Assembly (NCBI RefSeq): GCF_005311025.1 | Contig: NZ_CP031747.1 | Coordinates: 2,044,954 to 2,108,953 of the forward strand | Source: Alcaligenes faecalis | GTDB lineage: Bacteria > Pseudomonadota > Gammaproteobacteria > Burkholderiales > Burkholderiaceae_B | Direction: 5' to 3' | DNA length: 64,000 nucleotides | Shown here: positions 1 to 64,000 of the stretch, piece by piece | Layout of the letters: each line of letters opens with the position of its first letter | How positions within the stretch are numbered: the stretch's first letter is position 1 | Notes under the pieces: model-generated | Told to the model about the DNA's origin: nothing | The model's input: the letters and a program-made list of their open reading frames with translations, nothing else | The model's database searches: none | Made by a program: the position numbers and the translations under genes

Positions 1-4
1 CCTG

Positions 5-32
5 CCCCCCCCCCCCCCCCCGCCCCCCCCCC
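5..32. repeat. poly-C tract
   Basis: A run of 17 C, one G, then 10 C lies at the left edge, beyond the 3' end of the esterase gene. Long G/C homopolymers are slippage-prone. What lies to its left is not in the window, so whether it sits in a promoter or coding region cannot be told. Confidence 0.9.
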
Positions 33-100
33 ACCCGAACAGCCCCCCGGTCCAGCCTCCTGAGCCCGCCTATAGCCCGTCCCTCACAGCTTAAGTCCAG

Positions 101-1678
101 CTACTTCTTGTTCTCGACCGGAGCCTCAACCTGCTCAATCCCGAACAAATGCTCCAAACCCAAAGCCAAAGCATCCCGCCACGCCACAAAATCATGCGCC
201 GTCGCACTTTCCACGTAACGCACGTCATACCCCCGCGCCCGCAGCACATCATCCAGATGACGATTCGCCTGCACCAGGCTGACATCCCGGCTGGAGCCTG
301 AAGACTCAAACACCCCGGCGCTCATATAAATCTTCACTGGCACAGCTTCTGAGTCCGCCATCTGCCGCGTCAGCCACTGCCCACGAGCATCACCCGTCGG
401 AGCCCACCAGAACGACCCCGACATGCTCAAGACGTTGCCAAACCACTGCGGCAAACGCCAGGCGGCATTCATGGCAGCCAAACCACCGTAGCTGGAGCCA
501 CCAATCGCCGTCTTGTCCGCTGTCGACTGCACCCCTTGGGCCTTGAGCCAAGGCATCAATTCTTTATCCAGAAACTTGATATACGCTTCATTAGGCGGCA
601 ACTCACGAGCCCGTTCCGCCATGCCCGGATTGTCCACCAGGACCAGCCACATAGGCTCCACGCGCCCCTGCGCAATCAAGGTATCCAGCATGGCCGGCGC
701 GCGCGCCAAATCCCGATAGTCCCGACCATCGAACAAAATCAAGGTGTGATCAATTTCCTGAGCCCGAGTGCCCGCAGGCTGATAAATCTGCACCTGCCGT
801 TCCACACCCAAAGCCTCGCTGGGCAAGCGCTCCGTACGCCATTGCCCCTGCCCCAACTGCTGCGGCTCCAGGCTCACCACCTCGGCAGGTGCCTGCGTCA
901 AACGCAAGACAGACTCACCATCAAACAGATCCTTGCTGTTTTCCGGCAAAGCCTTGGCATTATGAGGATCGCGCTGCAACGCCGCCCGCAGCACTTCGCG
1001 CGCCAGGTTCTGGCCCACATAAGGCACATCCGGCGCCATGCGATAGGCAAAGCGGGCATCACGCGGCAAATCGTAGGTGATGTACCAGATATCCGACTCA
1101 CCCAAACGATGCATGCGATCGGTATACGAGAAAGGCCCGCCATGCAGACGCACCTCGTTCTGGGCACCGCGCCAGACAAATGTGACGCGATCATGCGTAG
1201 TGCTGTAGCGCTCCACCAAAGGCGAACCTACACGCTGCACATAGTCCCAGAAACCGCGAGACGGCTCGCCCGCGCGCAAGCGCATGCTCCACTGACGGAT
1301 CACATCGCCTTGCAAAGGCTCGGCCTGAGCCGGCGCCTGGGGAGCCGTAACCGATTTAACCTGCCACTGATACTCGCCCTGCCCTTGCACACGCAAACGA
1401 TACTCGCCCGCCGTGCTGGCAATAAAGCCAAAAGGGCCACCCCGTTCCGGTGCATCTGCCCAATGACGAATCGCCTTGCCATCCGGGCCGAACAATTCCA
1501 GCGCCACATCACCACTGTGCTGCCAACTGCCTTGCACCAGCTCATTTTGCTGCAAGCTCAGTATTCGTTCATGATGTTCGTGCGCCTGAACCTCACCTTG
1601 AGCCGAAGGCAGCGTAGCCGCCCAAGCCGACCCAACCATTCCCACCATCAATACAGCAACAACAGGTGCGCGCAACAT
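101..1678 (-). CDS. enterochelin esterase-like secreted hydrolase
   Basis: A 525-residue protein with a cleavable signal peptide (first ~20 residues, ending WAA). The N-terminal part (about 25-280) resembles the beta-rich early-set domain of Fes-type enterochelin esterases. The C-terminal part is an alpha/beta hydrolase of the esterase D kind, with the nucleophile elbow GGSSYGG near residue 395 and a likely catalytic His in AHDF near 497. Family members hydrolyse the ester bonds of tri-catechol siderophores to release iron. The signal peptide suggests a periplasmic IroE-like role rather than the cytoplasmic Fes role. It stands alone here with no siderophore transport gene beside it, so the substrate is inferred from family only. 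Confidence 0.8.
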   Translation of the reverse strand: MLRAPVVAVLMVGMVGSAWAATLPSAQGEVQAHEHHERILSLQQNELVQGSWQHSGDVALELFGPDGKAIRHWADAPERGGPFGFIASTAGEYRLRVQGQGEYQWQVKSVTAPQAPAQAEPLQGDVIRQWSMRLRAGEPSRGFWDYVQRVGSPLVERYSTTHDRVTFVWRGAQNEVRLHGGPFSYTDRMHRLGESDIWYITYDLPRDARFAYRMAPDVPYVGQNLAREVLRAALQRDPHNAKALPENSKDLFDGESVLRLTQAPAEVVSLEPQQLGQGQWRTERLPSEALGVERQVQIYQPAGTRAQEIDHTLILFDGRDYRDLARAPAMLDTLIAQGRVEPMWLVLVDNPGMAERARELPPNEAYIKFLDKELMPWLKAQGVQSTADKTAIGGSSYGGLAAMNAAWRLPQWFGNVLSMSGSFWWAPTGDARGQWLTRQMADSEAVPVKIYMSAGVFESSGSSRDVSLVQANRHLDDVLRARGYDVRYVESATAHDFVAWRDALALGLEHLFGIEQVEAPVENKK

Positions 1679-1787
1679 ACATCCTCCTAAATGCCGGTTT
1701 GCCGCAGGACAAGCCCAGTACCAAGAAGCAGTATACGATCAAAAATAATCAGCGCACCCCTTGGCTGGCGCGAGGCGGCGCCATTTA

Positions 1788-3335
1788 TCACCCCAGACGG
1801 AAAGCCTGAATCAAACGATCCAGCTCTTGCACCTGCTCCTGCAACTCGCTGGAGGTGTGCGCCACCTGGTTCACCATTTCCGCGTTTTGCTGAGTGGCCG
1901 AATCCAACTGCCCCACCGCCACGTTGATTTGCTCGATACCAATAGTTTGCTCGCGAGTAGAAGCCGCAATCTCGTGCACAATCGTCATCACTTGCGAGCT
2001 GCCGGTGACCATCTCATCAATAACCTCACCGACCTGCCCCATCAATTGCACGCCTTCGCGGGTGCTATTGGAGGACGCTTCCACCAATTGAGCAATCTCC
2101 TGGGCTGACGCCGTCGTGCGCTGCGCCAGAGCACGTACCTCACCCGCCACCACCGCAAAGCCTCGACCTTGCTCACCGGCTCGCGCCGCTTCCACAGCCG
2201 CGTTCAAGGCCAGAATATTGGTCTGGAAGGCAATCGAGTTAATCACCGTGGTGATGTCCGCCACCTTGCCACTGGTATCGCGAATCGCGCCCATGCGGTC
2301 CACCAGCTCACTGACCATCTGACCACCATGCTGGGCCGTTTTCTGCACCTGGCTGGAGACTTCCTCGGCACGCATGGCGTTTTCTTCGCTCATGCGAACG
2401 GTGCCCGTCATCTCTTCCATGGCCGATGCTGTTTCCTGCAAGGCCGCGGCCTGCTGAGTCGTGCGACTGGACAGCTCCAGATTGCCCACAGACAGTTGCG
2501 CGGTATCGTCCGCAATCACACCACTGCTGTGTTGCAGCGTGCGCATAACCTCGTTCAATTTCAGGCGCATCTGCTCGATGGAGGCCATCACGCTATTGTC
2601 CGGAATCGAGCGTAGGGAATGAGTCACACGCAAATCGCCATTGGCAATGGCTTGGGCCGCTTCATGCAAAATTTTGGGCTCAGCCCCCAGCTCGGCAAAG
2701 ATCTGGCGCGCCAGAAACACAGTAACCGCTGATACCAGCAGCACGATCAGAACAAACACGATTGACGAGCTGAGCAGATTGCTCAGGAAGCGCGCCTGAA
2801 TATTGTCGATATATACGCCCGAGGTCAGCACCCAATCCCACTGTGTCACCCCTTTGCCAAAGGCCAGTTTGGGGGCATTGCTCTTGTCGCTAAGTTTGGG
2901 CCAGTGATACTCCAGAAAACCTTCGCCACCATTGCGGCCGATGCGGCTCATCTCGGCAAAAGGGTGCACGCCGTTGCTATCGACCACGGCACTGACGTCC
3001 TGGCCGTCCAGCTCCGGTCGGCTGGGATTCATGATGGACACCACATCGGTCGATAACACCGACACATAACCTTCCTGCCCAAAACGGATACTAGCGATGC
3101 GTTGCAGCGCCTGCTTTTGCGCCTCTTCCTTGCTGAGAACGCCTTTGCTGACCAGTTGCTGATAGTCCTGCGTAATGTTTGCTGCAATATTGACGATGTG
3201 CTGCAAACTACTTTTTCGCTCCTCCATCTGTGCCTGATAGAGCTGATAGTTCACAAACGCAAAAACCGCCACCAACGCCATCAAGCACAAGATCAATGGC
3301 AACCACAACTTCTGTTTCAAGCCCAAACGCATCAT
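1788..3335 (-). CDS. methyl-accepting chemotaxis protein (single Cache sensor)
   Basis: About 515 residues from the ATG-ATG start at 3335, which has a GGGGA box just upstream; an upstream in-frame ATG at 3377 would add 14 residues before the membrane segment. Order: N-terminal membrane segment, periplasmic sCache_2-type sensor (about 45-190), second membrane segment, HAMP region, and a signalling domain with the hallmark tip [20 protein letters not shown]. The sCache class senses small ligands such as organic acids; the ligand cannot be read from the sequence. No CheW-binding pentapeptide tether is obvious at the C-terminus. A hairpin at 3381-3402 separates it from the upstream regulator gene, so it is probably transcribed alone. 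Confidence 0.93.
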
Positions 3336-3380
3336 ATTCCCCGAGCAACGCTGAAAAGACAGGTCCCAGGTACGCAAAAA

Positions 3381-3402
3381 CCGACCGTGTCACCACGGTC
3401 GG
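3381..3402 (-). terminator. rho-independent terminator of the regulator gene
   Basis: A perfect 9-bp stem (CCGACCGTG / CACGGTCGG) with loop TCAC. On the minus strand it is followed by a T5 tract. It lies ~100 bp beyond the stop of the regulator gene at 3500 and before the chemoreceptor start. Confidence 0.75.
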
Positions 3403-3499
3403 CCTACATGGAGGCCCCATCGAACAAGCTGGGTAACGGCCTCGGGCTTGAAATACTTAATTAAAGTTACATATCGAGATAATTGGATGCTAAGGCGGC

Positions 3500-5116
3500 T
3501 TATAAAACACTACCGCTCAAGCGTCGGGAAGCTTCATGGCCTTGGCCAAAAGAGGGTTCGCTGCTGGCCAGAGTCAGCAAGAAGCCATCTTCAGACATCA
3601 ATTCCGAGGTGAGACGCCCCTGGTAATGACCCAGCTCCAGATTCAAGGCAAGATCGCGCAGTTCCAGGTTATCGACGCCTTTGATAACCAGCTCAAAGCC
3701 CTGCTCGCTCAGTAAATGGCACGCGGTTTCCAGCAATGCCTTGAACGTCGGTTCACGGCAGGCGCGTTGAATAACCTCGGCTTCCAGTTTGACGCCGCTG
3801 ATTGGCCAGCCACGCAAACGGTTGAGCTTGTTGTTCTCAATATCGGGGCTGGTCAGCCAGACCTGAATGTCCTGTTCTTTCAGAAACTGCAAAGCCTGGA
3901 TCAGTTCTGGTGTTTCTTCCAATTCCTCGTCGCTGAACAAGTCCAGTTCCACACAGCAAGGCTGCAGCTCGAACTGACGCAACATGCTGGGCATGCGCTT
4001 ATAGATAGGCAGCAGCATATCGATGGGCAACTTCAGGCCAATATGGCTGGCACGCAGCGAATACTCCTGCCACCAGCGACGCACGTCAGCCATCAGAGTA
4101 CGCAGCATCCATTCGCACAAAGCCTGACGGTGAATGGCGTCAGGCATATGGCGCAGCACCAGATCCGATGACAGACGCAAGCCTGTGGGCGAGGTCCAGA
4201 ACACCTGGGCGTCCACACCACTGTATTGGCCCGTACTGGTCGCCACGCGCAACTGATAAGAGAAAGACAGCGCTTCGCTGGCCTGCGGATCAAGCACATC
4301 CAGAGTTTCCAGCGCACGCAAGAGTTCCAGCGGCGTGGGCTGGGATGCTTCCTGCTCGTCGCGCTGGGCGTAAAACTCCATGATTTCAGTATCTTGCGGC
4401 TCTTGCTGGGCGATCAACTTGCCCGTAAAGGTGTAGCCCCAGCCGTGCACCGACTTGATCGGCAAGGCCACCCCTGCCTGACTGGCCTTGCGGCGCAAAC
4501 GGCTGATCAGGGAATCCACTGCACGGCTGTCACTGGCAGCCAGGCCTTTGTCGCGCATCAGGTCTTCACGGCTGAAACGGGCATCCGCATGGCGGATGAA
4601 TGCGTCCATCAATTGACGTTCGCTATGCGTCAGTTCCAGTCCCACCCCATTGGGAGCCACCAGAGTCCAGCCTTTATCGCGCAAGATCCATTCCTGCTGG
4701 CCACTCTGATCCTGAACCTCTTCCATCGCCTGGGCGGCACCCACGGCGGCATAAACATTACGGCGGCGCACGGCATGGCACCAGGCCATCAGCTCGGGAA
4801 CTTGCACATCCATAGCCAGACACGCATCAGCGCCCGTCAGCAGCAACTGCACACGAGCACTGGCAGACAGGCCGGACTGAACGGCCACAATACCCAGCGA
4901 GCCAAAGTCATTGCGCAATTTGGCCACCATCAAAGGCACGTAGCCCGTCTCAACAGGAAACAGTAACAGATCGGCCTGGCTCAGACGCGCCTCGGCTACC
5001 TTCTCCAGGGATCTGACAACGCTTGTCTTGGTACCGAAAACCCGCAGTTGCTCCAGCCAGTAGTGCAAGCCTTCGCCTTCTTCCAAAACAATCAACACGC
5101 AGCGTGCATGTTCCAT
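3500..5116 (-). CDS. receiver-like / winged-helix / degenerate EAL fusion regulator
   Basis: 538 residues in three parts. Residues ~5-115 look like a CheY-type receiver fold, but no clear phospho-acceptor Asp pocket is visible. Residues ~150-235 form an OmpR-type winged helix (LTHSERQLMDAF, then SRLRRKASQAG and KSVHGWGYTF). Residues ~265-520 follow the outline of an EAL domain but lack catalytic motifs: the EAL loop reads DAQVFW, the DDFGTGYS loop is absent, and the late EGVE motif is KGVDN; only the terminal YQG is kept. It therefore probably binds DNA and perhaps c-di-GMP without hydrolysing it. No histidine kinase is adjacent. The domain reading is by eye. Confidence 0.7.
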   Translation of the reverse strand: MEHARCVLIVLEEGEGLHYWLEQLRVFGTKTSVVRSLEKVAEARLSQADLLLFPVETGYVPLMVAKLRNDFGSLGIVAVQSGLSASARVQLLLTGADACLAMDVQVPELMAWCHAVRRRNVYAAVGAAQAMEEVQDQSGQQEWILRDKGWTLVAPNGVGLELTHSERQLMDAFIRHADARFSREDLMRDKGLAASDSRAVDSLISRLRRKASQAGVALPIKSVHGWGYTFTGKLIAQQEPQDTEIMEFYAQRDEQEASQPTPLELLRALETLDVLDPQASEALSFSYQLRVATSTGQYSGVDAQVFWTSPTGLRLSSDLVLRHMPDAIHRQALCEWMLRTLMADVRRWWQEYSLRASHIGLKLPIDMLLPIYKRMPSMLRQFELQPCCVELDLFSDEELEETPELIQALQFLKEQDIQVWLTSPDIENNKLNRLRGWPISGVKLEAEVIQRACREPTFKALLETACHLLSEQGFELVIKGVDNLELRDLALNLELGHYQGRLTSELMSEDGFLLTLASSEPSFGQGHEASRRLSGSVL

Positions 5117-5376
5117 AAGCGCCTACTATTTAATTATTGTCAGTCCCACGACGGTCCCGGCGAGGGCCGACAATACTATTTTTATCAATAGTTAGAATTA
5201 TCACTTCTAGAATACGGAGCACAAAGTAAAGAATGGTCAAATGTGGCGTTTGAAATTTTTTGTCTTCAAAATAACGTCCGCCTTACCGCCTGAACCATCT
5301 CGGGATTATTTTCTAATCGCTGCTCTTTTAAAATCATGCCCCACAAATAATTATAGTTTCCATAACGATGGGACAT
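5117..5376. other. AT-rich intergenic region
   Basis: About 260 bp, clearly richer in A/T than its flanks, upstream of the regulator gene (reading left). It presumably carries the regulator's promoter. I see no convincing gene or defined operator in it. Confidence 0.5.
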
Positions 5377-5400
5377 AAAAAACCCGCTCGAAAGCGGGTT
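5377..5400 (-). terminator. rho-independent terminator after dsbC
   Basis: 8-bp stem AACCCGCT / AGCGGGTT with loop CGAA. On the minus strand it runs into a T-rich tract. It lies 28 bp past the dsbC stop and ends the leftward run from apaG to dsbC. Confidence 0.85.
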
Positions 5401-5427
5401 GTTCTAGCTCAAGACCAACCAGAATAC

Positions 5428-6159
5428 TTACTGGGCGGCAGCGTCCAGGCGAGACTGCAACTGGGCAGCAGGCAGCCAGCCATCAGCGCGGCTGCCATCA
5501 GCAAAGTAAATGGCCGGGGTGCCTTGAACGCGCAGTTTTTGTCCTACTGCCAATAACTGATCCAATGGATGCTCACACGAGGCTTTCTCGGGTCGCGCTC
5601 CGCCCCCCATCCAATCACTCAAGGTTTTAGCGGGGTTTTGGGCGCACCAGATGTCCTCGGCTTTGCGGCGACTGTCCGGTCCCAGGATGGGAAACATCAG
5701 GCTATAAACCGTAACATTGTCGATCTCCTGCAAAGTTGTATGCAGACGTTTGCAATAGCCGCAATTGGGATCTTCAAAAACCACCATTTGACGGCTACCG
5801 TCGCCTTTTACCAGCTTGATGGCCTTATCCAGCGGCAAGTCATTCAGCGACACACGATTGAGTTCCTGCATGCGCTGCTCGGTCAGATCAACACGAGTTT
5901 TGCTATCCAGCAAAGAACCCTGCATCACAAAGCTGGCCTGCGGGTCGGTGTAGAGCAAGGTGCCGCCCACTTCCACTTCCAGCAAATTGGGAAATGGTGT
6001 GGCGCGAATACCATCGACCGTCACGCCGGGGAAAGCGGCTTCAAAGGCCTGGCGGGTAGTCTCGAAACGTGTGTCTACTTTGGCGGGGCTGGCGGCCTGA
6101 GCCAGGCTGCACAGCGACAAAAACGCCAGAGCCAATACAGAACGAAGGTGCAACATCAT
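5428..6159 (-). CDS. dsbC: DsbC-type thiol:disulfide isomerase
   Basis: 243 residues with a signal peptide (about 1-22, ending AQA), an N-terminal dimerisation region and a thioredoxin-fold domain carrying the CGYC active site (FEDPNCGYCKRLH, about residue 133). DsbC family proteins reshuffle wrong disulfide bonds in the periplasm and are kept reduced by DsbD. Length and domain order match the family. Start chosen at tandem ATG codons preceded by AAGGAAG. It is the last gene of the leftward run and has its own terminator. Confidence 0.92.
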   Translation of the reverse strand: MMLHLRSVLALAFLSLCSLAQAASPAKVDTRFETTRQAFEAAFPGVTVDGIRATPFPNLLEVEVGGTLLYTDPQASFVMQGSLLDSKTRVDLTEQRMQELNRVSLNDLPLDKAIKLVKGDGSRQMVVFEDPNCGYCKRLHTTLQEIDNVTVYSLMFPILGPDSRRKAEDIWCAQNPAKTLSDWMGGGARPEKASCEHPLDQLLAVGQKLRVQGTPAIYFADGSRADGWLPAAQLQSRLDAAAQ

Positions 6160-6198
6160 GACGTACTTCCTTTGCTAATCGACAAGACCCTAGCGGCC

Positions 6199-7392
6199 TT
6201 AGAACAAGAGCGCGCCGGGGCTGACGCCGGCAGCATGCGCAATCAGGCGGCGTTTCACCCAGGGCAGGCGGTCCACCACTTGCATACCGGCATTGCGCAG
6301 CATGGAAGCCGGTGCTCCCGGTGCCGCAAACAGACGATACAAGCCATCGGTGGCTGCCCGCATGGCCGCAATCGGTTCAGCGCGAGCGCGCTTGTAGCGA
6401 TTGAGTACACGCATATCACCGACCGAATAATGCGGGCCACGCTCGGACAAGACCTTGATCAGGGCTTCGATATCGCCCAGACCCAGATTCAAACCCTGGC
6501 CAGCCAAAGGATGGACGCGATGCGCCGCATCACCCACCAAGGCCACACCGGGCGACACCAGGCCGCTACGCTCAAAGGTCAAAGGGAAACCGTGTACCGG
6601 GCTACGCAAGCTTAACTGCCCCAAACGGCCATTGGATAAAGAGAACAAGCTGTTTTGCAGATACTGCGCCTGCTCCTCTGAGGGCATGGCCAACACCTTG
6701 TCGGCCTGCGCTTGCGGCACGGACCAGACCATGGAGACTTGCGGTTTGCCATCCACATCCGGCATAGGCAACAAGGCCAGAATCGAATCGCCAGTAAACC
6801 ACTGCAAGGCGACTTGCTGGTGCGGGCGCTCCACGTTGAAGTGGGCCACCAAACCGGCGTCCCCATACTCACGACCATGATGCTCAATGCCAGCAGCAGA
6901 CCGCAGGCCGGAACGGGCACCATCTGCCCCCACAAACAAATCGGCGCTGATGCGCTTCTGTCCGGCGGTGATGATGGTATTGCCTTCCAGACGCTCGAAA
7001 CGGTCTTCAATCCAGGGCACACCAAACACTTGCAAGGCCTGATACAGCGCCTGCTCCATCTGTCCGGACTCAACGATCCAGGCCAGATAATCCTGCGCGT
7101 CCTGCCAAGCATGCAGATTCAGGCAACCGCCGCCATCACCATGTACTTCCATGGCCTGCACTGGCGAAATGCGCTGGGCCGACATCAAGTTCCAGGCACC
7201 CAACTGCGTCAGAAAACGCTGGCTGGCGACCGAGACGGCGTAGACACGGGGGTGATACTGCCCCGCCGCCAGTTCCATAGGCTTGTAAGCGGGGGACAAG
7301 ATGCTGACATCAAACCCGGCCTTGCGTAAACCCAGAGCGCTGGCCATACCGGCCAAGGCCCCGCCACACACCACAATTCGTTCTTTGCTCAT
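6199..7392 (-). CDS. UbiH/UbiF/VisC-family FAD monooxygenase
   Basis: 397 residues. The N-terminal FAD-binding Rossmann motif reads CGGALAG, a second FAD contact is VGADGAR, and the third is VGDAAHRVHPLAGQGLNLG. These are the marks of flavin hydroxylases that hydroxylate the ubiquinone ring; which position it acts on cannot be decided from sequence. The start at 7392 is fixed by an ATGA overlap with the mltA stop; a 14-residue longer reading inside mltA is unlikely. It requires O2, which contrasts with the O2-independent ubiTVU genes 14 kb away. Confidence 0.85.
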   Translation of the reverse strand: MSKERIVVCGGALAGMASALGLRKAGFDVSILSPAYKPMELAAGQYHPRVYAVSVASQRFLTQLGAWNLMSAQRISPVQAMEVHGDGGGCLNLHAWQDAQDYLAWIVESGQMEQALYQALQVFGVPWIEDRFERLEGNTIITAGQKRISADLFVGADGARSGLRSAAGIEHHGREYGDAGLVAHFNVERPHQQVALQWFTGDSILALLPMPDVDGKPQVSMVWSVPQAQADKVLAMPSEEQAQYLQNSLFSLSNGRLGQLSLRSPVHGFPLTFERSGLVSPGVALVGDAAHRVHPLAGQGLNLGLGDIEALIKVLSERGPHYSVGDMRVLNRYKRARAEPIAAMRAATDGLYRLFAAPGAPASMLRNAGMQVVDRLPWVKRRLIAHAAGVSPGALLF

Positions 7393-8684
7393 CGTGCGCT
7401 CGGTGCTCCTGCCTGACGTGGCCACAACAGCCACATTTGACCTTGCTGCTTCATGCGCCCTGCCTGCGCACCAGCCTGATCGCCCGTGCCCCAGTACAAG
7501 TCGGTACGTGCGGCACCTTTAATCGCCGCGCCCGTGTCCTGAGCAAAAACCAGTCGCTGCAAAGGCTGGTTAGAAGCAGGCTGCGAGGTAGCCAAGTACA
7601 CAGGCGTACCCAAAGGCACGTAAGTGGGGTCAATAGCCACGGAACGCAGACCAATCAAGGGAATGCCATAGGCACCTTTAGGGCCCAGCTCCGGATCCAC
7701 AATGGCCTCTTCGCGGAAGAACACCATAGCGGTATTTACATTCATCATTTCCTGAACGCGATGCGGATTGCGCTTGGCCCAGGCCTTGATGTTTTGCATG
7801 GAAGTCTGCGCCAAAGGCATCTCGCCCTGCTTGGCCAGCCATTGGCCTACCGAGGCATAAGGGCGACCGTTATGGTCGGCATAGGCCAGACGCACGGCGC
7901 TGCCATCGGGCAGGACCGCACGACCCGAGCCTTGGATCTGCAGAAAAAAGCCTTCTACCGGATCTTCCGCATACACGATCACGGGTGGCTGGCGATCCTG
8001 CTTGGACACGATCTGCTCGCGTGTGTCGTAGGGCACAATGCGTTTGCCCACTTGCTTGCCGCGAATACGCTTGCCAGCCAGCTCGGGGTACAAGCTACCC
8101 AGGTCAATCGTCAGCAAATCATCCGGCGCAGCGAAAAGCGGCCATTGATAGCTGGAACTACGGGTACGCGAGGCCTTGAGCAAAGGCTCGTAATAGCCCG
8201 TGACCGTATTTTGGGCCACCTTGCCGTCGCCGGTCAGCAAACGCCAGGGCTGCAACTGTTGCTGCAGAAAATCACGTACAGCGGCCGTATCTTTGGTGTC
8301 AGCGTTCAGACCGGCAGAAGCCGCAGCCTGACAAACGGGCTGCCAGGCACGGGGATTGGCACGTGCGGGCATGGCCAGCGAACCGCTGACAGGGCGCATC
8401 AGGCCCTTGCAGTTATTGATGAAACCTTTCCAGACATGGTCCAGCGAATCAGCCTGCCAGCCCGGCAAGGCGGACCAGTTCACAGCTTGATAACGCCCTG
8501 CCAACGCACGCGCCGGGGTTTCCGGCAGTGCCGACAAGGACGGCACGCGCAACGGTTGCAGAGCGATATCAGGACCGCCTTCTGCTGTACCCGGAGCCGT
8601 TGACGAAGAACCCTGATCCCCAGGAATGGTGGAACAGGCACTTAATGCCAGCAGTACGGCTGGCACGCAATAAATTATCTTCAT
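7389..8684 (-). CDS. mltA: membrane-bound lytic murein transglycosylase A
   Basis: 431 residues with a lipoprotein signal (LLALSACS, lipidated Cys17), then the MltA double-psi barrel domain. Visible family motifs include QIQGSGRAVLPDG, YADHNGRPY and, near the C-terminus, FAQDTGAAIKG with GTGDQAG containing the catalytic-type Asp residues. It cleaves the MurNAc-GlcNAc bond to give 1,6-anhydro products during wall turnover at the outer membrane. It overlaps the UbiH-family gene by 4 bases and follows apaG by 15 bases, so the three are probably co-transcribed. Confidence 0.95.
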   Translation of the reverse strand: MKIIYCVPAVLLALSACSTIPGDQGSSSTAPGTAEGGPDIALQPLRVPSLSALPETPARALAGRYQAVNWSALPGWQADSLDHVWKGFINNCKGLMRPVSGSLAMPARANPRAWQPVCQAAASAGLNADTKDTAAVRDFLQQQLQPWRLLTGDGKVAQNTVTGYYEPLLKASRTRSSSYQWPLFAAPDDLLTIDLGSLYPELAGKRIRGKQVGKRIVPYDTREQIVSKQDRQPPVIVYAEDPVEGFFLQIQGSGRAVLPDGSAVRLAYADHNGRPYASVGQWLAKQGEMPLAQTSMQNIKAWAKRNPHRVQEMMNVNTAMVFFREEAIVDPELGPKGAYGIPLIGLRSVAIDPTYVPLGTPVYLATSQPASNQPLQRLVFAQDTGAAIKGAARTDLYWGTGDQAGAQAGRMKQQGQMWLLWPRQAGAPSAR

Positions 8685-8699
8685 GGCTGGGTTTGGCCC

Positions 8700-9074
8700 T
8701 TAGTGCAAGGTACGGGGAGAGGAAAGGATGAACTCCTGAATGGCGACCTCAAAGGGCACACCATTTTCACCAACACATTGATAGCTGCCGCGCATGGTGC
8801 CAAACGGCGTGTTCAGGGGGCAACCACTGGTGTATTCAAAGGTCTCACCTGGAGCCAGCACCGGCTGTTGTCCTACAACGCCCAGGCCACGCACTTCCTG
8901 AACCTGCTGATTGTCGTCCGTAATGATCCAGTGACGACTGATAATCTGGGCCGTCTGCTGTCCATTGTTGGTAATCCGTACGGTATAGGCAAAAACATAT
9001 TGATTGCTATCGGGCTCGGATTGCTCAGGCAGGTACTGGGGCGTGATCTGCACCTCAATATCGTCAGGCTTCAT
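8700..9074 (-). CDS. apaG: ApaG/CorD protein
   Basis: 124 residues from the ATG at 9074 (MKPDDIEVQITP); an in-frame ATG at 9101 would add nine residues not typical of the family. It is a single fibronectin-III-like ApaG domain, with the conserved YTVRITNNG and the C-terminal GTMRGSYQ. The biochemical role is not well established; mutants of enteric homologues affect Co2+ resistance and Ap4A levels. It is divergent from rpe. Confidence 0.92.
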   Translation of the reverse strand: MKPDDIEVQITPQYLPEQSEPDSNQYVFAYTVRITNNGQQTAQIISRHWIITDDNQQVQEVRGLGVVGQQPVLAPGETFEYTSGCPLNTPFGTMRGSYQCVGENGVPFEVAIQEFILSSPRTLH

Positions 9075-9191
9075 GATGGATTCCAGGTTACGGCTGTACA
9101 AATACGGGGCGCTGCACAGCCCCCCGCTTGAAACTATAATGATGACATATGGCCACGATTTTCGTGATGTCTAATCTTTACGGCACCTATT

Positions 9192-9887
9192 ATGTCCCAA
9201 GCCAGCTCCACACGTATCGCTCCCAGTATTTTATCGGCCGACTTCGCCCGCCTGGGTGAAGAAGTCCGCAATGTTATCGCCGCCGGTGCCGACTGGGTTC
9301 ACTGCGACATCATGGACAACCACTTTGTACCGAACCTGACTTTCGGCCCCATGGTCTGTGCTGCGCTGCGCCCCCACACCACTGCCCCCATCGACGTACA
9401 CCTGATGGTGGAGCCCGTGGATGCGCTGATCCCCGAATTTGCCAAAGCCGGTGCCGATTACATCAGCTTTCACCCCGAAGCCTCGCGCCACGTGGACCGC
9501 ACCCTGTCGCTGATCCGTGACCACGGCTGTAAGGCCGGCCTGGTATTCAACCCGGCCACCCCGCTGAACTGGATGGATCACCTGATGGACAAGCTGGATC
9601 TGGTCCTGCTGATGTCCGTTAACCCCGGCTTTGGCGGCCAGGCCTTTATCCCCAGCGCCATGGACAAGCTGCGCCAAGCCCGCGCCCGCATTGATGCGTG
9701 GACTGCAGAAGGTGGTCAGCCCATCCTGCTGCAAATCGACGGTGGCGTGAAGGTGGACAATATCGGCGCCATCCGTGCAGCCGGTGCTGACACCTTTGTG
9801 GCCGGTTCGGCTATTTTTGGTCAGCCCGACTACGCTCAGGTCATCCGCGACATGCGCGCGCAAATCGCTCTGGCAGAGCAGGCCTAA
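9192..9887 (+). CDS. rpe: ribulose-phosphate 3-epimerase
   Basis: 231-residue TIM barrel. Signature [15 protein letters not shown] at the N-terminus, the metal/active-site segment [32 protein letters not shown] and the phosphate-binding DGGVKVDN. It interconverts ribulose-5-phosphate and xylulose-5-phosphate. In Burkholderiales rpe is usually followed by gph and trpEGDC; here a reversed gene lies between rpe and gph. Confidence 0.97.
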
Positions 9888-9913
9888 ATCCTGCGTTCGG
9901 CCTGCTGTTCCCG

Positions 9914-11716
9914 CTACTGCAGCATCGTATTGCGGCTATAACTGCCCTGCCGAACCGCACTGTCGGGGCGGCGGCGCTCCACAAACAAGGCATTGCCCTG
10001 CACCCGCTTGGCCTGTGCCTTGGCAGAACTGGCCAGCTCCGCAATTAAAGAGCCCGAATACAATTCGGGCTCCTCGACTGTGACCACACCTAAAGACAGG
10101 CTCACCAACGGGTGAAACACCAGCACGCCTTGACGGTTTTCAGCCAAATAGCCGCCTGCTTGCCGATGCTCCAGTCTATACAAGGACTCCAGCTCTTTTT
10201 CCAGCTCGTCCAGAATGCTTTGGCAGCGCTCGGCCCAGTCCGGGCTGGTAAACACCAAAATAAAATCGTCCCCCCCCACATGGCCCACAAAGTCCATGCG
10301 AGCCACCGCGTAACGGGTGAAGAGCTCGGCCATGGAGCGTAACAGCTCATCGCCTTTGCGATAGCCGTACAAATCGTTGTAGGGTTTGAAGTGGTCCAGA
10401 TCCGCATAGCACACAGCGAAGTTCTGCCGATTACGCAGCAAACTATCAATATGCTCATCAATCGGCACATTACCCGGCAATTGCGTCAGTGGATTGGCAT
10501 AACGCGCCGTCATGATCTGAATCTGCGTAATTTCACGCATCAGCTCCACACTGGAGCCCAGGCCCAGATACTCACCCGCCCCGGTAATGATGAAACCATC
10601 ACTCAAGGCATCCCCCGCTCCCTGCGTCATCAAGGTGCCCAACTCCAGCAAGCTGGTATCGCAGTCAACAATCAGCGGTGGGGTTTCAATAAACAGGGAG
10701 CATGGCTTGTTGCCATACAGTTCGCGGTGATAAGGCCGGGCAAGCTGATCATAAAGCTGGCTACGACGCAAAATACCCGTCGGTCGATCCCCTCGCACCA
10801 GAGCCACGGCACTAAGATCTGGGTGGCTTTGAAACAGCTCATACACACGATTCGTGGGTGTATTATCAGGCACCGCTGGCGCGGCACGCAGTAAACGCCG
10901 CACGCTCATGGAATCACGGCCTTGCACTTGACGCTGAGTGCGCACAGTGGAGGGTCCAAACAGCGCGGCTTGAGCGGGCTCCAGCTGAGGCGGGGGGTTA
11001 GGTTGAGGGCGACATAGCAAATAGCCCTGCCCACAGGCCACGCCCAAGTAGCGCAAGGTGCGTAGTTCCGCGCCGGTTTCAATCCCTTCTGCAATCACAA
11101 CGGATTGAGCATGGCTGGCAATATCGCAAATGGAGCGTACCAATTGCTGCTTGAGCACATCGGTATCAATATCGCGCACAAAGTATTTGTCGATCTTGAC
11201 GTACTCGGGCCGCAACTCGGACCACAAACGCAGCGAGGCATAGCCTTCACCCAGATCATCAATGGCAAACTGCAGGCCTTCTTTTCGATAAAGCTCAATA
11301 GCCTGATTCAGATAGTCGTAGCTGTCAGTACGCTCGGACTCGGTCAATTCGACCACCACCCGGCTCCAGTCAATGCCATCCAGCTGTGGCATACCGGTAC
11401 GCGGTTCGATGCGGGCCGAAGGCAACATGCGCATCACCACATCCGGGCTGGAGTTCAAGAACAGTTTGCCCGCCAAACCCTGCTGCTTGAAACTGCTGAC
11501 CAAGGTATGGCAACACAGCTCTTCCAGATCCCATAAGCGGCCACATTGCCGGGCGGCGTCAAACAAGGCCAAGGGCGAATAAAAACTGCTGTCCTTTGGC
11601 CCTCGAATCAAACCCTCGTAACCCAGAATCAAGCCGGACTGCAAATCCACAATGGGCTGAAAGACCGGCGTAACTTGTTTTTCTACGAGAATCTGATGAA
11701 ATGTATCGAGCATCAT
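9914..11716 (-). CDS. EAL-CBS-GGDEF c-di-GMP protein
   Basis: 600 residues, cytoplasmic, with no membrane segment. The N-terminal EAL domain (about 5-250) looks catalytically complete: GYEGLIRG, VELTES, IDDLGEGYASL, VKIDKYFV, VIAEGIE. A middle region (about 270-400) resembles a CBS pair. The C-terminal GGDEF domain (about 430-580) has YADLDHFKPYND and a signature reading GGDDF rather than GGDEF/GGEEF. It is thus a likely c-di-GMP phosphodiesterase, perhaps with a regulatory GGDEF domain. It is transcribed towards rpe and sits between genes that are normally adjacent. Confidence 0.88.
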   Translation of the reverse strand: MMLDTFHQILVEKQVTPVFQPIVDLQSGLILGYEGLIRGPKDSSFYSPLALFDAARQCGRLWDLEELCCHTLVSSFKQQGLAGKLFLNSSPDVVMRMLPSARIEPRTGMPQLDGIDWSRVVVELTESERTDSYDYLNQAIELYRKEGLQFAIDDLGEGYASLRLWSELRPEYVKIDKYFVRDIDTDVLKQQLVRSICDIASHAQSVVIAEGIETGAELRTLRYLGVACGQGYLLCRPQPNPPPQLEPAQAALFGPSTVRTQRQVQGRDSMSVRRLLRAAPAVPDNTPTNRVYELFQSHPDLSAVALVRGDRPTGILRRSQLYDQLARPYHRELYGNKPCSLFIETPPLIVDCDTSLLELGTLMTQGAGDALSDGFIITGAGEYLGLGSSVELMREITQIQIMTARYANPLTQLPGNVPIDEHIDSLLRNRQNFAVCYADLDHFKPYNDLYGYRKGDELLRSMAELFTRYAVARMDFVGHVGGDDFILVFTSPDWAERCQSILDELEKELESLYRLEHRQAGGYLAENRQGVLVFHPLVSLSLGVVTVEEPELYSGSLIAELASSAKAQAKRVQGNALFVERRRPDSAVRQGSYSRNTMLQ

Positions 11717-11927
11717 ACTTCCGCTCCTAGGGCCTTTCTGAACGGACTATCGAAAGCCAATCTTGTACCAAAATACGGTTTGCTCACTAAATTGATAAGC
11801 CCGCGTGCAGTAAGGAGCTTTAACATGATGAATCAAACGAAATGAAAACCCGACGTTCCGAAAACTTTTTTCTGCTCGACCTTAACAGGAATTTGACAAT
11901 ATTTTGTCACAAGTCCGCTACAAAAAG

Positions 11928-12608
11928 ATGAATATTTTCTCTGTGCTGTTTGATTTGGATGGAACCCTGCTCGATACCATTCCCGATCTGGCCTCGGCAT
12001 GTAATGCCATGCGTATCGACCTGGGTTTACCCCCGCTCCCAGAGGAGCGCATCGCCACTTTCGTGGGTAAAGGCTCGGAAAACCTGGTGCGACGCGCTCT
12101 GACCGATCTACCTGAACCTCCTGCCGACTACACCCCGGCATTGGAATCATTTTATTACCATTACCAATTATGTAATGGCCAACACAGCCGCCTGTATCCG
12201 GGTGTACTAGAAGGATTGGATGACTTTAAAAGCCAGGGATTGCGTCTGGCTGTGGTCACCAACAAGCCCGAACAATTTGCCCGCCCCTTACTGGAACAAA
12301 CAGGTTTGGGCCCGTACTTCGAACTGGTGGTGGGCGGTGATACCTGCCCGCGCAAAAAGCCCGACCCCATGCCTTTTGTCTACGCCTGCGAGCAAATGAA
12401 ACTGGCTCCCGAACAGGCTTTGGTCATTGGGGATTCCATGAATGACGCCCAGGCAGCGCGTGCGGCGAACATCCCCGTACTGTTGGTTCCTTACGGCTAT
12501 AACGAAGGCAAGGATGTGCAAAGCCTGGATTCCGATGGTATAGTTGCCTCTATTGCCGACGCGGCCACCTGGCTGCGCAATAAACGCAACACCATATTTA
12601 CGTCATAA
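11928..12608 (+). CDS. gph: phosphoglycolate phosphatase
   Basis: 226-residue HAD-superfamily phosphatase. Motif I is FDLDGTLLDT, motif II VVTNKP, then the Lys of RKKPDPMPF and motif IV VIGDSMNDAQAA. It dephosphorylates 2-phosphoglycolate. The start at 11928 (MNIFSVLFDLD) gives the usual N-terminus; the earlier in-frame ATG at 11904 adds eight unconserved residues. Position before trpE fits Burkholderiales gene order. Confidence 0.93.
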   Translation: MNIFSVLFDLDGTLLDTIPDLASACNAMRIDLGLPPLPEERIATFVGKGSENLVRRALTDLPEPPADYTPALESFYYHYQLCNGQHSRLYPGVLEGLDDFKSQGLRLAVVTNKPEQFARPLLEQTGLGPYFELVVGGDTCPRKKPDPMPFVYACEQMKLAPEQALVIGDSMNDAQAARAANIPVLLVPYGYNEGKDVQSLDSDGIVASIADAATWLRNKRNTIFTS

Positions 12609-12613
12609 AATTC

Positions 12614-12685
12614 ATGTCTACTCGCACTCACGCATCCACAATCTACGGCGCTTATTGGCGCTGGTGGCGTTCGTGTATCGGGTAG
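12614..12685 (+). CDS. trpL: trp operon leader peptide
   Basis: A 23-codon reading frame begins six bases after the gph stop and encodes a peptide ending YWRWWRSCIG. Trp codons are at 12656, 12662 and 12665. It lies 62 bp before a strong terminator hairpin and ~140 bp before trpE. This is the layout of ribosome-mediated attenuation: stalling at Trp codons when charged tRNA-Trp is scarce prevents terminator formation. No strong ribosome-binding site is visible, but the Trp cluster and position are compelling. Confidence 0.85.
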   Translation: MSTRTHASTIYGAYWRWWRSCIG

Positions 12686-12747
12686 ATATAACCTTGAAGT
12701 CTGGCGTCCCTGCAAAGTAGTACACAGCGGACCGCCTCCAGGAAAAT

Positions 12748-12780
12748 AAGCCCGGTAATCACAACGACCGGGCTTTTTTT
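12748..12780 (+). terminator. trp attenuator hairpin
   Basis: Perfect 9-bp stem AAGCCCGGT / ACCGGGCTT with a 10-base loop, running straight into T9. It lies between the leader peptide and trpE. It is expected to terminate transcription when Trp is plentiful. Confidence 0.88.
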
Positions 12781-12823
12781 GTTTCTGTCCGGCTCGTCGT
12801 ACCCACTGACCCTCGAGATCCCA

Positions 12824-14344
12824 ATGACAGAAATAGAATTCAATGCCCTAGCAGCAGAAGGCTTTAACCGCATTCCCCTGATTGCGGAAACCTATGCCGA
12901 CCTGGATACGCCCCTGTCGATTTATCTGAAACTGGCGCACAACGGCCCCGAAGGCGGACGTTACAGCTGCCTGATGGAATCGGTTGTGGGCGGCGAGCAG
13001 TTCGGTCGCTACTCCTTTATTGGCCTGCCTGCCCGTACCGTGATCCGCAGCTACGGCCGTCATACCCAAGTGCTGCACGATGGCAAGATTGTCGAAACAG
13101 CCGAAGGCGATCCGCTGGAATTCATCGAGCAATTCCAGGCCCGTTTCAAAGTAGCCCTGCGTCCTGGCATGCCCCGCTTTGCGGGTGGTCTGGCTGGTTA
13201 CTTCGGCTATGACACGGTGCGTCACATCGAACCGTCCCTGGGTATGAACCGCAAACCCTTCCCTTCCGACCAGGAAGAAGGCGTGCCGGACATCATGCTG
13301 CTGCAAGTGGACGAGCTGGTGATTGTGGATAATCTGGCTGGTCGCACCTACCTGCTGGTCTACGCCGATCCCGCCCAGCCCGAAGCCTACGTACTGGCCA
13401 AGCGTCGTCTGAAAGATCTGCGCGAAAAGCTGCGTTCACCCGTCGTGATCCCTTACGCCTACGCCAGCATGCAAACCGAATGCGAGCGCGACTTCGACAA
13501 AGAGGATTACCTGAAGGCCGTGGCCCGCGCCAAGGAATACATTGCAGCCGGTGACCTGATGCAAGTGCAGATCGGCCAGGTCATCACCAAACCTTTCCGC
13601 GACTCGCCCTTATCCCTGTACCGCGCCCTGCGTTCGCTGAACCCATCGCCTTACATGTACTTCTGGAACTTCGACGACTTCCAGGTCGTGGGTGCATCGC
13701 CAGAAATTCTGGTGCGTCAGGAAGAACACCGTCAGGATGGCCGCAACATGGAGCGCGTCACTATTCGCCCACTGGCTGGCACTCGCAAACGCGGTGCCAC
13801 ACCTGAAGCCGATGCCGCACTGGCCGCCGAGCTGAAGTCCGACCCTAAAGAACGCGCCGAACACCTGATGCTGATCGACCTGGCCCGTAACGATATTGGC
13901 CGTATCGCCAAAACCGGCTCGGTACAAGTCACGGACACCATGGCAATCGAACGTTACTCGCATGTTCAGCACCTGGTCTCCAATGTCTGCGGTGAACTGC
14001 AAGACGGCATGAGCCAGATGGACGTGCTGCGCGCCTCCTTCCCCGCGGGCACCCTGACCGGCGCCCCCAAGGTACGCGCCATGGAAGTCATTGATGAACT
14101 GGAGCCCGTGCGCCGTGGCGTTTACGGTGGTGCCGCTGGCTACCTGAGCTACTCGGGCGAAATGGATCTGGCTATTGCCATACGCACCGGCGTCATCAAG
14201 GACGGCATGCTTTATGTGCAGGCCGCCGCCGGTGTCGTGGCCGACTCCGATCCCGAAAAAGAATGGCAAGAGACCGAAGCCAAGGCACGCGCCGTAATCC
14301 GCGCTGCCGAACAAGTGCAATTCGGTCTGGACGAGCCTATTTAA
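12824..14344 (+). CDS. trpE: anthranilate synthase component I
   Basis: 506 residues. The N-terminal region carries the Trp feedback-site element LLESVVGGE-like [15 protein letters not shown]. The C-terminal chorismate-binding domain has [29 protein letters not shown] and [16 protein letters not shown]. With TrpG it makes anthranilate from chorismate and glutamine. The start at 12824 is chosen over an upstream ATG that lies inside the attenuator T-tract. Confidence 0.97.
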
Positions 14345-14382
14345 TCGCCCCACTGCCATCCTTTTTTTGCCGGAGTATTCCC

Positions 14383-14946
14383 ATGCTGTTCATGCTCGAT
14401 AACTATGACTCGTTTACCTACAACCTGGTCCAGTACTTTGGAGAACTGGGTCAGGAAGTAGTGGTACGACGCAACGATCAAGTCACACTTGAAGAAATTG
14501 AAGCCTTGAATCCCAGCCATCTGTGCGTCTCGCCCGGCCCCAAGTCCCCTGCGGATGCGGGCCTGTCGGTTGCACTGATCCAGCACTTTGCCGGCAAGCT
14601 ACCGATTCTGGGCGTCTGCCTGGGTCATCAGGCGATCGGGCATGCTTTTGGTGCGCGCATTATCCGTGCGCAGCAAATCATGCATGGGAAAGTCTCCCCT
14701 ATTACTCACCAGGGCACGGACGTATTCAGCAACTTGCCCTCGCCCTTTAACGTCACCCGTTATCACTCCCTGGCCATCGAGCGCGACAGCCTGCCCGACT
14801 GTCTGGAGGTAACCGCGCAAACCGAAGACGGCGAGATCATGGGTGTCCGTCACCGCGAATTGCCTATTTATGGCGTGCAGTTTCACCCCGAGTCGGTGCT
14901 AAGCGAGCATGGCCACGCCTTACTGAAGAACTTTCTGGACCTTTAA
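14383..14946 (+). CDS. trpG: anthranilate synthase component II (glutamine amidotransferase)
   Basis: 187 residues, class I amidotransferase. Start [14 protein letters not shown]; nucleophile Cys in GVCLGHQA (about residue 79); His and Glu of the triad in [10 protein letters not shown]. It supplies ammonia from glutamine to TrpE. It follows trpE by 38 bases. Confidence 0.97.
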
Positions 14947-14949
14947 ATC

Positions 14950-15984
14950 ATGAACACCATCACTCCTACCGAAGCACTGGTGCGCTGTATCGAACACCGG
15001 GAAATCTTCCACGACGAAATGCTGCATCTGATGCGCATGCTGATGCGCGGCGAAATGTCGCCTCAGATCGCGGCTGCCTTGCTGATGGGCTTGCGCGTGA
15101 AAAAAGAAAGCGTGGGTGAAATTTCTGCCGCCGCCCAGGTGATGCGCGAATTTGCCACCCCCGTCATTACGCCCAATCCGGACGAACTGCTGGATATGTG
15201 CGGTACAGGTGGCGACGGCTCCAATACCTTCAATATCTCCACCGCCTCCATGTTTGTGGCCGCCTCCGTAGGAGTGAAAGTAGCCAAGCACGGCAACCGC
15301 AGTGCCTCTTCCTCGTCCGGTAGTGCGGACGTGCTGGAAGCCCTGGGCGTGAACCTGACCTTCTCGCCCGAGCAAGTGGCGCAAAGCATTGCCGAAACCA
15401 ATATTGGTTTCATGTTCGCCCCCGCTCACCACGGCGCCATGAAAAATGTGGCTGCTGTCCGCAAAGAGCTGGGCGTGCGCACTATTTTCAATATTCTGGG
15501 CCCACTGACCAACCCGGCCGGAGCAACCAACCAATTGATGGGCGTCTTCCACCCGGACCTGGTGGGGATTCAGGTGCGCGTAATGCAACGCCTGGGCGCT
15601 AAGCACGTGCTGATCGTGCACGGCAAGGACGGTATGGATGAAGCCTCTCTGGGTGCGGCCACCCTGGTGGGCGAACTGAAAGACGGTCAGGTGCGGGAAT
15701 ACGAAATTCACCCCGAAGACTTTGGCATGGCCATGACCTCCAACCGCAGCATTCGCGTCTCCAGCAAGGAAGAATCTGCCGTGATGATTATGGAAGCCCT
15801 CAATAACCAAGAGGGTACGGCTCGTGATATCGTGGGCCTCAATGCTGGTTTGGCCATCTATGCTGCCAACCACGCCGACTCCATTGAACAAGGCCTGCGC
15901 ATGGCTTTTGAGGCCATTGCCAACGGTGCCGCACGCGAAAAACTCGAACAATTCCGCGCTTATACAAGGAAGTTAAATCCATGA
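14950..15984 (+). CDS. trpD: anthranilate phosphoribosyltransferase
   Basis: 344 residues. PRPP-binding glycine-rich loop [15 protein letters not shown] and [18 protein letters not shown] are clear, as is [11 protein letters not shown]. It transfers the phosphoribosyl group of PRPP to anthranilate. It starts 3 bases after the trpG stop and overlaps trpC by ATGA. Confidence 0.97.
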
Positions 15985-16781
15985 ACGACATTCTGGCCAA
16001 GATCCTCGACACCAAAAGAGCTGAAGTCGTCACCGCCCGCCAACTGCGCAGCGAGTCCGATCTGCTGCGCGAAGCGAAGAACCGGAACGACCTGCGCGGC
16101 TTTGCCAGCGCCATTGAAGACAAGATTGCTCAAGGCAAGCCTGCCATTATTGCGGAAGTCAAAAAGGCTTCCCCGTCCAAGGGTGTGATCCGTGCCGACT
16201 TCAACCCGACTGAGATTGCCTCCAGCTACGCCGCCCACGGCGCGGCCTGCCTGTCGGTCCTGACCGATATCCAGTATTTCCAGGGTTCCTACGACCACCT
16301 GCGCCAGGCCCGTGCCGTATGCGCACTGCCCGTACTGCGCAAAGATTTCATTATTGACCCCTATCAGATCATCCATGCCCGAGCCATGGGTGCCGACTGC
16401 ATCTTGCTGATCGTCGCCGCGCTGGAGAAGGATCAGCTGATGGAGTACGAAGAAATGGCCCACGAACTGGGCATGGACGTACTGGTTGAAGTACATGACC
16501 GCGCCGAGCTGGATATTGCCTTGCAAATGAAGACCAGCCTGCTGGGCATCAATAACCGCAATCTGCGCACCTTTGAAACCAGCACCCAGAACACGCTGGA
16601 CCTGCTGCCTTTTATCCCCAGCGAAAAACGCGTTGTCACCGAAAGCGGTATTCACACCATTGAAGATGTGGCCCTGATGCGCGAGAACCAGGTGCAGGCC
16701 TTCCTGGTCGGTGAGGCCTTCATGCGTGAACCTGATCCAGGCGTTGCCTTGCAGAACCTGTTCTTCGGTCAGCCTGCATGA
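15981..16781 (+). CDS. trpC: indole-3-glycerol phosphate synthase
   Basis: 266-residue TIM barrel. Signatures: [14 protein letters not shown] near the N-terminus, [12 protein letters not shown] with the catalytic Lys, [13 protein letters not shown] and VTESGIHT. It makes indole-3-glycerol phosphate from CdRP. ATGA overlaps at both ends (with trpD and the HIT gene) indicate translational coupling. trpF and trpBA are not in this window, as expected for the group. Confidence 0.97.
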
Positions 16782-17236
16782 GCACCCACACTTGCCCCCT
16801 GTGTGCCTTGAAACCCGATCAATTGCTATGGTCGGGTGCAGGGCTGCAGGTACTGGCCGTCACGGACAGCCCGTTTCCCGGCTATACACGGGTAATCTGG
16901 CAAGATCATGTGGCTGAAATGACAGACCTGTCTGAAGAACAACGGCAGCACATCATGGCAGCCGTATATGTGGTTGAGCAGACTCAGCGTGAACAACTGG
17001 GAGTCGCCAAGATCAATCTGGCTCAATTCGGAAATCAAGTGCCGCATCTGCATTGGCACATCATCCCTCGCTGGAAGGACGACCCTTTCTTTCCGGACTC
17101 TGCCTGGTCACCCGCCCCCACACGCACCGAAGAGCAGAAACAAAGCTGGGCTTCCCACGAAGAACGCCTGCTTGAGCAAGTCAGCCAGTATCAGCAGGCA
17201 CTTTGTATTGCGCTAAAAGCACGATTCAAGCACTAA
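16778..17236 (+). CDS. HIT family protein
   Basis: 152 residues. The histidine triad reads HLHWHIIP (about residue 90), and an N-terminal CPLC motif suggests a metal site. HIT proteins hydrolyse nucleoside phosphoramidates or dinucleoside polyphosphates. It is fused into the trp operon by an ATGA overlap with trpC and is followed by the operon terminator. A role in Trp biosynthesis is not implied. Confidence 0.88.
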
Positions 17237-17264
17237 ACCCGCTATTCAAGTCCTGCTATTCAAG

Positions 17265-17301
17265 AAATACCCGCTGGCCTGTAAAAAGTCAGCGGGTATT
17301 T
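17265..17301 (+). terminator. trp operon terminator
   Basis: 12-bp stem AAATACCCGCTG / CAGCGGGTATTT with a 13-base loop and a run of T, 28 bp after the HIT gene stop. Confidence 0.88.
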
Positions 17302-17593
17302 TTTTGCCTCTCGGAAAAGAGACGGCGCACTGTAACAGACAAGTACACCGCTTATCCGTGGAGCCCGCTACAGTGCGACTCCACCGGCAGGAGCCAAGCT
17401 GCTGTTGTGCTACTTGCACGCAACCCACATAAACAGCTTGCTTGCTTGCATAGCATGGCCATAGCCAACTCTTTATACCTGGCAGCACGACCACCTCGAC
17501 TTCATAAATCTCCACCTACGAACGATCAGGCTAAGGAGTGCCCAACGACTTCTTTCCGACAAAATCCTTGATCCAGTCACTTCGAGCACAAAA
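17302..17593. other. intergenic region without recognised gene
   Basis: About 290 bp between the trp terminator and the nrdD control region. Short open frames exist on both strands but none has a plausible start, ribosome-binding site or recognisable motif. I see no riboswitch consensus. Confidence 0.5.
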
Positions 17594-17607
17594 TTAACCT
17601 AGATCAA
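17594..17607 (+). promoter_or_regulatory. Fnr/Anr-like box upstream of nrdD
   Basis: TTAAC-CTAG-ATCAA: the right half-site is perfect against TTGAT-N4-ATCAA and the left has two differences. The same TTAAC left half occurs in the box before ubiU. Its centre lies ~41 bp before position 17642, which is where NrdR box 1 begins. This would suit class II activation of the anaerobic reductase. Confidence 0.6.
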
Positions 17608-17640
17608 GCCTGGACGACAATCGCCTAGCCTCTCCAAAAA

Positions 17641-17687
17641 CCACCATATATAGTGTCGTGAATCCTAAAAATCACTACATATAGGTT
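17641..17687 (+). promoter_or_regulatory. tandem NrdR boxes
   Basis: Box 1 (17641-17656) matches the consensus ACACTATATATAGTGT at 14 of 16 positions; box 2 (17672-17687) at 12 of 16. They are separated by 15 bp (31 bp start to start), the spacing known for functional NrdR pairs. They end 12 bp before the nrdD start codon. NrdR is a zinc-finger/ATP-cone repressor of ribonucleotide reductase genes. Confidence 0.85.
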
Positions 17688-17699
17688 TTGGTGAAAAAT

Positions 17700-19538
<1,839 letters not shown>

Positions 19539-19596
19539 AGCCGATCTCTTCAAGTCAACTTTTTACCAAGACAGGCTAAACCCAATCCACTTGGCT

Positions 19597-19620
19597 CAAC
19601 TAAAACCAGGCTTTTAGTTG
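19597..19620 (+). other. hairpin between the two nrdD genes
   Basis: Perfect 9-bp stem CAACTAAAA / TTTTAGTTG with loop CCAGGC and no T tract after it. It could be a processing or mRNA-stability element that sets different amounts of the two subunits. It does not look like a strong terminator. Confidence 0.55.
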
Positions 19621-19713
19621 TCCTCAGCCTTTATCTACAACCAGCCTCTTGGCACACACCCAGGCTAGTCACATCCGCATAGCGTGACGGCCCTTTTTTC
19701 CAAGGAGTTATTC

Positions 19714-19896
19714 ATGAATACCGACACCATCACTCTTCAAGATTCCGAACGCCAGCCTTGCGAAATCTGGACACGCGTCATGGGCTATCACCGTCCCATG
19801 TCGTCTTTCAATATTGGCAAGCAAGGTGAGTTTCATGAGCGACGCTACTTCACCGAAGCCAGCGCCTGCGCAAGCAATGCCGTCCCCACCCTATAA
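19714..19896 (+). CDS. stand-alone glycyl-radical domain of anaerobic ribonucleotide reductase
   Basis: 60 residues. The core matches the C-terminus of ordinary one-piece NrdD proteins: CEIWTRVMGYHRPMSSFN, then GKQGEFHERRYF, with the radical Gly in RVMGY (residue 24). It has its own strong ribosome-binding site (AAGGAG, 7 bases before ATG), so it is a gene in its own right and not a frameshifted tail. It is expected to dock into the barrel of the large protein and carry the radical made by NrdG. This parallels GrcA (YfiD), which replaces a damaged glycyl-radical domain of pyruvate formate-lyase. nrdG starts 18 bases later. Confidence 0.88.
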   Translation: MNTDTITLQDSERQPCEIWTRVMGYHRPMSSFNIGKQGEFHERRYFTEASACASNAVPTL

Positions 19897-19914
19897 ACAG
19901 CCCGGTCAAATTCC

Positions 19915-20664
19915 ATGACTTACGCCACGCGCCATCTTTACCCGGCCACGCCTGCCCACAAAGTGGCATTGAAAGTGGGTGGCTGCGCCCCTTTCTCGGC
20001 TACGGATTACCCCGGCCAATTAGCCGCTGTCATCTTTGTGCAAGGCTGCCCCTGGCGCTGTGGCTACTGCCACAATCCCCACCTGCAAGAGCGCACACCA
20101 GACAGTGCTATTGATTGGAACGCCTTGCTGGACTTTCTGAATCGCCGCGTCGGCCTGCTGGATGCCGTCGTGTTTAGCGGCGGCGAGCCCACACTGGACC
20201 CGGCCCTGGGCCCCGCCATCCGCGCGGTGCGCAGGCTGGGTTTCAAAATCGGTTTACACACGGCCGGCACACATCCGGCCAGACTGCTGGAAATCCTGCC
20301 TTGGGTGGACTGGATAGGCCTGGATATCAAGGCAGAGTTCAGTCACTACGACGCCATTACTCAACGCAGCAATAGTGCCGCTGCGCCCTTACGCAGTTTG
20401 CAGTTGCTGCTGAACGAAGACGTTCTGTTTGAGTGCCGCAGCACTATTCATCCCCAGTTGCACAGTCCCGCCTCGGTACAAGCTTTGGGACAACACCTGC
20501 ATGAGCTGGGCGTCCAGCGCTATGCCGTGCAGATTTTCCGCACACAAGGCTGTGATGACGATTTCCTGAATGAAACTGGGCAGGCTTTGCAGGCCTACCC
20601 AGGAGCGGAGATTTTGGAAAACCTCCAGAAGCTGTTTCCGCACTTTGAAGTGCGACGCTCTTAA
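19915..20664 (+). CDS. nrdG: anaerobic ribonucleotide reductase activating protein (radical SAM)
   Basis: 249 residues. The radical-SAM cluster motif is CPWRCGYC (Cys45, 49, 52), followed by VVFSGGEPTLD. It reductively cleaves S-adenosylmethionine to form the glycyl radical on the small NrdD protein. It is longer than E. coli NrdG and resembles the Pseudomonas/betaproteobacterial type (TIGR02495-like). It is the last gene of the nrd run and converges on ubiT. Confidence 0.93.
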   Translation: MTYATRHLYPATPAHKVALKVGGCAPFSATDYPGQLAAVIFVQGCPWRCGYCHNPHLQERTPDSAIDWNALLDFLNRRVGLLDAVVFSGGEPTLDPALGPAIRAVRRLGFKIGLHTAGTHPARLLEILPWVDWIGLDIKAEFSHYDAITQRSNSAAAPLRSLQLLLNEDVLFECRSTIHPQLHSPASVQALGQHLHELGVQRYAVQIFRTQGCDDDFLNETGQALQAYPGAEILENLQKLFPHFEVRRS

Positions 20665-20669
20665 TTGTC

Positions 20670-21167
20670 TCAGGAAGAAGCGGGGGTGCGAATCGGGCGG
20701 CGCAGTACATCCTGTAAAGCCGCTTTACCCTGTTTAAGCACTGCACGCGGATGCAGAATATCGGGGTCCAAGGCGTCCAGGGTGTTTTTCACCATCAGAC
20801 CCAATTCGGTATCACCCTCAATCGACAGACGTCGATTAAAGAACAAGGTATCCGGATCTTCCTGCCGCTGCAAAAGCTGATAAAAAGCCCAAAGATCCGC
20901 TTTCAGAGTCAAATCCGGACGTTGTACGCGTGCCGACAGAGGATAAAAAGCCCCTTGGCGCCACGTATAGTCAAACGCTAAGCCGGCATCCGCCACCTGT
21001 ATGCGTAAAGCTCGCCCTTCCAACCGTTCCGCAATGTCAGCCGGCAAGTGCGGACGCATCAGCACGTTCAAGCCCGTACAAAACAAGCGGGAGCCGGGCC
21101 ACGGAGGTAATCGGCTTAAAACACCCGCCACAACAGCGGGTAAACGGGGAGTCGTTATTTCATTCAT
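20670..21167 (-). CDS. ubiT: UbiT, SCP2-domain lipid-binding accessory protein
   Basis: 165 residues with an SCP2-like lipid-binding domain (about 45-140; RALRIQVADAGLAFDY, DTLFFNRRLSIEGDTELG). UbiT is the SCP2 partner of UbiU and UbiV in O2-independent ubiquinone synthesis. It lies 15 bases downstream of ubiV in the same orientation, which supports the call over a generic sterol-carrier annotation. Confidence 0.88.
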   Translation of the reverse strand: MNEITTPRLPAVVAGVLSRLPPWPGSRLFCTGLNVLMRPHLPADIAERLEGRALRIQVADAGLAFDYTWRQGAFYPLSARVQRPDLTLKADLWAFYQLLQRQEDPDTLFFNRRLSIEGDTELGLMVKNTLDALDPDILHPRAVLKQGKAALQDVLRRPIRTPASS

Positions 21168-21182
21168 TCTTCCATCCCTCCC

Positions 21183-22085
21183 TTAAAAACGCTCTGACAC
21201 CGGCGACACCCATTCCAAACCGGGGCGACCATGCCAGAAACCGTTGCAGGCCTTAGCGGGCAGTAAAGGCAGCATATCCTCGTGGGCATCCCTTGCCTGA
21301 ATACGCCCCTGAATCACGTCATTAAACAAATGCACGACCGCATCCATATGCTGAGATTGCGGACTCAAACGCAGCATATTCACACCCAAATCGCGCAAAT
21401 CCTGTACCTGCTCCAGTAAGGTGTACACCCAGGCGGATTGAGTCTGGATACCGTTAATCGTCAGAAAACCCTGCCCTTCACGGGTTTCCAGCAGCAAGCC
21501 ATCGGGATAGTCCATGCACACGTACTGGCAATTGTCCTTAGGCAGATTGCGGTTACGCGCCGCAAAGCAACGGGCCGAGAAAGCCAGGGGCAAACGCCCG
21601 AAGGCAAAGACCTCGGTTTCCAAACCGGCAGGTCTGTCTTGCTGCAACTGCGCCAATCCTGCACGGCCCATTTCCAGAGGCATCACCCAACGCACCGCGC
21701 CTTGAGAAGCAATCAAATCCAGCACTGGCCCGTTATAAACATTTAAAAAAGGGCCGGCGACAAAGTCCCGACCCTGCATCAAACGTACTGCTCCCATATC
21801 ATTGGCTTCGACCAGATAATCAGCCTGTTCGGTGACCTTGCGTAGCGTATTCACGTCCCGCCCGGACTCCAGCAAGACCTGACTAGACAGAACCGGCACC
21901 TTGCCAGCCTGGGCCAGCATCTGGGCAATATCCAGCCAATCATCCAGTCGTAGCTCGTGACGACGCGAACATACGGTCTCGCCCAGATACACCACATCGA
22001 TCGGCCAGTCGCAGGCCGACTCATAAAACTGCATCGTGGCAACGCGGGACCAGTAATACTGCAAGGGGCCTAAAGATAATTTCAT
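21183..22085 (-). CDS. ubiV: UbiV, O2-independent ubiquinone hydroxylation protein
   Basis: 300 residues, peptidase U32-like fold. Four cysteines match the 4Fe-4S ligands of UbiV: one in GETVCSRRHE (~Cys39) and three in RCFAARNRNLPKDNCQYVC, spaced 12 and 3 residues apart. With UbiU it hydroxylates ubiquinone precursors without oxygen, using prephenate. The start at 22085 (MKLSLGPLQYYW) is typical; the track-length start five residues earlier is not needed. It lies 18 bp after ubiU. Confidence 0.92.
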   Translation of the reverse strand: MKLSLGPLQYYWSRVATMQFYESACDWPIDVVYLGETVCSRRHELRLDDWLDIAQMLAQAGKVPVLSSQVLLESGRDVNTLRKVTEQADYLVEANDMGAVRLMQGRDFVAGPFLNVYNGPVLDLIASQGAVRWVMPLEMGRAGLAQLQQDRPAGLETEVFAFGRLPLAFSARCFAARNRNLPKDNCQYVCMDYPDGLLLETREGQGFLTINGIQTQSAWVYTLLEQVQDLRDLGVNMLRLSPQSQHMDAVVHLFNDVIQGRIQARDAHEDMLPLLPAKACNGFWHGRPGLEWVSPVSERF

Positions 22086-22103
22086 GATTGAGCCTCCCAT
22101 GCT

Positions 22104-23144
22104 CTACTTCCAGGGCCGAGAATAGGCACCCAGCGTATGTTGCTGCCCTTCGGCCAGTTTGTTCAAAGCACCCATCCAGGCCGGATGGACTGAATAACGG
22201 GCTGGCGTGGATTTGGCCGAATCAATGGCTTGCCGCCATACCTGAGTAACTTGAGCCACATAAGCCGGGCTGCGCTGTCGGCCTTCAATCTTGATTGCGC
22301 TGACACCCGCCGCCAACAGTTGTGGCAACAAGGACAAAGTGTTCAGGCTGGTGGGCTCTTCCAGTGCGTAATAGTTTTCGCCCGCCACATCAAAACGCCC
22401 TTTGCACAAAGTGGGGTAAGCCGCGTTTTCACCATCCTGATAGCGGTCGATCAACACACCATTCAGACGCGACTCCAGACCCTGATCTGTCTGCTCCCAG
22501 CGCACATGCCCGGCGGGGGAACAGACTCCATGTGTATTGGGGGACTCACCAGTGGCATAGGAGGACAAGGCACAGCGGCCCTCCACCATCACGCACAAGC
22601 TGCCAAAGCCAAAAACCTCAACCTGAACAGGGACCTGCTCACAGACCTGCTCCACTTGGGTCATGGACAGGACACGCGGCAAAACCACGCGCTGAATACC
22701 GAAGTTCTGGTGGTAATACTTGATGGCTTCCGGATTGGTGGCTGAACCCTGCACCGACAAGTGCAAGCGCAGATTGGGATGTGCCTGACTGGCATAGGCC
22801 ATCAATCCTGGGTCTGCCATGATGACCGCATCGACCTGAGCCTGGGCAGCTCGGTCCACCGCGTCGCGCCACTGTTGCCAGGCATTGGGTTGCGGGTAGG
22901 TATTGAGAGCCAGCAAAACTTTGCGGCCGCGCTGGTGTGCGTAATCAATCCCTTGTGCAATCGCCTGTGCATCAAAATTAAGCCCGGCGAAGTTCCGGGC
23001 GTTGGTGGCATCCCGGAACCCCAGATAGACACTATCGGCTCCGTTATCAATGGCTGCTTTCAAGGCAGGTAAGCTGCCCGCTGGGCAAACCAGTTCCATC
23101 TGCGGGTTATCGGACGCGGCTAAAGCCGTGGACGCTGTATTCAT
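22104..23144 (-). CDS. ubiU: UbiU, O2-independent ubiquinone hydroxylation protein
   Basis: 346 residues, U32 family. The N-terminus after a short extension is MELVCPAGSLPALKAA. The four Fe-S cysteines are visible in SLCVMVEGRCALSSYATGE, HGVCSPAGH and TLCKGRF. It forms a complex with UbiV. A GGGGAG box precedes the chosen ATG. An Fnr-like box lies 84 bp upstream, so the operon ubiU-ubiV-ubiT is probably induced when oxygen falls. Confidence 0.93.
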   Translation of the reverse strand: MNTASTALAASDNPQMELVCPAGSLPALKAAIDNGADSVYLGFRDATNARNFAGLNFDAQAIAQGIDYAHQRGRKVLLALNTYPQPNAWQQWRDAVDRAAQAQVDAVIMADPGLMAYASQAHPNLRLHLSVQGSATNPEAIKYYHQNFGIQRVVLPRVLSMTQVEQVCEQVPVQVEVFGFGSLCVMVEGRCALSSYATGESPNTHGVCSPAGHVRWEQTDQGLESRLNGVLIDRYQDGENAAYPTLCKGRFDVAGENYYALEEPTSLNTLSLLPQLLAAGVSAIKIEGRQRSPAYVAQVTQVWRQAIDSAKSTPARYSVHPAWMGALNKLAEGQQHTLGAYSRPWK

Positions 23145-23227
23145 GACACTCCCCGATCAGCAATCTGGCCAGGGTGGATCCTGGCTCGACAAGACCACCA
23201 CTATGCCTGCTCTGAAATTAAGGGGCC

Positions 23228-23241
23228 TTAACGCATATCAA
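23228..23241. promoter_or_regulatory. Fnr/Anr-like box between ubiU and the DUF2249 gene
   Basis: TTAAC-GCAT-ATCAA, with the same half-sites as the nrdD box. It lies in the divergent region, 84 bp from ubiU and 107 bp from the DUF2249 gene, so it could serve either or both. Confidence 0.6.
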
Positions 23242-23347
23242 ATTCTTCCCACCTCCTGACCCGTGGCAAACAAGTCCCACTTTGCCTGCGCCATAGGCGG
23301 GCAGAATGGTCCACAATGCCTTCCAAGCCTTTCGTGCTGGAGTCTTG

Positions 23348-23569
23348 ATGACACAAACTGAGATCACGCTGGATACTCGCGGCCTGCCCGCACCCGAGCC
23401 TTTGGAGCATTGCCTGGAAGCACTGGCTGAACTGGCTCCCACCCAGGCCTTGCTCATGTGGCTGGATCGAGAACCTTTCCCCTTGTATGAAATCCTGCGA
23501 CGCAGCGGCTTCAAGTATCACGGCACCCACCAAGAAAACGGCTTCAAGCTCATCATCCGCAGGAACTAA
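23348..23569 (+). CDS. DUF2249 domain protein
   Basis: 73 residues. The fold is that of the TusA/SirA-like DUF2249 family (TLDTRGLPAPEPLEHCLEAL, then EPFPLYEILRRSGF and GFKLIIRR). The start at 23348 gives the usual N-terminus; an earlier ATG at 23306 is less likely. DUF2249 genes recur next to nitric-oxide and denitrification genes, but their biochemical role is not settled. It is 4 bases from the membrane protein gene. Confidence 0.8.
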   Translation: MTQTEITLDTRGLPAPEPLEHCLEALAELAPTQALLMWLDREPFPLYEILRRSGFKYHGTHQENGFKLIIRRN

Positions 23570-23573
23570 GTCT

Positions 23574-24941
23574 ATGCAACGCGCTTTATCGCTGGATCAG
23601 TCACCCTCTTTGTCACTGACCTTGCCCTTGTTTGCGAATGTCCCTTTTTTTGGACTGCTGGCTGCCATGCTGGCGCTCTATAGCGGACCGGAATTATTCA
23701 ACTCCCGCTGGCACCCCGCCACCTTGGCCATAACCCATGCCTGGACCTTGGGGATCGTGGGCAGTGCCATGTTTGCCTCTTTGGCACATATTCTGGCCGT
23801 GGCCTGCAATGTGCGTATTCAGGTGTCACGCGGTCAGGCGCTAGCTTTTTGGGGCTTGCTCAGCGCTGGCACACTATTTCTGATGACAGGCTTTCTTAGC
23901 TGGCAAAGCTGGGCTTACACGCTGGCAGGCGCTTGTCTTGCCTTTGCTTTGGGGGTTTATCTACTGACTGCCATGCTGGCCTTGTGGCGCTCTCGGCGCG
24001 ACGTCTTTCGCGGCGCCAAAGAAATAGTTGCTCCTATCCGACTGGCTTTGCTGGGACTGTTGCTGACTGTCTCAACGGGGCTTGCCATGCTGGTCGCCCT
24101 GGCAAGCGAACAAGCCGTCGCCAATTTGCTGAATCTGCACATGACGATGGGCCTGGCAGCTTGGGCAGGCTTGCTGCTGATTGCCATGTCGTTCCAACTG
24201 CTGCCTATTTTTCAAATCACCGAACTCTACCCAGCGCCTCTAGTACGTTGGCTACCTTGGGTCGTAGGAGCCCTGTTGATTGCACAGTGGGCCCTGGCCT
24301 CCTTACCTGGCTCCTGGTTACCTGTGCGTGATCTGGTCACCTACCTGATCTTTTTAAGCTACGGCTTATGGGCGGTGATTACGTGGGCGCGCCTCTGGAA
24401 ACGCAAGCGTCCGACAGCAGGAGCCAGCACTTTATTCTGGTATAGCTCCTTAAGCAGCCTGTTGATTGCTGTTCTGTTGAACTTCTGGACCCACAATCCC
24501 GCCGCCTCCAACGCAGAGCTGGCGATTGGTGTCTTGCTCATTATGGGAGCCTTGGGTTCCGTCGTCTGTGGGATGCTCTATACCATCGTGCCCTTTCTAC
24601 TTTGGCGAGAGGCCCAGGAGTATGTCAGCATGGATACGGACAATACCGAGCACACGCGTGCCCTCTTGCGCCTTATTCCCAAGACTGCCAACTACATCCC
24701 GGCATCCAGCGCCCGAGCACATTGGGCTTTGCATAGCCTAAGTCTGGTGCTTTGGACAGGTGCGAGCTTGGGGATCGAGTCTTTCGCCTGGATAGCTGCT
24801 CCTGCTTTGCTGCTGTCTTTTGCAAGCTTGACTTGGAATCTATGCACAGCCTGGCAGCGCTATCGCCGTAGCCTGCGCGCTATCCGCGCATATCAGGCAG
24901 AGCACCATATTGCCGCAAAGCCGCGCTGTCCAGAATCGTAA
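23574..24941 (+). CDS. polytopic membrane protein, NnrS/heme-copper-oxidase-like
   Basis: 455 residues with about 12 hydrophobic segments. Histidines sit inside membrane helices in contexts recalling heme-copper oxidase subunit I and NnrS (ITHAWTLGIVGSAMF, SLAHILAV, NLHMTMGLAAWAG). I cannot assign it firmly to either family. It follows the DUF2249 gene by 4 bases and converges, with a 62-bp overlap, on a Crp/Fnr regulator. Context suggests a role in nitric-oxide or low-oxygen physiology; that is inference. Confidence 0.6.
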   Translation: MQRALSLDQSPSLSLTLPLFANVPFFGLLAAMLALYSGPELFNSRWHPATLAITHAWTLGIVGSAMFASLAHILAVACNVRIQVSRGQALAFWGLLSAGTLFLMTGFLSWQSWAYTLAGACLAFALGVYLLTAMLALWRSRRDVFRGAKEIVAPIRLALLGLLLTVSTGLAMLVALASEQAVANLLNLHMTMGLAAWAGLLLIAMSFQLLPIFQITELYPAPLVRWLPWVVGALLIAQWALASLPGSWLPVRDLVTYLIFLSYGLWAVITWARLWKRKRPTAGASTLFWYSSLSSLLIAVLLNFWTHNPAASNAELAIGVLLIMGALGSVVCGMLYTIVPFLLWREAQEYVSMDTDNTEHTRALLRLIPKTANYIPASSARAHWALHSLSLVLWTGASLGIESFAWIAAPALLLSFASLTWNLCTAWQRYRRSLRAIRAYQAEHHIAAKPRCPES

Positions 24942-25668
24942 AATTACGTCGCTGAACCCGAATCAGATCCCGGTCCATCAAATCACGCAAGGTACGTGAT
25001 AAGTGCTCCGGGGTCAGATTCAGGCGGGAAGCAATGACGGACTTACCGACATCGATCCTGAAGGGGACACCCTCTTCGCCCGGCCACTCCTGCAAAAGGT
25101 AATTCACCAGACGTTGCACACCATTTTGCAGCGTATAGGCCTCCAACTCGCCCATCAAGCGATAAAGCCGCTCACTTAAACCAGCCAGCATCAGGCGAGC
25201 AACATCACTGCCCTTCTCCAGCTGCTCCATCAAGGTGTCTCTGTTGATATGCAAGAGCAGAGAATCCACCAAAGTCTGGGCCGTCACAATGTAATTACGG
25301 CCCATGAACATCAGCGCCTCACCAAACCCCTCTCCTGGCCCCACCAGGCGAACGACGCGCTCTGAGCCCGTGGACGAGACAAATACCAGCTTCACCCGAC
25401 CATAGACCAACATGTGAAAGCCCAAACAAGGGTCACCACTGTGAAATAAAGTCGTCCCACGCAAAGCATGTATTTCCTGAGTGCCTTTAGCGATGGGCTC
25501 CAGCTGTTCCGGTGGCAGCTCCTTGAATATAGGCAGATGAGCCAGCTGGGCCTGTATCCGCTTCCAGCGTCCCGGCCCTTCACCCTGCACTAGCCTGGTG
25601 TCTGACAATTCTTCATTGCTTGCCTGCGAGGCCATATCTTGAGCCGCCATATCTTTTCCGTATGCCAA
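24880..25668 (-). CDS. Crp/Fnr-family regulator (Dnr/NnrR-like)
   Basis: 262 residues: a ~35-residue N-terminal tail, cyclic-nucleotide-binding fold (about 40-155), long dimer helix, and C-terminal helix-turn-helix (GKSVIASRLNLTPEHLSRTLRDL). The N-terminus has no Cys cluster, so it is not an Fe-S Fnr. The HLSRTLR recognition helix resembles NO-sensing Dnr/NnrR proteins, but a cAMP-like ligand is not excluded. Several in-frame ATGs near the N-terminus leave the start uncertain. A TTGAT-N4-GTCAA box lies 63 bp upstream. Confidence 0.82.
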   Translation of the reverse strand: MAYGKDMAAQDMASQASNEELSDTRLVQGEGPGRWKRIQAQLAHLPIFKELPPEQLEPIAKGTQEIHALRGTTLFHSGDPCLGFHMLVYGRVKLVFVSSTGSERVVRLVGPGEGFGEALMFMGRNYIVTAQTLVDSLLLHINRDTLMEQLEKGSDVARLMLAGLSERLYRLMGELEAYTLQNGVQRLVNYLLQEWPGEEGVPFRIDVGKSVIASRLNLTPEHLSRTLRDLMDRDLIRVQRRNFTILDSAALRQYGALPDMRG

Positions 25669-25730
25669 ATAGAACCATAGCTAGACTGACATACTCCGTT
25701 CCCTCTTGTTCAGATTAGCTCGGTGCCTGA

Positions 25731-25744
25731 TTGATACACGTCAA
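25731..25744. promoter_or_regulatory. Fnr/Dnr box upstream of the Crp/Fnr gene
   Basis: TTGAT-ACAC-GTCAA, one mismatch to the Fnr consensus. Its centre is ~69 bp before the regulator start, well placed for activation at about -41. Confidence 0.72.
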
Positions 25745-26094
25745 ACAGATAAATCGAGGCTTTAAAGAGGACGTAAAAAGATAGTCAGAACTGCTAGTTC
25801 AGCATGACTTAGGAACAGATCCAAGCAAGAAGCGGTCAAATTTGACCATGTTAGAGGTAGGGAATATTGAGAGGGGAAACTGATTGGGGACAGCCTCATT
25901 TCCAAATCGACTTGAATTCTGAATGGATGCAATAGGCCTTAGCAGAGCCAGCTACGTCGACGTTAAAGAGAAAACTGAGTAGGAATTTCGGAGGGCTCAG
26001 GGAGGACGAATACAGGCAGTGACTAAGTACGCTACAGCCCTAAGCTAAGGAGACAGATGTCGGCAGTTGCAGGCCCCATCTTGGTAGACAAAGC

Positions 26095-26216
26095 TGATTG
26101 GTGCGAAAAGCTCAGCTGCTAATGCTACGAGCGCGAAGAGTAGAGCGACCACTCTGCAGCGATGATCCAGCCACGTTGTCTGCAACTAAAGCATTAAACG
26201 CTATGCGCACCAATCA
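26095..26216. repeat. imperfect inverted repeat
   Basis: Outer arms TGATTGGTGCG (26095-26105) and CGCACCAATCA (26206-26216) are perfectly complementary, and pairing continues inward with gaps to AATGCT/AGCATT. The ~90-bp interior has no gene. It could be a MITE-like remnant or encode a structured RNA. Confidence 0.65.
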
Positions 26217-26270
26217 TAGAACAGGCACCGTGCATGCCGATTAGAGTCACTACCCGTGGCAATCAGCAGC

Positions 26271-26303
<33 letters not shown>

Positions 26304-26655
26304 GGTCTGTCGCCGCGTCTCAACAACAAACAATCGGCACAGCAAGAGTAGAACGACCGAGCATTCTGAAGGTAAACAGCGACGCATTGTCCGTCAATCC
26401 TATGGTGCCGGGACAGAATGTCATGACCAACCTACTAGGCTTAGGCCAAACGGCGTCGGTAAGAACACGGAATATAAACAGCCCGGAACGGGCCAGGAGG
26501 GGTGGCGGTGCGCCTGAACCGGGTGATCCAGGGTCAGGCCTTCGAGCAATCCGAGACAGGCCGGTAGCCTGCGCTTTTGTCGCCGCCTAAAACCCAACCC
26601 ACCCTCTTGCACTCTGCTATAAAGGACGTTTCGCCTCTTCTTTTCAGGTATTGCC

Positions 26656-26922
26656 ATGCGAATCTTGATGCTTGCCCCCGCTTTATTGTTAGCCGCTTGC
26701 CAAACTACGGCGCCCACCGAGAAAGTCGGCAGCGAAGCCTGGCTGGAAAAGGTGGATCGTCAATTGGCTGTCTCTGATGGACAAGGGCATGGCCCTGACT
26801 ATGGCTCGCAGGAGTGGTGCAACGTGGTGCATATCCGTTTGTATGGTCAGCGCTCAGCACAGCCCGTCCCTTGTGATCAGGCCTGGATGGAGAAGGTTGA
26901 TCAGGAAATGAAAAAGCGTTAA
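26656..26922 (+). CDS. small lipoprotein
   Basis: 88 residues with a clear lipoprotein signal (ALLLAACQT, lipid Cys15). The mature part contains two similar blocks, AWLEKVDRQL and AWMEKVDQEM, flanking a Cys pair (EWCNVV, VPCDQ). I do not recognise the family. It is the last host gene before the phage-like cluster, whose repressor gene ends 37 bp away. Confidence 0.7.
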   Translation: MRILMLAPALLLAACQTTAPTEKVGSEAWLEKVDRQLAVSDGQGHGPDYGSQEWCNVVHIRLYGQRSAQPVPCDQAWMEKVDQEMKKR

Positions 26923-26958
26923 GCCGCATCATGCATGGCAGCCTGCGCTGCCAGCTTT

Positions 26959-27657
26959 TTACGAACGCCGATAGTATTTCCGGTGCTCCACCATGGTGCC
27001 GATGATTTCAATAGCATGCTGGTCGCTGCGAATGGAAGGATAGTCTTCGTTCAGCGGCACCAGCTCAAAGATTTCTTGCCCACCTTCATCTATGCACAAG
27101 AGCCGGTATTTCTTGAAGGTGGCTTCTTCTTCGCTGTTTTTGGCGACCACATAATCACCGGGGCGGGGCGTGAGCTCGCAATCCACAATAATCCGGTCGC
27201 CTTCCTTGAAGTCCGGCAACATGGAATCGCCCTTGATCTGCAAGGCAAAGGAACGCTCGGACAGACACAGGTCCGTCAGCAGATATTCCACTTCTTCAAA
27301 CGTGAAGTTCTGACCGGGATCCCGAAACACACCTGCCTGTACATAGTTCAGCAGGGGGATACGCCGCTCGCCCATCATGGCGTCTTGCACGTTGGAGTCA
27401 AAACCGTGCTTGGCCCCAAAACCATAGCCTTGCTGATCCAGGCTATGCGCTTCCAGACCCACTTCTTTTTCTATGGCTCGCGCCACTCGTTCGCCAATGC
27501 TGCGCCCACCGTTGTAGGTGGATGACAGGTACTGGGCCAGTTGCGCCCGTGTGCGCCCAATAGAGCGCGCAAAGTCAGCCGCGTTGCCGTGAGCGCGGTC
27601 TTCAATCAGGCGTTGCAGGTTTCTGCGGCGAATCGAGTAAATATCCATACCCGACAT
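26959..27657 (-). CDS. CI/LexA-type phage repressor (S24 peptidase)
   Basis: 232 residues. The N-terminal helix-turn-helix is about residues 8-65. The C-terminal S24 autopeptidase has a likely Ala108-Gly109 cleavage bond (VQAGVF), Ser145 (GDSMLP) and Lys182 (ATFKKY). RecA-stimulated self-cleavage would induce the cluster after DNA damage. It is divergent from the Cro-like gene with the operators between. No ribosome-binding site is seen before its ATG; an internal ATG at 27648 is possible. Confidence 0.92.
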   Translation of the reverse strand: MSGMDIYSIRRRNLQRLIEDRAHGNAADFARSIGRTRAQLAQYLSSTYNGGRSIGERVARAIEKEVGLEAHSLDQQGYGFGAKHGFDSNVQDAMMGERRIPLLNYVQAGVFRDPGQNFTFEEVEYLLTDLCLSERSFALQIKGDSMLPDFKEGDRIIVDCELTPRPGDYVVAKNSEEEATFKKYRLLCIDEGGQEIFELVPLNEDYPSIRSDQHAIEIIGTMVEHRKYYRRS

Positions 27658-27672
27658 TAAAACAAGAAAAAA

Positions 27673-27688
27673 CTAAACATAGGTTTAG
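27673..27688. promoter_or_regulatory. repressor/Cro operator palindrome
   Basis: Perfect inverted repeat CTAAAC-ATAG-GTTTAG in the repressor-cro gap. Isolated half-sites recur at 27706-27711 (GTTTAG) and at 27738-27743 (CTAAAC, inside cro). The layout fits a lambda-like switch. Confidence 0.75.
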
Positions 27689-27730
27689 ATATTTCTTTTC
27701 TTTACGTTTAGAACTATCTATACTCAATGC

Positions 27731-27922
27731 ATGAACGCTAAACACATCATCGAAGAAATGGGCGGTCGCCGAGCCGTATTGCGTATCACAGGCTTGAGCA
27801 AAGGCCGCATATCTCAATGGGAGAAGGCTGGTGTCATACCGCGCGTCTGGCAACTGGTCTTCCATCACATGAACCCGGTGGTGCCCGCCCCAGCACCCAA
27901 AGAAAGCTCTAGAAATATCTAA
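27731..27922 (+). CDS. Cro-like regulator
   Basis: 63 residues. A Cro/YdaS-type helix-turn-helix is visible (HIIEEMGGRRAVLRITGLSKGRISQWEKAG) across residues 5-34; it is quoted here only as the span from His5 to Gly34. A TATACT element at 27719-27724 lies 7 bases before the ATG and no ribosome-binding site is present, so the mRNA may be leaderless. Confidence 0.78.
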   Translation: MNAKHIIEEMGGRRAVLRITGLSKGRISQWEKAGVIPRVWQLVFHHMNPVVPAPAPKESSRNI

Positions 27923-28113
27923 GCATTTACGACGGGTTTGGCTTGCAAGCCATGCCTGACAGTTCGATTGCGTCATGGGGTGACGCAGTTCTTGTGCCCT
28001 TGGGGCATTGCCTATCAATCGGATGTTCGTGGCCTGTTTGGGCCAGGGGTCCTGCTGCGCGTCATATTTTTGCAAATACATCAGAGGCGTGCGGTTTTTC
28101 AGGCGGGGGTGCC

Positions 28114-28188
28114 ATGAAAACACGTATTCACAACCATCGACACGAGTTTGCTTGTCGATGGCTCACACAGTCAGGAGCGTGCCTATGA
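28114..28188 (+). CDS. possible 24-residue peptide before the O-like gene
   Basis: A short frame with a GGGGGT box before its ATG, ending in an ATGA overlap with the next gene. It contains a 9-bp hairpin (stem arms 28134-28142 and 28153-28161) that could instead be the functional element, for example a pause or antitermination site. No family recognised. Confidence 0.3.
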   Translation: MKTRIHNHRHEFACRWLTQSGACL

Positions 28189-28970
28189 GCAATATGCCGT
28201 GGTTTCGCGCCTATACCGAGATGGTGGACGACGAGAAGTTGCGTCTGCTGGCTTTCGAGGACAGATGGCATTACGTGGCCTTGCTCTGCCTTAAAGGGCA
28301 GGGCGTGCTAGACAGCGAAGACACGCTGATGCTGCGCAAGGTGGCCGTCAAGCTGGGCCTGGACCTGCGCACCTTGGACGATGTGGTGCGCCGCTTAAGC
28401 GAAGTGGGCCTGATCGACCAGGAAACTTTGCAGCCTCTGGCGTGGGACAAACGCCAGATGAAATCCGACAGCAGCGCGGAGCGGGTGGCGCGTTTTCGGG
28501 CCAGAAAAAAACAGGAGCAAGACGGTAACGAGGGTAGTAACGCGTCCGTAACGTTACCGAAACGGCCGGGTAACGCGCTAGATAAAGAGACAGATAAAGA
28601 AGGAGAGACAGATACAGAAAAAACAAAAGCAGGTCGCAAGGCTCCGGCGCTGGAGTTCTCTGCCTGGCCTGCTGAACCCCGTGCCGAAGTGATCGCAGAT
28701 TATCTGCGCCATCGCCGCGAGATCAAAGCGCCCTTGACGCAAACCGCCCTGAACCGCCTGGGTTCCGAAGCCCACCGTGCCTTGGAGATGGGCTACAGCG
28801 TGGACGACTTTCTGGCCGAGTGCATGTTGCGTGGCTGGCGCGGGGGCAAGGCCAGCTGGCTGGAAGGACGCAACGAGCCCCGTGCAGGTCAGGCGTCGGG
28901 CTTTGATCCCCTGGCTTATGTGAACCGTCATCGGCAACGCGAGGAGATAGACGATGTCATCGATATCTGA
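28185..28970 (+). CDS. phage replication protein O-like
   Basis: 261 residues starting at MSNMPWFRAYTEM, with ribosome-binding site AGGAG. The N-terminal winged-helix region (about 1-95) resembles phage O/DnaD-like initiators. A hydrophilic linker (about 105-150) is encoded by repeated GTAACG units and an A-rich tract. The C-terminal part ends with a predicted helical region. The O protein binds the origin and recruits P. An overlap of 17 bp with the P-like gene supports coupling. The longer in-frame reading upstream of 28185 lacks conserved content. Confidence 0.8.
   Translation: MSNMPWFRAYTEMVDDEKLRLLAFEDRWHYVALLCLKGQGVLDSEDTLMLRKVAVKLGLDLRTLDDVVRRLSEVGLIDQETLQPLAWDKRQMKSDSSAERVARFRARKKQEQDGNEGSNASVTLPKRPGNALDKETDKEGETDTEKTKAGRKAPALEFSAWPAEPRAEVIADYLRHRREIKAPLTQTALNRLGSEAHRALEMGYSVDDFLAECMLRGWRGGKASWLEGRNEPRAGQASGFDPLAYVNRHRQREEIDDVIDI
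28525..28635 (+). other. candidate replication origin: GTAACG iterons plus A-rich tract
   Basis: GTAACG occurs at 28525, 28537, 28548 and 28570, and in reverse at 28552, so spacing is close to one or two helical turns. It is followed at ~28582-28635 by a strand-asymmetric purine/A-rich stretch. Lambda ori has the same plan (iterons then an A-rich region inside gene O). The location in the O-like linker matches. Confidence 0.65.
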
Positions 28971-29661
28971 TTTTTCCAACCCCTGGCTGCTGCGTCATAC
29001 CAAGCTGGAAGGCATCAGCCTGATGGACCATTTGTACAACCGGCTCAATGGCATTTATCCGAACAAGTTCCGCTCCAACTTTCGGGACAAGCAAGCCATT
29101 GAAGACTGGAAACAGGCCTGGGCCGAAGCTTTTGACGAGGAAGGTGTCTCGCCCAATGACGTGGCACTAGGCATCAAGAATTGCCGTCGCATGTTTGATT
29201 GGCCCCCCAGCTTGCCGGAGTTCTTGCGCGCGTGCCGCCCTCAACTGGAACCAGAAACCGCCTTTTTCCAGGCTGTGCGTGGCATGCAAGCACGAGTGCG
29301 AGGAGAAATGGGCGAGTGGTCACACCCGGCTATCTATCACGCAGCAATCAGCATTGGACAGTTTGACATGCTGAATCAGGCCTACACGCAGCTGGAACAA
29401 CGCTGGCACAAAGTGCTGGGAGATCACCTGGCCAAAGGACAGTGGCCAGAAATCCCGCCGCCTCGATTGGCCCTGACCTCCCCGCAAGACTGGGAGCAAG
29501 GGCGCCGGGAAGGGCAACGACGCGTGCGCGATCTGGCTCAGGTGATTTCGGGCGACACCAACAAGGACCCGCGAGTCTGGGCGAATCGGATCTTGGCCCG
29601 CCCGGAAGCGTGTTCCTTGGCCGTGCTGAAGATGGCCAAAGCAGCCTTGGGCAAGGAGTGA
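28954..29661 (+). CDS. phage replication protein P-like (helicase loader)
   Basis: 235 residues. Resembles lambda P-type proteins: LYNRLNGIYPNKFRSNF near the N-terminus, KQAWAEAFDEEGV, and MFDWPPSLPEFLRACRP. P proteins deliver the host DnaB helicase to the O-origin complex. It overlaps the O-like gene, the normal order in lambdoid phages. Confidence 0.82.
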   Translation: MSSISDFSNPWLLRHTKLEGISLMDHLYNRLNGIYPNKFRSNFRDKQAIEDWKQAWAEAFDEEGVSPNDVALGIKNCRRMFDWPPSLPEFLRACRPQLEPETAFFQAVRGMQARVRGEMGEWSHPAIYHAAISIGQFDMLNQAYTQLEQRWHKVLGDHLAKGQWPEIPPPRLALTSPQDWEQGRREGQRRVRDLAQVISGDTNKDPRVWANRILARPEACSLAVLKMAKAALGKE

Positions 29662-29668
29662 ACCAGCC

Positions 29669-29992
29669 ATGGATCTGACAACACGACTTCATCAAGAGGT
29701 GCATCAGGCGATCACCGGAGCAACTGCCCATCGCTACAGAGCACTGCTGGCTTTGCAGCGGAGCGGCCAGATCAGGCATTTGGTACAGCAGCCATCCTGG
29801 AGTCTGGTGCCACGGCTTTTCAGCCACCTGATACCTGCCGGCAGGATTTGCTATATCGCGGATTTTGCCTACACGGACAACAGCAGCGGCGATCGCATTG
29901 TGCAGCTAAGCGGCGATCCAGAAAGCCTGTTCCAAAGCATCAAACGAATTTTGCTGACCCGGATGCACGGCATCACCGTTCATCGGGCTTGA
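29669..29992 (+). CDS. DUF1064-like phage protein, nuclease residues degenerate
   Basis: 107 residues. The family outline is visible: RYRALLALQRSGQIRHLVQQ, then YIADFAYTD, then a C-terminal helix ending HGITVHR. In active DUF1064 proteins the segment after the second strand reads like VVEDVKG; here it is IVQLSGD, so the acidic/Lys pair is lost. It probably derives from a phage nuclease that no longer cuts. AAGGAG at the previous stop serves as ribosome-binding site. Confidence 0.55.
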   Translation: MDLTTRLHQEVHQAITGATAHRYRALLALQRSGQIRHLVQQPSWSLVPRLFSHLIPAGRICYIADFAYTDNSSGDRIVQLSGDPESLFQSIKRILLTRMHGITVHRA

Positions 29993-30005
29993 AGGAGGAA
30001 CCCAC

Positions 30006-30386
30006 ATGACAATCAAAGCAGAAAAAAAGCAGGGTCTGAGCGGCGACGATTTGCTCTGGAATTGGGCCCGTTGGTGCTGGTCCGGGCAGACCGTGGGCAA
30101 TATGGAACGCTACGTTCCCTGGCAAGAGGACTTTCGGCCCATACATCAAGACCACGCTTTGGCGGTTGACGCCCTCTACCAGCGCCTGCCGCATTACCAA
30201 GCCATGGTCATCCAGGCCGAGTACCCGCGCAAGAACGCTCAGTACGGTCATTTGACCGCCAGCGAACGCCAGGCCACAGCCCGTTTGTGGATCAAAAAGG
30301 TGACTGGCGCGGTCCTTCGGGATGAAGACTACCGCCGCCATTTGATGGATTTCAGAATCACAGTCGAGAAGGAGATTTTGCGGTGA
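30006..30386 (+). CDS. late antiterminator Q-like protein
   Basis: 126 residues. The N-terminal WNWARWCWSGQ and middle ALYQRLPHYQAMVIQAEYPR recall the phage antitermination Q/ArpU-like group with a sigma-region-4-like fold. The assignment is by eye and by position: last but one early gene, just before a strong terminator and the late operon. A strong ribosome-binding site (GGAGGA) precedes it. Confidence 0.5.
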   Translation: MTIKAEKKQGLSGDDLLWNWARWCWSGQTVGNMERYVPWQEDFRPIHQDHALAVDALYQRLPHYQAMVIQAEYPRKNAQYGHLTASERQATARLWIKKVTGAVLRDEDYRRHLMDFRITVEKEILR

Positions 30387-30631
30387 AGTATGCAGCCGAA
30401 GTCATAGACCTGTTAGCGGCCTATCCGGGACGAGAGTTCCGCATGATCCAGATTGTGCGGCACGTCAGCAAAGGCATGGAGCTGTCCACGGCCCAACGCA
30501 ACGCCATGCGCGAAGGGGTCAAGCGTGTGCTGGCGCAATTGCAGGATTCAGGTCAGGTGGACAAGATCAAAGAGGGTGAAACCTCTGCCTTTTACGCCTG
30601 GCGTTGCAGTCTGCAACATGGTCCGCTATGA
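30383..30631 (+). CDS. small winged-helix-like phage protein
   Basis: 82 residues starting at a GTG that overlaps the previous stop by 4 bases. The helical pattern and IVRHVSKGMELSTAQRNAMREG with a C-terminal basic/aromatic strand suggest a small winged helix. No family recognised. It may help the Q-like protein control late genes. Confidence 0.55.
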   Translation: MKYAAEVIDLLAAYPGREFRMIQIVRHVSKGMELSTAQRNAMREGVKRVLAQLQDSGQVDKIKEGETSAFYAWRCSLQHGPL

Positions 30632-30682
30632 ATCTGCAAGGCTAATTGCAATAATGGGCGTGCAAAGTTGCGTCCAATGCAA
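30603..30682 (+). promoter_or_regulatory. TGCAA repeat array before the late operon
   Basis: Five direct TGCAA units start at 30612, 30635, 30647, 30661 and 30678. The first is part of a palindrome GTTGCAG-T-CTGCAAC (30603-30617). The array ends 9 bp before a strong terminator. It may be the binding site for a late activator or antiterminator, similar in logic to pyocin P-boxes. Confidence 0.5.
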
Positions 30683-30690
30683 ACGAAACA

Positions 30691-30723
30691 ACCCCGAGCA
30701 AGAAATTGCTGCGGGGTTTTTTT
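30691..30723 (+). terminator. terminator at the head of the late operon
   Basis: Outer stem ACCCCG / CGGGGT, inner AGCAA / TTGCT, then T7. It lies between the early genes and the tail genes, the position of tR' in lambdoid phages. It marks the point where a head module would normally follow. Confidence 0.85.
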
Positions 30724-30805
30724 ATGCCTGGTCACAGCAACCCACGCACAGTCGTCGATTGGCCGTCAAGCAGATGGCCAGGACCGTTCAGGAGAACTAC
30801 ACAAG

Positions 30806-31225
30806 ATGAACTTTGAACAGATCAGTAAAGCCATTATTGATCACATGGTGGCATTGACCGGGATTGCTCAGGAGCGCATCGAGTATCCCAATGCCCATGC
30901 AGTCTTTACCCCGCCGGATACGGGCGTCTGGTGCCGTTTGCTGATCAAGAATACCGATTCGGAAATCTCGGGCATGGGTGCGAGACCCTACACCCGCAAA
31001 TTGGGCGAGATTCTGATCGAGTGTTTTGATCGTTTGGGTCAGGGCCGTCAGGAGCTGGATCGCCTGAGCGATGCCGTAGATGAACACTTTTCCTTCTGGT
31101 CTGAAGGAGAGTTGGAATGCCTGGGCCTGAGCCAGGTCGACGTGGCAGCGGATGACCCGCAAAAACGGCCACAACGCGAAGAGTTTTACCAGATCAACCT
31201 GACCGTCCCGTTTCGGGCCGGTTGA
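30806..31225 (+). CDS. tail terminator protein (lambda U-like)
   Basis: 139 residues. Size and position (immediately before the major tail protein) fit a lambda gpU/tail-completion protein. Visible: mixed alpha/beta pattern with WCRLLIKNTDSEISG and a C-terminal FYQINLTVPFRAG strand. gpU caps the tail tube and, in a phage, joins it to the head. Its retention without a head is compatible with tailocins, which need length-capped tubes. Start has GGAG upstream. Confidence 0.65.
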   Translation: MNFEQISKAIIDHMVALTGIAQERIEYPNAHAVFTPPDTGVWCRLLIKNTDSEISGMGARPYTRKLGEILIECFDRLGQGRQELDRLSDAVDEHFSFWSEGELECLGLSQVDVAADDPQKRPQREEFYQINLTVPFRAG

Positions 31226-31246
31226 TTTTTTACCTGTTTTTTTGTG

Positions 31247-31270
31247 CCGACCTCGCGTCGGTTTTTTTTT
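31247..31270 (+). terminator. terminator-like hairpin before the major tail gene
   Basis: Stem CCGAC / GTCGG with loop CTCGC followed by T9, 25 bp before the next start codon. Confidence 0.65.
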
Positions 31271-31294
31271 GCCTGCATACAGGAGAGATGCATT

Positions 31295-32218
31295 ATGAGT
31301 TCTGGCGCTAAAGTTACTAGCTACCTGGTTAAAGAAACCGTTCCCGGTGTAACCCCCGGTTCGGGCTGGCAGACGCTGCGCGTTACCGGCAACACACTGA
31401 CTCCTACCCTGAACAAAGAGGAGTCCGAAGAAATCACCGATTCGCGTATTGGTCAGGGTTCGATCGTGACCAGTATTGATATTGGTGGCGACATCACGGG
31501 CGAACTGTCCTACGGCACCTTTGACGAGCTGCTGGCCGCTGCCTTCTACGGCGAGTGGAAAGAGAGCAAGCTGAGCGTGGGCGAGACCCGCAGCACCTTC
31601 AGCCTGGCCAAAGCCTATCGTGACGTGGATGTCTACGCGCTGTTCAAGGGTGCACATGTCAGCACCTTTGCCCTGGAAGTGCCTGAAGAAGGCAAAGCCA
31701 CCGTAACCTTCACCATGTCTTGCCTGGATTACGAAGACAAGGAAACTCCCTTTGCCACCGATCCGGCCGAGCCCAGCCAAACACCTTTCATGTCCTCGAT
31801 CAGCGTGGGCGATGTGAAAGCCAATGGTGTGTCTTTGGCTGGTCAGGCTTGCGTATCGGGCCTGACCCTGAACATCGACAATCAGTTGCAGACCCAACGC
31901 TGCTTTGGTGCCGAGCGCTTGGGCCCCGGCGCCCTGATTGAGACCGCAGCAGCCATCACCGGCACAGTGACCCTGGCTTGGTCCCAGAAGGCTTGGGAGC
32001 TGTGGAAGAACCAGTTCAAACGCACCCCGATCGCCATTTCCTTCCCGATCACCGACTCCCTTGGCAACAAGTACGAGATCGATCTGCCCGCCATTGAGGT
32101 CGATGGTGACCTGCCTAACGGTGCCAAGGGCGACATTCTGAAAGTGGAGCTGAACTTCACTGTGGCCAAGCAAACCCCTGTGCTGACGCGTAGTCCTGTT
32201 GCTGCGCCTGCACCTTAA
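31295..32218 (+). CDS. major tail tube protein (lambda V-like)
   Basis: 307 residues starting MSSGAKVTSYLVKE with AGGAGAG upstream. The tube-domain pattern is seen in EEITDSRIGQGSIVTSIDIGGDITGEL and later TSCLDYEDKE-like MSCLDYED and LTLNIDNQLQTQRCFG; quoted segments are conserved in phage tail tube proteins of the TTP_6/DUF3383-like kind. It polymerises into the flexible tube. It is encoded with strong codon bias relative to the neighbouring tail genes, as expected for the most abundant component. Confidence 0.8.
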   Translation: MSSGAKVTSYLVKETVPGVTPGSGWQTLRVTGNTLTPTLNKEESEEITDSRIGQGSIVTSIDIGGDITGELSYGTFDELLAAAFYGEWKESKLSVGETRSTFSLAKAYRDVDVYALFKGAHVSTFALEVPEEGKATVTFTMSCLDYEDKETPFATDPAEPSQTPFMSSISVGDVKANGVSLAGQACVSGLTLNIDNQLQTQRCFGAERLGPGALIETAAAITGTVTLAWSQKAWELWKNQFKRTPIAISFPITDSLGNKYEIDLPAIEVDGDLPNGAKGDILKVELNFTVAKQTPVLTRSPVAAPAP

Positions 32219-32229
32219 GGAGTGATGGC

Positions 32230-32703
32230 ATGGCTTTGAAGATTAATCGCCTGGAATCGGTGCTGAGTCAGGAGCGGTGGGAGGATTATGACGAGGACGT
32301 GTCTTTCAAGATTGCGGCGCTTGATACCGAGGCTTATCAAATAGCCTTGGAGCGAGCTCGCCGCTTGATTGCACGGGAAGATGCAGGGCATTCACTGGCG
32401 GCTATTCGTGTTTCAAGTAACGATGTCCGCGAGCACGATGTTCAGTGCCAGTTGTTGAGCACGTATATCGTCAAGGACTGGAAGGGTGAGGTCCTTGATG
32501 AAGCGGGCAATGTCATTCCTTATTCGCCCGAGAATGCGACCAAGTTGTTGTCAGAGAACACAGACCTTTTTGTCTGGGTGATTGCGACAGCGGCCCATGT
32601 TGCGGCCAATGCGAAGAAGGAGGCCCAGGAAACCGTGGAAAAGTCCTCGCCCGGTTCCAGTGGGAAAAAGAGTGGGCCGGGCAAAATGAAAAGCGCAAGC
32701 TGA
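32230..32703 (+). CDS. tail assembly chaperone, short form (lambda G-like)
   Basis: 157 residues between the tube protein and the tape measure, the fixed place of the G/GT chaperones. N-terminus MALKINRLESVLSQ; C-terminus is a Ser/Lys/Gly-rich tail ending soon after an A5 run. The -1 frame stays open through this tail and continues to 32948. Ribosome-binding site AAGGAG precedes it. Confidence 0.75.
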   Translation: MALKINRLESVLSQERWEDYDEDVSFKIAALDTEAYQIALERARRLIAREDAGHSLAAIRVSSNDVREHDVQCQLLSTYIVKDWKGEVLDEAGNVIPYSPENATKLLSENTDLFVWVIATAAHVAANAKKEAQETVEKSSPGSSGKKSGPGKMKSAS

Positions 32704-32948
32704 TTCATTCGACTCTCGGTGCTCAGATCCCGGATGAACCTCCCAGTGATCCCATTACGGATCATGTCATCCGTGTTTATTGTGCTGCAGACCGTTGTCG
32801 AAGTGTGATTGTCGGAATGGGCGGGGCGGTGCCATTGCCCCTTTCTACCGAGAACATAAGCGCCGTGGTCCAGGCATACGGAACCCCACTGCCCCGGCAA
32901 GAGTTGGATATGGCTGTGTTTGAGCTTGATCGCTTGGAACGCAGTTGA
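32230..32948 (+). CDS. tail assembly chaperone, frameshifted GT-like form
   Basis: Reading the -1 frame from about 32661 gives a continuation starting WEKEWAGQNEKRKLIH and ending FELDRLERS at 32948. It adds ~95 codons with no start codon or ribosome-binding site of its own near the junction. The zero-frame codons GGG AAA AAG at 32662-32670 give a plausible slip (A5 then G). A -1 shift here is the hallmark of lambda-type GT chaperones. The exact slip codon is inferred. Confidence 0.65.
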
Positions 32949-33066
32949 TTGCCTGGTGGTGGGAGCAGGAGGTGGGCCAGCTGGGGTTGCACGTTTACCT
33001 GGCTGGCCCAATTGTTTTGATAGGGTTCAGGTCCTGAGATTTGAATCAGCGTCTATGTGCGGTTTT

Positions 33067-33090
33067 CCCTGCTTTGGCAGGGTTTTTTTT
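33067..33090 (+). terminator. terminator-like hairpin before the tape measure gene
   Basis: Stem CCCTGC / GCAGGG, loop TTTG, then T8; 15 bp before the tape measure start codon. Confidence 0.7.
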
Positions 33091-33105
33091 ATCTGGAGAA
33101 TTTGA

Positions 33106-36102
33106 ATGGCGCAAGAGTCTCGATTGACTATTACGCTCGATACTCGGTCGGCGGAGCAAGGTGCCAAAGATCTGACGCTTGCCCTAAATGCAATGGAGGC
33201 GGCTGGCATTCGTGTTGCGGCCATGTCGGATCGAGTCAATGGCAGTATGGCAGGCGTCAGTCATGCGACCCTCTCAAGTGCTGCCTCAGCCGCTGTGATG
33301 GACCGAGTGTTGAAGTCTGCCTTAAGTAGTTTTTCGGCCATGGATTTGATTGAGATGGCCGAGCAGTGGGATAGCTATGCCGAGCGCATGGCGGTTGCGA
33401 CGCAGTCTTTAGGCGAGTACGACCAGGCCCAGGCACGGGTGGCGCAGCTTGCTCAGGCGACATCCCGCCCTATTGATGAAACACGTGAAGCATTCATCGC
33501 ACTTTCCCCGGCTTTGCGGGAGATCGGTCTTGGTTTTGATCAAAGCATGGATGCAGTAGGGGCTTTTTCTGGACTGTTGGCAACGAATGGGGCTAGTGCA
33601 GATAGCGGCGCAGTCGCCATGGAGGCGTTTGCCAATTCGTTTCGTACCGGTGCAGTTAATGCCAGTGACTGGGCGCAGATTACTGGTACTGTTGATTCCC
33701 TGATTTCCCATATGGCCGACAGCACAGGGAAAACGACGGCAGAGATTGATCAGTTGGGCAGGAGTGGGCAGATGTCTGCCCAGATGTTGGCTCAAGGGTT
33801 GGCATCTTCTTATATCCCTGCCTTGCAGCAACTGGAGTTGATGCCCAAGACAGTCAGTGGCGCGCTGACAAACTTGAACTCGGCATTTAGCGAGTACGTA
33901 GGCAATACGAATAACTCCTTGCAAGCAACGACATTGTTGGCTTCGGGAATCAACTTCATTTCCCAGAATTTTGAGTCGTTTGCAGATGTTCTGGGGACTG
34001 TGGCCCTGGGTGCACTGGGGGTCTATACGTCGCGGACGATTGGTGCTGTTGCGGCAACTGTGAGTGCCACTGTGGCGAGCCATACCAAGGCTGCTGCTAC
34101 GCTTGCTGCTGCCAGAGCGGAAGCACAAGCTGCGGCTGCGGCTTTGACAAGCGCACAAGCGAATCTTGGGTTGACTACGACCCATGCGCAGGTGGCAACA
34201 GCAAAGCTGGCGGACGAGGCTGCCACAAAGCGCTTGGTAGCCGTGCAATCAACCAGTGTAAGTACTGGTAGAGCATTGCTGGGCGTGTTGGGGGGGCCGG
34301 TAGGGCTTGGTGTTACAGCAGCACTCGCAGCTGGGTCGTTTTTGCTCTTTAGTAATAATGCAAATACTGCAGAGAAAAGTGCAAATAGTTTCCGTGGCTC
34401 GGTCGATTTGCTTAGTGTGTCACTCAATAAAATGGGAAGGGCTGCACTTGAGAATACCAAGTGGAAAATCGGAGAAGAACTGGTTGGTTTAGGGAAGGAC
34501 ATAGCTTTTTACAAGATTCAGCTTCAGAGTTTGGGCTCGCAGATGCATGCGATGCCAGATAAGAGTTCGCCTCTATATGAGCAGTTGAGTCGCCAGAGTA
34601 GGGATCTTTTTGAGACGTACGAAGTAGCGATGACGCGGGCGGAGGGCTTGCGATTAAAGTTTGAAAAGATTACAGAGTTGCTCAGTGCTCCTATCAGTGC
34701 TGGTGTGGAACAAGCATCGGAGGACTTTGTGAAGTTTGAATCCCAGATAGATCGTCAGATTGCACTCACTGGTAAAGCTAGTAATGCTGCATTGCTTCGA
34801 TATGATCTGGAAAAGGGTCTGCTTGGGAAAATGAGTGATGAAGAGCACAAGCGAGCCCTTGAGAAGATCGAGATGTTAGAAGCTGTTGAGCGTGCGGAAG
34901 AGGCTGCTCGCAACGCTGCTGGGGCTGATATGGGAAGTCAGCAAAAGAAGGGAGTGAATCCGTTAGTTCAGGGGTTGCAGGATCAGGTAGCAGTGCTCGG
35001 GATGTCTGAGCGTGAGATGTTTAACTATCAGCTGCGACTTTCAGGAGCCTCAGAGAAGGAGATGGGGCTCGCAAATGCGTTGTTCGAAACTAAAGAGGCT
35101 TTTGAGCAGGCAAAAGTAGCCCAGGACGCATATAAGTCGCTTATGTTGGAGTTGAGCACAGAGGAAGAGCGCAGTACGGATACTTTTAAAAATAGAGTCC
35201 GTGTTTTGAATGAGGCGGGATTGTCTGCCGATGAATATTCCAATGCAATACAAAAGCTGGTGCAAAGCAGCATCTCTGTAGCACCTCAGTTCAATGAGCC
35301 TACCAGTACATTGGGAGGGGGGATTGGAGAGTTATTGAATGTCACACGAGGTGAGGCTGCACTGGATGAGTGGCGTGCAAAAGAGTTGGCAGAAAAGGCT
35401 GCGTACTTTGAGACCTTGGAAGGTATGGAGGAGGAACATGCTGCAGCTATTTTGGAAATAAATACGCGTTACAACGAGCAGCAGTCGATTCTATCTGAAG
35501 CATGGCGGTCAGCGACATTATCTAGTTTTTCGACTGTGACTAGTGATGCTATGCAAATGCTGAAAGCGTTGGGGCAAGAGGGATCGACAGCTTATAAGGT
35601 TCTTTTTTATGCCAATAAGGCCGCTAGCATTGCCCAAGCAATTATTAATACAGAAGTCGCTTACACCCAGGCTATGGCGATTCCAGGTGGAAAGGGACTG
35701 GCAATAGCGCCGTGGATTCGCGGGATGGGCTACGCCTCGGTCGCTATGATTGCGGCTACTTCTTTGAGCGGGATGGCTCATGACGGTCTTGACCAGATAC
35801 CGCGTGAGGGCACCTGGTTGCTGGATAAAGGTGAGCGGGTGCTTAGTTCTAGACAAAATAATGATCTCACTTCTTATCTTCAAAGAGCTAACAAGACTTC
35901 TGCAGGGGGCGCACAGTCAGCTCCAATTAATGTCGAGGTGAATATTTCTAGTAATGGTTCAGCCCAAATGCAGACTAGTGGTGGCAGTCAGGCAGATGCC
36001 AGGCAACTAGGTGAATTGATTGCCGGGCAAGTTCAGAAAGTGCTGGCCAGTGAAATGCGGCAAGGCGGCTTACTGTGGAATCAACAACAAGGGTATGCAT
36101 GA
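33106..36102 (+). CDS. tape measure protein (lambda H-like)
   Basis: 998 residues, mainly helical. The N-terminal ~300 residues match the lambda tape-measure domain style (LTITLDTRSAEQGAKDL, SFANSFRTGAVNASDWAQI). A hydrophobic Ala/Gly-rich middle (about 300-430) and a C-terminal part with the conserved YASVAMIAATSLSGMAHDG and GERVLS follow. It sets tube length. Codons are more A/T-rich than host genes. The stop overlaps the next start (ATGA). Confidence 0.9.
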   Translation: MAQESRLTITLDTRSAEQGAKDLTLALNAMEAAGIRVAAMSDRVNGSMAGVSHATLSSAASAAVMDRVLKSALSSFSAMDLIEMAEQWDSYAERMAVATQSLGEYDQAQARVAQLAQATSRPIDETREAFIALSPALREIGLGFDQSMDAVGAFSGLLATNGASADSGAVAMEAFANSFRTGAVNASDWAQITGTVDSLISHMADSTGKTTAEIDQLGRSGQMSAQMLAQGLASSYIPALQQLELMPKTVSGALTNLNSAFSEYVGNTNNSLQATTLLASGINFISQNFESFADVLGTVALGALGVYTSRTIGAVAATVSATVASHTKAAATLAAARAEAQAAAAALTSAQANLGLTTTHAQVATAKLADEAATKRLVAVQSTSVSTGRALLGVLGGPVGLGVTAALAAGSFLLFSNNANTAEKSANSFRGSVDLLSVSLNKMGRAALENTKWKIGEELVGLGKDIAFYKIQLQSLGSQMHAMPDKSSPLYEQLSRQSRDLFETYEVAMTRAEGLRLKFEKITELLSAPISAGVEQASEDFVKFESQIDRQIALTGKASNAALLRYDLEKGLLGKMSDEEHKRALEKIEMLEAVERAEEAARNAAGADMGSQQKKGVNPLVQGLQDQVAVLGMSEREMFNYQLRLSGASEKEMGLANALFETKEAFEQAKVAQDAYKSLMLELSTEEERSTDTFKNRVRVLNEAGLSADEYSNAIQKLVQSSISVAPQFNEPTSTLGGGIGELLNVTRGEAALDEWRAKELAEKAAYFETLEGMEEEHAAAILEINTRYNEQQSILSEAWRSATLSSFSTVTSDAMQMLKALGQEGSTAYKVLFYANKAASIAQAIINTEVAYTQAMAIPGGKGLAIAPWIRGMGYASVAMIAATSLSGMAHDGLDQIPREGTWLLDKGERVLSSRQNNDLTSYLQRANKTSAGGAQSAPINVEVNISSNGSAQMQTSGGSQADARQLGELIAGQVQKVLASEMRQGGLLWNQQQGYA

Positions 36103-36440
36103 TGAATACATTTACTTGGGCGGCGGAACAGCAAAATATGGTGCAAGAGGTTGAGTTCCAGGTTTTGTCAGCCAAGCTGGGTGATGGTTATGTACAACGG
36201 GTGGGCAAAGGGATGAACTCCAAAGACGCCAAGTGGTCTTTGGTGTTTTTGGGGCGACAGCAGCGTATTGATGAGATCACAGAGTTTTTGGATGAACATG
36301 CTGGATGGTGCTCTTTTCTTTGGACCCCACCTGGGCAGAGCACGGCGATTGTTACCACTTGTGGTGCCTATTCGCAGGAACATCAAGGCGCCGATGTTTG
36401 GCGACTGTCCGCAACTTTTGAGAAGGGGTTTCAACCATGA
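36099..36440 (+). CDS. minor tail protein (lambda M-like)
   Basis: 113 residues. Phage minor tail family signature: VLSAKLGDGYVQRV near the N-terminus, WSLVFLGR, and the end WRLSATFEKGFQP. M initiates the tail tip complex. Tandem ATG at 36099/36102; overlap with the tape measure stop favours coupling. Confidence 0.85.
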   Translation: MMNTFTWAAEQQNMVQEVEFQVLSAKLGDGYVQRVGKGMNSKDAKWSLVFLGRQQRIDEITEFLDEHAGWCSFLWTPPGQSTAIVTTCGAYSQEHQGADVWRLSATFEKGFQP

Positions 36441-37180
36441 CGATTACTGCAGATCTACAAAAGTTGGAGCCTGGTGCCATCGTGGAGTTGTTTGAGCTTG
36501 ATGCTGAAGAAATTGGTGCTGGCACGTTTCGTTTTCATGGCTATTCGCAAGATACACCGATTTGGTGGCAAGGAAAAAGGTATGAGCCATGGGCTATTCA
36601 AGCGACAGGATTTAAACGCGCAGGTGAAGGGCGCCAAGCGACTCCTAAAGTGCAGGTGGGAAACATTGGTGTGGATGCTCAGGGCAAGCCTGTGCCAGGG
36701 GTGATTTCCGCCTTGTGCCGGATGTATGGGGATTTAGTTGGTACACGATTTATTCGGCATCGTACCTTAGTGAAATATCTTGATGAGGCTAATTTCCCGG
36801 AGGGTAATCCTGGGGCAGATCCTACGCAGTCTTTTCCTCTTGAGGTGTGGCTGATTGAGCAGAGGTCTGCCAGTAATGCCGAAGCGGTAGAGTTTGAGTT
36901 ATCCAGCCCGTTGGATTTCCAGGGGCAGCGATTGCCAGGACGCCAAATTATGACGTATTGCTCTTGGACGCGTATCGGTGGCTATCGTGGGCCTTATTGT
37001 GGTTACACAGGTTCAGCCATGTTTGATAAGAATGATCAGCCAGTGCAGGACCCTGCTTTAGATCGTTGTCCTGGTTTTGTCCGTAGTTGCCAGTTGCGGT
37101 GGGCTAGTGTTCAGAACTGTCAACCTGAGGAAGCAGAGATTTCATTTGGTGGTGAACCGGCGGCTGATCGCCTCCGTTAA
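36437..37180 (+). CDS. minor tail protein (lambda L-like, Fe-S)
   Basis: 247 residues. The C-terminal third has the family's Cys pattern: TYCSW, RGPYCGYTG, DRCPGFVRSC. Lambda L carries a 4Fe-4S cluster at the tail tip, and these cysteines are the expected ligands. It overlaps the M-like gene by 4 bases. Confidence 0.88.
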   Translation: MTITADLQKLEPGAIVELFELDAEEIGAGTFRFHGYSQDTPIWWQGKRYEPWAIQATGFKRAGEGRQATPKVQVGNIGVDAQGKPVPGVISALCRMYGDLVGTRFIRHRTLVKYLDEANFPEGNPGADPTQSFPLEVWLIEQRSASNAEAVEFELSSPLDFQGQRLPGRQIMTYCSWTRIGGYRGPYCGYTGSAMFDKNDQPVQDPALDRCPGFVRSCQLRWASVQNCQPEEAEISFGGEPAADRLR

Positions 37181-37200
37181 CGATTGCGATGTATTGGATG

Positions 37201-37222
37201 ACCGCTATAGGCGGTTTTTTTT
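37201..37222 (+). terminator. terminator-like hairpin before the K-like gene
   Basis: Stem ACCGC / GCGGT, loop TATAG, then T7; 11 bp before the next start codon. Confidence 0.65.
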
Positions 37223-37233
37223 ATGGGTGTCAT

Positions 37234-38016
37234 ATGAATAAAAAAACCATAGAAGCGATTAATGCGCACGCCTTGGCTGAGTATCCACGTGAGGCAGTGG
37301 GTTTTGTGGTGGCTAAAGGACGCAAGGAAATTTATGTGCCCGGAGTGAATGTGGCTAGCGAGCCTGAAAATTTTTTCATAACTCGTCCGGAGGATTGGGT
37401 GCAAGCCCAGGAGCAAGGTGAGTTGATCGCTTTTGTGCACTCACATCCGAATATGTCGGCTGCGCCCAGCCAGGCGGATCGTGTGGCATGCGAGGCAATG
37501 GCTGAATATGTAAAACCTTTGGAGTGGTTGATTGTTTCAGTGATGCCAGGTGCAGGTACTCCTCAGGTACGCGAGATGGAGTCCTTCCGCCCAGAAGGTT
37601 ATCAGGCCCCTCTGATTGGTCGTCAGTTTTATCACGGGGTACTAGATTGCTACACCCTGGTGCGGGATTTTTATCGTCGTGAACGGGCAGTGGTTTTGCC
37701 AGACTTTGAACGTGAGGATGGTTGGTGGGAGGGGGATGAAGAACTGTATCTTGATAACTTTGCCAAAGCTGGTTTTGTAGAAGTTGAGGATGGTCCCAAA
37801 ACTGGTGATGTGATCCTTATGCAGCTGCGTAGCGATCGGGTTAATCATGCGGGGGTGTATTTGGGGGCCTCTTCCTTGGCTGAAGCCTCGCATTTACACC
37901 CTGTGCCCGATGCAATGCTGCACCATGCCTATGGTTACTTATCTGAACGAGTCCCTTACGGCGGTTATTGGGCACAGATTACTCGCAAGATTATTCGACA
38001 TAAGGAGTTGTTGTGA
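37234..38016 (+). CDS. tail protein K-like, JAB/MPN peptidase plus NlpC/P60
   Basis: 260 residues. The N-terminal JAMM domain has HSHPNMSAAPSQAD (HxH-x7-S-x2-D). The C-terminal NlpC/P60 domain has its Cys in LDCYTLVRDFY and His in NHAGVYLG. The protein is a tail-tip assembly or wall-degrading factor. Both active sites appear intact. Start at 37234 follows the hairpin; the longer frame through the hairpin is not credible. Confidence 0.88.
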   Translation: MNKKTIEAINAHALAEYPREAVGFVVAKGRKEIYVPGVNVASEPENFFITRPEDWVQAQEQGELIAFVHSHPNMSAAPSQADRVACEAMAEYVKPLEWLIVSVMPGAGTPQVREMESFRPEGYQAPLIGRQFYHGVLDCYTLVRDFYRRERAVVLPDFEREDGWWEGDEELYLDNFAKAGFVEVEDGPKTGDVILMQLRSDRVNHAGVYLGASSLAEASHLHPVPDAMLHHAYGYLSERVPYGGYWAQITRKIIRHKELL

Positions 38017-38618
38017 TGGCCACAGCATCGGTGAGTCAAGAGCTACGCACGATACGGTTGTATGGCAAGCTCGGTACCCGTTTTGGTCGGGTTCATCATT
38101 TGGCAGTTAATTCTCTGGCAGAAGGTGTGCGGGCTTTGTGTGTGTTATTGCCTGGTTTTGAGCGAGAACTACTGACCTCGGGGGACCGAGGCATCTCTTA
38201 TGCATGCTTTCTATCCACAACGAATATCAACGAGGAAGCGTTGGAAGCACCCGTAGGCCAGGAAGAAATACGGATTGCGCCCGTGATTCGAGGCTCGAAA
38301 CGAGGGGGGCTTTTTCAAACAATACTGGGTGTGAGCTTAGTCATTGTTGGTGCTTTGGTTGTCGGTGGTCATCCTGTGCTTGGATATGGGTTGATGGCTG
38401 CTGGTGCTGGCATGACCCTGGGCGGGGTATTTCAAATGATCATGCCTATGCAGGTGGGGTTAGGAACAGCGGATCAAGCAGAGAATAAAGCGTCCTACAA
38501 CTTTAATGGTCCAATTAATACGACGGCCCAGGGGAACCCTGTTCCGCTAGGGTATGGGCGAAAAATAGTAGGTAGTGCTGTAGTTTCAGCTGGGATTTAT
38601 TCAGAGGATCAGATGTGA
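38016..38618 (+). CDS. tail assembly protein I-like
   Basis: 200 residues. N-terminal ubiquitin-like domain (TIRLYGKLGTRFGRVHHLAV) and a Gly/Ala-rich hydrophobic middle (LGVSLVIVGALVVGG) ending in PLGYGRKIVGSAVVSAG, as in lambda gpI family proteins. AAGGAG lies before the ATG; the start overlaps the K-like stop. Confidence 0.87.
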   Translation: MATASVSQELRTIRLYGKLGTRFGRVHHLAVNSLAEGVRALCVLLPGFERELLTSGDRGISYACFLSTTNINEEALEAPVGQEEIRIAPVIRGSKRGGLFQTILGVSLVIVGALVVGGHPVLGYGLMAAGAGMTLGGVFQMIMPMQVGLGTADQAENKASYNFNGPINTTAQGNPVPLGYGRKIVGSAVVSAGIYSEDQM

Positions 38619-41600
38619 TGAGACTTCTTGATTACAACATTGCGGCGCCTGCGGGCGCCGTTCCTGTTTCTGGGGGCTACAGCGTCAAAGGTCACAAGGG
38701 CGGGAAGGGGGGCGGTGGCTCGACTCGTACACCGGTTGAGGACCAGGATAATCTGCACAGTATTGCTTATGCCTCGATTATCGATCTGGTCAGCGCTGGT
38801 CCTATTCATGGGTTTGCAAACAGTAGCAGCCCTTTGCGCTCTGTATACCTGGACAAAACGCCTATTGAGAATGACGATGGCAGCCTGAATTTTACAGATG
38901 TTCAATTGGAGTTCCGTGCGGGTACACAGGACCAACGGTACATTCCTGGTTTCCCGGCTGTGGAAGCTAGTTCGGCGGTGAATGTAGAGCTACGTTCAGA
39001 CCAGCCATTCACACGATCTATCCAGAACATACATATCTCGGCTGTACGAGTTGGGTTGTCGGTGCGTGGTCTGAAACAGCAATCCGCTACAACCGGTGAC
39101 ATATCTGGCTATCGTGTTGAGTATGTGATTGAGTTGTCTACCGATAACTCAGCTTTTGAAGAAGTGCTACGAGCTGCCTTCGACGGTAAGACAACCCAGC
39201 AATATGCACGTTCTCATCGCATTGATTTGCCACGTGCGCAGGTAGGTTGGATGCTGCGCGTGCGTCGGACTACCGTTAATGCCAACAACTCTACGGTGAG
39301 TGACGTTACATACGTTGATTCCATTACAGAGGTCACTGATGCCAAGTTGCGTCGTCCGATGTCGGCTTGTGTTGGTCTGCGTGTGAATGCCAAGCAGTTT
39401 CAGAGTATTCCTTCGCGTGCCTTTGATTTGTACTTACGGGTGGTACGAGTACCTAGCAACTATGATGCGTGGACACATACTTACTCCGGGAGCTGGGATG
39501 GTACTTTTAAAGTTTCCTGGACAGACAACCCTGCCTGGATCTTCTATGACCTGGCCACGAATGCATGTGATGGCTTGGGGCGTCTTCTGCCCGCAGCTTG
39601 GTTGGATAAGTGGTCTCTTTATCAAATTGCACAATATTGTGATGAGCAGGTGCCCGACGGAAAAGGTGGTACCGAGCCCCGCTTCTCCTGCAATGTGTAT
39701 TTGCAGGATAAAGCGGAAGCATGGAAAGTCTTACAGGATTTGGCATCGGTTTTTCGTGGGATTGCTTATTACGCTCAAGGGTCGGTGCAAGCAGTAGCCG
39801 ATATGCCACGGGATCCGGTCTATACCTACTCGAATGCCAACGTAATTGATGGCGTGTTCAATTATGTCGGATCCAGTTTGGCGACTCGTCACACTGTTGC
39901 TTTGGTCTCCTGGAATGATGAGACTGATATGGGGCGGGCCAAGGTGGAGGTTGTTGAAGACCCGGAAGGCATGGTCCGCTACGGCGTAAGACAAGTTGAG
40001 CTAACAGCATTTGGGTGTACGTCTCAAGGTCAGGCCCAACGTATGGGACGGAGTGCTTTGTTTACCTCCCGTATGGAAACTGAGGCAGTTACTTTTGCGG
40101 TGGGTTTGTCAGGTAATTTGGCTCAGCCAGGGCAAATTATTGAAATTGCCGATTCACATTTGGCTGGGCGTCGTATTGGTGGTTTGATTCAAGCAGCAAC
40201 TGATGTTGAAGTGACACTGGATGCTTCTGTTCGAGTCGTATCGGGTGATCGTTTGACGGTCGTATTACCGAATGGTGTTTCTCAGTCTCGCCTTGTGGTT
40301 GTTGAGGATGGTGAAGAAATAGAAGGACAAGTCCTGCTGGTTGACTCACCGTTTAGTCAGACTCCTGAGCCAGAGTCGGCTTGGTCTATCAGCTCGGCTG
40401 AATTGTCGACTCAGAAGTACCGAGTAGTTAGTTTGTCGGAAGGGGACGGCCTGAAATATACAATTAAAGCTGTCCAGTATGTGGATGGCAAACATGCCGC
40501 GATCGACTATGAAACCCGCGTGGAAACTCCACCGGTTAGCGTTGTTCCCCCGCCTGTTCAGAGCATTCCGGGTAATGTTTCAATCACCTCTTATCATGTC
40601 ATTGATCAGGGGCAGGCCCGACATAATGCGGTGATTTCCTGGGATGCCGTTCCCAATGCTGTCGCCTATGAGGTGCAGTGGCGTCGGGATAATTCCGAGT
40701 GGGTTGTAGTCCCGCGTACGGGCTCCACCAGTGTTGAGGTTCCTAACATCTATGCCGGTGCGTATCGTGCGCGTGTACGCGCGATTAACGTCCTGGATGT
40801 GTCCAGCCTGTGGGGAAATTCAGATCTGACAGAGTTGTCTGGCAAGCTGTCTGCGCCTTTGCCTGTGACCGACCTGAGGACCAGCTCCATTCCTTGGGGT
40901 ATACAAGTCAAATGGAGTTTTCCAGCGGATCCGAACATCATTGAGCGCACCGAGATCAGGTATAGCTCGACACAAAGCTTTGCAGATTCGCTGAGTGCCG
41001 GTGGTTTTGCGTATCCGACGGACTCATTCGAGCAAACAGGTTTGGCGGTGACGGCTCAGCATTTCTTCTGGGCACGTCTGATTGATAAAAACGGGACTCA
41101 AGGACCGTGGTTTCCGGCAGAGTCAAAACCCGGCATTCGGGGTGTGCCTTCTACATCGGCCAGTGACTATAACGAGCTGATCACCCCATCCATTGTGGAG
41201 GGCGGCTTGGGCGAGCTGCTGATGGGTAACATCCGCGACATCCCCAAAATCCGCGACTCCGTGGGAGATCTGACTCTTGAGCTCGGTGAGCTGAATCAAC
41301 GGGTTGATGAGGTCAATGGCCAAGTGCAAGAGCTGCTTCTTGCTGATAAATGGGATTCGAAAAAAACCTATGCAGTAGGTGCTGTCGTCTTTGCCAATGA
41401 CAAGATGTACCGCGCTAAAAAGGCTGTGCCGGCAGGCAAGAAGATAACGGATGCGGCGTATTGGGTGTTGATCGGAGACTTCGCCTCGATCACTGATGGT
41501 CTTGCTGCTCTGGCGGTCCAGTCGCAGGAGACGATCAGCCGAGTAGAGAGTGCAGAAGGCCGGATCCAGGCTAATGCTCAGCAGATCAATACGGTCGCAG

Positions 41601-44032
41601 GCCAGGTGAATGATCCGGCAACGGGCCTTGGTGCCTTGGCTTCCTCCGTGCAATCCATGCGCACTCAGGTTGAGCAACTGGAGGGTGGCCTGCGCTCCTT
41701 GTCTGACTCCACCACGGCGCTGGCCAGCAAGGTAGATGGTCTGGATGCCGCGCAGCGTGGCTTGGCAACGGCCGTTAATTCCTTGGGTACCCGTGTGACG
41801 GCGACCGAGGGCAAGCTTGATGCACAAGCAAGCAGTATCACGCAGTTGACGACCAGCGTGAACAGCGCCGATGCCAAAGCCGTTGCGGCGCAAGATGCGG
41901 CAGCGGCTGCCGCCACTGCCGCTGGGGCAAAAGGGGAGGTGATCTTTGCAGCAGCAGCTCCTGCGGCTGCCAAGCGCCTGGCACAAAATCTGTGGATCGA
42001 CACAAAAAACAATGCCAATACTCCCAAGCGCTGGAATGGCAGTGCCTGGGTGGCCGTAACGGATAAAGCGGCAACGGACGCGGCAGCCGCTGCGGTGGCT
42101 GCAAAAGCTGCAGCTGATGCGGCGCAGGCTACTGCAAATCAGAAAGCGGATGCCAGTGCGGTACAGGCCTTGAGCAATCGTGTAACGGCGACAGAGCAGG
42201 ATGTCAGTGCGCAGAGCGATAGCATCACAAAAATTGATGCTCGTTTGACGGCTGGTTTGGATAGTGATTCTTTGCTACCAGACTACATGATGGCAGATCC
42301 GGGAAGTTGGTATAGCTACTACTCTGCGTCAGGTGGGGATCTAAGTCCGTACTTTGTAAAAGTTGCTGATGGCAAGGTTGCGAATACTGTTTTCCGCTGG
42401 GAGACAACGACTCGCAATTTCAACTTCAACCGAGTGACTGTACCCATCACAGGGCGATACAGGTTGCGGGCCTGGATGCGTCGATCCCCCGATTCTGATG
42501 GCACGATGCGGTTTACCGCGAAATATCGCAAGACAACTGACGCTGATTCAGGTTTGCAGACGAACTACAGTTCAATGGATGTGACCTCCCAAGTACCTGC
42601 TGATGGTGAGTGGCACCTTGTGAACTTTGTCTATAAACCGAATGCAACTGTGGTTGCTGACGGGTTTACCGGCGTCCGTTTTGGTTTTGCGATTAATTAT
42701 ATCAACACTGCTGGGTGGGCGGATATCCAGGGTTATCGCGTCACAGCTGTAACGCAGCGCGATGATATTGATCCAGCAGAAATTGCGACCGCTGAATCTG
42801 TGAGTGTGTTGAGTGGGAAGGTGACTCAGCAAGGGAACACAATCACCTCTCAAGGTCGGGATATCACGGCACTACAAAATACCGTCCATGATCCCAAGAC
42901 GGGTTTGGCAGCTACAGCGGGGGCCTTGAACGAAACCAACTCTCGGGTAACTAGCGTAGAGGGCCAGCAAGAAGCCTTGGCTACCAGTCAGCTGGTGTTG
43001 AATGCAGAAATCAAACGTCAACAGGCGGGTGAGGATGCTGACCTGGAACGAGTGCTGAATCAGTTTGATACTCAGAAAGAGCAAACCCAAATCCGGGCGT
43101 CTTTGGCTGAGTTCAAGAATGTCCAGGCTGACGAGAATCGTGCGTTGGCTGAGTCTATTACGACGCTGGAAACAGGTATCGGCAGTAATTCGGCGGCTGT
43201 TGAGCAGGTTGCGCGTTCTTTGACGGAGCTGGATGGGAAGATTGCTTCCAGCTGGGGCGTGAAGCTGCAGGCAAACCAGAGTGGGGTGAAGTATGTCTCC
43301 GGTGTTGGTTTGGATTTGACCAATGAATCTGGCGTCATGCAGTCGACCTTTGCTGTTTTGGCGGATCGGTTTGCGGTGATGCATGCGGCTAACGGGAATC
43401 CTACCAGTGTATTTTCTGTACAAGGAGGCGCCAGTATCCTGAATACGGCCTTAATCGGCAATGCATCTATTGGTACAGCCAAAATTGCTGATGCGGCAAT
43501 TACAACTGCCAAAATTGTGGATGCCCAGATTACGGAAGCCAAGTTGGCCAATGCGTCCATTACAAGTGCCAAGATTGGTACCGCAACAATCGATACTTTG
43601 AACTTGAAGCCGGGGGCGATTACCAAGTTGGGATCACACTATACAGAGGGCTATAGTCGCGGAGAGACTACCTTCCCAAGCTATCGACTCACTAATGCTG
43701 TTCCAGGTTTGATCGCTTTGAAATTGAAGTTTCAATACACGTATAACTACAACTATTACAACAGCGATCGGGTCTATTTTAAGTTCAAAATTTTTGTGGG
43801 CAGTCTTGTGATTGAACACATCGTGCCAGGTGGGATGGATTGGGGAAGTACATATACCTACGATTTTGGAGGGCTGTCTGGATGGGTAGATCTTGGTCTC
43901 ATCGATCCTTACGCGAAAGTTAATGTCACTGTGTACTCGAGTAGAGTTTCTTTTGAAACCCCTAGCTCCAAGTCGCAATTGGTTGGTGGCCCCTTTAGTC
44001 TCACTTTGGATTACCTGCTTATTCAGAGATAA
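38618..44032 (+). CDS. central tail tip / host specificity protein (lambda J-like)
   Basis: About 1804 residues, longer than lambda J. The N-terminal hub (to ~600) has the J-type GGKGGGGSTRTPVEDQDNL and RGLKQQSATTGDISGYRV. Two fibronectin-III-like modules follow (~655-850). Then come coiled-coil and Ala-rich stretches, a carbohydrate-binding-like segment (WDSKKTYAVGAVVFAND, ~910), a jelly-roll-like region (~1215-1390), a DUF1983-type region, and a short AKI/AKL beta-repeat before a unique C-terminal ~140 residues. The distal end is the likely receptor binder. Confidence 0.92.
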   Translation: MRLLDYNIAAPAGAVPVSGGYSVKGHKGGKGGGGSTRTPVEDQDNLHSIAYASIIDLVSAGPIHGFANSSSPLRSVYLDKTPIENDDGSLNFTDVQLEFRAGTQDQRYIPGFPAVEASSAVNVELRSDQPFTRSIQNIHISAVRVGLSVRGLKQQSATTGDISGYRVEYVIELSTDNSAFEEVLRAAFDGKTTQQYARSHRIDLPRAQVGWMLRVRRTTVNANNSTVSDVTYVDSITEVTDAKLRRPMSACVGLRVNAKQFQSIPSRAFDLYLRVVRVPSNYDAWTHTYSGSWDGTFKVSWTDNPAWIFYDLATNACDGLGRLLPAAWLDKWSLYQIAQYCDEQVPDGKGGTEPRFSCNVYLQDKAEAWKVLQDLASVFRGIAYYAQGSVQAVADMPRDPVYTYSNANVIDGVFNYVGSSLATRHTVALVSWNDETDMGRAKVEVVEDPEGMVRYGVRQVELTAFGCTSQGQAQRMGRSALFTSRMETEAVTFAVGLSGNLAQPGQIIEIADSHLAGRRIGGLIQAATDVEVTLDASVRVVSGDRLTVVLPNGVSQSRLVVVEDGEEIEGQVLLVDSPFSQTPEPESAWSISSAELSTQKYRVVSLSEGDGLKYTIKAVQYVDGKHAAIDYETRVETPPVSVVPPPVQSIPGNVSITSYHVIDQGQARHNAVISWDAVPNAVAYEVQWRRDNSEWVVVPRTGSTSVEVPNIYAGAYRARVRAINVLDVSSLWGNSDLTELSGKLSAPLPVTDLRTSSIPWGIQVKWSFPADPNIIERTEIRYSSTQSFADSLSAGGFAYPTDSFEQTGLAVTAQHFFWARLIDKNGTQGPWFPAESKPGIRGVPSTSASDYNELITPSIVEGGLGELLMGNIRDIPKIRDSVGDLTLELGELNQRVDEVNGQVQELLLADKWDSKKTYAVGAVVFANDKMYRAKKAVPAGKKITDAAYWVLIGDFASITDGLAALAVQSQETISRVESAEGRIQANAQQINTVAGQVNDPATGLGALASSVQSMRTQVEQLEGGLRSLSDSTTALASKVDGLDAAQRGLATAVNSLGTRVTATEGKLDAQASSITQLTTSVNSADAKAVAAQDAAAAAATAAGAKGEVIFAAAAPAAAKRLAQNLWIDTKNNANTPKRWNGSAWVAVTDKAATDAAAAAVAAKAAADAAQATANQKADASAVQALSNRVTATEQDVSAQSDSITKIDARLTAGLDSDSLLPDYMMADPGSWYSYYSASGGDLSPYFVKVADGKVANTVFRWETTTRNFNFNRVTVPITGRYRLRAWMRRSPDSDGTMRFTAKYRKTTDADSGLQTNYSSMDVTSQVPADGEWHLVNFVYKPNATVVADGFTGVRFGFAINYINTAGWADIQGYRVTAVTQRDDIDPAEIATAESVSVLSGKVTQQGNTITSQGRDITALQNTVHDPKTGLAATAGALNETNSRVTSVEGQQEALATSQLVLNAEIKRQQAGEDADLERVLNQFDTQKEQTQIRASLAEFKNVQADENRALAESITTLETGIGSNSAAVEQVARSLTELDGKIASSWGVKLQANQSGVKYVSGVGLDLTNESGVMQSTFAVLADRFAVMHAANGNPTSVFSVQGGASILNTALIGNASIGTAKIADAAITTAKIVDAQITEAKLANASITSAKIGTATIDTLNLKPGAITKLGSHYTEGYSRGETTFPSYRLTNAVPGLIALKLKFQYTYNYNYYNSDRVYFKFKIFVGSLVIEHIVPGGMDWGSTYTYDFGGLSGWVDLGLIDPYAKVNVTVYSSRVSFETPSSKSQLVGGPFSLTLDYLLIQR

Positions 44033-44035
44033 CTA

Positions 44036-44404
44036 ATGGATATAAGAAATTTCTATACACACGATAAAAATGGTCGAATCACCGGTGTTTTTACGGAGAA
44101 TGAAGAGTTTTTCCAAGTCAATCAAGGCTCTCTTAAGCTGATCCGTGGTCATGCTGATCCAAGTCGTCAATTCGTGACTGAGCAGGGCTTGCAGGATCGT
44201 CCGCCTCAAGAGACCTATTTGGATGGCAATACATTGCATCATTTGCCACAGCCCTGCGAGATCGTGATCAATACAACCAGGACTTACGCTTGGGAAAGTG
44301 TCAGTGCCGAGCTGGAGTTTGATCAACCGGGAATGTACACCATTAAGGTCATTGCCTGGCCTTATCTTGATAAGGAGTTTGTCCTTGAAGCTCAAGCATT
44401 GTGA
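44036..44404 (+). CDS. small phage tail-associated protein
   Basis: 122 residues, no recognised family. It starts four bases past the J-like stop and has a beta-rich look (ITGVFTENEEFFQVNQGSL, MYTIKVIAWPY). Such proteins after J often belong to the fibre set or its chaperones. Confidence 0.65.
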   Translation: MDIRNFYTHDKNGRITGVFTENEEFFQVNQGSLKLIRGHADPSRQFVTEQGLQDRPPQETYLDGNTLHHLPQPCEIVINTTRTYAWESVSAELEFDQPGMYTIKVIAWPYLDKEFVLEAQAL

Positions 44405-44435
44405 ACCCTATGCGCCGTTGCGCAGGAAATCTTAT

Positions 44436-44573
44436 ATGGAGAAGTCTGATCAGCTGGATGCTATTTTCAAGATGGCACAAGCGTTAAGGATGCAAGGTAT
44501 AGCGTTACCAGAGGAAACGGTGAAATGGATTGAGCACTGCGAATCGGTAAAGACAGAATTCAAGAAAAACTGA
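44436..44573 (+). CDS. 45-residue phage protein
   Basis: Starts MEKSDQLDAIFKMAQ with AGGAAA upstream. Short helical protein, family not recognised; similar short proteins accompany phage fibre genes. Confidence 0.55.
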   Translation: MEKSDQLDAIFKMAQALRMQGIALPEETVKWIEHCESVKTEFKKN

Positions 44574-44584
44574 AGGAGTGACAA

Positions 44585-44782
44585 GTGAATCTACAGCACT
44601 CAATTTCTCAGCTCTTTGAGAGCAATATGGGAAACCGTATTACGCCTGAGCTGGCGGCTGGGATGATTCGTGGATTAGTAGCTATTTTGGCTGCCGGAGT
44701 CCAAGTGGCCGCCACGAGTCAGGAAAGCCCAGAACAAAGCATTGAACACGCAAAGGGAGAGCCATGGCCTGGTATGACATAG
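44585..44782 (+). CDS. 65-residue phage protein before fibre 1
   Basis: GTG start with AAGGAGTGACAA upstream. The centre is hydrophobic (GLVAILAAGVQVAA). Its end overlaps the first fibre gene by 19 bases. Similar short, less complete segments precede fibres 2 and 3. Confidence 0.6.
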   Translation: MNLQHSISQLFESNMGNRITPELAAGMIRGLVAILAAGVQVAATSQESPEQSIEHAKGEPWPGMT

Positions 44783-45789
44783 GAACAGTTGAAGTCAAGG
44801 TAAATCGTGCGACTGTTACAGGAACCGGGACACAGTGGCTGTCAGGTGCTCGACAAGGTGAGGCATTCGTAGCCCCGGATGGTCGGCTATACGAGGTAGC
44901 GAATATTGCTTCTGATACTTCGTTGACCCTGGCCAAACCTTATTTAGGTGCCACAGGCACCGCTCAGAAATATGCACTTGCGCCGATGCAGGGGTATGTC
45001 AAAGAGCTGGCTGACCGAGCAGCAGGACTGTTGCCCGTCTTGGCTGATCTGGGCACGGCAGCCAAAGCAACTCTGACAGACTCCAACCAGGACGCGACTG
45101 CAGGGCGAGTCGCACGCATTGGTGACTGGGGGTTTGGTGTTGGCAGCTCAATCGCGGCTGATCCTAATATTCTTAACAACACAGTCAACGGTTTTTATCG
45201 ATCTGGTTCGGGCAATACGGAAGCCCCTGACAACAATACCGGTGCTGGCTACATTAAATTTGGCTGGAGTGGAGCCTACTATAGCTTGCTATATGCCTCT
45301 CCAATAAGCGACAAGCTCTGGATTCGAAACGTCCAGAACCGGGTTGCCAAGCCATGGCAGGAACTCTTGACGCATCGAAATACGATGGTCGACAGCAATG
45401 GCTTTATTAAAAAGGCATCCCCTGTCATTCAGCTTGGTAGTACGGGCATTGAGAAGACCATGCATCCTGAAATTGCCGCAGCCAAGTTTGAGCGCCTTGG
45501 AGCTGGCCACTATCTCTTGCGCCAGGTACCGCTACTGAGTCGTGACGGCTGGTATATCGAAACCCCGAAAGATCGAAATGGCAATGTGTATTTCACCTTG
45601 GACTACGAAGAGTGCGAGCAGGACCAAACACTGACGATTCGTACCTATGAGCCTGATTACAGTACTGGACCAGCGATCAATGGCAAAGCCCTTGATATCC
45701 TTCCCGACCGTTTTGTAAGTTTGCGATTTGCCGAGGAGCCATCTCCGGCTTTACAGGATTGTGATCCTGTCGAGTATCCAGCCGCTTGA
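44764..45789 (+). CDS. tail fibre protein 1 with pyocin-knob-like domain
   Basis: 341 residues. N-terminal module (1-~92, MAWYDIGTVEVKV to GYVKELADRAAGLL) is shared with fibres 2 and 3 and likely attaches to the tail. Residues ~120-205 (GDWGFG to KPWQELLT) resemble the pyocin knob fold and match fibre 2. The C-terminal ~130 residues are unlike either sister. Fibres of this type decide which cells are bound. Confidence 0.8.
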   Translation: MAWYDIGTVEVKVNRATVTGTGTQWLSGARQGEAFVAPDGRLYEVANIASDTSLTLAKPYLGATGTAQKYALAPMQGYVKELADRAAGLLPVLADLGTAAKATLTDSNQDATAGRVARIGDWGFGVGSSIAADPNILNNTVNGFYRSGSGNTEAPDNNTGAGYIKFGWSGAYYSLLYASPISDKLWIRNVQNRVAKPWQELLTHRNTMVDSNGFIKKASPVIQLGSTGIEKTMHPEIAAAKFERLGAGHYLLRQVPLLSRDGWYIETPKDRNGNVYFTLDYEECEQDQTLTIRTYEPDYSTGPAINGKALDILPDRFVSLRFAEEPSPALQDCDPVEYPAA

Positions 45790-45804
45790 ATAGCGGCTTT
45801 TTTT
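45780..45804 (+). terminator. terminator-like hairpin after fibre 1
   Basis: 7-bp stem AGCCGCT / AGCGGCT, loop TGAAT, then T6. It overlaps the fibre 1 stop region. Confidence 0.72.
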
Positions 45805-45818
45805 ATGGAGTACGAATA

Positions 45819-45917
45819 ATGAACACTCAGCATTCTGGTGCGCCGTTTTTAGTATGTGCCCAAGTAGCGGCTGAGGGGCATCACTGTCAGCAAGGAGTAT
45901 GGAATGGCTTGGTATGA
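45819..45917 (+). CDS. possible 32-residue peptide before fibre 2
   Basis: ATG with GGAG eight bases upstream; ends 14 bases inside the fibre 2 gene, as the 65-residue gene does at fibre 1. Contains FLVCAQVAA, similar to GVQVAA of that gene. It may be a decayed copy rather than a working gene. Confidence 0.35.
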   Translation: MNTQHSGAPFLVCAQVAAEGHHCQQGVWNGLV

Positions 45918-47400
45918 CTTGGGGACTGTAAAAGTCACCGTAAATAGCAGCACTGTGACGGGCACCGGCACGAAGTGGCTGGCAGGTGCCCGGCAGGGCG
46001 AGGCCTTTGTTGCCCCTGACGGTCGACTGTATGAGGTGTTGAATATTGCGTCGGATACCTCCTTGACGCTGACTAAGCCTTATCGCGGTGCTACGGCTAC
46101 AGGTCAGCCTTATGCTTTGGCCCCCATGCAAGGCTATGTCAAAGAGTTGGCAGATCGTGCAGCAGAATTGCTGCCCGCACTGTCGGATATGGGGAGCGCC
46201 GCCAAGGGTACTCTGGCCACATCAACGATCGATCCTGTCCCAGGGCGCGTGATGCGCAATGCAGACTGGGGTTTTGGAGGTAATTCGGGAGCGGTTGCAG
46301 ACCAAGACATTCTGAAAAACCCCATTAATGGGATTTACCGATCGGGCTCAAGCGATGTGGGTAAACCTGATGGCACCAGCTCCGGATCAAGCTACTTCAA
46401 GTTTGGGTGGGGCGGTACGTATTACGGTCTATTGTATGCATCGCCGGTTCAAGACAAGTTCTACATACGCACAGTCAATAACGCTAAGCCCAATGCCTGG
46501 AAAGAGCTTATGACAGTGGGGCAGTATGGCGTGGGCCGCTCGGGCGCAGACGCCAATTTAGACATATTTCCAGCAGCAGATCTGAATGCGCTGGGTGTGG
46601 GGGCGGGATCCTACTACTATGGTCCCCTAGTTGGTGATGCGTCGAAATTGCCCTTTGACCCTAATGTGACCGGATACAACGCTGGGGTTTTATTTCATAG
46701 GCAGGCGGGCACAGCCGGGGGGCAAGTGGCGGTCAGCTCCAGTAACAGATTAGGTTGGCGCGGTCGGCGTGCTGGTGCTTATCACACTTGGCGCGAGGCC
46801 ATGTATGTAGGTGAATACGGATTTGGTGGTGCTCAAGCTAACCCAACCTCATGGGACGCCCAAAAGACTGGGTGGTATTACCGATCTGGAGCTAAACCGG
46901 CTTGGGGGGGCGGGGGGTTTTTCCTAGACCTGGCCTATAACACAACCTCCTTTAACTCTGGTCTGCGTATTTCGACGGACCCCTATACCGATAACTTTTA
47001 TATGAATGGTGCGGTATCTGGTCAAAAGACGTTCCGCAATGCCTGCAAACTTGTTCACGATAAAAATATTGTTGGGGATGTTGCTGGTGGGTCCGTCGTG
47101 CAGAGTGGGAGCAATGCAAGTGGTCAATGGCTGAGATTTGCAGATGGCACCCAAATTTGCTACGGCAATCAAAATTTCCCTGGCAACGGATGGAATGCCA
47201 AACCTTGGCACTATCCCTTGGCATTCATATCCAGACCTGTCGTTGCTGTCAGTGGTGGAGGGGACAATGGCGGATTTGCGGCAGCGCCAATTTTGGAGAT
47301 CCAAAATACAGGAGTGATTTTCAGAAAAGTGACCGGTTCAGTTGAGAACGATAACTGGGCCGATTTTTTTGTCATCGCTATCGGAAGGTGGAAAGCATGA
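45904..47400 (+). CDS. tail fibre protein 2 with pyocin-knob-like domains
   Basis: 498 residues, the longest of the three fibres. The N-terminal module is shared with both sisters. The first knob-like block (~118-202) matches fibre 1; a second (~205-310) and the C-terminal part from ACKLVHDKNIVGD to the end match fibre 3. It is thus a composite of both sisters. It has its own AAGGAG ribosome-binding site. Confidence 0.82.
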   Translation: MAWYDLGTVKVTVNSSTVTGTGTKWLAGARQGEAFVAPDGRLYEVLNIASDTSLTLTKPYRGATATGQPYALAPMQGYVKELADRAAELLPALSDMGSAAKGTLATSTIDPVPGRVMRNADWGFGGNSGAVADQDILKNPINGIYRSGSSDVGKPDGTSSGSSYFKFGWGGTYYGLLYASPVQDKFYIRTVNNAKPNAWKELMTVGQYGVGRSGADANLDIFPAADLNALGVGAGSYYYGPLVGDASKLPFDPNVTGYNAGVLFHRQAGTAGGQVAVSSSNRLGWRGRRAGAYHTWREAMYVGEYGFGGAQANPTSWDAQKTGWYYRSGAKPAWGGGGFFLDLAYNTTSFNSGLRISTDPYTDNFYMNGAVSGQKTFRNACKLVHDKNIVGDVAGGSVVQSGSNASGQWLRFADGTQICYGNQNFPGNGWNAKPWHYPLAFISRPVVAVSGGGDNGGFAAAPILEIQNTGVIFRKVTGSVENDNWADFFVIAIGRWKA

Positions 47401-47510
47401 CGTTTGAGGCTACGACAGTAGTGCCTAGTTCTAATAATTCCCGCACATGCGGGTTTTTTTTGCTGATTGTTTGTAGCCAGGTGGCAAGCATACGATACAT
47501 AGGAGGATAG
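47397..47510 (+). CDS. possible 37-residue peptide or leader before fibre 3
   Basis: The frame begins at an ATGA overlap with the fibre 2 stop and runs to three bases before fibre 3. It contains a terminator-like hairpin (CCCGC / GCGGG, 47440-47453, then T8). The translated part FLLIVCSQVAS resembles the segments before fibres 1 and 2. The hairpin may be the real function. Confidence 0.25.
   Translation: MTFEATTVVPSSNNSRTCGFFLLIVCSQVASIRYIGG
47440..47461 (+). terminator. terminator-like hairpin between fibres 2 and 3
   Basis: Stem CCCGC / GCGGG, loop ACAT, then T8; 52 bp before the fibre 3 start. Confidence 0.68.
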
Positions 47511-47512
47511 CA

Positions 47513-48748
47513 ATGGCTTGGTATACCGCCGGGACCGTCAAGGTCGCCGCAAACAATGCCACGGTCACCGGAACCGGAACAAAGTGGCTCTCTGGGGCGC
47601 GTCAGGGTGAGGCATTTGTGGCACCTGATGGGCAGCTTTATGAAGTAAAGAATATTGCGTCAGACACATCGTTAACGCTGACGCAGGTTTATCGTGGTGC
47701 GTCTGCCAGTGGGCAGGCCTATGCTTTGGCTCCCATGCAGGGTTACGTCAAGGAGTTGGCAGATCGCGTCGCGTCGCTACTTCTGCTTTCCCAAACTGAA
47801 TGGGAGTGGGATTCGGTTTTAAAAAAGACAGATTTGCAAGCTGCTCCTAACGATCCGACAGCCTGGAAAATTCTTACTAATGGTCGAGCATTCGGCTTGG
47901 GTAGTTTTGGGGCGGCAAACTCATATGATCATTGGCCCACGGCATCGCTTGACGATGTAGATGTCCCGGCAGGCATGTATTACGTAAGCACGGCGATTAC
48001 CGACAGACCGACCACAGCGCCTGGTGTTGTATGGCATCGTCAGACCGGTACGGTGGGAGCCCAAATTTATGTCTCCTCCGATGGTGGTGTGGTTCACCGA
48101 GGGCGCCGGTCCGGAACATATCGAGCCTGGCTGAGCACCTTGAATGTCGGTGAATTTGGATTAGGTGGTGCTACAACCACCCCATCCAATGGCAGGGATA
48201 GTTCCAATCCATTTGGCTGGTACTACCAAACACGGGCGGTAACGTGGGGTGGTGGTTCTTTCTTTCTTGATATGCCCTACGGCAGCAATATGAATGCGGG
48301 GCTGCGCCTTTCTACCGATCCTTACTCCGATAACTTTTATTTAAATGGTGGGGTCTCGGGCAAGAGGGAATACCGCCCAGCCTGCAAGTTGGTTCACGAC
48401 AAGAATATTGTGGGTGATGTGGCAGGTGGATCGGTTGTGCAGTCGGGGTCAAATTCAAATGGCAATTGGATACGGCTTGCCAATGGCACTCAAATTTGTC
48501 GTGGGCAAGTCACATTCAGTGGTAATGGCTGGAAGCCTTCCAGTCCAGTGATCTCTTATCCCATGGCGTTTATAGCGCCTCCCACCACGGTGATCCAGCC
48601 CCTGTCTGACGGCTCTGGATATTATGCCGTGCCTCAAATGGGGATGGGTTCAGGGGCGGGTAGTTTCTTTATTCGCGACACTGCCGGCATTGTGGATACT
48701 GGCACAAGTGCCGCAGTTGACTATGTAGCAATTGGAGTGTGGAAATAA
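47513..48748 (+). CDS. tail fibre protein 3 with pyocin-knob-like domain
   Basis: 411 residues. Shared N-terminal module (MAWYTAGTVKVAANNATV). Lacks the first knob block of fibres 1 and 2, and goes directly to the second (~135-235). The ACKLVHDKNIVGDVAGG segment is nearly identical to fibre 2, after which the last ~100 residues diverge. Ribosome-binding site AGGAGG is strong. The stop overlaps the next start (TAATG). Confidence 0.82.
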   Translation: MAWYTAGTVKVAANNATVTGTGTKWLSGARQGEAFVAPDGQLYEVKNIASDTSLTLTQVYRGASASGQAYALAPMQGYVKELADRVASLLLLSQTEWEWDSVLKKTDLQAAPNDPTAWKILTNGRAFGLGSFGAANSYDHWPTASLDDVDVPAGMYYVSTAITDRPTTAPGVVWHRQTGTVGAQIYVSSDGGVVHRGRRSGTYRAWLSTLNVGEFGLGGATTTPSNGRDSSNPFGWYYQTRAVTWGGGSFFLDMPYGSNMNAGLRLSTDPYSDNFYLNGGVSGKREYRPACKLVHDKNIVGDVAGGSVVQSGSNSNGNWIRLANGTQICRGQVTFSGNGWKPSSPVISYPMAFIAPPTTVIQPLSDGSGYYAVPQMGMGSGAGSFFIRDTAGIVDTGTSAAVDYVAIGVWK

Positions 48749-49164
48749 TGAATTTCATCATCAAACTATGCCCCCAGGTCCCTGTGGATATGGTCCAAAA
48801 GATCAGTCTGGAGCGTTCGGGCACCATTCTAAAAATTAACCAGGAAGAGCTTGATTTGTCCTTTATGTCCCCTGGCGATGTTCTGCCAGCCGGCGCAATC
48901 GAGCATCCCTTATTGAAGCAGGCCTCAGTTACCCGTCATGCTGACAGCGTCGAGATTGATCAACTGCTTTTTCATATCGCGGCGGATCAAACAGATCCGG
49001 CAGCATGCTTTCCTGAGCCGGTCGTGATCAGTGAGGACGGCTTGGTTGCTTTACCTGAGCAATGTCCATCGCCAGCGCCCGCCCCAGAGTTGCCTCCTGA
49101 AGCTGACTTTGAAACAAACCCTGAATTTGAAGTAAAGGAGGAAACCGATGCAGATCAATATTGA
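48748..49164 (+). CDS. fibre-associated protein, possible chaperone
   Basis: 138 residues, coupled to fibre 3 by a 1-base overlap. N-terminal half is alpha/beta, the C-terminal ~35 residues are acidic and Pro-rich (PSPAPAPELPPEADF). The family is not recognised; position suggests a fibre chaperone or cap. Confidence 0.6.
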   Translation: MNFIIKLCPQVPVDMVQKISLERSGTILKINQEELDLSFMSPGDVLPAGAIEHPLLKQASVTRHADSVEIDQLLFHIAADQTDPAACFPEPVVISEDGLVALPEQCPSPAPAPELPPEADFETNPEFEVKEETDADQY

Positions 49165-49573
49165 TAGTAGTAAGGTCGTGACGGCAGCAGCTCAACTGCA
49201 GACGTATAAGGAAAGCAAGATTACCGCTTTGTCGGCAGCTTGCCGGGCGGCTATCAAGGACGGCTTTGAGTCCGAGGTTTTGGGTGAGCTTCACCGATAC
49301 CCTAGTAATGAAACTGATCAATTGAATCTGGCCAGTAGTTTGGCTGATTCATTGTTGTCTGGTCTTGCCGCTAACTGGTCTACACCATTTTGGTGCGCGA
49401 ACCACGCCGGCGATTGGGCTATGCGTATGCATACGGCTGAGCAGATTCAGCAATTGGGTCGAGAGGCCAAGGCACGCATTGTGAGTCTGATGCAGCGTAA
49501 TGCGCTGTTGGCTGAGCAGGTTCAGCAAGCAAATAGCAAAGCCGAAGTGGATCAGTTTGAGTGGTCTGCGTAG
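49148..49573 (+). CDS. DUF4376 phage protein
   Basis: 141 residues resembling the DUF4376 domain common next to phage tail fibres: KESKITALSAACRAAIKDGFES, then PFWCANHAGDWAMRMH. Role unknown. It overlaps the previous gene by 17 bases. Confidence 0.75.
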   Translation: MQINIDSSKVVTAAAQLQTYKESKITALSAACRAAIKDGFESEVLGELHRYPSNETDQLNLASSLADSLLSGLAANWSTPFWCANHAGDWAMRMHTAEQIQQLGREAKARIVSLMQRNALLAEQVQQANSKAEVDQFEWSA

Positions 49574-49606
49574 ACTTACCATTACTTCTTGAAAATTGCT
49601 CCCCGG

Positions 49607-49627
49607 CCCGCTTGAGCGGGTTTTTTT
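49607..49627 (+). terminator. terminator-like hairpin before the lysis genes
   Basis: CCCGCT / AGCGGG with a very short loop, then T7; 64 bp before the holin-like start. Confidence 0.72.
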
Positions 49628-49691
49628 ATGTCTGCTGCACCCATAAAAGGGATGCAGCAGACAGGGCAAATTTAAATAAGGAGAAGGGCCT

Positions 49692-49916
49692 GTGCTGAAT
49701 AACGACGCCGCTCACCTACCCATAAGCACCGGCTCGGCCCTGCTTATTTATGGTTGGACGATGCAGGATTTTGTGCTGACTTTATGGGCGGCTTATGTGG
49801 TGATTTTGATTGTGACCAAGCTGCCGGACTTTACTCGTGCGGCCGCGCGGATTGTGGGCGGGATCCAGCGCGCCTGGCGCCAGCTCAAGGAGTGGAAGCA
49901 TGGATCTGAAGACTAA
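49692..49916 (+). CDS. holin-like small membrane protein
   Basis: 74 residues from a GTG start with AAGGAGAAGG upstream. One clear membrane segment (FVLTLWAAYVVILIVTKL) and a basic C-terminal tail. Size, topology and position before the endolysin fit a holin. With a SAR endolysin it may act as a pinholin. Confidence 0.7.
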   Translation: MLNNDAAHLPISTGSALLIYGWTMQDFVLTLWAAYVVILIVTKLPDFTRAAARIVGGIQRAWRQLKEWKHGSED

Positions 49917-50358
49917 GCTGGGTGCAGGGGTAGTCTCGGCGGCGATTGCTTTGGTTGCCGCCTGGGAGGGGCGCTCTTTGATCGCCTATGTGGACCCCGT
50001 CGGCATTCCGACTATCTGCGACGGCTACACACAAGGAGTCAAGCTGGGTGATATGGCCAGTCCGCAGCGTTGCGACGCCTTGACGGAGCAGGAGGTTCGT
50101 CGCGCTTTGAGTGTGGTGGATCGCTCCGTTAGCTATCCCTTGCCGGATGAGGTACGTGTGGCGCTGAGCAGCTTTGTTTACAACGTGGGGGCCGGGGCCT
50201 ATGCCAATTCGACCTTGCTGCGCAAGCTACGGGCTCGGGATATAGCCGGAGCATGTCAGGAGCTGGATCGTTGGGTCTATGCTGGTGGCCGCAAACTGCG
50301 GGGGCTGGAGCGGCGGCGTCAGGCCGAGAGGCAGTTATGTCTATCAAGTCTGCATTAG
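49900..50358 (+). CDS. SAR endolysin (GH24 lysozyme)
   Basis: 152 residues. The N-terminus (residues 6-21) is an Ala/Gly/Val-rich signal-anchor-release segment, not a cleaved signal. The catalytic triad of the phage 21 type is present as Glu23, Asp32, Thr38 (E-x8-D-x5-T). It cuts peptidoglycan once released from the membrane. Overlaps the holin-like gene by 17 bases. Confidence 0.9.
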   Translation: MDLKTKLGAGVVSAAIALVAAWEGRSLIAYVDPVGIPTICDGYTQGVKLGDMASPQRCDALTEQEVRRALSVVDRSVSYPLPDEVRVALSSFVYNVGAGAYANSTLLRKLRARDIAGACQELDRWVYAGGRKLRGLERRRQAERQLCLSSLH

Positions 50359-50813
50359 TAGGGGCTGCTGTTCTGGCAGCCCTTTTTTTATGGGGGGCGC
50401 TTTATGGTCAGGAGCAGTATCGCAAAGGCTATGAGCTGGCCCAGGCGCAGACCAGGGCGGCACAGTTGCAGGCCGAGGTTCGTGCGCGCTTGATGGAGCA
50501 ACGATTACAAAAGGAGGTCGAGGATGTTCGAGTCACTTATCAAATGCAGCTGGGTGCGGCCCAGCGTGTTGCTGTGGCTGCTCGCGCCGATCTTGACGGC
50601 TTGCGCAGCAAGCTCGCCGCCGCCAATGATCGTGTCGCCGCTCAGGCTGCCCGAGCCGGACATGCGCTGGATGCAAACGCCCGAATTGCCAGCCAGCTGC
50701 GCGACGTGGTCGGCCTGTGCGCAGAGCGATATACAGAGATGGCAGGAGTTGCTGATGGATACCGGAGCGCTTTAAGCGGTTTGCAGGGGTATGTGTTGGC
50801 CTTGAGGAAATAG
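50337..50813 (+). CDS. Rz-like inner-membrane spanin subunit
   Basis: 158 residues starting within the endolysin gene at MSIKSALVG. One N-terminal membrane segment (VGAAVLAALFLWGALYG) and a long periplasmic helical region (about 45-125). Together with the nested Rz1 it would fuse inner and outer membranes at lysis. Last gene of the cluster. Confidence 0.82.
   Translation: MSIKSALVGAAVLAALFLWGALYGQEQYRKGYELAQAQTRAAQLQAEVRARLMEQRLQKEVEDVRVTYQMQLGAAQRVAVAARADLDGLRSKLAAANDRVAAQAARAGHALDANARIASQLRDVVGLCAERYTEMAGVADGYRSALSGLQGYVLALRK
50362..50389 (+). terminator. terminator-like hairpin inside the Rz gene
   Basis: 7-bp stem GGGCTGC / GCAGCCC, loop of 7, then T7, located within the codons for the Rz membrane segment. 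It may reduce read-through into Rz/Rz1, or be coincidental. Confidence 0.5.
50524..50775 (+). CDS. Rz1-like outer-membrane spanin lipoprotein, nested in Rz
   Basis: 83 residues in the +1 frame, fully inside the Rz gene, as in lambda. Lipobox APILTAC with lipid Cys27, then a Pro-rich mature part. The arrangement strongly supports a functional two-component spanin. Confidence 0.85.
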   Translation: MFESLIKCSWVRPSVLLWLLAPILTACAASSPPPMIVSPLRLPEPDMRWMQTPELPASCATWSACAQSDIQRWQELLMDTGAL

Positions 50814-50858
50814 GGCGCCACGGATGGAAACAGCCCAAGGAGTTAGCGCTTCGTGCGC

Positions 50859-51389
50859 TTAGCGTTGCAGGCCTTCGGTTTGATAAAACAGTTTCAGGTC
50901 GCGAGGGCTGCCTAGTCTGACTTTAGGCAAGGTGCTTGCCTCGAAAATGCTCAAGTACTTGTGGCGATTGGGCGGGGTCACGATGGCGATATGGCGGATC
51001 ATTTGCCATTTCACACTATCTTTACCGCCTTCCAGGGCTCCACGACGGTTGCGCTCAAACAGGGTGCGCCGGAAGTAGCGCAGCAGGCTGGTAGCGGTGG
51101 AGACCTCTAGCACGATGAAACCTGTAGCGCGAGCCAGACGTGGGGCCAGGTGGCGCGTGTAGTTGCCTTCCATCACCCATTGTTCTTGCGCAATAGCTGC
51201 CTGGTGAAGCGCAACAAAATCGGCTTCGGGGCGGGGCACCCAGTTGCTATGCGGCAGGTGGTAGAGCTGATCCAGATGCACGGCCGGGATGGCCAGCTTG
51301 CGTGCGATCGCGTCAGCCAGGGTGGATTTACCGCTATTGGATGGGCCAAGAATGCAGATGCGGGGGCCTAAGTTCTCAAGAAGGGGCAT
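50859..51389 (-). CDS. FlaR-like P-loop kinase/ATPase
   Basis: 176 residues from ATG 51389. Walker A GPSNSGKST near residue 14; adenylate-kinase-like fold with WVMEGNYTRHLAPRLARA. Related to proteins labelled DNA topology modulation protein FlaR; true substrate unknown. First host gene after the phage-like cluster, converging on it. Confidence 0.75.
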   Translation of the reverse strand: MPLLENLGPRICILGPSNSGKSTLADAIARKLAIPAVHLDQLYHLPHSNWVPRPEADFVALHQAAIAQEQWVMEGNYTRHLAPRLARATGFIVLEVSTATSLLRYFRRTLFERNRRGALEGGKDSVKWQMIRHIAIVTPPNRHKYLSIFEASTLPKVRLGSPRDLKLFYQTEGLQR

Positions 51390-51513
51390 GGTGCAGTGAT
51401 GGTGTGATGTCGCGCTTGGTAACAAGGCAAGCCCAACACCGCCATTTTAATAAGAACGCTGATGATATCTGCTGTTATGGTTAAGTTTCAAGCCATGAAC
51501 AACAGGAGTCATT

Positions 51514-51882
51514 ATGTCTGCTTACGTTAAATTGCGCTCGGCCGTGGCGCTGGCTTTGTTATCAAGCGCGTTGTCGTTTCCTGCCCATGCCCAGTACACG
51601 GGCCCGTCGGAGATTGGTCAAACGACGGTTGCGGAGATCCTGAAAAATCCTGTCGATGATCAGGACGTGCGGGTGCAAGGTCATTTGCTACGTCAAACGG
51701 CCCACGACAAGTTTCTGTTCTCTGATGGCAGCGGGGAAATCGTGGCGGAGATCAAGGCCAAGCATTTTGCGGGTCAGACTCTGGATGAGAAAACCAGGGT
51801 GGAGCTGATTGGCGAGGTCGATACCAGTTCCAAGCATCCTCCCGAGATTGAGGTGGATTTTTTGAAAGTTGTGGACAGATAG
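51514..51882 (+). CDS. YgiW/YdeI-family OB-fold periplasmic protein
   Basis: 122 residues: signal peptide (ending AHAQ), then a BOF/OB-fold domain (DDQDVRVQGHLLRQ, FLFSDGSGEIVAEI, DTSSKHPPEIEVDFLKVV). Family members are stress-induced and confer tolerance to peroxide, metals or peptides. GGAGTC precedes the ATG. Confidence 0.88.
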   Translation: MSAYVKLRSAVALALLSSALSFPAHAQYTGPSEIGQTTVAEILKNPVDDQDVRVQGHLLRQTAHDKFLFSDGSGEIVAEIKAKHFAGQTLDEKTRVELIGEVDTSSKHPPEIEVDFLKVVDR

Positions 51883-51997
51883 CCCTTGCTTGATGCCCCG
51901 TCTTTCTGCTGCCTGATTATCCCCATAGGCGCTGCTCAAATGTGACGCTACACTGGCCGGGTCGCGGTGCAGGCCGCTTTTTATTTTCGTGTCCAGA

Positions 51998-52342
51998 ATG
52001 GCTAAGATCCTTCCCATCTTGATGTTGGTCGTCTCCAATGTGTTCATGACCATTGCCTGGTATGGGCACCTGAAATATCCCAATAGCCCCTTGCTGAAAG
52101 TCGTTCTGATCAGCTGGGGCATTGCTTTGGTGGAGTACTGCCTGGCGGTGCCGGCCAACCGTTTGGGGCACACCGTCTACAGTGCCGCGCAGCTAAAGAC
52201 CATGCAGGAAGTCATTACCTTGCTGGTGTTCGTGGTGTTCTCGGTGTTGTATCTGAAAGAGAGCTTTACGCTGAATCACCTGCTTGGCTTCACACTGATT
52301 GGTGCCGGCGCGTTTTTTATTTTTTACGGGCCGCTGAAGTAA
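51998..52342 (+). CDS. DUF486 small membrane protein
   Basis: 114 residues, four membrane segments, typical DUF486 sequence (WYGHLKY, SWGIALVEYCLAVPANR, LKTMQEVITL). Related to small multidrug-transporter-like folds, function unproven. A GTG at 51989 would add three residues. Confidence 0.88.
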   Translation: MAKILPILMLVVSNVFMTIAWYGHLKYPNSPLLKVVLISWGIALVEYCLAVPANRLGHTVYSAAQLKTMQEVITLLVFVVFSVLYLKESFTLNHLLGFTLIGAGAFFIFYGPLK

Positions 52343-52686
52343 GAGCAAGCCTCATCACCGTTCAGGCATAAAAAAAAGCCTCGCATGTCGCAAGGCCTGA
52401 AGCCGGATAAATAGGGAGGTGAAAAATGTTATCCGGTATTTCCATACTACGGATGGGCAGGCTTGCTGACTAGGTTCAAAGCATAGCAGTGAGTAACTAT
52501 TTGTGGCTCCGAATGTGCTGTTTCTTATGGGGTTTAGAGGATCTGAACCAGGACAGTCTGTCATCTGAACCGAATAAAGAATGCCTCTGAAATAAATAAA
52601 CCCCAAAGTCGGAATCAACTCCAACCTTGGGGCTATGTGATCAGGTCGTCAGTGCAAAAAGCGCTTGGACGACGTTGCTGCGTGAA
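52343..52686. other. intergenic region with hairpins
   Basis: About 340 bp. Contains CCGGATAA / TTATCCGG arms (52403-52410, 52429-52436) around a GGAGGTGAAAAATG stretch, and a hairpin-like CCCCAAAGT...AACCTTGGGG near 52601-52633 that probably ends the leftward META gene. A frame on the minus strand (52355-52624) has no family features. Confidence 0.45.
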
Positions 52687-53502
52687 TTACTTGCTGACTT
52701 GTTCGGACTCGACAACCATGTCCAGAACATCGGCCTTGGACGAGGCGTCTGCAGGCACGTTCTTCAGTTCGTAGCGGTTGATACGCAGCACGTTACGAAC
52801 GCCAGGAGTATGGGTGTAGCCCTCGATGTCGCCGTAGTAGTACATCCAGTCACCCGTGTAGGTCTTGACGCCCGAATCGCTGTACTGGATCTCGCGTACC
52901 TTCAGGCACTGGTAGTTTGGAATCAGGGGGTGGGAGCACTTCTCTTTTTGTGCAGCCACTTCCAGGAACACACGGGTTGGCTCGCTGCCGTAACGGGTCG
53001 TTGCAGTAGGCTCACCTTTCAGGCGCCATTTGGTGCCGTCTTTAAAGTTCAGGGTCAGGACCGGTGCTGGATTATCCGGTGCGGAATCGGCCTTGGCCAT
53101 GCTCCAGTCTGTCGCTGTAGGCAATAATTTGCCAACGGCTTGTTCGTTGCGCATCAACTCGGGGTCCGAGCACATTTTCAGGGTGCTGACCGGCGAGGTA
53201 AAGGTGATTTTGGAACCGCTGATGGTGTAGCCGCTCCCCAAGACATTACACAGATTGTCGACCGACATCATGGTGTCAGTGAAATTCAAGGTGACTTGCT
53301 CGCCGCCTGCGCCAGGTATGGCAGGGGCTGGCTGGCCGTCTTTGCCGGTAGTGGCAAACAGACGCCAGTGATAAGCCTGCAGAGAGGTTTCTTTATCCAT
53401 TTGGCGCTCGGAAGTCGCGGTGTTGCTGTTGTTTGGAGCCGCGCAAGCGGCCAGACCCATTAAGGCCAATGTACCAATCGTCAACTTGAGGGTGTTTTTC
53501 AT
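52687..53502 (-). CDS. META / DUF4377 domain lipoprotein
   Basis: 271 residues from ATG 53502. Lipoprotein signal (MGLAACAAP, Cys20). Residues ~40-155 form a META (HslJ-like) domain with the DNLCN motif; the C-terminal ~90 residues match DUF4377 (REIQYSDSGVKTY, DIEGYTHTPGVRNVLRINRYEL). Role probably in envelope stress; not proven. Confidence 0.83.
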   Translation of the reverse strand: MKNTLKLTIGTLALMGLAACAAPNNSNTATSERQMDKETSLQAYHWRLFATTGKDGQPAPAIPGAGGEQVTLNFTDTMMSVDNLCNVLGSGYTISGSKITFTSPVSTLKMCSDPELMRNEQAVGKLLPTATDWSMAKADSAPDNPAPVLTLNFKDGTKWRLKGEPTATTRYGSEPTRVFLEVAAQKEKCSHPLIPNYQCLKVREIQYSDSGVKTYTGDWMYYYGDIEGYTHTPGVRNVLRINRYELKNVPADASSKADVLDMVVESEQVSK

Positions 53503-53609
53503 GAGTGGTTTCCTTGATGAGTCGTGGGCTGCATTGGGAGTGTCAGCCCGGGGTTGAAAAATAAAACAATCAGAGTGGGGGTGTTCTGGTGGAACGGTCC
53601 CACTTCCGA

Positions 53610-54317
53610 TCAAGCTTGGGGTAAAGCTTGGACTTGATTATCCAGACTTTCGCGCAAGGAGTTCGGCAAGGATAGTAAACGTGCCAGCTCGTCCAGATAC
53701 GCGCGTTCCATATAGCTTTGCTCGTCAATGACGATGGCGCTGGTCAAGTAAATTTCGGCCGACATCTCGGGCGTTTGCGCCAATTGGGCGATGGCTTGCG
53801 GGTCAACCGGTTTGAGCAGTTCTTGCGACAGCCAGAGACGGGCTTGTTCGGGGGCGGCCATTTTACTGATTTCCGCGTCAATCAATTCGCGCTCGGCATC
53901 ACCGATATGGCCGTCTGCCTTGGCAGCGGAGACCAGAGCGGCCAGGATGACCATGGCATGGGTATCGGCCGGGCCGTTGGAAGCCAGCGGCAGCGGGGCG
54001 GCTGGGACCGCTTGCACGGGTGTTGGGGCCGCTTGCTGGCCCGCGTTTTGTTCCTGCCAGTTCTGATAGACCTTGATGGCCAGGGCACCCAAGGCAGCGG
54101 CTCCGCCGTACGCGGCCATGGAGCCGCCCATTTTGCGGAACTTCTTGTTGCCCAGCAGGACGCCCAGAACGCCGCCTACCACAGCGCCGCCACCAAAACC
54201 ACCGGCTTGTTCACTGATCTTCTTACCCAGGCCGGAGGAGTTCAATTGGCCTTGACCTTGTTTTAGTGCGCTTTGGCCGCTTTGCAGAATTTGTTGCAGC
54301 ATTTGCTGAAGTGACAT
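53610..54317 (-). CDS. DUF533 / TerB-like inner-membrane protein
   Basis: 235 residues. N-terminal Gly-rich hydrophobic part (GGFGGGAVVGGVLGVLLG) and a C-terminal TerB-like helical domain with ADGHIGDAERELID. Similar to E. coli YebE. Function unknown. Start is MSLQQMLQQ at 54317. Confidence 0.83.
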   Translation of the reverse strand: MSLQQMLQQILQSGQSALKQGQGQLNSSGLGKKISEQAGGFGGGAVVGGVLGVLLGNKKFRKMGGSMAAYGGAAALGALAIKVYQNWQEQNAGQQAAPTPVQAVPAAPLPLASNGPADTHAMVILAALVSAAKADGHIGDAERELIDAEISKMAAPEQARLWLSQELLKPVDPQAIAQLAQTPEMSAEIYLTSAIVIDEQSYMERAYLDELARLLSLPNSLRESLDNQVQALPQA

Positions 54318-54526
54318 GGGTTCGCTCTATGAAAGGTAAACAGTAGCTTCGTTATAAACTACTTTATTGTGTGTGCCCGCGTACAATTGTAAGCAGACCT
54401 GCCGGAGCAAATCGTTCAATAAGACGTGTGCGGCACGGGGAATTTGGTATCTTATGCCCAGATCAATCCATATAAGCGCGGCTGCGCTGATATCAAGGGG
54501 GAAGGGCTTAACTGGCTCTGCACATT

Positions 54527-55678
54527 ATGAAATTGACTCGAACTGCTTTCGCTTTGTCCGTTGTTCTGGCCGCTCTGGCCACACCGGCTCAATCACAGGT
54601 CAAGATTGGCGTGATCGCCTCGGCCACTGGACCGACCGCCGTGGTCGGTTTGCCGCAGCGCAATACCGTGCCTTTGCTGCCTACCAAGGTCGGCGATCTG
54701 ACGGTTGAATATGTCTCCCTGGATGATGCCAGCGACCCGAACCAAACGGTGACGCTGTTCAAGAAAATGATTTCCGAGGACAAGATCGATGCCTTGATCG
54801 GGCCTACCGGCTCGCCCAATGCCATGAGTCTGATTCAGTTTGCGGCCGATTCGGGCACGCCTGTGCTGGCACCGGTGGGCGCGGCGTCCGTCGTGCTGCC
54901 CATGACCGAGCAAAAGAAATGGGTCTTTAAAACGACCCAGAACGACGACATTATTGCTCAGGCCCTGGTCAAGCATATGGTCGATACCGGCGTGAAAACA
55001 GCCGGTTTCCTGGGCTTTAACGATGCCTACGGCGAGAGCTGGTTGACCGTGTTCAAGGAACTGGCCGAGGCGAACAATATCAAGATTGTGGCCACCGAGC
55101 GTTATGTGCGTTCCGATACCTCGGTAACAGGTCAGGCCTTGAAGATTTATGCTGCCAAACCGGACGTAGTCCTGGTAGCCGGCACTGGCGCTGCGGCTGT
55201 TCTGCCGCAAGTGACGCTGGTTAAGCAAGGTTACAAAGGGCAGATTTATCAAACGCACGGTGCTGCGCTTCCTGCGTTCTTGAGCCTGGGTGGCGAGCAG
55301 GTTGAAGGCACTATTCTGGCGGCCAGCCTGATGTTGGTCTTGCCTGAAATTGCCGATAGCAATCCGTCCAAGCCTATCGCGCAGGACTACATCCAGCGCT
55401 ATACCGAGCGTTATGGTCAGGCTCCCGCTACATTTGGTGCCAACGTGTACGACGCTGGTCTTTTGCTGGAAAAGGCAATTCCTGAGGCGGCTACCAAGGC
55501 CAAACCCGGAACGCCGGAGTTCCGTTCGGCTTTGCGCGATGCGCTGGAGCAAACCCGTGATCTGGTGGCTACCCAAGGTGTGTATACCATGTCGCCCGAA
55601 GACCATAGCGGCTTTGACGAGCGTGGTCGCGAGCTGATTACGGTACGTAATGGCCAATGGCACTTGCTCAAACCCTAA
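54527..55678 (+). CDS. ABC transporter substrate-binding protein (branched-chain amino acid type)
   Basis: 383 residues with a signal peptide (ends AQSQ) and a periplasmic-binding protein type 1 fold (IGVIASATGPTAVVG, DDASDPNQTV, FNDAYGESW, TFGANVYDAG). No permease or ATPase gene is adjacent, so it is an orphan binding protein. The ligand, probably an amino or aromatic acid, cannot be told. Confidence 0.9.
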   Translation: MKLTRTAFALSVVLAALATPAQSQVKIGVIASATGPTAVVGLPQRNTVPLLPTKVGDLTVEYVSLDDASDPNQTVTLFKKMISEDKIDALIGPTGSPNAMSLIQFAADSGTPVLAPVGAASVVLPMTEQKKWVFKTTQNDDIIAQALVKHMVDTGVKTAGFLGFNDAYGESWLTVFKELAEANNIKIVATERYVRSDTSVTGQALKIYAAKPDVVLVAGTGAAAVLPQVTLVKQGYKGQIYQTHGAALPAFLSLGGEQVEGTILAASLMLVLPEIADSNPSKPIAQDYIQRYTERYGQAPATFGANVYDAGLLLEKAIPEAATKAKPGTPEFRSALRDALEQTRDLVATQGVYTMSPEDHSGFDERGRELITVRNGQWHLLKP

Positions 55679-55701
55679 GCAGGTGGACAGGCAGGTATGG
55701 A

Positions 55702-55730
55702 AAAACGCGGCTTAAAGCCGCGTTTTCTGT
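55702..55730 (+). terminator. terminator after the binding-protein gene
   Basis: 10-bp stem AAAACGCGGC / GCCGCGTTTT with loop TTAAA, 23 bp after the stop. T/A-rich arms make it potentially bidirectional. Confidence 0.82.
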
Positions 55731-55766
55731 TTTCCTTGAGGGAAAGTGGAGGGAGGACCGGCCTGC

Positions 55767-56033
55767 TTAACCGGCCTGGCTGGGAAGGCTGAGCAAAATA
55801 TGAGGCTCTTCAACTTCAAGCTCAGTTTTCAGGTACTTGGCACCAAAACGGCTGAGCGCCACGATCAGTTTGGCGGGAATGCCATCCAGAAGAATGTAAT
55901 AGTCCTCCTGGCCCTGCTCAATTTGCTGGACCACATCCGGTTGAGAGCGTTGCCAGCCTGCGCCTCCAAGATGGGTGATTCGTTCGTAAGGGTCCCGACG
56001 CATATCTTTCGTGACGTATGCAACCTCGATCAT
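55767..56033 (-). CDS. DUF3892 protein
   Basis: 88 residues. DUF3892 outline: VAYVTKDMRRDPYERITHLGG near the start, IEQGQEDYYILLDG. The start at 56033 has GAGGTG five bases upstream; longer in-frame starts are less likely. Function unknown. Confidence 0.72.
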   Translation of the reverse strand: MIEVAYVTKDMRRDPYERITHLGGAGWQRSQPDVVQQIEQGQEDYYILLDGIPAKLIVALSRFGAKYLKTELEVEEPHILLSLPSQAG

Positions 56034-56120
56034 TTGCCACCTCATGAAGTTCTTGTTGGGACCTTCATCATTGGGCATATGATGGCTGACAGCCATTAGG
56101 GATTTTACGAACCTTGAGGT

Positions 56121-56777
56121 TTAGACCTTCAAGGCCTTGACCAGATAGGGGTCCAGGTCTGGTTGACGCAGCAACCAGTTCTTGTAGTCCTGTGGTACAT
56201 CGGCAATGGCCATGCCCTTGTGTTTGCCAAAATGCAAAATGGTGGGAATCCGGGCGTGTTCGGAGAGCTGCCACAACTGTTCCCAGGTATTGATGTTTTG
56301 CGTCAGGCCCAGCAAGTATTGCAGGAGTGCCAGGCAATTACGTACATCGGCCAAGGCGCTGTGCGCATTGCGCAGGCGCTCGCGGGCGTTGGCGCGATCA
56401 ATGTGATAGATCAGGGCGGACTGGCTGTAGCTGTCCAGGCCTGGAATCAAGTGCCGGGCCAAGGCCAGAGTGCAAATCCGCTTGATATTGGGCGAACCGG
56501 CCACGCCCCAGTCGTAGTCCACGTTATGGCCAATGATGTATTGGGTGTCGGCAGGCAGCTTGAACTCGGTATGCGACGGGCAGTCTTGCAGCTCTTCGTC
56601 GTAAATGTGGTGGGTGGCCAGCGCACCCAGAGAATTGGCTTCATCAGGCCGGTAGCGTTGCTCGAATTCTTCATTGACCAGCAAGAAGACAGGGTCGCTT
56701 AAACGCAGCCAGGCTGCCTCGATGACTTGAGGTTTGGCAGTGCCGGTGGTTTCAGTATCAAACAGCAGGGCAGACAT
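56121..56777 (-). CDS. ExoX-like 3'-5' exonuclease (DEDDh)
   Basis: 218 residues. DEDDh motifs: LFDTETTGT (ExoI), IGHNVDYDWG (ExoII), AHSALADVRN (ExoIII with His). The C-terminal FGKHKGMAIADVPQDY module is typical of exodeoxyribonuclease X. Likely degrades single strands in repair. An upstream ATG at 56807 is also in frame. Confidence 0.87.
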   Translation of the reverse strand: MSALLFDTETTGTAKPQVIEAAWLRLSDPVFLLVNEEFEQRYRPDEANSLGALATHHIYDEELQDCPSHTEFKLPADTQYIIGHNVDYDWGVAGSPNIKRICTLALARHLIPGLDSYSQSALIYHIDRANARERLRNAHSALADVRNCLALLQYLLGLTQNINTWEQLWQLSEHARIPTILHFGKHKGMAIADVPQDYKNWLLRQPDLDPYLVKALKV

Positions 56778-56831
56778 ACGGGAATCGCTAACAGACAAAG
56801 CCGTCATGGTAGTGCATGTGCCCCGCTTTGC

Positions 56832-57056
56832 CTATACGGGTTTCAGGCGAAAGCCTTCGGGAACGCCCCAGCGATTGGTGCGTAGCAGCCAGTGTGTCTG
56901 GCAGCTCAGGCAGCGGTACTGGGTCTCATGAGCCCCGTCCGGAGAGGGAGGATGCTGTCCCAGTAAACGCAAGTCAGCATGCGCTTGGCTAGTACTTAAT
57001 CCCTGTGGCAAGGTCAAACACGCTTGGCACAAGGGCGAGCCGTAAACTGACGCCAT
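56832..57056 (-). CDS. small zinc-ribbon-like protein
   Basis: 74 residues with two CxxC pairs (SPLCQACLTL and RCLSCQTHW) and a C-terminal basic tail. The chosen ATG has GGGAG nine bases upstream. Family not recognised; a rubredoxin-like or ribbon metal site is likely. Confidence 0.6.
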   Translation of the reverse strand: MASVYGSPLCQACLTLPQGLSTSQAHADLRLLGQHPPSPDGAHETQYRCLSCQTHWLLRTNRWGVPEGFRLKPV

Positions 57057-57120
57057 ATCACCGCTCCCTGATGTTTTGTTTCGTATTGACACATCAGTAT
57101 CGGTTTGCTTACGGATAGCG

Positions 57121-58581
57121 TCAAGTCTTCGTTTTTGGTTCGGGGAAATGATAGGAAAAACTCTGATCCCGACCGGCACGTTTTGCCTCGTACAAGGCCG
57201 TGTCGGCCTGACGAAGCAGAGCATGCAGATCCAGCGTGGAGGCTTCCAGAGTTGCGATACCCAGGCTGGCCGTCATGGTCAGTTGCTGCTCGTTATCCAG
57301 GGCCAGGGGCCGCAGGGCAATACTTTTGCGGACACGCTCGGCCACGGCATGGGCTTGGGTGGCGCTGCAGTCGGGCAGCAAGATGCCAAACTCCTCGCCA
57401 CCCAATCGACCGCACAAGTCTGTATCGCGCAAAGCCAGGGAAATACGCTGGGTGATGGCGCTCAGGGCCAGGTCACCGACATGGTGGCCGTGGGTGTCGT
57501 TAATGGGTTTGAAGTGGTCGATGTCCAGAACAATGACGCTGACAGGAACGTGCCGTAGGCGACATTGAGTCAGCATGGTCTGGCTTTGCTGATAAAAGGC
57601 CTGCTTGTTGAGCAAACCGGTCAAGGCATCGTGGTGAGCCAGCCGCTGGAGCTTTTCCACTGCCAGATTACGGGCTGAGATCAAGCTGGCACTGGTAATG
57701 GAGGCGAGTGCAATGGAGGCAATGCCGATGCGCAGCGACAGCAGATCCAGTGAGGTATATAGCTGGCTGGGCAGGAAGTAGACCGGCTGGCTCAGGGCGA
57801 ACAGTGTCCAGAGCACATAGAACAAGGTCAACAAGGTAGTGGAAAAGAGCGAGTAGCTCAGGGCGCACCACAATAAGGGCAGGACGGGAAAGGCCAGGGA
57901 GCCGGGGCCGTCAATCAGCAAACTCAACAAGCTGGTCAGTAATAAGGACAGGGCGGGTGCCAACTGGGCCAGACTCATCAAATGGGGCTCGTTCCAGTAC
58001 TCCATGAAACGGCGTATGGGGCGGGCCGGGGCAGTCAGGATGACGGGCAAAATAGCGGTGTAGGAGATCATGCCGGTCAGCATCCAGGACAGGATGGCCA
58101 GCGACAAGGCTTGAGAGGTATGCAAAGACAGGGCAATGCCGCCTAGCAGGGCGGAAAGGATACAGGCCAGTCCGTAGTAGGCGGCCAGGGTCAGCATGGC
58201 CTGAGGGCGGCGCAAGGACAGGTCCAGCAGCGGATTGCGGGTGATCAGCCAGTATGCCAGCCCGACGCCACTGACATTGGCCAAGGTTAGCAAAAGGGCA
58301 ATAGGCAGGGGGTTGCGGGCGATCAGTTCGGCGCACAGATAGGCCAGCACAACAATGACCCAGTTAAGAAACTGGCTGGCCCAATCCGGGCGACGAATGA
58401 ACAGGCCCAGCAGCACGGCCTCGGCAGGCCAGAAGATGGTCAGGGCGTCGTAATGGCGCAGCTTGGTGCCCAGCAGGGTCAGGATCAAGACCAGGCTGAA
58501 CAGGAAAAAACGGGAGAGATAGGAATAGCGCCGCGGCGGGCGCAAGCAGGAAGCCTGCTTTGATTTCATATCCGTTGCCAT
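57121..58581 (-). CDS. MASE1-GGDEF diguanylate cyclase
   Basis: 486 residues. The N-terminal ~310 residues form about eight to ten membrane helices of the MASE1 type. The C-terminal GGDEF domain is intact: HHDALTGLLNK, DIDHFKPINDTHGH, and GRLGGEEFGILLP. It makes c-di-GMP in response to an unknown membrane signal. An RxxD inhibitory site is not evident. Confidence 0.92.
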   Translation of the reverse strand: MATDMKSKQASCLRPPRRYSYLSRFFLFSLVLILTLLGTKLRHYDALTIFWPAEAVLLGLFIRRPDWASQFLNWVIVVLAYLCAELIARNPLPIALLLTLANVSGVGLAYWLITRNPLLDLSLRRPQAMLTLAAYYGLACILSALLGGIALSLHTSQALSLAILSWMLTGMISYTAILPVILTAPARPIRRFMEYWNEPHLMSLAQLAPALSLLLTSLLSLLIDGPGSLAFPVLPLLWCALSYSLFSTTLLTLFYVLWTLFALSQPVYFLPSQLYTSLDLLSLRIGIASIALASITSASLISARNLAVEKLQRLAHHDALTGLLNKQAFYQQSQTMLTQCRLRHVPVSVIVLDIDHFKPINDTHGHHVGDLALSAITQRISLALRDTDLCGRLGGEEFGILLPDCSATQAHAVAERVRKSIALRPLALDNEQQLTMTASLGIATLEASTLDLHALLRQADTALYEAKRAGRDQSFSYHFPEPKTKT

Positions 58582-58750
58582 AGGAGCGCACGCTCGTCGT
58601 GGACGCTTTACAGCGTCGGATAAGTTTCAAGCCGCCACTATTTTAGGATGAAAGCAGGAATGTTTCTTGCAAATTGTAATTATATGTTTGTAAATGAAAT
58701 TAATACGGGGAATTGGGTTGGGTTCCCCGTATTAATTGGCAGGCAAAGCC

Positions 58751-59017
58751 TTAGTTCAAGGCTGGCAAAGGGTGGCGCGGAGCCACGTGATGCACGTCCT
58801 GCAGGCGGAAACGGAAACGCACGTTGGCGTCCTGGTTCTGCGCGTCTGCCGTATAGGTGGTGCAGCCGTGTACAGGCGAGCTGAAAATCACGGTACCCGC
58901 CATGCGAGGGCCGTTCTTGGGTTGCAAGTAAACGGTATCGCCAATGCGAATATCGGTCTTGTTCAAGGCAATATGCTCAGGGCGCGATACCAAACCGGTT
59001 GGATAGATATTTTTCAT
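58751..59017 (-). CDS. hypothetical protein, 88 residues
   Basis: Start has AAGGAAAAAAATT upstream. A beta-rich protein (RIGDTVYLQP, MAGTVIFSSP, NVRFRFRLQDV). It may have an SH3- or OB-like barrel; no family assigned. Confidence 0.6.
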   Translation of the reverse strand: MKNIYPTGLVSRPEHIALNKTDIRIGDTVYLQPKNGPRMAGTVIFSSPVHGCTTYTADAQNQDANVRFRFRLQDVHHVAPRHPLPALN

Positions 59018-59562
59018 AATTTTTTTCCTTATCGTGTGGCGTCATTACATCGTTTTTTTATTGAGATTTGATGACACCATGATGGATCGGTCTCCACACG
59101 GAGGCCAAGCCATTGCTATTTCAATGTAGAGCCGCGCTGGTCGAACAAATGTCAGGCAGACGTGCTCTGTGGCAGCATGGACAGCGCCTTATTCGTTTGC
59201 CAAGCAAATGGACGGAGCGAGTCCGCTACGATGCAAAAAATAAGTCTGGATGTGGCTGTCGTCGCCGTGGTGAATGAATACCCGCATGTTTGGGGACATG
59301 CCAGAAGGTCAAAGGGACCTGTTTTGCGTGGGTACATTCAAAAAAATGTTGATCGCACTTTCTTGATGTAATGGATATGTTGGTGCAATCAATCAACTAT
59401 TAACTCATGGCTTTGCGCTGTTGTCAAGTGTTGGTGCGAAATAGATTTTCAGAGTCGATGTTTCTGATCCACTTCTTTGCAATCAGTCTCCAAAGCAGGG
59501 GCAGGCAGGCGCTCCGGCTGTTTTAGAATAGGTCCCTTAACTTGCCTTTTCTGTTGCGACTC
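59018..59562. other. intergenic region without recognised gene
   Basis: About 545 bp, locally A/T-rich near 59030-59060 and 59330-59400. Short frames lack ribosome-binding sites and family motifs. The left end presumably holds the promoter of the 88-residue gene, and the right end that of the MOSC gene. Confidence 0.45.
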
Positions 59563-60432
59563 ATGATTACCATCACTGGCCTTTTTACCCATCCCATCAA
59601 ATCCTGTGCTGCCCAGGCCCATCCACAGGGCGTGGAGGTCAGCGTTGCGGGCCTGGCCTTTGACCGAGAGTGGGTTGTTGTTGACCAACAGGGCGTATTC
59701 ATGACGCAGCGTCGCTGGCCGCGCATGGCCTTGATTCAGCCAGTGGTGCAGGACGGGCAGATTACTGTGCAAGCGCCTGGTATGGATCCTTTGTCCTGGT
59801 CTCTGGATGCCCCGGCAGGGGATAACGTCGCTGTGTCCGTGCGTATCTGGAGTTCAGATACCTTGGGCCGGGACGAGGGCGATCAGGTCGCGCAATGGTT
59901 TAGCGACTTTTTGCAGACTCCTTGCCGGGTATTGCGTAACCATAGCCGCGCCAGGCGTTATGTATTGACCGAGCGTGTGCGTCCCTGGGTAGAAAAGTCC
60001 CAGGGCTGGCGTCAGATTGGTGATCAGATCAACGGTTTTGGTTTTGCAGATGCGCTGCCTTTTCTGTTTACCAATGAGGCGTCCCTGGAAGAGCTGAACC
60101 GCCTGGTGCAACAGTCAGGTGAGCAGGCCGTGCCCATGAATCGTTTCCGCGCGAATGTGGTTTTTGAGGGCCTGCCCGCGTATGAAGAAGACTATGTGCT
60201 GGGTGTCAGCAGTGAAGGCTTGAGCTTTGCCTTTATCCGCCCTTGTACTCGTTGCCCTATGCCCAATGTGAATCAGCTGACAGGGGATGTGGGTACCCAA
60301 CCCGGCCTGGCCTTGGCACAAAGCCGTCAGTTCCCGCAAGGGACCTTGTTTGGCATGCAGGCCATGCTGGTTGAATCCAAACCTCAGAGACTGAGTATCG
60401 GCCAGACGCTGGATGTGGAATACAGCTTTTAA
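59563..60432 (+). CDS. MOSC-domain protein
   Basis: 289 residues. N-terminal MOSC_N beta-barrel (ITITGLFTHPIKSC, AFDREWVVVDQQGVFMTQR) and C-terminal MOSC domain with the conserved Cys in RPCTRCPMPNV. Relatives (mARC/YcbX) carry molybdenum cofactor and reduce N-hydroxylated compounds. Start at 59563. Confidence 0.9.
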   Translation: MITITGLFTHPIKSCAAQAHPQGVEVSVAGLAFDREWVVVDQQGVFMTQRRWPRMALIQPVVQDGQITVQAPGMDPLSWSLDAPAGDNVAVSVRIWSSDTLGRDEGDQVAQWFSDFLQTPCRVLRNHSRARRYVLTERVRPWVEKSQGWRQIGDQINGFGFADALPFLFTNEASLEELNRLVQQSGEQAVPMNRFRANVVFEGLPAYEEDYVLGVSSEGLSFAFIRPCTRCPMPNVNQLTGDVGTQPGLALAQSRQFPQGTLFGMQAMLVESKPQRLSIGQTLDVEYSF

Positions 60433-60450
60433 GCCCTGAACCACACTGGA

Positions 60451-60912
60451 TCAGGCGTAGTCCAGGGGCAGACGGGTCGTGAACTTGATCTGCTCCATGG
60501 CGAAACTGGAGCTGACGTCGGTCAGCTCTATTTCCGAGATCAGGCGCTGGTAAACACGGTCAAAGCTTTTGATGTCAGGTACAACCACGCGCAGCAAATA
60601 GTCGGTATCGCCGCTCATGCGATAGAACTCCACAATTTGCGGGATCGCCTCCACCACGGCCGAAAACTGGCTGTACCACTGTTTGTTGTGCTGATTGGTC
60701 TTGATGGCCACAAACACCGTCACCCCGACATTCAGCTTTTCAGAGCTGAGCAAAGCCACCCGTTTTTCGATATAGCCTTCCTGCTCCAGGCGCTGTATGC
60801 GTCGCCAGCAGGGTGTGCTGGACAAACCCACCCGATCGGCAATTTCCTGGATGGCCAAGGTGGCATCGTTTTGGAGGATCTCCAGAATGTGCTTGTCGAA
60901 TTTATCCAGCAT
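60451..60912 (-). CDS. Lrp/AsnC-family regulator
   Basis: 153 residues: N-terminal helix-turn-helix (LDKFDKHILEILQND, IADRVGLSSTPCWRRIQRLEQEG) and a C-terminal RAM ligand-binding domain (VAIKTNQHN, EFYRMSGDTDYLLRVVVPD). Divergent from the cystathionine beta-lyase gene, so it likely controls it. A longer in-frame start at 61029 would run into the neighbour's promoter. Confidence 0.92.
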   Translation of the reverse strand: MLDKFDKHILEILQNDATLAIQEIADRVGLSSTPCWRRIQRLEQEGYIEKRVALLSSEKLNVGVTVFVAIKTNQHNKQWYSQFSAVVEAIPQIVEFYRMSGDTDYLLRVVVPDIKSFDRVYQRLISEIELTDVSSSFAMEQIKFTTRLPLDYA

Positions 60913-61057
60913 AAAATAATTTCCCAATAATCTTGCTGATTGTAGGTTTTTATTCTCCGAATTCTGCCTACAGTAGCGTGAAAACGCAATAATTGCCCTT
61001 GGGCTCTTGCGTAGACTGTTTCCATTCATCTCTAGCGATCAGGATCAGGAAAACAGC

Positions 61058-62281
61058 ATGCAGGACTGCAATTATCAACATACCCGTTTGACCCATGTAG
61101 GACGGGACACCAGCGTGTCGGCTGGCTTTGTGAATGTGCCCATTTGTCGCGGCTCCACGATCCTGGCCGACAATCTGGAGCAATGGGCGCAGCGCAAGGA
61201 GCCTGACAATCCCTACGCCTCTTATGGCCGTTTCACCAATCCCACCTTGCAAGCCTTGACGCAGGCCGTGGCCGAGCTGGAAGGCGGTTTTCAGGCCAGC
61301 TTGTTTCCCTCTGGATTGGCGGCCTGTACTCATGCCTTGTTGGGCATGTTGGAAGTTGGAGATCATTTGCTGATACCGGATTCAGTCTATGGACCGGTAC
61401 GCGCGTTTGCCCAGCAGGTGCTGGCCAGCCGCATGGGTATTCAGGTGCAGTTCTATGAGCCGTCTTTGGGTGACGGTATGGCCAGCCTGATTCGTCCCAA
61501 TACCAAGGTGGTGTACGTAGAGTCGCCCGGTTCGGCCACTTTCGAGATTCAGGATATTCCTGCGATTGCTCGCTGTGCGCATGCGGTGGGGGCGTATGTG
61601 CTCTTGGACAATACCTGGGCTACTCCCTTGTTCTTCCAGCCCTTCGAGCATGGTGTGGACGTATCCATTCAGGCGGCCACCAAGTATCTGACCGGGCATT
61701 CCGATGCCTTGCTGGGAATTGCCACCGCGAATGAGCGTGCCTGGCCGTTGCTGCGCCGTGCTGCACATGATTTTGGTCAGACAGCCGGTCCTGACGATGC
61801 CTTTTTGGCGCTGCGCGGCATGCGTACTTTAGGTGTGCGTTTGCGTCAGCACCAAGCCAGTGCTTTGCAGATTGCCCGTTTTCTGGAGAATCATCCGCAG
61901 GTTCAGCGGGTGTTGCATCCGGCGTTGGAATCGCATCCCGGTCATGCCATCTGGAAGCGGGATTTCACCGGCTCTACCGGCTTGTTTGGCCTTGTGCTGG
62001 AACCCTTGAGCGAAGCGCAGTTATCCTGCTTTTTCAAGACCTTGCGCCTGTTTGGCATCGGTCTGTCCTGGGGTGGGTTCGAGAGTCTGGCTTTGCCCAT
62101 GGAGATGCCCAAACGCAATGGGGAAGCCTTGTTCGGGGAAGGGCAGTTATTGCGTTTGCATGTGGGGTTGGAAGAGCCCCAGCACTTGCAGCAAGACCTG
62201 GAACAGGCTTTGGACGCGGCTTATTCGCTCAACACGTCCAGAAGCACAAGTGGGCTGCGTTTAGTTGCCCAGCAGGCTTAA
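61058..62281 (+). CDS. metC: cystathionine beta-lyase
   Basis: 407 residues, Cys/Met metabolism PLP enzyme. PLP lysine in QAATKYLTGHSD; other marks are YASYGRFTNPT, LFPSGLAA, VESPGSATFEIQD. The N-terminus and SGLAA style fit MetC rather than MetB or MetZ. Splits cystathionine to homocysteine, pyruvate and ammonia. Overlaps the following minus-strand gene by 21 bases at the 3' ends. Confidence 0.87.
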   Translation: MQDCNYQHTRLTHVGRDTSVSAGFVNVPICRGSTILADNLEQWAQRKEPDNPYASYGRFTNPTLQALTQAVAELEGGFQASLFPSGLAACTHALLGMLEVGDHLLIPDSVYGPVRAFAQQVLASRMGIQVQFYEPSLGDGMASLIRPNTKVVYVESPGSATFEIQDIPAIARCAHAVGAYVLLDNTWATPLFFQPFEHGVDVSIQAATKYLTGHSDALLGIATANERAWPLLRRAAHDFGQTAGPDDAFLALRGMRTLGVRLRQHQASALQIARFLENHPQVQRVLHPALESHPGHAIWKRDFTGSTGLFGLVLEPLSEAQLSCFFKTLRLFGIGLSWGGFESLALPMEMPKRNGEALFGEGQLLRLHVGLEEPQHLQQDLEQALDAAYSLNTSRSTSGLRLVAQQA

Positions 62282-62734
62282 CTGCTGGTTTTCCTGCCTG
62301 GCGATCAGGCGACGCGTCTGTTCTTCACTGATGTCCAGGCTGGGATCATCCAAAGAAGGTTGAGCGGGGCTGGAGATGCTTTCTGCAATCCGGTTCCAGC
62401 GCAGTCCCAGTTTGCTGGGTTTGGCCGGGCGGCGACGGCTGCGCGGGGCGGTTTCGTGCTGGTCAGGCGAGTACTGGGTCAGATCAAACTGGCCTGTGAC
62501 GATCCCAACTTGCTTGAGCAGAACCATGGCCTGCAAGGGGCTCTTGAAACTGCGCGGATCTTTGCTGCGGGCTGTAACCAGCACGGCCTGACCGGCACGC
62601 GTGGCCACTTGTACAAAAAAATGATTGCCTTGTCCTTTGATGGACACACCTAAAATCCCCCCGGCTTGCGTGGCGGCACGCAGCTGCTGCAGGGTAAAGG
62701 TGACGATTGCGCCTTGACAGGGCAAAGAGGACAT
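62261..62734 (-). CDS. hypothetical protein, 157 residues
   Basis: N-terminal part has a small alpha/beta look (TFTLQQLRAATQAGGILGVSI, FVQVATRAGQAVLVTARS); the rest is basic and Pro/Ser-rich. Family not recognised. It converges on metC. Confidence 0.65.
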   Translation of the reverse strand: MSSLPCQGAIVTFTLQQLRAATQAGGILGVSIKGQGNHFFVQVATRAGQAVLVTARSKDPRSFKSPLQAMVLLKQVGIVTGQFDLTQYSPDQHETAPRSRRRPAKPSKLGLRWNRIAESISSPAQPSLDDPSLDISEEQTRRLIARQENQQLSLLGN

Positions 62735-62751
62735 AAATTAGCGCTCAATAA

Positions 62752-62773
62752 AGAAAGCCCGCCGTTGCGGGCT
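62752..62773 (-). terminator. terminator after the Nudix gene
   Basis: 7-bp stem AGCCCGC / GCGGGCT, loop CGTT, with a T-rich tract on the minus strand, about 120 bp after the Nudix stop and before the 157-residue gene. Confidence 0.65.
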
Positions 62774-62891
62774 GGTCGGGCAAATAGCTGCGTCCCCAAA
62801 GAGGGGACTCAAGGGCGACATTATGCCAAAAAATAGGCGGTTCGTGGCTTGGACGGCACAAGACGGAAGGACGTCTTGTGCAAGCTGCAGC

Positions 62892-63305
62892 TCAGGCGGC
62901 GGCCTGGGCACATAGGCGCGGCAGAATGTGATTAGCCAGCAAGGGGGCTAGCGTCAGCGAGCGGATTTCTTGCGGACTGACCCAGCGCGCTTCTTCCAGC
63001 TCGGCGGCGGCCTGGATTTCCCGGTTTACCGTCAAAGTGAAAACGTGGGCATGAACCACGTGGCCAGGTTCATTGGCGGCGGGGCTTTCAAAGTATGCTT
63101 CGTAGCGGGCAGAGGCGGTTTCTTCCGCTGTCAGGCCCAGCTCTTCGTCCAGTTCGCGTTGCAGGGCTTGCAAGGGCGTTTCACCTGCTTCCAGCTTGCC
63201 GCCTGCCTGCATGTAATAGGCGCTGCCACGTTTGCGGACCAGGAGAATTTGGCCTTCAGAGTTGGTGATGTAGGCGGCAGCCAGCAAGATAACAGGATTG
63301 GACAT
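62892..63305 (-). CDS. Nudix hydrolase
   Basis: 137 residues from ATG 63305. Nudix box GGKLEAGETPLQALQRELDEELG is seen at about residues 38-60; its span is given rather than the full text: G38, E42, E56, E57, L58, G60 region. Pyrophosphohydrolase of unknown substrate. Confidence 0.88.
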   Translation of the reverse strand: MSNPVILLAAAYITNSEGQILLVRKRGSAYYMQAGGKLEAGETPLQALQRELDEELGLTAEETASARYEAYFESPAANEPGHVVHAHVFTLTVNREIQAAAELEEARWVSPQEIRSLTLAPLLANHILPRLCAQAAA

Positions 63306-63351
63306 AGGTGTTTCAAGCAAAAAGGGACAAGCCAGGATCGGTTCAAGCAGG

Positions 63352-63741
63352 CTATTTTTGCACAGGCTCGGAAGGGGTGTCATCCAGGGTTTTGGCACGC
63401 AGCAAATAGCGGGTGGCGAAAATGCCCGGAATCAAGAGCCCGAGTCGATACCAGCCCAAGTGACTGGTCAGCCAGGCCGAGACGGCCAGCGACAGCCACA
63501 ACATGATCAGCGCCCGGCGTTTGGCCTGGCGGGTCAAGCCCTGGCCGTTCTCCCAATTTCGCAGGTATGGGCCCAGATGGCGTTGATCCAGCAGCCATTG
63601 ATGAAAGCGGGGGGAGCTACGGGAAAAGCACCACGCGGCCAATAGTACAAATGGCGTGGTAGGCAGCAAGGGTAAAACAGCGCCGGCAATCGCCAGCGCC
63701 ACACAAATCCACCCGGCAAACAACAGGGCGTAACGCATCAT
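63352..63741 (-). CDS. DUF454 (YbaN-like) inner-membrane protein
   Basis: 129 residues with two hydrophobic regions. The family marks are PLLPTTPFVLLAAWCFSRSSP and FHQWLLDQRHLGPYLRNWE. Function unknown. It starts 3 bases after the following gene's stop, so they are probably co-transcribed. Confidence 0.9.
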   Translation of the reverse strand: MMRYALLFAGWICVALAIAGAVLPLLPTTPFVLLAAWCFSRSSPRFHQWLLDQRHLGPYLRNWENGQGLTRQAKRRALIMLWLSLAVSAWLTSHLGWYRLGLLIPGIFATRYLLRAKTLDDTPSEPVQK

Positions 63742-63743
63742 GT

Positions 63744-64000
63744 TTAGCGGGGAACGCGTCCCAGCATGTAGAACTCGTCATTGCAGCGCATGGACATGAA
63801 GTTGGCCATGCGGTTACTCAGGCCAAAAAAGGCACTGATGCCGGCAATATCCCAGGCGTCCTCGTCGCTGAAACCGTGCTCGTGCAGGGCCTGGAAGTCG
63901 GCGTCTTCAATCTCCTGAGCGTTTTGCGAGACTTTCATGGCAAAGCTCAGCATGGCTTTTTGGCGTGCCGGAATATCGGCCTTGCGCCAGTTCACGGCAA
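63744..64000 (-). CDS. peroxidase-related / AhpD-like protein, partial
   Basis: The C-terminal ~83 residues resemble the carboxymuconolactone decarboxylase/AhpD family protein of the uncharacterised peroxidase-related kind (NWRKADIPARQKAMLSFA, DEDAWDIAGISAFFGLSNR). The usual CxxC/His part lies upstream, outside the window, so the gene is cut by the right edge. A GTG at 63995 is not taken as the real start. Confidence 0.72.
   Translation of the reverse strand, partial: AVNWRKADIPARQKAMLSFAMKVSQNAQEIEDADFQALHEHGFSDEDAWDIAGISAFFGLSNRMANFMSMRCNDEFYMLGRVPR

Follow-up and report, generated by a model that had tools for sequence, protein, structure and literature searches.

A headless lambda-like locus of Alcaligenes with a phage replicon, an exchangeable tail and the features of a tailocin

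Gene content of the locus

Positions 26959–50813 of the window (the whole 64,000 nucleotide stretch of Alcaligenes faecalis DNA that was analysed) hold an S24-type repressor, a Cro-like regulator, O- and P-like replication proteins, a pair of genes in the Q position, a lambda-type tail, three side fibres and lysis genes (Table 1). These assignments come from profile searches, which upheld the gene order and gene families that a preliminary description had read from the sequence. The Ala-Gly and Ser/Lys motifs are visible by eye in the translated CI-like repressor, which is 97–100% identical in the three other occupied genomes considered below. The start codon of the O-like gene is most likely the one at 28185. 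The origin-like array of the preliminary description was confirmed as a set of GTAACG-type repeats within O, followed by a purine-rich repeat tract that runs to about 28630; an O-like initiator with intragenic iterons and then a P-like loader is the arrangement of a lambda-type replicon.

Table 1. Features of the locus and its borders (window coordinates)
Feature	Position	Strand	Evidence or remark
Left border, small lipoprotein-like gene g88	26656..26922	+	Beside empty, scarred and occupied sites
CI-like S24/LexA-type repressor	26959..27657	-	PF00717 1.2e-19; phrog_4
Cro-like regulator	27731..27922	+	phrog_409 1.2e-5; phrog_8008 3.8e-6; 94-100% identical
O-like replication initiator	28185..28970	+	phrog_678 1.9e-15 (score of the longer frame beginning at 28008); dN/dS 0.057-0.093
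Iteron array in O, candidate origin	28524..28578	+	GTAACG-type copies
P-like helicase loader	28954..29661	+	phrog_109 6.3e-35; Pfam lambda P PF06992 1.3e-7; dN/dS 0.038-0.055
Resolvase-like fragment	29669..29992	+	phrog_190 / DUF1064, under cut-off; dN/dS 0.30-0.56
g126, candidate late regulator / Q-type antiterminator	30006..30386	+	Position; weak structural similarity
g82, small gene overlapping g126	30383..30631	+	phrog_20616; 98-99% identical
Late control segment	30632..30723	+	Four TGCAA motifs and strong intrinsic terminator
Tail terminator	30806..31225	+	phrog_179 4.5e-29
Major tail (tube) protein, MTP	31295..32218	+	phrog_290 1.8e-89
Tail assembly chaperones, -1 frameshift	32230..32949	+	phrog_313; frame 0 stop at 32703
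Tape measure protein, 998 aa	33106..36102	+	phrog_339 1e-118
Minor tail proteins M, L, K, I	36102..38618	+	phrog_14, 18, 30, 32
Central tail fibre J, 1805 aa	38615..44032	+	phrog_2589 and phrog_31, E 0
Two small genes 3' of J	44036..44573	+	phrog_18216; phrog_2504
Three side tail fibres, common N-terminal domain	44764..48748	+	phrog_2712 in 3/3
Fibre-associated proteins	48745..49573	+	phrog_2398; DUF4376/phrog_1348
Holin-like single-TM protein, 74 aa	49692..49916	+	Sequence and position only; 89-96% identical
Phage lysozyme	49900..50358	+	PF00959 4.2e-38
Rz spanin	50337..50813	+	phrog_312 6.7e-25
Rz1, other frame overlapping Rz	50524-50775	+	Lipobox
Right border, P-loop kinase-like gene	50859..51389	-	Pfam/NCBIfam matches under cut-offs

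Gene g126 directly precedes the late genes at the locus and precedes the head genes in head-bearing relatives, a position in keeping with the label "Q-like" that it had been given; its fold similarity to such proteins is weak. The top Foldseek row is Q21 (E 1.4), the VIA-align Z scores of the Q21 rows (5.8–6.2 over 102–109 residues) are lower than those of sigma region 4 rows (6.4–7.3), and Pfam searches of g126, alone and across 14 relatives, returned nothing useful. The late control segment that follows g82 is near-invariant across 14 aligned sequences, including both of those with a contractile (R-type) tail, and homology between the flexible (F-type) and R-type versions stops immediately after it. 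Its terminator (fold z -5.35) is bulged and is absent from the list given by a simple terminator scan, and a consensus promoter scan found three sites, where 3.1 were expected, none of them at this segment.

The full set of flexible-tail genes is present, and the slippery site of the chaperone frameshift, GGGAAAAAG, is kept in all four lambda-type loci tested. The locus also has its own lysis cassette, described at first as a SAR endolysin, a holin and Rz/Rz1. The lysozyme, Rz and the lipobox of Rz1 are borne out; the signal-anchor (SAR) type of the lysozyme is a prediction from its N-terminus, and the 74-aa frame, for which profile searches gave no family match, is a putative holin by sequence and position.

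Chromosomal site, relatives and head genes

Among ten genomes of the genus, this one included, the site could be read in eight (all but G004 and G005); it is occupied in four, empty in three and marked by a deletion scar in one (G003). At the empty sites the kinase-like gene adjoins g88. At the occupied sites the control/replication block and the lysis cassette are shared and sit at the same position, and the G003 scar is a deletion remnant of the headless unit. In IMG/VR, P used as bait picked out 11 contigs, and in all 11 g82 runs straight into the tail terminator; a separate CI search yielded nine contigs at 97% identity or above, all nine of which belong to the P-bait set of 11. In one contig, L097, the g126 and g82 matches are partial only. 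The P proteins of the locus form a single clade (100/100 support, 94–100% identity within) in a tree that also took in more distant CI and P relatives from IMG/VR, and the nearest head-bearing relatives are at most 67% identical. CI relatives outside Alcaligenes (L084–L089) are 35–55% identical; of the loci L083 (Alcaligenes) and L084–L087, only L084 and L085 have a match to O or P close to CI.

Head-bearing lambda-type prophages of Alcaligenes (in G004, G007 and IMG/VR contig L108) have g126/g82 at the same relative position. L108 shares early genes with the locus (CI 79%, P 67%) and G004 shares tail genes, but these prophages carry terminase, portal and major head genes, none of which was found in the locus. 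In G007 a head-bearing prophage lies immediately upstream, the L105 record has lysis genes of a related kind upstream, and G004 holds a phage with a related tail.

Twelve head and packaging proteins of three head-bearing relatives gave no match to the locus, and none of 20 stretches drawn from 15 units showed a head match either. This query set recovers its source loci by construction and found TerL-like genes in only four of eight further prophage stretches, the other four (L028, L091, L084 and L085) giving no match; its sensitivity is therefore limited, and a very divergent head gene could escape that test alone. The integrase profile PF00589 has seven matches in this genome (G000) and none within the locus. 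No integrase was found at the locus in G000, G007 or G008 and no packaging gene in any unit; the R-type version of the locus has a tyrosine recombinase inside. The phrog_2 terminase profile gave one 332-aa chromosomal match in each of four whole genomes, a result of little weight since it missed the terminase of the G007 prophage, which a different profile detects. A head or integrase gene hidden in the locus was rejected on the head-set and PF00589 searches, and the preliminary statement that 26959–50813 lacks terminase, portal, protease, capsid and integrase genes agrees with profile and head-set searches, which found no such gene within their limited sensitivity. Thus neither the integrase and head module of an intact prophage nor the head and terminase genes of a gene transfer agent were found.

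A tail-donating satellite that relies on the head of a helper phage would suit the G007 prophage just upstream, the L105 lysis genes and the G004 phage, but the unit has lysis genes and a repressor of its own and, as noted above, neither packaging genes nor, in three genomes, an integrase; we consider a satellite the most improbable of the explanations weighed here. A prophage that recently lost its head and integrase genes and is now decaying could also give this gene content: some relatives do carry head genes in the interval from g82 to the tail genes, and G003 carries a decayed remnant. Against this, the headless state is common to the four occupied genomes at the same site and to the 11 contigs that share its early block, no head module was seen at that site in the eight of ten genomes where it could be read, and the genes are open in all five units checked and are under purifying selection. 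Recent deletion or decay is accordingly disfavoured by the site comparison and selection, and is very unlikely.

Selection, iterons and tail exchange

Purifying selection acts on CI, cro, O, P, g126, the tube gene and the lysozyme gene at a level like that of the flanks; dN/dS is 0.06–0.09 for O and 0.04–0.055 for P, similar to the flanking genes, and faster evolution is seen in Rz and the resolvase fragment (0.28–0.56). The scored tail, lysis, O and P genes are thus open and constrained, the tape measure gene being outside the scored set. Synonymous divergence (dS) is low in g82, the tail terminator and MTP genes and very high in M and L (2.6–2.8); these values are signs of recombination and do not allow strictly vertical descent to be assumed.

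Low variation extends to the DNA of the iterons. Synonymous variation affects one of 15 iteron codons compared with 102 of 198 in the rest of O (Fisher 7e-4; permutation 0.006), and in a set of 14 sequences 2 of 14 compared with 106 of 194 elsewhere in O (0.004, the permutation value with these 14 sequences being just 0.035). Two iteron copies are changed in some lineages (GGTAAGG and AGTAGCG).

The chassis consists of CI, Cro, O with its candidate origin, P, the putative late regulator and the late control segment ahead of the tail, and of the holin-like gene, lysozyme and Rz/Rz1 behind it. The tail between these two halves has been swapped, with three flexible types and one contractile R-type, and the pre-tail block of the R-type version has 99% DNA identity to contigs with flexible tails. 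Since the exchangeable module can be contractile on the same chassis, the earlier "F-type" label is right for this strain's insert and does not name the locus as a whole. Tail genes are clearly exchanged, MTP being 83% identical in a head-bearing prophage, and O and P might likewise persist only because recombination with active phages refreshes them. The P clade of the locus, separate from all other relatives found and at most 67% identical to them, argues against such refreshment, which we regard as highly improbable. As judged from sequence comparison of several species, the replicon lies within the best-conserved part of the locus.

A probable tailocin with a replicon and its relation to known systems

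The shared site, the constraint and the absence of head or integrase matches support the headless tailocin suggested in the preliminary description, whose expectation of synteny across Alcaligenes agrees with a headless unit at the same site in four of ten genomes. Genome comparison and dN/dS indicate a stable chromosomal locus under selection across strains and species, and there is strong support from sequence for regarding 26959–50813 as a predicted SOS-controlled tailocin locus of Alcaligenes, headless and with its own lysis genes. We put at roughly two in three the probability of a fuller reading, that of a domesticated SOS-controlled tailocin in which a fixed chassis with a phage replicon carries an exchangeable tail and the template is amplified in place before lysis. 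Amplification of its own template before lysis is the most likely role of the replicon, and the retention of control, replication and release genes around a swapped tail suggests that the bacterium may multiply its weapon genes before bursting.

The particle, its killing action, replication and what it is for, and all regulatory steps of the following model are inferred. DNA damage would lead to self-cleavage of CI, after which the cro-O-P operon would be switched on; O would bind the iterons that lie within its coding sequence, and the host DnaB would be loaded by P. Origin firing would multiply the 24 kb template in place, as is proposed because there is no integrase to excise the unit. The g126/g82 pair would let transcription read through the terminator at 30723 and reach the tail and lysis genes, and headless tails would be assembled and then freed by lysis.

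Lambda P is toxic in excess, and a true tailocin might instead have kept O and P for coupling early to late transcription or for shutting down host replication. This alternative is unlikely: the iteron DNA in O varies less than protein coding requires, and every one of the 15 units read there has both O and P (P was the bait for 11). It gains some ground from rhizoviticin, the tailocin of A. vitis VAR03-1, where, in the available part of the report, tail expression depends on several early genes besides those for replication (PMC10811719).

The portions available of a 2024 review and of two other articles describe tailocins or pyocins as lacking nucleic acid replication genes (PMC12090994; PMC13195805, PMC13075995), whereas O, P and the iterons are present and conserved in the Alcaligenes chassis. 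The preliminary remark that O and P are unlike described pyocins is correct with respect to such general descriptions, but rhizoviticin, the only precedent in the open-access literature searched, keeps replication genes. As far as the same part of its report goes (PMC10811719), rhizoviticin is UV-induced and, like the present locus, F-type and headless, with a LexA-family repressor, phage replication genes, and tail and lysis genes; when the replication genes are removed, the tail and lysis genes are expressed less, which is what gene dosage would predict. It differs in having an initiator with a DnaB-like helicase rather than an O/P-type replicon, and an integrase remnant by a tRNA gene, whereas no integrase was found at the locus in the Alcaligenes flexible-tail genomes. 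It has also been reported in one species and was placed at an "early transitional stage", whereas the Alcaligenes locus spans several species, is constrained, and has swappable tails including a contractile one; unlike that label, the replication genes here look stably maintained.

If the template is amplified, weapon yield would be partly set by phage-style copy number, a testable layer of control, and the need of rhizoviticin for replication genes in tail expression would be explained. The balance tips slightly towards the more general proposal that some tailocins are replicon-boosted weapons, with a genus-wide chassis whose origin, O and P would solely multiply the tail and lysis genes in the chromosome ahead of suicide lysis and with plug-in flexible or contractile tails. 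On that proposal, replication genes in tailocins would be a functional part and not the mark of an early transitional stage. By title and start of abstract, no report of an Alcaligenes tailocin was found among the open-access matches listed, and an open-access search gave no literature joining tailocins with shufflons.

The Bartonella gene transfer agent has heads and packages DNA, and its gene set is unrelated to that of the locus. As set out in the part available of its description, it is likewise a domesticated phage relic, with run-off replication in which a phage-derived origin amplifies chromosomal DNA.

The F- and R-type pyocins of P. aeruginosa lie in neighbouring clusters with common control and lysis. 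They too pair flexible lambda-like with contractile P2-like headless tails, according to the available parts of two accounts (PMC10811719, PMC12090994). In Alcaligenes, the exchange of flexible for contractile tails on a near-identical chassis amounts to a natural experiment on target change.

Gene content and constraint

Profile searches bear out the preliminary description of a lambda-ordered element of ~24 kb without a head, with matches to repressor, O-like, P-like, tail terminator (TT), tube (MTP), chaperone, tape measure, M, L, K, I, J, three related fibre, lysozyme, and Rz families. Rz1, which has a lipobox, overlaps Rz; the lysozyme appears from its N-terminus to be of the signal-anchor type, and the putative holin is named by its position alone. 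The chaperone -1 frameshift site is kept at the same place in all four lambda-type loci tested (those of G000, the genome holding the window, and of the genus genomes G007 and G008, and a head-bearing prophage in G004), which suggests a tail built to assemble.

Three head-bearing relatives supplied twelve head and packaging proteins as queries; these gave no match at a cut-off of 1e-3 in 20 stretches from 15 locus copies (four genomes and 11 IMG/VR contigs, several of the contigs in part only), and no head gene emerged from profile scans over the genes of the window. These queries recover their own source loci by construction and detected terminase-like genes in four of eight further prophage stretches, so the search, which agrees with the absence of head genes noted earlier, is valid for related heads only. 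The integrase profile PF00589 has seven matches in G000, none of them within the locus, as had also been noted, and the loci of G007 and G008 likewise contain none; of the ten matches in G002, one is inside the locus.

Pairwise dN/dS values (Nei-Gojobori), by which purifying selection on the tail genes was assessed as proposed earlier, are low: 0.035-0.043 for MTP and 0.12-0.18 for TT, and, for the G000-G008 pair alone, 0.13 for J, 0.06 for K, 0.10 for I, 0.05-0.11 for the fibres, and 0.03 for L and 0.16 for M, the last two unreliable at a dS of 2.6-2.8. The remaining genes give CI 0-0.04, cro 0-0.08, O 0.057-0.093, P 0.038-0.055, the gene pair in the Q position, g126 and g82, 0.02-0.04 and 0-0.06, lysozyme 0.07-0.13, and holin 0.06-0.24; the flanking genes r383, r235, and r308 give 0.02-0.03, 0.035-0.07, and 0.05-0.15. 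Rz (0.28-0.53) and a resolvase-like fragment are looser. The dS of O and P (0.31-0.81) is near that of the three flanking genes (0.27-0.87), as inheritance of the unit since the species split, with some recombination, would predict. Exchange is indicated at g82, TT, and MTP by a lower dS and at M, L, I, J, and K by a higher one. By its sequence the locus is very likely (about 0.9) of tailocin type, the particle and its killing activity being predicted.

Features of the locus and related sites (window positions unless a fetched locus or contig, L, is named)
Feature	Position	Remarks
U32 peptidase pair	21-25 kb	This side of window is far from the locus site in other genomes with a resolved site
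Rearranged chromosome	25669-26650	Left of g88
AAG/GAA repeat run	about 26270	
Headless unit	26959-50813	
Start of O	28185	Most likely start
GTAACG-type repeats	28524-28578	In O; then purine-rich tract of 12-base repeats
Resolvase-like fragment	29669-29992	Relaxed constraint, dN/dS 0.30-0.56; possibly decaying
Four TGCAA motifs	30632-30690	Directly before terminator; near-invariant in 14 aligned sequences
Strong terminator	30723	
G003 remnant	L075:1240-2300	Damaged repressor; first 45 codons of O fused to end of Rz
G007 head-bearing prophage	L074, L025:1-3700	Upstream of g88; terminase, portal, major head; related lysis cassette directly before g88
Lysis genes, IMG/VR record	L105:1971-2801	Of the G007 upstream-cassette kind, also before g88
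G002 recombinase and repeat region	L071:1171-5664; L181	In contractile-type locus; tyrosine recombinase gene adjoining fibre gene

A conserved chassis with an exchangeable tail

The synteny comparison (DNA searches over ten genus genomes, G000 included, and alignments of fetched regions, with the G004 and G005 sites set aside) places the unit at one site in G000, G002, G007, and G008, between the same two convergent genes, the small lipoprotein-like g88 and a kinase-like gene. These two lie adjacent, a few hundred bases apart, at the empty site of G006, G001, and G009, and the deletion scar in G003 is one route by which the locus is lost. The region around g88 may be a hotspot.

G002, G007, and G008 match the window at 97-100% identity in CI, 94-100% in Cro, 91-93% in O, 94% in P, 98% in g126, 98-99% in g82, and 86-96% in the lysis genes, and the stretch from g82 to the holin differs in content among the four genomes. 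There the flexible tails of G000 and G008 are related and their tape measures mostly dissimilar; G007 has the first tail genes and about the first 445 tape-measure residues in common with G000, followed by a different tail tip that includes a 2318-aa J-like protein; and the G002 tail is contractile, with sheath (phrog_205, 5e-101), tube-like, hub, and wedge proteins. In all 11 IMG/VR contigs gathered with P as bait (at least 94% identity) g82 leads directly to the tail terminator, and the nine found separately with CI (at least 97%) are all among them. Their tails are G000-like (L098, L099), G008-like (L100, L101, L105, L106), G007-like (L102, L103), or contractile (L107), while L097 and L104 end too early for typing; a locus-type lysozyme stands at the right end of five of the six longer records tested, the sixth (L101) being a fragment. 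Over the compared parts L098 does not differ from the window, nor L107 from G002, so these two may be the same strains resequenced.

Over a 3.85 kb pre-tail block the flexible-tailed L105 and L106 are 99% identical in DNA to the contractile-tailed G002 and L107, and the P protein of L106 is the same as that of G002, showing that tail types have been swapped between close relatives. Flexible/contractile homology stops directly after the strong terminator. The G002 locus also carries a 15-base repeat in four copies (up to two mismatches) and both orientations; several frames with like ends lie between the copies, and with the recombinase this is likely a shufflon switching the fibre tip. The G002 region and its IMG/VR copy are identical over 6.8 kb, with no inversion seen, and no copy is present in the window.

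The retained replicon

Repeats followed by a purine-rich tract within O are the layout of the lambda origin, and the origin-like array reported earlier is indeed found inside O. In four genomes 1 of the 15 scorable iteron codons shows synonymous variation, compared with 102 of 198 in the rest of O (Fisher 7e-4), and, the interval having been defined after viewing the alignment, a lowest-window permutation that allows for this gives 0.006; with 14 sequences the counts are 2/14 and 106/194 (0.004; permutation 0.035). Counting against the iteron reading, some lineages have alterations in two of the repeat copies.

In phage P22, replication in place precedes excision. The order excision-replication-packaging is questioned in the accessible part of PMC8575938. 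According to the accessible text of a 2024 review (PMC12090994), tailocins are without replication genes. Rhizoviticin is the sole exception found here. Unlike rhizoviticin, whose locus its authors regard as at an early stage (PMC10811719, accessible part), the Alcaligenes replicon is common to several species and constrained, and the chassis outlives its tails; template amplification is thus the most economical reading, and on balance we favour the view that the replicon is kept for amplification in place, replication itself being predicted. O and P may instead serve coupling or host takeover. In the same part of that study, deletion of the rhizoviticin replication initiator, of the DnaB-like gene, or of any one of three other early genes lowers tail and lysis expression, by a mechanism stated to be unknown.

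Late control and ancestry

The Q-like gene of the preliminary description, g126, keeps its position just before the late genes, and its fold match is weak. The model (mean pLDDT 76) has Q21 as its top Foldseek row at E 1.4, and a second structural comparison gives Z 5.8-6.2 over 102-109 residues for Q21 entries and about 4 for AlpA, another antiterminator; sigma region 4 domains reach Z 6.4-7.3, with the Q21 and AlpA rows below or tied, and such values may reflect merely a common helical arrangement. The data fit g126 as a candidate Q-type antiterminator acting on the strong terminator, with the TGCAA motifs as candidate sites of late-regulator binding.

Among 36 P proteins placed in one tree, those of the locus (11 rows, including two partial duplicates) form one clade (100/100). 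L108, L111, and the G007 upstream prophage lie nearest to it in a weakly supported grouping (82/72), and head or packaging genes are present in all three (L111 by tblastn). In prophages g126 directly precedes head genes, and the G004 prophage has a related tail and g126/g82, separated by terminase, portal, scaffold, and major head genes, which suggests that the ancestral head module was lost at this point.
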